From contig JALUZQ010000249.1 of the NCBI GenBank assembly GCA_027011725.1, positions 1 through 17,723 on the forward strand: DNA of 17,723 nt, in the 5' to 3' direction. The notes below the pieces were generated by a model, which was not told the origin of the DNA, ran no database searches, and saw only the letters and a program-made list of their open reading frames with translations. Below, one piece after another: positions 1-17,723 of the stretch. Positions within the stretch are counted from its first letter, which is position 1; each line of letters begins with the position of its first letter. The stretch comes from Sulfurimonas sp. Lineage in GTDB: Bacteria; Campylobacterota; Campylobacteria; Campylobacterales; Sulfurimonadaceae. Both the position numbers and the translations under genes were made by a program.

Positions 1-288
1 CTTGTCACTCTTTTTCAAGTAGCCCTGCCAAACATTAAGCCCTCACTCTTGACCGCCGTCATCGTTACCTTTGCCCATACAGTCGGAGAGTTTGGTGTTG
101 TCTTAATGGTCGGTGGAAGCATTCCGGGGGAAACAAAGGTCGCTTCTGTTGCCATCTATGACATGGTAGAGATGATGGACTACACAGCTGCACACATCTA
201 CAGCGCCATTATGCTCATCATCAGTTTTGTGGTGCTCCTTGGTGTCTATATTTTTAACGCTAAACAGACAAGAAGGTTTGGACTATGA
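1..288 (+). CDS. modB: Molybdate ABC transporter permease ModB, C-terminal part
   Basis: This is the C-terminal part (95 residues visible) of the integral-membrane subunit of a molybdate (or tungstate) ABC importer; the start lies before the window. The reading frame is open from base 1 and ends in TGA at 286-288. Typical late ModB features are visible: the segment [16 protein letters not shown], then [16 protein letters not shown], then a final hydrophobic helix ([20 protein letters not shown]) ending in a short basic tail. The permease would pair with the ATPase ModC, whose start codon overlaps this stop (ATGA), so the two are translationally coupled. An internal TTG at 49 could open a shorter reading frame but is not the true start, because ModB-like sequence continues upstream to the window edge. 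Family assignment is firm; molybdate versus tungstate cannot be decided here. Confidence 0.9.
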
Positions 289-1136
289 TACACCTCAGCA
301 TTCAAAAAAAGCTCCAGGGGGCAGAAGAAAACATGAAACTTGAAGCTGCGTTTAGCGTACAAGAGGGAGAGTTCATCGCCCTTCGCGGCAAAAGTGGCAG
401 TGGAAAAACAACGCTGCTGCGCATTTTAGCAGGGCTTGAAGATGCCCAGGGGGAGATAATAGTCGAGAATGAAACATGGCTCTCAAAGGTAGCAACACTT
501 TCCCCGCAAAAGCGCCGCATCGGTTTTGTATTTCAAGACTATGCACTCTTTGAAAATATGACCATAGAACAAAATCTTCTGTTTGTGCAAAAGGACAAAG
601 CCCTCGCCGCACACCTGCTTGAGCTTACAGAACTCACAGCCCTGAAAGACCGCTACCCAAATGCTCTGAGCGGCGGACAAAAACAGCGCGTCAGCATTGC
701 ACGCGCACTAATGAAACGCCCAAAAATTCTGCTGCTTGATGAACCTCTCTCAGCACTCGATCCGCAGATGCGCAACAAACTCCAAAACGAACTCCTCACG
801 CTGCACAAAGAGTTTGGCACGACCACCATCATGGTAAGCCACGACCCAAGTGAGATATACAAACTCGCCTCACGCGTCATAGAGCTTGAAAACGGCAAAA
901 TCATCCATGACGGTACACCAAAAGAGGTACTGCTTAAAACACAAGGCTCACAAAAATTCTCATTTGAAGGAGAAGTGCTTGAGATAAAAAAGGTTGATGT
1001 CATCTATGTGGCTATTGTTGCCATTGGACAGCAGCTTGTCGAAATAGTCATCTCAAATGATGAGCAAAAACAACTGTGCATCGGGGAGCGTATCACCATC
1101 AGTACAAAAGCGTTTCAAGCAAATATCTTTTCTTAA
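285..1136 (+). CDS. modC: Molybdate ABC transporter ATP-binding protein ModC
   Basis: Cytoplasmic ATPase that drives the ModB permease. All ABC motifs are present in the 283-residue product: Walker A GKSGSGKT (35-42), Q-loop glutamine at 84 in FVFQDY, signature LSGGQ (128-132), Walker B ILLLDEP (148-154) and switch histidine 186 in MVSHD. After about residue 225 a short beta-rich tail ([18 protein letters not shown] onward) resembles a reduced TOBE/Mop-type domain; the protein is shorter than the roughly 350-residue enterobacterial ModC, so the oxyanion-binding regulatory domain is probably single or trimmed. The ATG at 285 overlaps the modB stop and is preceded by AAGAAGG, a good ribosome-binding site. 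Some other importer of the same family (tungstate, sulfate) is possible, but adjacency to ModB supports molybdate. Molybdenum enzymes such as nitrate or formate oxidoreductases would be the natural consumers; none is in this window. Confidence 0.9.
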
Positions 1137-1159
1137 CAAATTATTAAGCAGGCACTAAT

Positions 1160-1190
1160 TATAATATAAAATAATATTTATGGGGGGGTA
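1160..1190 (+). promoter_or_regulatory. Probable promoter -10 and G7-tract start region of the first REC/EAL gene
   Basis: A perfect TATAAT lies at 1160-1165 in very AT-rich DNA, 26 bases before the ATG at 1191; no convincing -35 hexamer at standard spacing is seen, which is common in Campylobacterota sigma-70 promoters. A run of seven G (1182-1188) sits two bases before the ATG and is the only purine-rich ribosome-binding element. A change in tract length would alter the ribosome-binding region and leader spacing. Inference from sequence only. Confidence 0.45.
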
Positions 1191-2849
1191 ATGTCCACCG
1201 ACTTTTGGGAAATTCTACTTGTTGACAACGACTTGTCAATGCACACCATCATCAAAAAAAACTTAGACGGAGTAAAACTCTTTGAGAAAAAAATAAAAGT
1301 GCTCCACGCACATAACGCACAAGAGGCCAAGCAGCTCATCAAAGAGAACCAAGACATAGCCCTTGCGTTTGTAGATATTGCTATGGAGACACCAGAGGCA
1401 GGTTTAGACCTTGTCAATTACATTCGTTATGATCTGCACAACCAAGATATGCGTGTGGTCATTTTGGACAGTGATGATGCTCCTGTACCTGCAAGTACTG
1501 TCATAGAGCGTTATGACATCAATGACTATAAAAATAAAACAAATATAGAATCACAACAAATCTTTCTCTATGTCCGTACCGCCTTAAAACAGTACCAACA
1601 GTTTAAAGAGCTGCGCGCAAACAGAGATGAAATCTACAAAAAAATGACCACAAATGAGGTTACCGGTCTGCCAAACAGAATGAAACTCTCTGAAAATCTC
1701 GGTACCATCGGAAAGAAATCTCTTATACTTTTAAATATTGATGATTTCAGCGTACTCAACAACCACAATGGTTTTGAGTTTGGAAACGCAGTCCTTCGGG
1801 CATTTGGAAGGTTTTTACAGCGCCGTTATGCAAAATATGCACAGGTCTTTCATATGGAAGCAGATATCTTTGCCATGCTGTGCGTACAGACAGATGACTT
1901 ACTCTCAGTAGAGCAAAATATTGTAAAAATAAAAGATGAAATTTTTAAACATCTCTTTTCTGTAAATCATACAAAAATACATTTGACTGCCAGTATTGGG
2001 ATCGTGCTCGATGAGTATGGAGATATCGTACAAAAAGCCGAGTTTGCACTCAAAGAAGCCAGACTCTATGGGAAAAACAATCTTCAAACCTATAGTGATG
2101 ATTTAAATATTTTACGAACCATTCACACAAACTCCCTTTGGACAGAGCGCATACGCAATGCGCTTGAACAAGACCAGGTACTTGCATACTTTCAACCTAT
2201 AAAAAATGCTAAAACAGGAAAAATAGAAAAGTATGAAACACTTGTGCGTATCAAATTTGAAGAGAAGATATACTCACCTTTTCACTTTTTAGAAGCAGCA
2301 AGATACAGTGGACAACTCTTTGAGATCTTTAAAAGAATGTTTGAAGAGGCTTGTAAAAAGGTCAGCACTACGGGTCTTAATTTTACTGTAAATGTCAGTG
2401 ACTATGATCTCAAACATCCAAGATTTATGCTCTACATTACTAAAATAGTAAAAAGATACCGCATAGATACGCATAGAATTACATTTGAGGTTTTAGAGAA
2501 CAACAGTATTTCAAAAGAGAACGAAATTCAAACAACGCTTAATAAACTCCATGAACTAGGATATAAACTTGCCATAGATGATTTTGGTGCAGAGTGTTCC
2601 AACTTTGGTCAACTCAATAATCTTCATATTGACTTCATCAAGATTGACGGGGCTTTCATTAAAAATATCGTTGAGGACAAAGACTCACAGATCATTGCAC
2701 AAACCATTCTCGATTTTGCCCACCAAAAGAACATTCCTGTAATAGCCGAATTTGTCTGTTCAGAAGAGGTATGCGACTATGTGAAAAAAATGGGTGTTGA
2801 CTATCTTCAAGGCTATAAAATCTCTGAACCCCAAGCAACTCTACTCTAA
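1191..2849 (+). CDS. Response-regulator-like protein with REC, degenerate GGDEF and EAL domains (copy 1)
   Basis: Cytoplasmic signalling protein of 552 residues, a likely c-di-GMP phosphodiesterase or c-di-GMP/GTP sensor. The receiver domain (about 7-135) has candidate phospho-acceptor D62 and the segment ERYDINDYKNK, resembling the receiver of DUF3369-type regulators; the acidic pocket reads VDND, so the usual second acid is Asn13. The GGDEF domain (about 155-300) keeps its fold motifs (TGLPNR, LLNIDDF, TASIGIV, KAEFALKEAR) but its signature reads EADIF (223-227), so cyclase activity is unlikely. The EAL domain (about 315-552) has ETL instead of EAL, yet keeps residues aligning with all eight catalytic positions of characterised EAL enzymes: E349, N401, E433, D463, D464, K484, E520 and Q540, with matching spacing from N401 onward. 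No membrane segment is seen. A close paralogue follows 72 bases downstream. Its sensor kinase partner is not in the window. Confidence 0.85.
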   Translation: MSTDFWEILLVDNDLSMHTIIKKNLDGVKLFEKKIKVLHAHNAQEAKQLIKENQDIALAFVDIAMETPEAGLDLVNYIRYDLHNQDMRVVILDSDDAPVPASTVIERYDINDYKNKTNIESQQIFLYVRTALKQYQQFKELRANRDEIYKKMTTNEVTGLPNRMKLSENLGTIGKKSLILLNIDDFSVLNNHNGFEFGNAVLRAFGRFLQRRYAKYAQVFHMEADIFAMLCVQTDDLLSVEQNIVKIKDEIFKHLFSVNHTKIHLTASIGIVLDEYGDIVQKAEFALKEARLYGKNNLQTYSDDLNILRTIHTNSLWTERIRNALEQDQVLAYFQPIKNAKTGKIEKYETLVRIKFEEKIYSPFHFLEAARYSGQLFEIFKRMFEEACKKVSTTGLNFTVNVSDYDLKHPRFMLYITKIVKRYRIDTHRITFEVLENNSISKENEIQTTLNKLHELGYKLAIDDFGAECSNFGQLNNLHIDFIKIDGAFIKNIVEDKDSQIIAQTILDFAHQKNIPVIAEFVCSEEVCDYVKKMGVDYLQGYKISEPQATLL

Positions 2850-2860
2850 TCTTACTCTAT

Positions 2861-2896
2861 ACAATAAGTATTGTTTAATGGATAGTGCTCTATAAT
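2861..2896 (+). promoter_or_regulatory. Palindrome and TATAAT box upstream of the second REC/EAL gene
   Basis: The 72-base gap between the two paralogues holds a perfect inverted repeat ACAATA-AG-TATTGT (2861-2874), followed by TATAAT at 2891-2896, 25 bases before the ATG at 2922. The right arm overlaps the best -35-like hexamer (TTGTTT, 2871-2876; spacing 14, short). The placement suggests an operator over an independent promoter for copy 2, rather than simple read-through from copy 1. AAAAGG at 2909-2914 is the ribosome-binding site. Confidence 0.4.
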
Positions 2897-2921
2897 TGAC
2901 TCGTAAGCAAAAGGTTATATT

Positions 2922-4577
2922 ATGGAAACTGTTCCCTGGAAAGTTCTTATACTTGATAATGAACCAATCATACACGAGATCATAAACACCACTCTTTTAG
3001 ATACAAAAGTTTACAACCGTCCCATAAATGTCTTTCATGCGCACAGTGCTGCAGAGGCTCGTACCATACTCAAAGAGCACCCTGACATCTGTGTTGCGTT
3101 CATTGACATTATGATCGACACGCCTCAAGAGGACTTACAGCTTGTCTCATATATTCGACAAACTCTTCAAAATGAACTTATACGCATTGTTCTTGTAGCG
3201 AGTGAGAGTTCTCCCATGCCTGCACGAGAACTTATAGAGCATTATGACATTAATGACTATAAAGACAAAGAGGATGTCATTCCAGATAAACTCTATACAG
3301 CCATTAGTATAGCAATCAAGCAGTATTCACAATTTTTGGAACTTCAAAAGAACCGACAAGAGTTGTATGAGCAGCTTACGCACAACGAAATAACCAACCT
3401 TCCAAACAGAATCAAACTCTATGAAAAGCTAGACAGTGTAGGAAACAAATCCTTAGTACTGCTCAACATAGATAACTTTGGACAATACAATGTAGCCCAA
3501 GGCTTTGCCTATGGAGATGAACTTTTACGTGTTTTTGCCGACTTTCTTACTGAGAACTATGCCGATAAAATGGATATCTTTCATCTCAATGCAGACATTT
3601 TTGCTATGCTCTGTTATGAAGAAGATCCTCGTGAGGTCGATAGATGTGTAGATGGTATCAAGTATGATATATCTCGACACACTTTTGACATACTTGGAAA
3701 TAAAATACGTCTAACCGCTTCACTCGGTGTGGTACTCAACGAAGATGGAAACCTCATCCAAAAAGCGGAATTTGCCCTCAAAGAAGCGCGTCTTTACAGC
3801 CGTAACAACGTTGCAAAATATAGTGATGACCTCAACATCATCCGAACAGTTCATGCCAACTCACTCTGGAGTCAGCGCATACGTGAAGCCTTTGAAAAAG
3901 GGAATGTCTGCACCTATTATCAGGCCATTAAAAATATTCGTACAAATACCATTAGCAAATACGAAGCGCTTGTACGGCTTGAGTACAATGGTAAAATATA
4001 CTCTCCGTTTGCATTTTTAGATGCCGCACTCTATAGTGGACAACTCTTTGACATATTTCAACTTATGCTTGAAAACATCTGTAAAAAAGCACAAACAACT
4101 TCTGTCTCATTTAGTATAAATGCAAGCCAATACGATCTCAATGAACCAGACTTTAAATCATTCCTGCAAACAACGCTGCAAAAGTACAACATAGACCCTC
4201 AGCGTATTACACTTGAGATACTCGAATACACAAGTATCTCAAACAAAGAAGCCGTCCAGCAACTCCTTCGAGAGATTCATGAGTATGGCTGTAAAATCGC
4301 CATCGATGATTTTGGAACAGAGTGTTCAAACTTCGCACAACTCAACAATATTCCCATAGATTTCATTAAAATTGATGGAGAGTTTATTAAAGATATCATA
4401 ACAGACACAAACTCCCAGATCGTGACACGCACCATCACTGACTTTGCACACCAAAAAGGCATACCGATCATAGCCGAATTTGTCTGCACTGGCGAAATAT
4501 GCGAGTACATTAAAATACTAGGCATAGAGTACGCCCAAGGGTATGAAATAGCAGAGCCTAAACCTGAACTAATCTAA
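2922..4577 (+). CDS. Response-regulator-like protein with REC, degenerate GGDEF and EAL domains (copy 2)
   Basis: 551-residue paralogue of the preceding gene with the same architecture and nearly identical domain boundaries. Receiver domain: LDNE pocket (again Asn at position 13), D62 as phospho-acceptor, HYDINDYKDK near 107-116. The GGDEF signature is degenerate (NADIF, 223-227) although flanking blocks are retained (TNLPNR, LLNIDNF, TASLGVV, KAEFALKEAR). Unlike copy 1, the EAL motif itself is intact (KYEAL, E348), and N400, E432, D462, D463, K483, E519 and Q539 complete the expected active site. The usual AEGVE loop reads AEFVC, as in copy 1, so the shared ancestor already had this change. 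Phosphodiesterase activity on c-di-GMP is the likeliest function, with the GGDEF-like domain as a regulatory or GTP-binding module. The 3' end overlaps the 3' end of the convergent addA gene by 20 bases, leaving no room for a separate terminator. Confidence 0.85.
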   Translation: METVPWKVLILDNEPIIHEIINTTLLDTKVYNRPINVFHAHSAAEARTILKEHPDICVAFIDIMIDTPQEDLQLVSYIRQTLQNELIRIVLVASESSPMPARELIEHYDINDYKDKEDVIPDKLYTAISIAIKQYSQFLELQKNRQELYEQLTHNEITNLPNRIKLYEKLDSVGNKSLVLLNIDNFGQYNVAQGFAYGDELLRVFADFLTENYADKMDIFHLNADIFAMLCYEEDPREVDRCVDGIKYDISRHTFDILGNKIRLTASLGVVLNEDGNLIQKAEFALKEARLYSRNNVAKYSDDLNIIRTVHANSLWSQRIREAFEKGNVCTYYQAIKNIRTNTISKYEALVRLEYNGKIYSPFAFLDAALYSGQLFDIFQLMLENICKKAQTTSVSFSINASQYDLNEPDFKSFLQTTLQKYNIDPQRITLEILEYTSISNKEAVQQLLREIHEYGCKIAIDDFGTECSNFAQLNNIPIDFIKIDGEFIKDIITDTNSQIVTRTITDFAHQKGIPIIAEFVCTGEICEYIKILGIEYAQGYEIAEPKPELI

Positions 4578-7275
4578 CTCCGTCTTCAAGCAAATAGCAA
4601 AGATGTCCACTCACTCTTTGCTCGCCAGTTATCGCTTTGACTGCGTTTACGTAGTAGCGCACCTGTGTGAGATGTTTGTCACTGAAGTTGAGTGAACTTT
4701 TATAGTCTATGATGGTGTAGCTGCCATCTTCATTTTTTACAAGTAGGTCAAGGTAGCGTAAGTTGTTTTTGAAACGCAGCGCCTTCTCTTTAAAAATCTC
4801 GCCATTACTTAGAGCTAAGAATTGCTCATGTTGCACAAGATTTTTTACTCTTTTTTCTATCTCCGTTATCTCTGCATCACTCAGAGCAAAGCCGTATTTG
4901 TTACGCATCATATCCACTGCGTTTGGCATTGCTTCAAGCGTAAAAGACTCCATCATCTCTAGCGTGTAGTGCAGTGCGAGTCCGAAGTTAATGGCACGCA
5001 GGTCATCTTCACCCTCATTTTCAAGTGCGAGCAGGTCGCTCTGTGTACCGTAGTAAAGATTTTCAAATGGCAGTTTTTTATGAACTTTTAGCACTTTTTT
5101 CTCTTTTTTCAAAGAGGTGAGTCTCCCAAACTCTCCATCATGCAGGTCTAAAAGCTCAAACGCAGAGTCCTTCTCTTTTTGAATGATTATGAGGTTTTCT
5201 CTTGCTCTTGTAAAGGCGACATAGAGCGCATTGAGCGTATCTTCTCGAGCGAGTTCTTTCTCTTTTGCAAGTGCATAGGCGTAGTCATGGTCTATAAGTT
5301 CTCTGTTTGCCGTTCGTAAAAAGAGGTTGTGCAGTTTTATGCCCTCATAATTGTAGATAATGGCATCACGAGATGGCGGTGCTTTTTTGAGTCTGTCAAG
5401 CACGATGACATGCTCATACTCCAAGCCTTTTGACTTATGAATGGTCAGCACCCGCACACCGCTGATATCTGCCGATGCTGCAGCCATATCAAGACGCTCA
5501 TACTCAAAAAGCAGCGCTTCGATGTCTGAGTAGGATGCCACTGCGTTTAGAAAGCGAATAAGATGAAAATCATCACTAAAAAGCGCATACTCATCGATGC
5601 AGCGCTTTACAACATCAACAAGTTTTACGGCATTAAAGTCCACATAGCGTATAGGTGCAACTTCTCGCTCTATAAGTGCAAAAAAGTTATGCCTATATAT
5701 ATCTTCGCGAAAGTAGAGATACTTCAAGTACTCCAAAACAGCCTTGACGCTTCTTTGGTTGATGAGCTTTGTCGTCGTCTCTGTCACTACCTCGATGTTC
5801 GCCGCTTCAAGACTGTTTTTTATCTCCTGTCCATCTCCATTTGTGGCGCACAGTATGGCTATCTCGTTTACATCTGCACCAAGAGAGATAAAACGCTCTA
5901 CCTGCTCGACCACCTCTTCTAAAAGTGCATCGTTTGTACGTATCTGCACATATCCACCCTGCGCTTCTTCTCGGACAAGCTGCGGCGTGTAGTTTTTTAT
6001 TTTTGAGAGAAAAGTTGCGTTTACAAACTCTATGACCTCTTTTTGAGAGCGGTAGTTTGTAAGCAGTTTTTTTACTTCAGTAGCGTTTTCACGCGCCACT
6101 TCACCAAAGAGTGCCGAGACACCCCCGCGAAATCGGTAGATGGACTGCTTCACATCCCCAACAAAAAAGAAACTCCCCTCATCAAATACGCCTTGCCCAG
6201 AGGTTATCTCCTGAATAAGCGGTTTGAGTATCTCATACTGTAAAATACTTGTATCTTGAAACTCATCGAGCAGCATATGCTCTATGGTCGCATCAAGACG
6301 GAAATAGAGAAATTCGCTGTCATTGAGGCGATGGAGTATCTCATAAACAAGCAGCGTCACATCAGAAAAACTCAGCTCACTTTCATCTACATAGAGCGCT
6401 TTTTTCGCCTTTTTGTAAATATCTACAAGTTCATTGAGCGCATGGAAAAAGTTCTGCTCTTTTGCTCTGTCATACCCTTTGACTGCGTTTTGAATGGTAA
6501 GCAGATGAACATCCATCTCAGGTGTAAAACACTTCTTAAATACCCAGTACTCCAGCGTCTCTTTATATACCCAGGTCTTAGATTTCAACTCAGTAAAATC
6601 TGCCACATCGACTGCGTTTAGCAGGGTTTTTGAAGCCCCTTTACAGTTTCGTATAATGCCCTGTAGAGCGCCAAGTGCTGCCATCGCCTCATCTTCAAAC
6701 TCTTGAGTCGATTTTTTAGCAAATGAGAGGTGTGCAAACTCCTCTTTTTTGAGGTAAAACTCATCAAGCAGACGGAAGATATCAGAGACTCTTTTCTTTG
6801 ACTCGAGTGAGAGGTTTATGAGTGTGCTGCGTTTGTTTGCAACGCTTACCTCTTTTAAAAACCTGCTCATAAGTTTTACTTCGTGCTGCTCACTGGCCGT
6901 TGTAAAGTCCGGCATCAAAGAGGCATAGAGGGAGAACTTGCGTAAAATTTGCGTAAAGAAGCTGTCAATGGTCATTATTTTTGTATTGGCATTTAAAAAC
7001 TCTGCAAGAATTTTTTTACGACGTGCAAGGAGTTCTGCCTCGCTCATTTCACACTCTTTTGCTATCTCTGCAAGTTCACCACGCTCAGGCAGCTCTTCAA
7101 GTGTCTCGACTATTCGCTCACTCATCTCGCGCGCAGCTTTGTTAGTAAAGGTAAGCGCTAAAATCTTTGAAGCATCTGCTCCTTTAAAGAGCAAAGAGAG
7201 GTAACGCACAACAAGCATAAAGGTCTTTCCACTTCCTGCGCTCGCTTCGTAAGCCAAATTATTTACAAAAGCCAC
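4558..7275 (-). CDS. addA: AddA-type (RecB-like) UvrD-family helicase-nuclease
   Basis: Helicase-nuclease subunit that processes double-strand DNA ends for RecA loading. The 905-residue protein shows superfamily 1A helicase motifs in order: Walker A ASAGSGKT (11-18), LTFTNKAAREM (41-51), DEFQD (337-341), GDVKQSIYRFRG (373-384), TNYRS (406-410), TIHKSKGLEYE (611-621) and LYVAFTRAREN (684-694). The C-terminus carries a RecB-family nuclease with H769, D843, D857 and K859 in IIDYKS, and Q871. The start is GTG (7273-7275), whose first base is also the last base of the addB stop (TAGTG), with GGGAGAG upstream; translation is therefore likely coupled. It is the last gene of the run that begins with ccoN. 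Its end overlaps a convergent gene by 20 bases. Five octamer words CTGCGTTT and three AAACGCAG lie inside it. In C. jejuni and Helicobacter, AddAB is the RecBCD equivalent. Confidence 0.93.
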   Translation of the reverse strand: MAFVNNLAYEASAGSGKTFMLVVRYLSLLFKGADASKILALTFTNKAAREMSERIVETLEELPERGELAEIAKECEMSEAELLARRKKILAEFLNANTKIMTIDSFFTQILRKFSLYASLMPDFTTASEQHEVKLMSRFLKEVSVANKRSTLINLSLESKKRVSDIFRLLDEFYLKKEEFAHLSFAKKSTQEFEDEAMAALGALQGIIRNCKGASKTLLNAVDVADFTELKSKTWVYKETLEYWVFKKCFTPEMDVHLLTIQNAVKGYDRAKEQNFFHALNELVDIYKKAKKALYVDESELSFSDVTLLVYEILHRLNDSEFLYFRLDATIEHMLLDEFQDTSILQYEILKPLIQEITSGQGVFDEGSFFFVGDVKQSIYRFRGGVSALFGEVARENATEVKKLLTNYRSQKEVIEFVNATFLSKIKNYTPQLVREEAQGGYVQIRTNDALLEEVVEQVERFISLGADVNEIAILCATNGDGQEIKNSLEAANIEVVTETTTKLINQRSVKAVLEYLKYLYFREDIYRHNFFALIEREVAPIRYVDFNAVKLVDVVKRCIDEYALFSDDFHLIRFLNAVASYSDIEALLFEYERLDMAAASADISGVRVLTIHKSKGLEYEHVIVLDRLKKAPPSRDAIIYNYEGIKLHNLFLRTANRELIDHDYAYALAKEKELAREDTLNALYVAFTRARENLIIIQKEKDSAFELLDLHDGEFGRLTSLKKEKKVLKVHKKLPFENLYYGTQSDLLALENEGEDDLRAINFGLALHYTLEMMESFTLEAMPNAVDMMRNKYGFALSDAEITEIEKRVKNLVQHEQFLALSNGEIFKEKALRFKNNLRYLDLLVKNEDGSYTIIDYKSSLNFSDKHLTQVRYYVNAVKAITGEQRVSGHLCYLLEDGVRLVQV

Positions 7276-9620
7276 TACTCTCTCCCACAGATGATTTTGT
7301 ATTCGCAGAACTGGCAGTGCTTTACATCGTCCGTCTTTTCAAAGTTGAGCTCTTCTACTGCAAGCAGATCTCTAATGTGTGATTTGAGTATCTCTATCTT
7401 CTCTTTCAAAAAGGCTTCCGGCACTATTTTCGACTCTTTTAAGTCATAAAAAGCACACCCCTCGACATTGCCAAGCCCACCCGCTAACAGATAGTAAAAC
7501 TCCAGCTGAAAATCTACGGCATCCATAAAGTTGTTCTTGTTGTTGAGCATATATGAACCCGTTTTATAATCAAGCACCTCTATGATATTGTCACGTTTAT
7601 CTACTCTGTCTATCTGCCCAACTATGGTCATTCCGCTAAAAGGCTCTTTAAAAAACTCTTCTGTTTTATGAACCTTCCACCCCTCTTTAAAGCGCACCAT
7701 CTCTGTATGCACAAAAGCATCGAGGCGTTTTTTCTGCATCGCTACGAGGTATTTGTCAAGTTCACTGTTGCCGCAATATTCATCAAGTGCCGTATCAATG
7801 TCTCGCTTTAGCGCTCGTGCATCATCATAACTGCTCTTTTTTTCATAGACCGCGCTTAAGGCACGATGCACCACATTTCCTATCTCATACTCTTCGGGCA
7901 TATCTTTTGGAATCTTGTGATTTTGAATATTTTGCACATACTTATAGTAGTACTTGCGTTTACAGCTCAGGTAAGTTTTCAGACGCGTTGCAGAGAGCTC
8001 TACATTTTTAAAGCTGTACTCCTGCACAATTTCTTGCTCTTGCATTGGTACTCTTTTTGAACGATTAAAAAGTATAGCTGCGAAGTCAAGTTCATCGTGC
8101 TCATTTTGCTCTTGTATGCCAAGCTGCTTTAAAAATCGTGAGCCTGAGCTCTCACTTGAACTTACATACGAAATTGCTACCTCTTTAGCGTGAGACATAA
8201 GCATTTCATAGTAGTGCTTTTGCAGATTTTCTCTGTCACTCATGGTCGGAAGCCCTGCCATCTCTCGTATTTTTGTATTTAAAAACATATCTTTATCGCT
8301 GCGTTTAGGAACATTTTTATCATCAAAATCTATAATGATAACCCCGTCAAAATGAACACTTCTTGTCTCAAGCACACCCATGACTGTCACTTTTCCACCG
8401 CGAACATCATCAAGTGTGCGACTAGAGAGTCGTTGCATAAAAATGTTCAGCAGCGATTTTACACCCATCTCACGCATAAAAGGAAGGAGCTTTTCAAACT
8501 TAAAGAGCTCCTCTTCGTAGATTTTTATCTCCTGCTTTGAGCCAAAGAGTTCTGAGAGTTCACCCATAAACGCAGTGAAATCTACCTCAGAAGCTTTTTT
8601 GTAGTAGATAGAGTGGAGTTTCAAATAAAGTGCATCCCCTACCCTGTCCAGTCGTGCTTCATTCTCTTTGGAGTCTTGGTCTATCGCTTTGAGCGTTGCG
8701 TTTAACTGTGTGTAGAGCTTTGTCGTATTGTATGGCTCACCCATAGCAAAGTTTAGGTTTGACTTGTCATCGAAAGCGCGTATCATCTGTGCCTGCTGTT
8801 CATTTGGCAGTATTACGGCAATATTTTCTGCGCGATGTCCCTTTGCTACAAACTCATAAATCTTTTGTTTGATAAAAGCTACCTGTAAAAGTGGTTCGCT
8901 AAAACTCTGACAAGTGATTTGTGAGTGTTTCTCTCTTTTGCTTTTACTTAAAACAGTTCGCTCATTGAGTGAGAGTTCATACTCATAACCACTCTCAAGC
9001 TCAAAGCCAAGTTCTTGTAATTTACTCTGCATCTTTGCATTAAACGCAGTTGTACTGAGTCTGAGTCTTATCTCGCTAAACGCAGCGGCTTGTTCTAAAA
9101 GTTCAAGCTCAAAATTTGTCAAATATCCATCAAGAGAGATCTCTATTTTTTTATGCGTTTTTGCGTAAGCTGCGTTAAATCTGTAACGTTTTGGTAAAAA
9201 TATGCGGTCGAGGAGTTTTCGCTCATCACAAAGCTTCTCATAACGCCTGTACAGCTCCTGTAAGATGGTGATGTGCTCTTCATACTCCGCATAGACATCC
9301 GCTGCGTCTAGCATAGAGATGTCAAATAACTCTGCACTGAGCTCTTCAAAGAATTTAAATATATAGGAGCTGTTCTTTGTAAAAGTAAAGAAGTTTCTCT
9401 CTATTTGCAGGTTTGCAAACTCTTTAAAATCTGAAGCCTCTAAAAGCAGCAGTGTTCTACTGTCATCGTCAAGATATTTGTAGCCCTCTACTATACAGAG
9501 CTTGGCTATGAAATCACTCATCGTGATGTAGTGGGGTAAAAAAAGTGTTTCGGAGTCTGTAAAGAGTTGCTCGTGGCGAATTGCACGAGCAGAGGGGAGG
9601 ACTATGGTTGTATCATCCAT
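7275..9620 (-). CDS. addB: AddB-type nuclease subunit with probable iron-sulfur cluster
   Basis: Partner of AddA in the AddAB helicase-nuclease; 781 residues. The C-terminal PD-(D/E)XK domain has GNVVHRAL (H585), QIDRVD (D671), EVLDYKTGS (D684, K686) and QLEFYY (Q705). Four cysteines, C553 in YLSCKRKYYY and C769, C772, C778 near the C-terminus, match the Fe-S clamp that brackets the nuclease in AddB proteins. The N-terminal half is diverged helicase-like; no GxxGxGKT Walker A is visible at the N-terminus (ILPNEQQAQMI near 270 and VLPSARAIRHEQ near 7 resemble inactive UvrD folds), so ATP-driven unwinding should come from AddA alone. The ATG at 9618-9620 lies 3 bases after the FixH stop with no strong ribosome-binding site, suggesting coupling to fixH translation. 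Its stop shares a base with the addA GTG start. Confidence 0.9.
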   Translation of the reverse strand: MDDTTIVLPSARAIRHEQLFTDSETLFLPHYITMSDFIAKLCIVEGYKYLDDDSRTLLLLEASDFKEFANLQIERNFFTFTKNSSYIFKFFEELSAELFDISMLDAADVYAEYEEHITILQELYRRYEKLCDERKLLDRIFLPKRYRFNAAYAKTHKKIEISLDGYLTNFELELLEQAAAFSEIRLRLSTTAFNAKMQSKLQELGFELESGYEYELSLNERTVLSKSKREKHSQITCQSFSEPLLQVAFIKQKIYEFVAKGHRAENIAVILPNEQQAQMIRAFDDKSNLNFAMGEPYNTTKLYTQLNATLKAIDQDSKENEARLDRVGDALYLKLHSIYYKKASEVDFTAFMGELSELFGSKQEIKIYEEELFKFEKLLPFMREMGVKSLLNIFMQRLSSRTLDDVRGGKVTVMGVLETRSVHFDGVIIIDFDDKNVPKRSDKDMFLNTKIREMAGLPTMSDRENLQKHYYEMLMSHAKEVAISYVSSSESSGSRFLKQLGIQEQNEHDELDFAAILFNRSKRVPMQEQEIVQEYSFKNVELSATRLKTYLSCKRKYYYKYVQNIQNHKIPKDMPEEYEIGNVVHRALSAVYEKKSSYDDARALKRDIDTALDEYCGNSELDKYLVAMQKKRLDAFVHTEMVRFKEGWKVHKTEEFFKEPFSGMTIVGQIDRVDKRDNIIEVLDYKTGSYMLNNKNNFMDAVDFQLEFYYLLAGGLGNVEGCAFYDLKESKIVPEAFLKEKIEILKSHIRDLLAVEELNFEKTDDVKHCQFCEYKIICGRE

Positions 9621-9623
9621 AAT

Positions 9624-10151
9624 CTAGTAGGCAGATGCCTCTTTAATACTTCTATCGTGTTTGATTCTTGTATCTGTTTTTACATCATAAAAACGGTAGT
9701 CTTTGCCTACGTTTACTTTGAGTAATAAATTCCATGCACCAGTTTTAGGAAACTTTACATCTTTAAAAACGTATAGGCCATTTTCAAACGCAGGATTAGC
9801 TATCTTTTCATCATACTTATGTGTATCAGGACGACTAATAGCTAATATCATCGTAGCGTTTTCTACTGGTTTCCCATCAACTGTTGTAAGTGCATACTTT
9901 ACGTCAACACCATTTTCATCTATTTTTTCTGTCACATATTTTAGCTTATATTTTTTATCAAACGCAATTCTTGCCTGAATGAAATCATTTGCTCTTGCAT
10001 CAGCATCCTGATAGCTTGTCATATAAGCGTCACTCTCTTGGATGTCCGCCTTGCTTGTAACTATTACAGTCATTACACAAAAGCCAAATACAGCCGTAAT
10101 TGCTGCAGCCACACCATATGGCCAGAGCTTACCACTTTCAAATATTGTCAT
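9624..10151 (-). CDS. fixH: FixH-family membrane protein
   Basis: Assembly factor for cytochrome cbb3 oxidase by family knowledge (FixH/CcoH acts at the membrane in maturation of the oxidase). The 175-residue product starts with a short cytoplasmic stretch ending in KLWPYG, then one membrane helix (about 12-33, VAAAITAVFGFCVMTVIVT), followed by a periplasmic domain. The domain begins SYQDADARANDFI and ends with an immunoglobulin-like beta section (NPAFENGLYVFKDVKFPKTG, WNLLLKVNVGKDYRFY) usual for FixH. Its ATG (10149-10151) is preceded by GAAGG and overlaps the end of the TPM-like gene by 14 bases; addB follows after 3 bases. One octamer word (9786-9793) lies in it. Assignment rests on the WP-plus-helix start, the YQ motif and the neighbourhood; exact role relative to other cbb3 maturation factors (ccoG, ccoI, ccoS, not in the window) is inferred. 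Confidence 0.75.
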   Translation of the reverse strand: MTIFESGKLWPYGVAAAITAVFGFCVMTVIVTSKADIQESDAYMTSYQDADARANDFIQARIAFDKKYKLKYVTEKIDENGVDVKYALTTVDGKPVENATMILAISRPDTHKYDEKIANPAFENGLYVFKDVKFPKTGAWNLLLKVNVGKDYRFYDVKTDTRIKHDRSIKEASAY

Positions 10152-10848
10152 TTTTATGCCTTCTTTTATAAATCTGTCTTCTAATATACATAATTATAGC
10201 ATATAAAACAAAACCGTAGAAAAATATCTTCACATACAAGAGTGTGTTTTGATTTGATTGGCTATCATATCCATTATCGAGTTTTACGCCTTTAGCATGT
10301 GCTATTTGCTGTGCAAGATCTAGATACCCATTAAACATTGCCGCGGAATATTTACCGCGTATCATACCCTTCTTGGCTTTTCCACCCAGCAAAGGCAAAA
10401 TAGTTCCTCCGGTATTAGACACAATCGATTTGAATTCATCCCAGCTTTTTGCATACACCATCGCAAGTAAGAAACCTTGCACTGATGATGTTACCGGGCT
10501 TAATATCTGCTTTTTATTAAAATACTTATATAAAGTTTCATCACTCACTTCAATATCAACAACTTTATCCATTTCAGAAAATGTCAACAAAACAGTAGGT
10601 TCTTTAAAGTTTTTTAAGACCTCTTTTTCATACTCATACATTGTCATATTTTTTGGCAATTCTCGAAGCATAAGAAGTCGTAAGCCTATACCTGTCTTTT
10701 TATACAGATCACTTCCAATCAGTTCTACCTCATTGGCAAACTTTGGATTATGTATAATCTCATCTTTATATAAATATTCTGCTAATAAATGTGTTTGGAA
10801 AAATAGTGTAAGGACGAGGGCAAAAAGCCCTCTTTTATAGATACTCAA
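10138..10848 (-). CDS. Secreted TPM-like domain protein with C-terminal membrane anchor
   Basis: A 236-residue protein whose role is not established. It has a signal peptide (YKRGLFALVLTLFFQTHLLA, cleavage probably after ALLAE-type residues near 24), a periplasmic domain (about 25-165) and one C-terminal helix (about 207-222) followed by a very basic cytoplasmic tail (RRQIYKRRHK). The domain contains VELIGSDLYKKTGIGLRLLM and EPTVLLTFSEMDKVVDIEVS, resembling the TPM (YgcG) fold. The start is TTG (10846-10848): no ATG exists between it and the in-frame upstream stop at 10858-10860, and the signal peptide begins at once. It lies 9 bases after the 29-residue peptide gene and overlaps fixH. Position inside the cbb3 gene run suggests a link to oxidase assembly or envelope quality control; that is inference. 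TPM assignment is by pattern only. Confidence 0.6.
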   Translation of the reverse strand: MSIYKRGLFALVLTLFFQTHLLAEYLYKDEIIHNPKFANEVELIGSDLYKKTGIGLRLLMLRELPKNMTMYEYEKEVLKNFKEPTVLLTFSEMDKVVDIEVSDETLYKYFNKKQILSPVTSSVQGFLLAMVYAKSWDEFKSIVSNTGGTILPLLGGKAKKGMIRGKYSAAMFNGYLDLAQQIAHAKGVKLDNGYDSQSNQNTLLYVKIFFYGFVLYAIIMYIRRQIYKRRHKNDNI

Positions 10849-10857
10849 TGAAACTAC

Positions 10858-10947
10858 CTAACCAACATAAAGATGATTTGGTGTAACTACGGCATAAAGT
10901 GTATACGCGGCCATAATAACAAGACCCCATGAAATAATTTTTTCCAT
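10858..10947 (-). CDS. 29-residue single-helix membrane peptide in the cbb3 operon
   Basis: A short gene, easily missed by annotation. ATG at 10945-10947 has a near-ideal ribosome-binding site TAGGAG seven bases upstream, and the frame ends in TAG at 10858-10860. The product begins MEKIISWGLVIMAAYTLYAV and continues VTPNHLYVG: a charged start, one membrane helix (about residues 4-22) and a short polar tail. It lies between the DUF4006-like gene (10 bases upstream) and the TPM-like gene (9 bases downstream), so it is read in the same transcript. Size and topology recall the small accessory helices of cbb3 oxidases (for example the 36-residue CcoM of Pseudomonas stutzeri), but no sequence similarity is claimed. 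Its good ribosome-binding site and snug packing are the evidence for being real; expression is unproven. Confidence 0.6.
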   Translation of the reverse strand: MEKIISWGLVIMAAYTLYAVVTPNHLYVG

Positions 10948-10957
10948 CTTTACGCTC

Positions 10958-11173
10958 CTACTTCACGTTTACAGTAACTACGTGTTTATAGTTATCTGTA
11001 GAGATTCTTTTAATACTTTTTTCATCTTTTATTTGGTAAAAGTTTTCTGCATTTGCGTGAGCTACGCTCATCGCATTTACAGATAAAAATACTAAAATAC
11101 CTAATAGTAACGCTGTTGCAATAAGCATACCAGTGATACCATCTAGAGCAAAAATACTTCTATTTTCATTCAT
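10958..11173 (-). CDS. Small membrane protein, DUF4006-like
   Basis: A 71-residue protein with one membrane helix (about 13-34, ITGMLIATALLLGILVFLSV) after a polar start containing FALDGITG, then a periplasmic tail ending in ISTDNYKHVVTVNVK. It matches my recollection of the DUF4006 family, a Campylobacterota group found beside ccoP. The ATG (11171-11173) lies 2 bases after the ccoP stop, and GGAGA within the last ccoP codons is the ribosome-binding site. The function is unknown; tight linkage suggests an accessory subunit or assembly partner of cbb3 oxidase. The family name is given from pattern memory, so treat it as provisional; the gene itself is well supported by coding context. Confidence 0.7.
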   Translation of the reverse strand: MNENRSIFALDGITGMLIATALLLGILVFLSVNAMSVAHANAENFYQIKDEKSIKRISTDNYKHVVTVNVK

Positions 11174-11175
11174 AT

Positions 11176-12117
11176 CTATTCTCCTTCACTTAAGCTCATA
11201 ACATAAGCAGCAACAGCTTCTTTTTGTTTAGCATTAAGTCTATCCATAGCTGGCATTTTACCGATAGTACCAACTTTTCCGTAATTAAGTACATTCTCAA
11301 TCAATGGCTTAGACCAAGTAGCGATATCTGGAGCAACGTATTCCATACCTTTACCATCAGGTCCATGACAAGATGAACATACACCGGCAAATACTTTTGC
11401 ACCATCACTGTTTGTATCTTTCAATCCACCAGCAACAAATTTAGCAACAGCATCAATTTCAGCATCTGTGATTAAAGCACCTGTATTCGCATTGAAAAGT
11501 CCATTACGGTCAGGCATTGGCATTTCATTACCCAACAGCTTGTTGTTAGAACCATGATTTACAACATACTTAACACTTTTTTCTGAAATTCTTTTGTTTA
11601 AGTCTGCAGCATCTTCTTCACCGTTACCATCTGCATTAAGACCATGACAAGCAACACATTCAACAAGGTAAACTGATTCACCCATATTGACAAGTTCTTG
11701 TCCTTTGATGTTCGCATATTTTTTCTCAAACTGCGCATCTTTTTCTTTTACTTCTTCATTGTACTGACCGATTTGAGAAAATGCATTTACCGGATAACCG
11801 ATAGTCCAGTACCACAGACCCCAAACAATTGTACCCAAGAACATAATTGCCCAGCCAAATGGAACCGGATTTTTATATTCACCTATGTTATCCCAAGATT
11901 CATCTGCCAACTCACCTGTAGCAGTATCGCTTTGCATTTGACGAACATACTTGATTACAACAAAAACTGTAATAATTACAAGTGCAACCGCACCTGCAAC
12001 TGCAAGCATATTTACGATATCACCATTGAGACCACCTTTTTGATAGCCGACTGTTGCATACGTCGCAGCGAGCATAGCAACAGTAATGATAATTCCCCAA
12101 AGATAGAGCTTATTCAT
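11176..12117 (-). CDS. ccoP: cbb3-type cytochrome c oxidase diheme subunit CcoP
   Basis: Membrane-anchored diheme cytochrome c that passes electrons into the oxidase through CcoO. The 313-residue protein has hydrophobic segments at about 5-22, 35-56 and 87-108, and the FixP N-terminal signature around 75-108 (IGEYKNPVPFGWAIMFLGTI). Two heme-c sites are visible: CVACH (154-158) and CSSCH (247-251), with likely methionine ligands in EMPMPD (M199 or M201) and GKMPAM (M288). The first cytochrome domain has an insertion containing LITDAEIDAVAKFVAGG before the second, normal for two-domain CcoP. ATG at 12115-12117 follows GGAGAG. It is 9 bases after ccoQ and 2 bases before the DUF4006-like gene. 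Electrons normally arrive from the bc1 complex through soluble cytochrome c. Confidence 0.95.
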   Translation of the reverse strand: MNKLYLWGIIITVAMLAATYATVGYQKGGLNGDIVNMLAVAGAVALVIITVFVVIKYVRQMQSDTATGELADESWDNIGEYKNPVPFGWAIMFLGTIVWGLWYWTIGYPVNAFSQIGQYNEEVKEKDAQFEKKYANIKGQELVNMGESVYLVECVACHGLNADGNGEEDAADLNKRISEKSVKYVVNHGSNNKLLGNEMPMPDRNGLFNANTGALITDAEIDAVAKFVAGGLKDTNSDGAKVFAGVCSSCHGPDGKGMEYVAPDIATWSKPLIENVLNYGKVGTIGKMPAMDRLNAKQKEAVAAYVMSLSEGE

Positions 12118-12126
12118 ATATCTCTC

Positions 12127-12330
12127 CTATTTTTTCTTTTCATCAGATACAGGCTTTACCGGAGTATCGCCTATATCGTCATTGAGTGCCATATTACTGT
12201 AATTTTCATAATCAACTCCGGTGGCATCTTTCTTCTTTTTGTATAGATGGTAGATATAAGCATAAAGCCCTACTACCAGCAACAGTGTTAAGAAGAAATA
12301 ACCATATGCCGAAAATTCATCAATACTCAT
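12127..12330 (-). CDS. ccoQ: cbb3-type oxidase small subunit CcoQ
   Basis: A 67-residue single-helix protein: N-terminal MSIDEFSAYGYFFLTLLLVV gives the membrane segment (about 8-28), followed by a basic cluster YKKKK and an acidic, flexible cytoplasmic tail ending DEKKK. Length, topology and position between ccoO and ccoP fit CcoQ, which stabilises the complex and is poorly conserved in sequence. The tail is longer than in many CcoQ proteins. AAAGG precedes the ATG at 12328-12330; gaps to ccoO and ccoP are 12 and 9 bases. Identification relies mainly on context. Confidence 0.85.
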   Translation of the reverse strand: MSIDEFSAYGYFFLTLLLVVGLYAYIYHLYKKKKDATGVDYENYSNMALNDDIGDTPVKPVSDEKKK

Positions 12331-12342
12331 TACAAACCTTTA

Positions 12343-13035
12343 CTATTTAAGACTGTTTAAATACGCAATTAAAGCAACGATTTCTGGGATTTCTCCACGT
12401 GCTACTGCATCTTTAACATCTTGATTTTTCATTTTAGATGCAACTTCTTTTGCTTCAGCCAATGCATCAGCATGTGCTTCTGCAACAGATTTTGCCAATT
12501 TAACAGTTTGTGTCGTTCCATCTTTCATAGGAACTGGTTTGTTATATGGCACACCAAAGAATTGTTGATCTGTTAATTGCTCTGCAAACGCAGTGTCTAT
12601 ATCTGCTTTGTTTGTGAACATCCACGGATATGCAGGCATAATAGAACCTTGAACGATAGCAGCAGGATCCATCATGTGATTTTCATGCCACTCAGTCGTT
12701 CTGTAGTTACCTACACGGTGAAGGTCTGGACCAGTTCTTTTAGAACCCCAAAGGAATGGTCTGTCATATGCATACTCCCCACTTAAAGAGTAGTGACCAT
12801 AACGGTCAGTTTCTGCTTTAAACGGACGAATAAGCTGTGAATGACAAGCATTACAACTGTTTTTAATATAAACTTGGCGACCTGCAAGTTCTAGCGTAGT
12901 ATATGGTTTAGTACCAATTACTGGACGAGAAGCTTGTGCAAAGTTTGGAACGATTTCGATCAAACCAGCAAAAGCAATAACAACGAACACACCTACCGCG
13001 AAAAAGAACGGGTGTTTTTCTAACCAATGAAACAT
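12343..13035 (-). CDS. ccoO: cbb3-type cytochrome c oxidase monoheme subunit CcoO
   Basis: Membrane-anchored monoheme cytochrome c subunit that passes electrons from CcoP to the CcoN core. The 230-residue protein opens with a charged start and one helix (about 10-27), then the FixO block LAGRQVYIKNSCNACHSQ with the heme-c site CNACH at 61-65, followed by RPFKAETDRYGHYS and GPDLHRVG, characteristic of CcoO. The axial methionine is likely in SIMPAYPWMF. The C-terminal part contains an Ala- and Lys-rich helix (about 170-205) and ends IVALIAYLNSLK. GGGAGG precedes the ATG (13033-13035), 18 bases after ccoN. One octamer word lies at 12586-12593. Confidence 0.95.
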   Translation of the reverse strand: MFHWLEKHPFFFAVGVFVVIAFAGLIEIVPNFAQASRPVIGTKPYTTLELAGRQVYIKNSCNACHSQLIRPFKAETDRYGHYSLSGEYAYDRPFLWGSKRTGPDLHRVGNYRTTEWHENHMMDPAAIVQGSIMPAYPWMFTNKADIDTAFAEQLTDQQFFGVPYNKPVPMKDGTTQTVKLAKSVAEAHADALAEAKEVASKMKNQDVKDAVARGEIPEIVALIAYLNSLK

Positions 13036-13053
13036 AATATAATCCTCCCTTTC

Positions 13054-14547
13054 TTAAGCGCCCATAGGCGAAGCATTTTGTAATTCTGACTCTTCAACTG
13101 GACGAGCAGACATAGTTTTATAGATGTTATACGCGAACATAAAGAAACCGATTAGGTATAACAATCCACCTGTACCACGAAGTGCATAGTATGGGTGAAG
13201 TACATCAACAGTATCCATAAATGAGTATGCTAAGTTACCAAACTCATCGTGCGCACGCCACATCATACCTTGAGTGATACCTGCGATCCACATAGAAGTA
13301 AAGTAAAGAACGATACCTAATGTTTGAATCCAGAATTGTGCAGCCATAAGGCTTTTTGAATATAACTCACGTTTAAATACACGTGGAGCCATATGATAAA
13401 GTGCAGCAATAATCATGAATCCAACCCAACCAAGAGTACCATCATGAACGTGACCAACAATCCAGTCAGTAAAGTGCGCAATCGCATTTACAGATTTGAT
13501 AGCTTGGATAGGACCTTCTAGTGTAGAGAACATATAGAATGTAGAACCAAGAACCATAAACTTGATTAGTGGAGATGCTGCAACTTGTTGCCATTCACCC
13601 TTCATTGTAAGAAGCATATTGATCGCTGAACCCCATGATGGCAAAATAAGTACTACAGAGAAAATAGAACCCATAGTTTGCATCCAGTCAGGAACAGTTG
13701 AGTAAAGAAGGTGGTGACCACCAGCCCAAAGGTAAACGAACATTAGACCCCAGAATGAAAGTAAAGACAATTTATATGAATAAATCGCTTGACCAGATTC
13801 TTTTGGTAAGAAGTAGTAGATCATAGCAACGATAGGCACTGTAAATACGAATGCAACCGCATTGTGTCCATACCACCATTGTACAAGTGCATCATTTGTA
13901 CCTGCATACATTGATACTGAGTGTAACCAGCTACCAATTCCTGTTTCACCTGCTGCTGATGTAGCAAGCATAGTAGGAACTTCCATATTGTTGAACAGGT
14001 AAAGCATAGCCACACCTAAGAATGTAGCAATATAGTACCATACAGAAATATAGAGTGATTTCTCACGGCGAATACCGATAAGACCAAATATACTCACACC
14101 CCATAGTACCCATACCACAACAATAGCGATATCTATAGGCCATTCAAATTCCGCATACTCTTTTGAAGTAGAATATCCCATAAACAGTGTCACAACAGCT
14201 GCTGCTACACCAAGAACATAAAGCCAGAAATGTAATTTTCCAATTAACATTAAAAACTTAGATTCAGCCATAGATACTTTTAGTACCCTTTGACCAACAT
14301 AATACCAAGTAGCAAAAATACCACTTAATGTAAAACCAAATGCAACTGCATCAGTGTGCAATGGACGAAGACGACTAAAGTTTGTGTATTCTGCAATACC
14401 TTGTCCGAAGATTGTGTTCAATCCAGGGAATGCAAGTTCAAATGCAATAAAAACACCGATACTCATGCCAACAATTCCTAAAACAATTGTTGTAACCATG
14501 AACATCTTTGCAACCGTATAGTCGTACTCTAATGGACGATTCTCCAT
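13054..14547 (-). CDS. ccoN: cbb3-type cytochrome c oxidase catalytic subunit CcoN
   Basis: Core of the high-affinity, proton-pumping cbb3 oxidase that reduces oxygen to water in the inner membrane. The 497-residue, roughly 12-helix protein has all metal ligands: H64 in RPLHTDA (low-spin heme b), H228 in YGHNAVAF, H278 and H279 in GGHHLLYS (CuB), H366 and H368 in GHVHDG (heme b3 and heme b), and the candidate crosslinked tyrosine in YYFLPK (244-245). No membrane helix is missing and the length is normal for the family. AAGGAGG precedes ATG (14545-14547). It is the first gene of a contiguous run of ten genes ending with addA, and 241 bases of leader separate it from carA. The enzyme fits life at low oxygen. 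One incidental opposite-phase reading frame inside it is not a gene. Confidence 0.97.
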   Translation of the reverse strand: MENRPLEYDYTVAKMFMVTTIVLGIVGMSIGVFIAFELAFPGLNTIFGQGIAEYTNFSRLRPLHTDAVAFGFTLSGIFATWYYVGQRVLKVSMAESKFLMLIGKLHFWLYVLGVAAAVVTLFMGYSTSKEYAEFEWPIDIAIVVVWVLWGVSIFGLIGIRREKSLYISVWYYIATFLGVAMLYLFNNMEVPTMLATSAAGETGIGSWLHSVSMYAGTNDALVQWWYGHNAVAFVFTVPIVAMIYYFLPKESGQAIYSYKLSLLSFWGLMFVYLWAGGHHLLYSTVPDWMQTMGSIFSVVLILPSWGSAINMLLTMKGEWQQVAASPLIKFMVLGSTFYMFSTLEGPIQAIKSVNAIAHFTDWIVGHVHDGTLGWVGFMIIAALYHMAPRVFKRELYSKSLMAAQFWIQTLGIVLYFTSMWIAGITQGMMWRAHDEFGNLAYSFMDTVDVLHPYYALRGTGGLLYLIGFFMFAYNIYKTMSARPVEESELQNASPMGA

Positions 14548-14583
14548 ATATAGCCTCCTTAAGATTCAAAGCAATTAAGCCTC

Positions 14584-14605
14584 ATAAGTGCACATGTACA
14601 CTTAT
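14584..14605. promoter_or_regulatory. 22-bp near-perfect palindrome in the ccoN leader
   Basis: The arms ATAAGTG (14584-14590) and CACTTAT (14599-14605) are exact inverted repeats, and the central eight bases pair except for one position (ACATGT core), so 10 of 11 base pairs match. A further lone ATAAGTG half-site lies at 14657-14663. Position is between the AT-rich candidate promoter of ccoN and its ribosome-binding site, about 40 bases before the ATG. It could be an operator for a dimeric regulator or a hairpin in the leader RNA. It does not match the FNR/CRP-type TTGAT-N4-ATCAA box. No regulator is identified. Confidence 0.5.
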
Positions 14606-14610
14606 CAAGC

Positions 14611-14680
14611 TAATTAACGGGTATATATTAACAATTTGATTGTTTAAAGAATCTTAATAAGTGATTTAATTTACAAATTA
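14611..14680 (-). promoter_or_regulatory. Candidate promoter region of the cco-add operon
   Basis: Very AT-rich leader. On the minus strand the best -10-like sequence is TAATATATA (about 14621-14630), just upstream (in the direction of transcription) of the palindrome. A second small inverted repeat ACAAT-TTG-ATTGT occupies 14631-14643, in the area between -10 and a possible -35. No good -35 hexamer is visible. Since this is the only sizeable gap before the gene run from ccoN to addA, the main promoter should be here. Confidence 0.35.
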
Positions 14681-14750
14681 TTATCTTCTTGTTTACTTTT
14701 GTAATTTTATTTTTAATTAAGAAAGTGATAGTTTTATCATCATGGCAAGG

Positions 14751-14774
14751 AAAAACGGCATCTTTAAGATACCG
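14751..14774 (-). terminator. Rho-independent terminator downstream of carA
   Basis: On the minus strand, fifteen bases past the carA stop, CGGTATCT and AGATGCCG form an 8-bp stem (one G-U pair) with a 3-base loop, followed at once by TTTTT. This is a compact intrinsic terminator that separates the carA unit from the cco operon, which therefore needs its own promoter. Read on the plus strand the same hairpin is followed by a weaker T run; no plus-strand gene ends here. Confidence 0.75.
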
Positions 14775-14788
14775 CTTGTTTTATTACT

Positions 14789-15928
14789 TTATCTTTTAAT
14801 AAGAGAGAGGAATTCCGAAAATATGTAACGACTCTCTTTTGGACCAGGAGAAGCTTCTGGATGGTGTTGTACTGAGAAAATAGGCTCATCGTTATATTTG
14901 AGTCCTTCAATAGTATTGTCAAAAAGATTTTTATGCGTTACTTCTGCTATTTCAGTAATATTATCAGGTACATTATAGTTGTGATTTTGCGCTGTAATCT
15001 CAACAAAACCTGTCTTTTCATTTTTCACAGGATGGTTTCCGCCATGGTGACCAAATTTTAGCTTAAAGGTGTCATATCCATGAGAAATAGAGAGGAGTTG
15101 ATGCCCTAAACAGATGCCAAACATCGGCACTTTTGCAGCAATAAGTTTTTTGATCTGCTCCTGCTCACGTTTTAGAACAAGTGGATCCCCCGGGCCGTTT
15201 GATAAAAAGACACCGTCAATGAGTTTTTCATTGTATTTTTCTATCAAATCTTCAGCTATAAAGTCATTTGGTATGACCTCTACTTCTATGCCGGCACTGA
15301 CAAGTTCATTTAATATATTGCGTTTAACACCAAAATCTATGGCAACAATCTTTGCCTGCGCTTTTGGCGGTTCATCATACTTGAACGCTCTGTAAGAAAA
15401 AGTACTTGAGTTATGCTTGTATGGTTCTTTTGTACTCACCTGTTCTATGTAGTTCACATCTTCAATGCGTGGAGAGCTTTCTAGGATTTTTTTGAGTTCT
15501 TCTTTGTCACTGACTTCCGTAGAAGCGACCATCATCATAGCCCCTTCACGTCTGAGCATCTTCGTGAGGTATCTTGTGTCAATGTTACAAATCCCCATCA
15601 CATCATTGTCCTCTAAAAATTCATGGAGTGACTTCTGGGCTCTAAAGTTTGAGTAACGCGCTTGATACTTACGGACTATCATCCCTTTGGCATGAGCTTT
15701 TTGGCTCTCCATATCTTGGTCGTTCACACCGACATTTCCTATCTCGGGAGCGGTAAAAGTTACGAACTGACCTGCGTAAGATGGGTCACTCATTATCTCT
15801 TGATAGCCTGTCATAGAGGTATTAAAAACTATCTCACCTACTTCTGTCTTTTGTGCACCAAAGCTCTCAGCTTCTAGGTACGTTCCGTTTTCCAAATAGA
15901 TCCAAACTTTTTTCAATTCAATGCTCAT
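14789..15928 (-). CDS. carA: Carbamoyl phosphate synthase small (glutaminase) subunit CarA
   Basis: Releases ammonia from glutamine for the large subunit CarB to form carbamoyl phosphate for arginine and pyrimidine synthesis. The 379-residue protein has the CarA N-terminal domain (VWIYLENGTYLEAESFGA; FNTSMTGYQEIMSDPSYAGQ; IDTRYLTKMLRREGAM) and a class I glutamine amidotransferase domain (about 192-379) with FLSNGPGDP (241-249), nucleophile C273 in FGICLGHQ, and H356 plus E358 in QHHPEASPGP. Length and motifs are complete. ATG (15926-15928) follows GGAG, 3 bases after the DUF507 stop, so both are in one transcript. carB is not in the window, as is common in this phylum where carA and carB are often unlinked. 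An intrinsic terminator follows. Confidence 0.96.
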   Translation of the reverse strand: MSIELKKVWIYLENGTYLEAESFGAQKTEVGEIVFNTSMTGYQEIMSDPSYAGQFVTFTAPEIGNVGVNDQDMESQKAHAKGMIVRKYQARYSNFRAQKSLHEFLEDNDVMGICNIDTRYLTKMLRREGAMMMVASTEVSDKEELKKILESSPRIEDVNYIEQVSTKEPYKHNSSTFSYRAFKYDEPPKAQAKIVAIDFGVKRNILNELVSAGIEVEVIPNDFIAEDLIEKYNEKLIDGVFLSNGPGDPLVLKREQEQIKKLIAAKVPMFGICLGHQLLSISHGYDTFKLKFGHHGGNHPVKNEKTGFVEITAQNHNYNVPDNITEIAEVTHKNLFDNTIEGLKYNDEPIFSVQHHPEASPGPKESRYIFSEFLSLIKR

Positions 15929-15931
15929 CTT

Positions 15932-16483
15932 CTACTCCATTCCTCTTTTCATTAACTCTTCACGGTAAAGCTTTTCATGTAAAATGTCAAACTCATCAGT
16001 TCCCGGGATAAATTTTCGTTTGTATGAACGTATTTTATTCATCACTGCATCTTCTATTTCTGAACTGTCTGCCATAAACGCAGTCATTGCATTATAGATG
16101 ACATTTTTCACACGGTTCTCCGTCACATCAAAATGTATAAGATCCTCTTCGTAGAGTTCATCAAGTATTTTGTGTGAAAGGTCAGAGAAACGTTCTTCAT
16201 AATCAAGTATAACACCAAATTCAGGTGCAAGTTTCTTCTTAATCATAAAAAAGAGCTGTCGCTCATCTGCAAGCATAAATTCTATTTCATCTTCATTGGC
16301 ATCACAGATCTCATTGACTTTTTCCTCTAAGGCCATCTCTTGTTTGACACTCTCAAGCAGCACTTTTTCTGCTTCAGCCACTATGGGTTCTAGCCCTTTT
16401 GTCATAGAGACGATACCACTTTTATTGAGTTCTATTGCAATTTTATTTGCAATGTGAGGAATAGTTTTTTGAGTCATTTTCAT
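15932..16483 (-). CDS. DUF507 family protein
   Basis: A 183-residue, highly charged, mostly helical soluble protein of unknown function. Motifs recalled for DUF507 are visible: IPHIANKIAIELNKSG at the start, a two-repeat layout in which an E-rich helical first half (to about 90) is followed by a similar second half (LSHKILDELYEEDLIHFD, NRVKNVIYNAMTAFM), and a basic C-terminal stretch KIRSYKRKFIPGTDEFDILH. Members occur in Campylobacterota and Aquificota, typically beside carA. The ATG at 16481-16483 is used here; a second ATG two codons on is an alternative. AGG lies 9 bases upstream, a modest ribosome-binding site. It is the first gene of the unit with carA. One octamer word lies at 16076-16083. 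Confidence 0.85.
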   Translation of the reverse strand: MKMTQKTIPHIANKIAIELNKSGIVSMTKGLEPIVAEAEKVLLESVKQEMALEEKVNEICDANEDEIEFMLADERQLFFMIKKKLAPEFGVILDYEERFSDLSHKILDELYEEDLIHFDVTENRVKNVIYNAMTAFMADSSEIEDAVMNKIRSYKRKFIPGTDEFDILHEKLYREELMKRGME

Positions 16484-16513
16484 AATTAGTGCCTAGAGTA
16501 AATTTATTGTGAT

Positions 16514-16547
16514 ATTCTACACTATTAAATGTAAAACTTTGATTATA
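16514..16547 (-). promoter_or_regulatory. Candidate promoter elements for DUF507-carA
   Basis: The 174-base gap between two divergent genes contains, on the minus strand, TATAAT at 16542-16547 and TAGAAT at 16514-16519; either could serve as a -10 box for the DUF507-carA unit. No matching -35 hexamer is clear. Low-confidence call based on AT-rich hexamers only. Confidence 0.3.
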
Positions 16548-16580
16548 TTTAGCTCATATCTCATTTTCTGCTCTAAAATT

Positions 16581-16609
16581 TTGTAATTTATATAATAAAA
16601 TGTTATACT
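16581..16609 (+). promoter_or_regulatory. Candidate sigma-70 promoter of the lipoprotein gene
   Basis: TTGTAA (16581-16586) and TATACT (16604-16609) are separated by 17 bases, the standard sigma-70 spacing, and a further TATAAT lies at 16591-16596 within the spacer. The start codon is at 16658, so the leader would be about 40 bases. AAAGGGGAAA (about 16644-16653) is the ribosome-binding site. Confidence 0.5.
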
Positions 16610-16657
16610 TTTTACAGATTATTCGATGGAATTCTTTACTCTTAAAGGGGAAACATC

Positions 16658-17723
16658 ATGAAAAGAAGAAAGTTTATACACCTGAGTGCACTTACGGCTC
16701 TGTCACTGCAAAGTTCTCTAACACTGACAGGCTGTGGCAATTCAAGCAGTAAAAAATCAACTCAGCTAAACGCAGCCACCATAGATGACAATGTACGTTC
16801 AATCACAGCACTGCAAAGTGAGAATGAACTGCTCCACACACAGATAAAACAAAAGAGTGTTTCTCTGCTTGAGTCCTCTGATGCCGCAGAACTCTTTCAA
16901 AAGTTTCAAAATAACGAACTAACACTCACTCCAAACGCAACAGATATCTACTTCCCGCAAAATAAGCTTTGGAGTAGTTATCAGGCATCACACTCTCTTG
17001 CCTATGAGCATCTCACATCACAACTGACAAAACTCAAGGCAAGTTTTAGAATTTATGACCATAAACAGACACAGCAAAAACAAAATGGCATGCGGGGTGC
17101 TGCACTAGCCGCTCCTGAGAAATCTCCAGCCATAGACAGTGCCGTAGCTACATTTTTACAGGCTGTGGAAGATTTTAAAAACCTTAAATTTGGTGCAGTA
17201 GCCATTGATGGGCTTACGCTTTCCATTAAGCTTGTGTATGTTGTTATAGAACAGGTAAAGGACTCAACAGCAGGACAGTATATGCTCGGTCTTGTCTTTG
17301 GAGCGATAGAGTCACTGCTAAAGAACATCCAGCAAAAATCACTTTCCAATTTGGACTTCTCTTCCAACCAAGATATAGCCCTGAGCATTGCAAAAATGGC
17401 ACTTGCCATCATCAGTGTGCAAAGTCTCAGCACTATCTCTACCTATTCACCGCAACGTTCTGCACTCAATGCAGCTGCCACTGAAGATGCAACAGACACA
17501 GAGACTGCAACACTCATACAAAACCTCGTACTCCAAAGCCAGTTGATTAGCACACTTATGGCAATTATTAACAAAATCATTGCAGAGGTTGTACTGGCAA
17601 CGACAACACTTGCAGGTAATGTCACAGACCCTAATTACCAACTCACAGACGCTGACAAAGCGCTCATCGCTTCACTCAAGCCGCTTTCATCTGTACTTGC
17701 CCTGCTTGGACTCATTGTCAAAG
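16658..17723 (+). CDS. Unrecognised lipoprotein with twin-arginine-like signal (3' end beyond the window)
   Basis: Open from ATG at 16658 to the window edge (355 codons, no stop), so incomplete. The N-terminus KRRKFIHLSALTALSL has adjacent arginines (R3, R4) with F6, resembling a Tat motif, then a hydrophobic stretch and a lipobox LTGC with C26 as the lipidation site. The mature part has a Ser/Asn/Lys-rich linker, a probable helical section (45-90), then a mainly alpha-helical, Ala/Leu/Ser/Thr-rich section with three long apolar stretches (about 178-222, 238-260, 284-320) separated by polar linkers. No enzyme motif, heme site or metal cluster is seen. I do not recognise the family. Good spacing of ribosome-binding site and start, and the fact that the frame stays open for over 1 kb, support a real gene. 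Codon use resembles the neighbours. Confidence 0.8.
   Translation, partial: MKRRKFIHLSALTALSLQSSLTLTGCGNSSSKKSTQLNAATIDDNVRSITALQSENELLHTQIKQKSVSLLESSDAAELFQKFQNNELTLTPNATDIYFPQNKLWSSYQASHSLAYEHLTSQLTKLKASFRIYDHKQTQQKQNGMRGAALAAPEKSPAIDSAVATFLQAVEDFKNLKFGAVAIDGLTLSIKLVYVVIEQVKDSTAGQYMLGLVFGAIESLLKNIQQKSLSNLDFSSNQDIALSIAKMALAIISVQSLSTISTYSPQRSALNAAATEDATDTETATLIQNLVLQSQLISTLMAIINKIIAEVVLATTTLAGNVTDPNYQLTDADKALIASLKPLSSVLALLGLIVK

Follow-up and report, generated by a model that had tools for sequence, protein, structure and literature searches.

The 17,723-nucleotide stretch of a Sulfurimonas contig analyzed here (i.e., the window) contains 18 exact copies of the octamer CTGCGTTT, 8 on the plus strand and 10 on the minus strand (Table 1). 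Dinucleotide shuffling of the window gave an expectation of 0.73 copies, and 18 copies were reached in 0 of 200 shuffles. An earlier account of the window (the sequence-only reading) had reported 18 copies together with their codon readings; every position proved exact, and the codon readings were correct at 18 of 18 sites. The contrast in spelling that it described within addB was also recovered: the three Ala-Phe pairs preceded by CT are spelled GCG-TTT, while the five others use GCT or GCC. Four of these five pairs had been listed in that reading. Its suggestion of Sulfurimonas agrees with the closest named match to CcoN (89%).

Table 1. Positions, strands, and codon readings of the copies of CTGCGTTT in the window
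Positions	Strand	Codon reading	Gene or ORF
346..353	+	Ala-Ala-Phe	ABC-type ATPase ORF
1784..1791	-	Gly-Asn-Ala-Val	
4641..4648	+	Val-Asn-Ala-Val	addA
4772..4779	-	Leu-Arg-Phe	addA
4917..4924	+	Pro-Asn-Ala-Val	addA
5158..5165	-	Ser-Ala-Phe	addA
5541..5548	+	Leu-Asn-Ala-Val	addA
6483..6490	+	Gln-Asn-Ala-Val	addA
6612..6619	+	Leu-Asn-Ala-Val	addA
6827..6834	+	Lys-Arg-Ser	addA
8299..8306	+	Lys-Arg-Ser	addB
8568..8575	-	Thr-Ala-Phe	addB
9042..9049	-	Thr-Ala-Phe	addB
9078..9085	-	Ala-Ala-Phe	addB
9786..9793	-	Pro-Ala-Phe	
12586..12593	-	Thr-Ala-Phe	CcoO-like ORF
16076..16083	-	Thr-Ala-Phe	
16768..16775	-	Leu-Asn-Ala-Ala	

The enrichment extends over the source genome (G000; a fragmented assembly, 67.6% complete). 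Its 1.42 Mb contain 1087 copies of CTGCGTTT (566 + 521; hereafter, word A) and 29 copies (19 + 10) of the reversed word, which is a crude control. The copies, which average approximately one per 1.3 kb, occur on both strands and mainly within genes. In a 184-kb sample of this genome, word A was the highest-scoring 8-mer (169 copies; 7.2 expected under an order-2 Markov model), and the ORFs of the sample contained 155 copies, while 100 within-gene synonymous (i.e., codon-preserving) shuffles yielded a mean of 15.3 (standard deviation, 3.8; maximum, 27). The sequence-only reading had proposed that the word is selected at the DNA level, a proposal that would have failed if the enrichment were confined to the window or if the frequency were close to a codon-preserving expectation. 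Neither was the case, and the synonymous shuffle bears the proposal out: word A is selected at the DNA level.

Most genic copies fall in two codon phases (i.e., Ala-Phe and Asn-Ala), a feature that favors regarding the word as a by-product of codon usage, of protein motifs, or of a dispersed mobile repeat. However, codon preference and protein motifs are refuted by the synonymous shuffle, which accounts for only 15.3 of the 155 copies. The flanks of CTGCGTTT carry little information past approximately two bases on each side (total span, approximately 10 bases), and a purine is usually the next base in G000; since the flanks are barely informative beyond this distance, word A lies outside any longer repeat, and a dispersed repeat is rejected. 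An origin as a by-product is thus scarcely tenable. One-mismatch variants of CTGCGTTT occur at chance level, with the exception of TTGCGTTT. A role as a terminator was likewise rejected, because the G000 sample has no intergenic or terminator excess of word A (0.91 copies per kb in genes and 0.75 copies per kb between genes).

Both AddA and AddB are encoded within the window, and known Chi words are short and frequent, so that a Chi-like hotspot read by AddAB, or another replication-linked signal (e.g., KOPS), has to be weighed. Known Chi and KOPS words are strand-polarized, but word A is not. Measured by two stand-ins for replication polarity, namely, GC skew (fragments of ≥8 kb with a skew of ≥0.03) and the agreement of neighboring copies, word A was oriented 99 times with and 101 times against the G-rich strand (confidence interval, 0.42 to 0.57), and neighboring copies were on the same strand in 122 cases and on different strands in 131. 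The lack of polarity noted in the sequence-only reading therefore holds for word A. The words of the genus (see below) gave similarly even numbers when pooled (163:142 for strand; 182 same and 210 different for neighbors). In 5 fragments, one of them, word B, pointed toward the G-rich strand (35:13; P = 0.002), as a polarized signal would, but this lean was not significant when compared with the 0.61 that composition alone predicts (P = 0.10) and was absent among neighbors (34 same and 37 different). These polarity tests make a Chi- or KOPS-like function very unlikely.

Other genomes assigned to Sulfurimonas by similarity carry different words, i.e., TGCGTGAG, CATGTAGA, CATGTGGA, or TGGCGTTW (words B, C, D, and F). 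The words were first spotted in samples that ranged from a few kb to 40 kb for each genome, and five of them, including word A, were then counted genome-wide. At least one of the five was found in 20 of the 37 genus genomes, and the other 17 contained none at the threshold used. Word B reached 621 to 948 copies per genome in 5 genomes, word C reached 234 to 690 copies in 5 genomes, word D reached 589 copies in 1 genome, and word F reached 101 to 1075 copies in 4 genomes. Further words were seen in samples only, i.e., TACATGTAA (G011), CTGCATTT (G003), GCTCATGT (G016), and TCGCGTTTA (G009). Many of the words have RCRT in common, as judged by eye. In a protein tree, the five words largely follow clades, and the exceptions are G016 (word A) and G004 (word C), which are placed apart from the other bearers. 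CTGCGTTT is thus one dialect of a set, and this set of dialects is new here.

Sites were conserved within dialects but not across them. Between G000 and G014, which share word A, 9 of 11 sites were kept, compared with 21% of other 8-mers (P = 3e-5); between G007 and G027, which also share a dialect, 11 of 11 sites were kept, compared with 52% of other 8-mers (P = 7e-4). Across dialects, 1 of 60 site comparisons was kept (1/19, 0/18, 0/13, and 0/10), with the four comparisons sharing many of the same G000 sites. In G009, a plasmid-like contig (82 kb) is nearly devoid of the word of its host: 5 copies of word F were found in 80 kb of this contig, compared with 55 in 135 kb of the chromosome.

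Since the dialects are related to clades, sites are conserved within a dialect, and the word is nearly absent from the plasmid-like contig, an uptake word, one of the options that the sequence-only reading had left open, fits these data best. We consider it probable that word A is the DNA uptake sequence (DUS/USS) of this species, within a system that comprises dialects and represents a third lineage. A 2025 paper (PMC12616744) names the Neisseriaceae and Pasteurellaceae as the only families known to have uptake sequences. As described in PMC3630211, the DUS of the Neisseriaceae are short nonpalindromic words with hundreds to thousands of copies, form dialects that follow phylogeny, share a CTG core (as many Sulfurimonas words share RCRT), and operate through a type IV pilus together with ComEC. 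The putative Sulfurimonas system resembles them in copy number (1087 copies versus 29 of the reversed word; 155 versus 15.3 in shuffled ORFs), in the absence of strand polarity for word A, in the correspondence of dialects with phylogeny apart from G016 and G004, and in the competence genes of the bearer (G000 has comEC, dprA, and prepilins). It differs in having other words and in belonging to another phylum. For the USS of the Pasteurellaceae (types Hin and Apl), PMC12616744 describes approximately one copy per kb, a similar density, and two clade-bound types, compared with at least five words in Sulfurimonas. The USS there are discontinuous with flanking segments, whereas the information of CTGCGTTT lies within approximately 10 bases, and by eye the Sulfurimonas words are unrelated to the USS words AAGTGCGGT and ACAAGCGGT. 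For H. influenzae, DNA recovered after uptake has been sequenced (PMC7811141). Frequent inverted terminator pairs, a common though nondefining trait of DUS and USS, are not a feature of word A, given its intergenic density (0.75 versus 0.91 copies per kb). This density weighs against an uptake sequence, as do the chance-level occurrence of one-mismatch variants other than TTGCGTTT, the 17 genus genomes lacking all five words, and the lean of word B.

Fixed short words that differ among related species could also be enzyme specificities. The words might then be targets of DNA methyltransferases, alone or in restriction-modification, that are retained for a role of their methylated copies in repair, regulation, or self-recognition, with each dialect reflecting a different enzyme. 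HIP1 of cyanobacteria, a methylated and very frequent word, is a precedent, but restriction normally depletes its target words rather than multiplying them. Moreover, an effect acting throughout the cell would be expected to extend to a resident plasmid, yet the plasmid-like contig of G009 has few F words. The words also resemble one another in sequence and are shared by descent among neighboring clades. We regard methylation as distinctly unlikely. HIP1 is also very frequent, short, and dispersed over the chromosome; it is palindromic, while CTGCGTTT differs from its own reverse complement, and it is not known to occur as dialects within a genus. Because word A is nonpalindromic and differs between neighboring clades, the HIP1-like word that the sequence-only reading had also left open is disfavored. 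Every genome-level feature except the dialect pattern would fit equally well with a chromosome-organization or protein-binding site (e.g., for a nucleoid protein or a recombination/repair factor) that was multiplied by selection and is unrelated to uptake. However, the replacement of dialects within a genus is presumably more readily accounted for with a label resembling a mating type than with an internal housekeeping site, and the near-absence from the plasmid-like contig suits a self-label better. Such a binding site is an improbable explanation.

Under the uptake reading that we favor, both a role of the word in DNA uptake and its recognition by a minor pilin are inferences. At approximately one copy per 1.3 kb, CTGCGTTT would label free DNA as self; a pilus component that reads the sequence would bind labeled DNA on the outside of the cell, and import would then proceed through ComEA/ComEC. 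Recombination would thereby favor DNA of the cell's own dialect, and the other words of related species, similar in length and density, would limit exchange between species. Of the ways in which bacteria single out DNA from their own kind, uptake sequences are the best known; studies of them have covered two families. If correct, our interpretation would add a third origin, in the Campylobacterota, with at least five words within one genus; the origin, spread, and switching of words could then be tested by comparison, as could the question of whether receptor or genome changes first, and DNA exchange among these sulfur oxidizers would be structured by dialect. Our literature search returned no report of DNA uptake sequences for Sulfurimonas, Campylobacterota, or Epsilonproteobacteria (most subscription journals were outside the search), and for the octamer itself nothing appeared on topic by title among the matches listed.

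Competence genes were widespread: comEC was found in 56 of 60 genomes, dprA in 10 of 11, an HHH_3 (ComEA-type) match in 9 of 11, and prepilin genes in 15 of 15. No ComEA-type match was found in the incomplete assembly of G000 and no dprA match in the incomplete assembly of G014. Genomes without any of the words also have competence genes, and the presence of comEC and its associates is therefore nondiscriminating. In DUS/USS systems, the specific receptor is a minor pilin (e.g., ComP). The minor pilin ComN has been proposed as the USS receptor in the Pasteurellaceae, according to PMC12616744, in which minor pilins were modeled with matching and with scrambled words. In Sulfurimonas, a priA-linked minor pilin near comEC is similar among the three strongest bearers of word A (0.67 to 0.76). 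Among 20 genomes (of 28 whose comEC stretches were scanned), however, its C-terminal similarity did not correlate with words A, B, C, and F (r = 0.003; partial r = -0.016; P = 0.58), and the pilins of dialect B differ from one another (G022 versus the other three, 0.25 to 0.33; G013 versus G007 and G027, 0.33 to 0.36). This candidate receptor tracks dialect A and not the other words. Two other conserved prepilins showed no significant correlation with the words (partial r = 0.22, P = 0.10, 10 genomes; partial r = -0.20, P = 0.86, 9 genomes). A more speculative scenario, which we hold to be possible but doubtful, is that Sulfurimonas evolved uptake specificity independently of the Neisseriaceae and Pasteurellaceae, that the word is recognized by the minor pilin encoded next to priA and comEC, which changes rapidly, and that a species acquiring this pilin from another would switch its dialect and then gradually lose its former words. 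G023 may be in the middle of such a switch: it and its sister G014 have different pilins, and it contains 226 A words per Mb, compared with 684 per Mb in G014.

The 18 exact copies of the octamer CTGCGTTT (word A) that a sequence-only reading had reported in the window were all found where it placed them (8 on the plus strand and 10 on the minus strand), while the chance level is 0.73 copies and none of 200 shuffles reached 18. Its codon readings were correct for 18/18 copies, as was the contrast that it drew between spellings of Ala-Phe in addB. The enrichment is not confined to the window: the available assembly of the same genome (G000; 1,416,224 bases, 279 contigs, 67.6% complete) carries 1087 copies (566 and 521 by strand), compared with 29 of the reversed word, which served as the control. 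CTGCGTTT was the highest-scoring 8-mer in a 184,396-base sample (i.e., 13% of the available genome; 169 observed versus 7.2 expected under an order-2 Markov model). Shuffling synonymous codons within genes yielded a mean of 15.3 copies (standard deviation, 3.8; maximum, 27; 100 shuffles) versus 155 observed, which bears out the earlier proposal of selection at the DNA level. The target of selection is the DNA word itself.

In 171,724 bases containing 154 word A sites (151 with complete flanks), the adjacent base was A or G at 92% of sites on the 3' side and at 81% on the 5' side, with little information past approximately 2 bases. TTGCGTTT was the sole one-mismatch variant clearly above chance (44 versus 12.8), the others being near chance. 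Word A occurred at 0.91 copies per kb within genes and at 0.75 copies per kb between them; thus, it showed no intergenic or terminator association, in contrast to the DNA uptake sequences (DUS) of Neisseriaceae and the uptake signal sequences (USS) of Pasteurellaceae, for which such an association has been described. Clumping over 22 fragments was not significant (P = 0.14). Another word, AAAAGAG/CTCTTTT, was also in excess in 172 kb of G000 samples including the window (313 versus 140) and heads the word lists of several relatives; it is perhaps Shine-Dalgarno-like or codon related.

The same reading had argued against a strand-polarized signal, and the larger counts agree. In four genomes, word A lay with the G-rich strand 99 times and against it 101 times (interval, 0.42 to 0.57), and neighboring copies were on the same strand in 122 cases and on different strands in 131. 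The Chi sequence of Escherichia coli has a 75% share on one orientation. Such a share is excluded (P = 3e-16) for words A to D (B to D being defined below) pooled over 11 genomes (163:142 by G-rich strand; neighbors, 182/210). Taken alone, word B is skewed toward the G-rich strand (35 copies versus 13 over five fragments; P = 0.002), but composition predicts a share of 0.61, against which P is 0.10, and its neighbors showed no strand agreement (34/37). Only in genome G062, of the same genus, was CTGCGTTT found to be split unequally between the strands (30 versus 111 copies).

Frequent words, or dialects, were compared across 37 genomes of the genus, including G000, a bearer being a genome with >100 copies and at least 4 times the reversed control. 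The genus name, Sulfurimonas, is based on CcoN, for which the nearest named record among the matches listed was 89% similar. Word A has eight bearers (G016, 1822; G014, 1367; G000, 1087; G009, 409; G023, 406; G010, 361; G029, 214; G003, 146). TGCGTGAG (word B) has five (G007, G013, G020, G022, and G027; 621 to 948 copies; controls, 22 to 39), CATGTAGA (word C) has five (G032, G006, G004, G017, and G033; 234 to 690 copies; 4.4 to 6.4 times the control), CATGTGGA (word D) has one (G036; 589 copies; control, 51), and TGGCGTTW (word F) has four (G009, 1075; G019, 328; G029, 281; G010, 101; controls, 17 to 46). No genome bears two of words A to D; G009, G010, and G029 bear both A and F. At least one of the five words is borne by 20 of the 37 genomes and none by 17, and no bearer of any of them was found among 23 further genomes from the same order that were screened alongside. 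When counts for 298 genomes sampled across the class were read by eye, word A exceeded 5 times the control only in G000 and G016; the next was G062 (3.7 times). Samples of four genomes suggest further words: TACATGTAA in G011 (38 in 100 kb; 1.5 expected), TCGCGTTTA in G009, CTGCATTT in G003, and, besides word A, CGCTCATG/GCTCATGT in G016 (80 kb sampled; 30 copies versus 2.3 expected and 27 versus 2.8, respectively). Two further named records of Campylobacterota, L021 and L007, are likewise rich in words of the TACATGTAA type (e.g., ACATGTAA; 20 in 21 kb and 12 in 10.6 kb, respectively), and an additional dialect may therefore extend past the genus genomes compared.

On a genome tree built from up to seven proteins, the five word B bearers form a single clade; word A bearers include the clade G000-G014-G023, word C bearers include G006-G032-G017, and the clade of G009, G010, G029, and G019 has A and F words, while G016 (A) and G004 (C) sit apart. 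In small alignments (approximately 9 to 24 kb), copies were kept at 9/11 sites between G000 and G014 (both A; other 8-mers identical, 21%; P = 3e-5) and at 11/11 between G007 and G027 (both B; other 8-mers, 52%; P = 7e-4). Word A sites of G000 were kept in relatives with other dialects at 1/19 (G007), 0/18 (G027), 0/13 (G011), and 0/10 (G032); 5/20 were shared with G016 (P = 0.07), or 5/13 counted from G016 (P = 0.01). Retention within a dialect and loss across dialects should be expected of signals that are maintained and sometimes switched.

Taken together, these features and the scarcity of word F on a probably foreign contig of G009 (see below) are most simply explained by uptake sequences. 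Every defining genomic feature tested in this analysis was found, so that the words would belong to this class, and a system working like an uptake sequence system is well supported by the genome evidence. Eight DUS dialects with a conserved CTG core have been described (PMC3630211), and a 2025 paper, which names Neisseriaceae and Pasteurellaceae as the sole families with known uptake sequences, proposes the minor pilin ComN for the USS (PMC12616744). We found no literature linking uptake sequences to Sulfurimonas, Campylobacterota, or Epsilonproteobacteria.

Among competence genes, comEC was found in 56/60 genomes, including G000, and dprA in 10 of the 11 dialect genomes (not in G014). A ComEA-type helix-hairpin-helix match occurred in nine of these 11 (not in G000 or G007), in seven genomes within a short ORF of 87 to 123 amino acids. 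Prepilin genes were present in 15/15 genomes; 21 of 28 scanned comEC stretches held one to three, and the maps of G000 and G016 place two beside priA, approximately 8 kb from comEC. One priA-linked prepilin has orthologs in 20 genomes and a very variable C-terminal part. The three highest of its 190 pairwise similarities (0.76, 0.69, and 0.67) join G000, G014, and G016, the strongest word A bearers, even though G016 is distant on the tree (0.64 to 0.66). G023, the sister of G014, has a different prepilin (0.27 to G014) and 226 copies of word A per Mb versus 684 in G014. This pattern would suit a receptor. However, once words A, B, C, and F are all considered over the 20 genomes, prepilin similarity shows no correlation with dialect (partial r = -0.02; P = 0.58), and the prepilins of word B genomes are mostly unlike one another. 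Two other prepilins were no better as candidates. In the priA-linked prepilin, the C-terminal part diverges strongly even between sisters (G014/G023, 0.27 at a tree distance of 0.12; G010/G029, 0.26 at 0.16), as if such parts had been exchanged or diversified.

Locations of sequence features in the window and in sampled stretches (L numbers)
Feature	Location
Prepilin genes near comEC	L152, L153, L154, L155
Second frequent word of G016	L081, L151, L246-L248
DnaB gene of G016	L151:9801-12287
Two adjoining, similar ORFs (552 and 551 aa)	window 1191-4577
Contig C2 of G009, ATGACTTCG	L251, L252; G009:C2:1-40000

Alongside a chromosome-sized contig of 2.76 Mb, G009 has contig C2 (81,892 bases), inferred from its size and separateness to be a plasmid. 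The large contig carries 55 F words in 135 kb (7.4 expected), whereas C2 carries 5 in 80 kb sampled (2.0 expected from its own composition; P = 3e-9 at the large-contig density). A different word, ATGACTTCG, is frequent on C2 (12 in 40 kb; 0.12 expected) and may reflect iterons or a repeat.

Two other features were noticed by eye. The DnaB product of G016 has 828 instead of 481 amino acids, and the extra stretch, which starts with a CLGRGTKV-like motif, looks intein-like. The adjoining ORFs in the window look like response-regulator GGDEF-EAL proteins.
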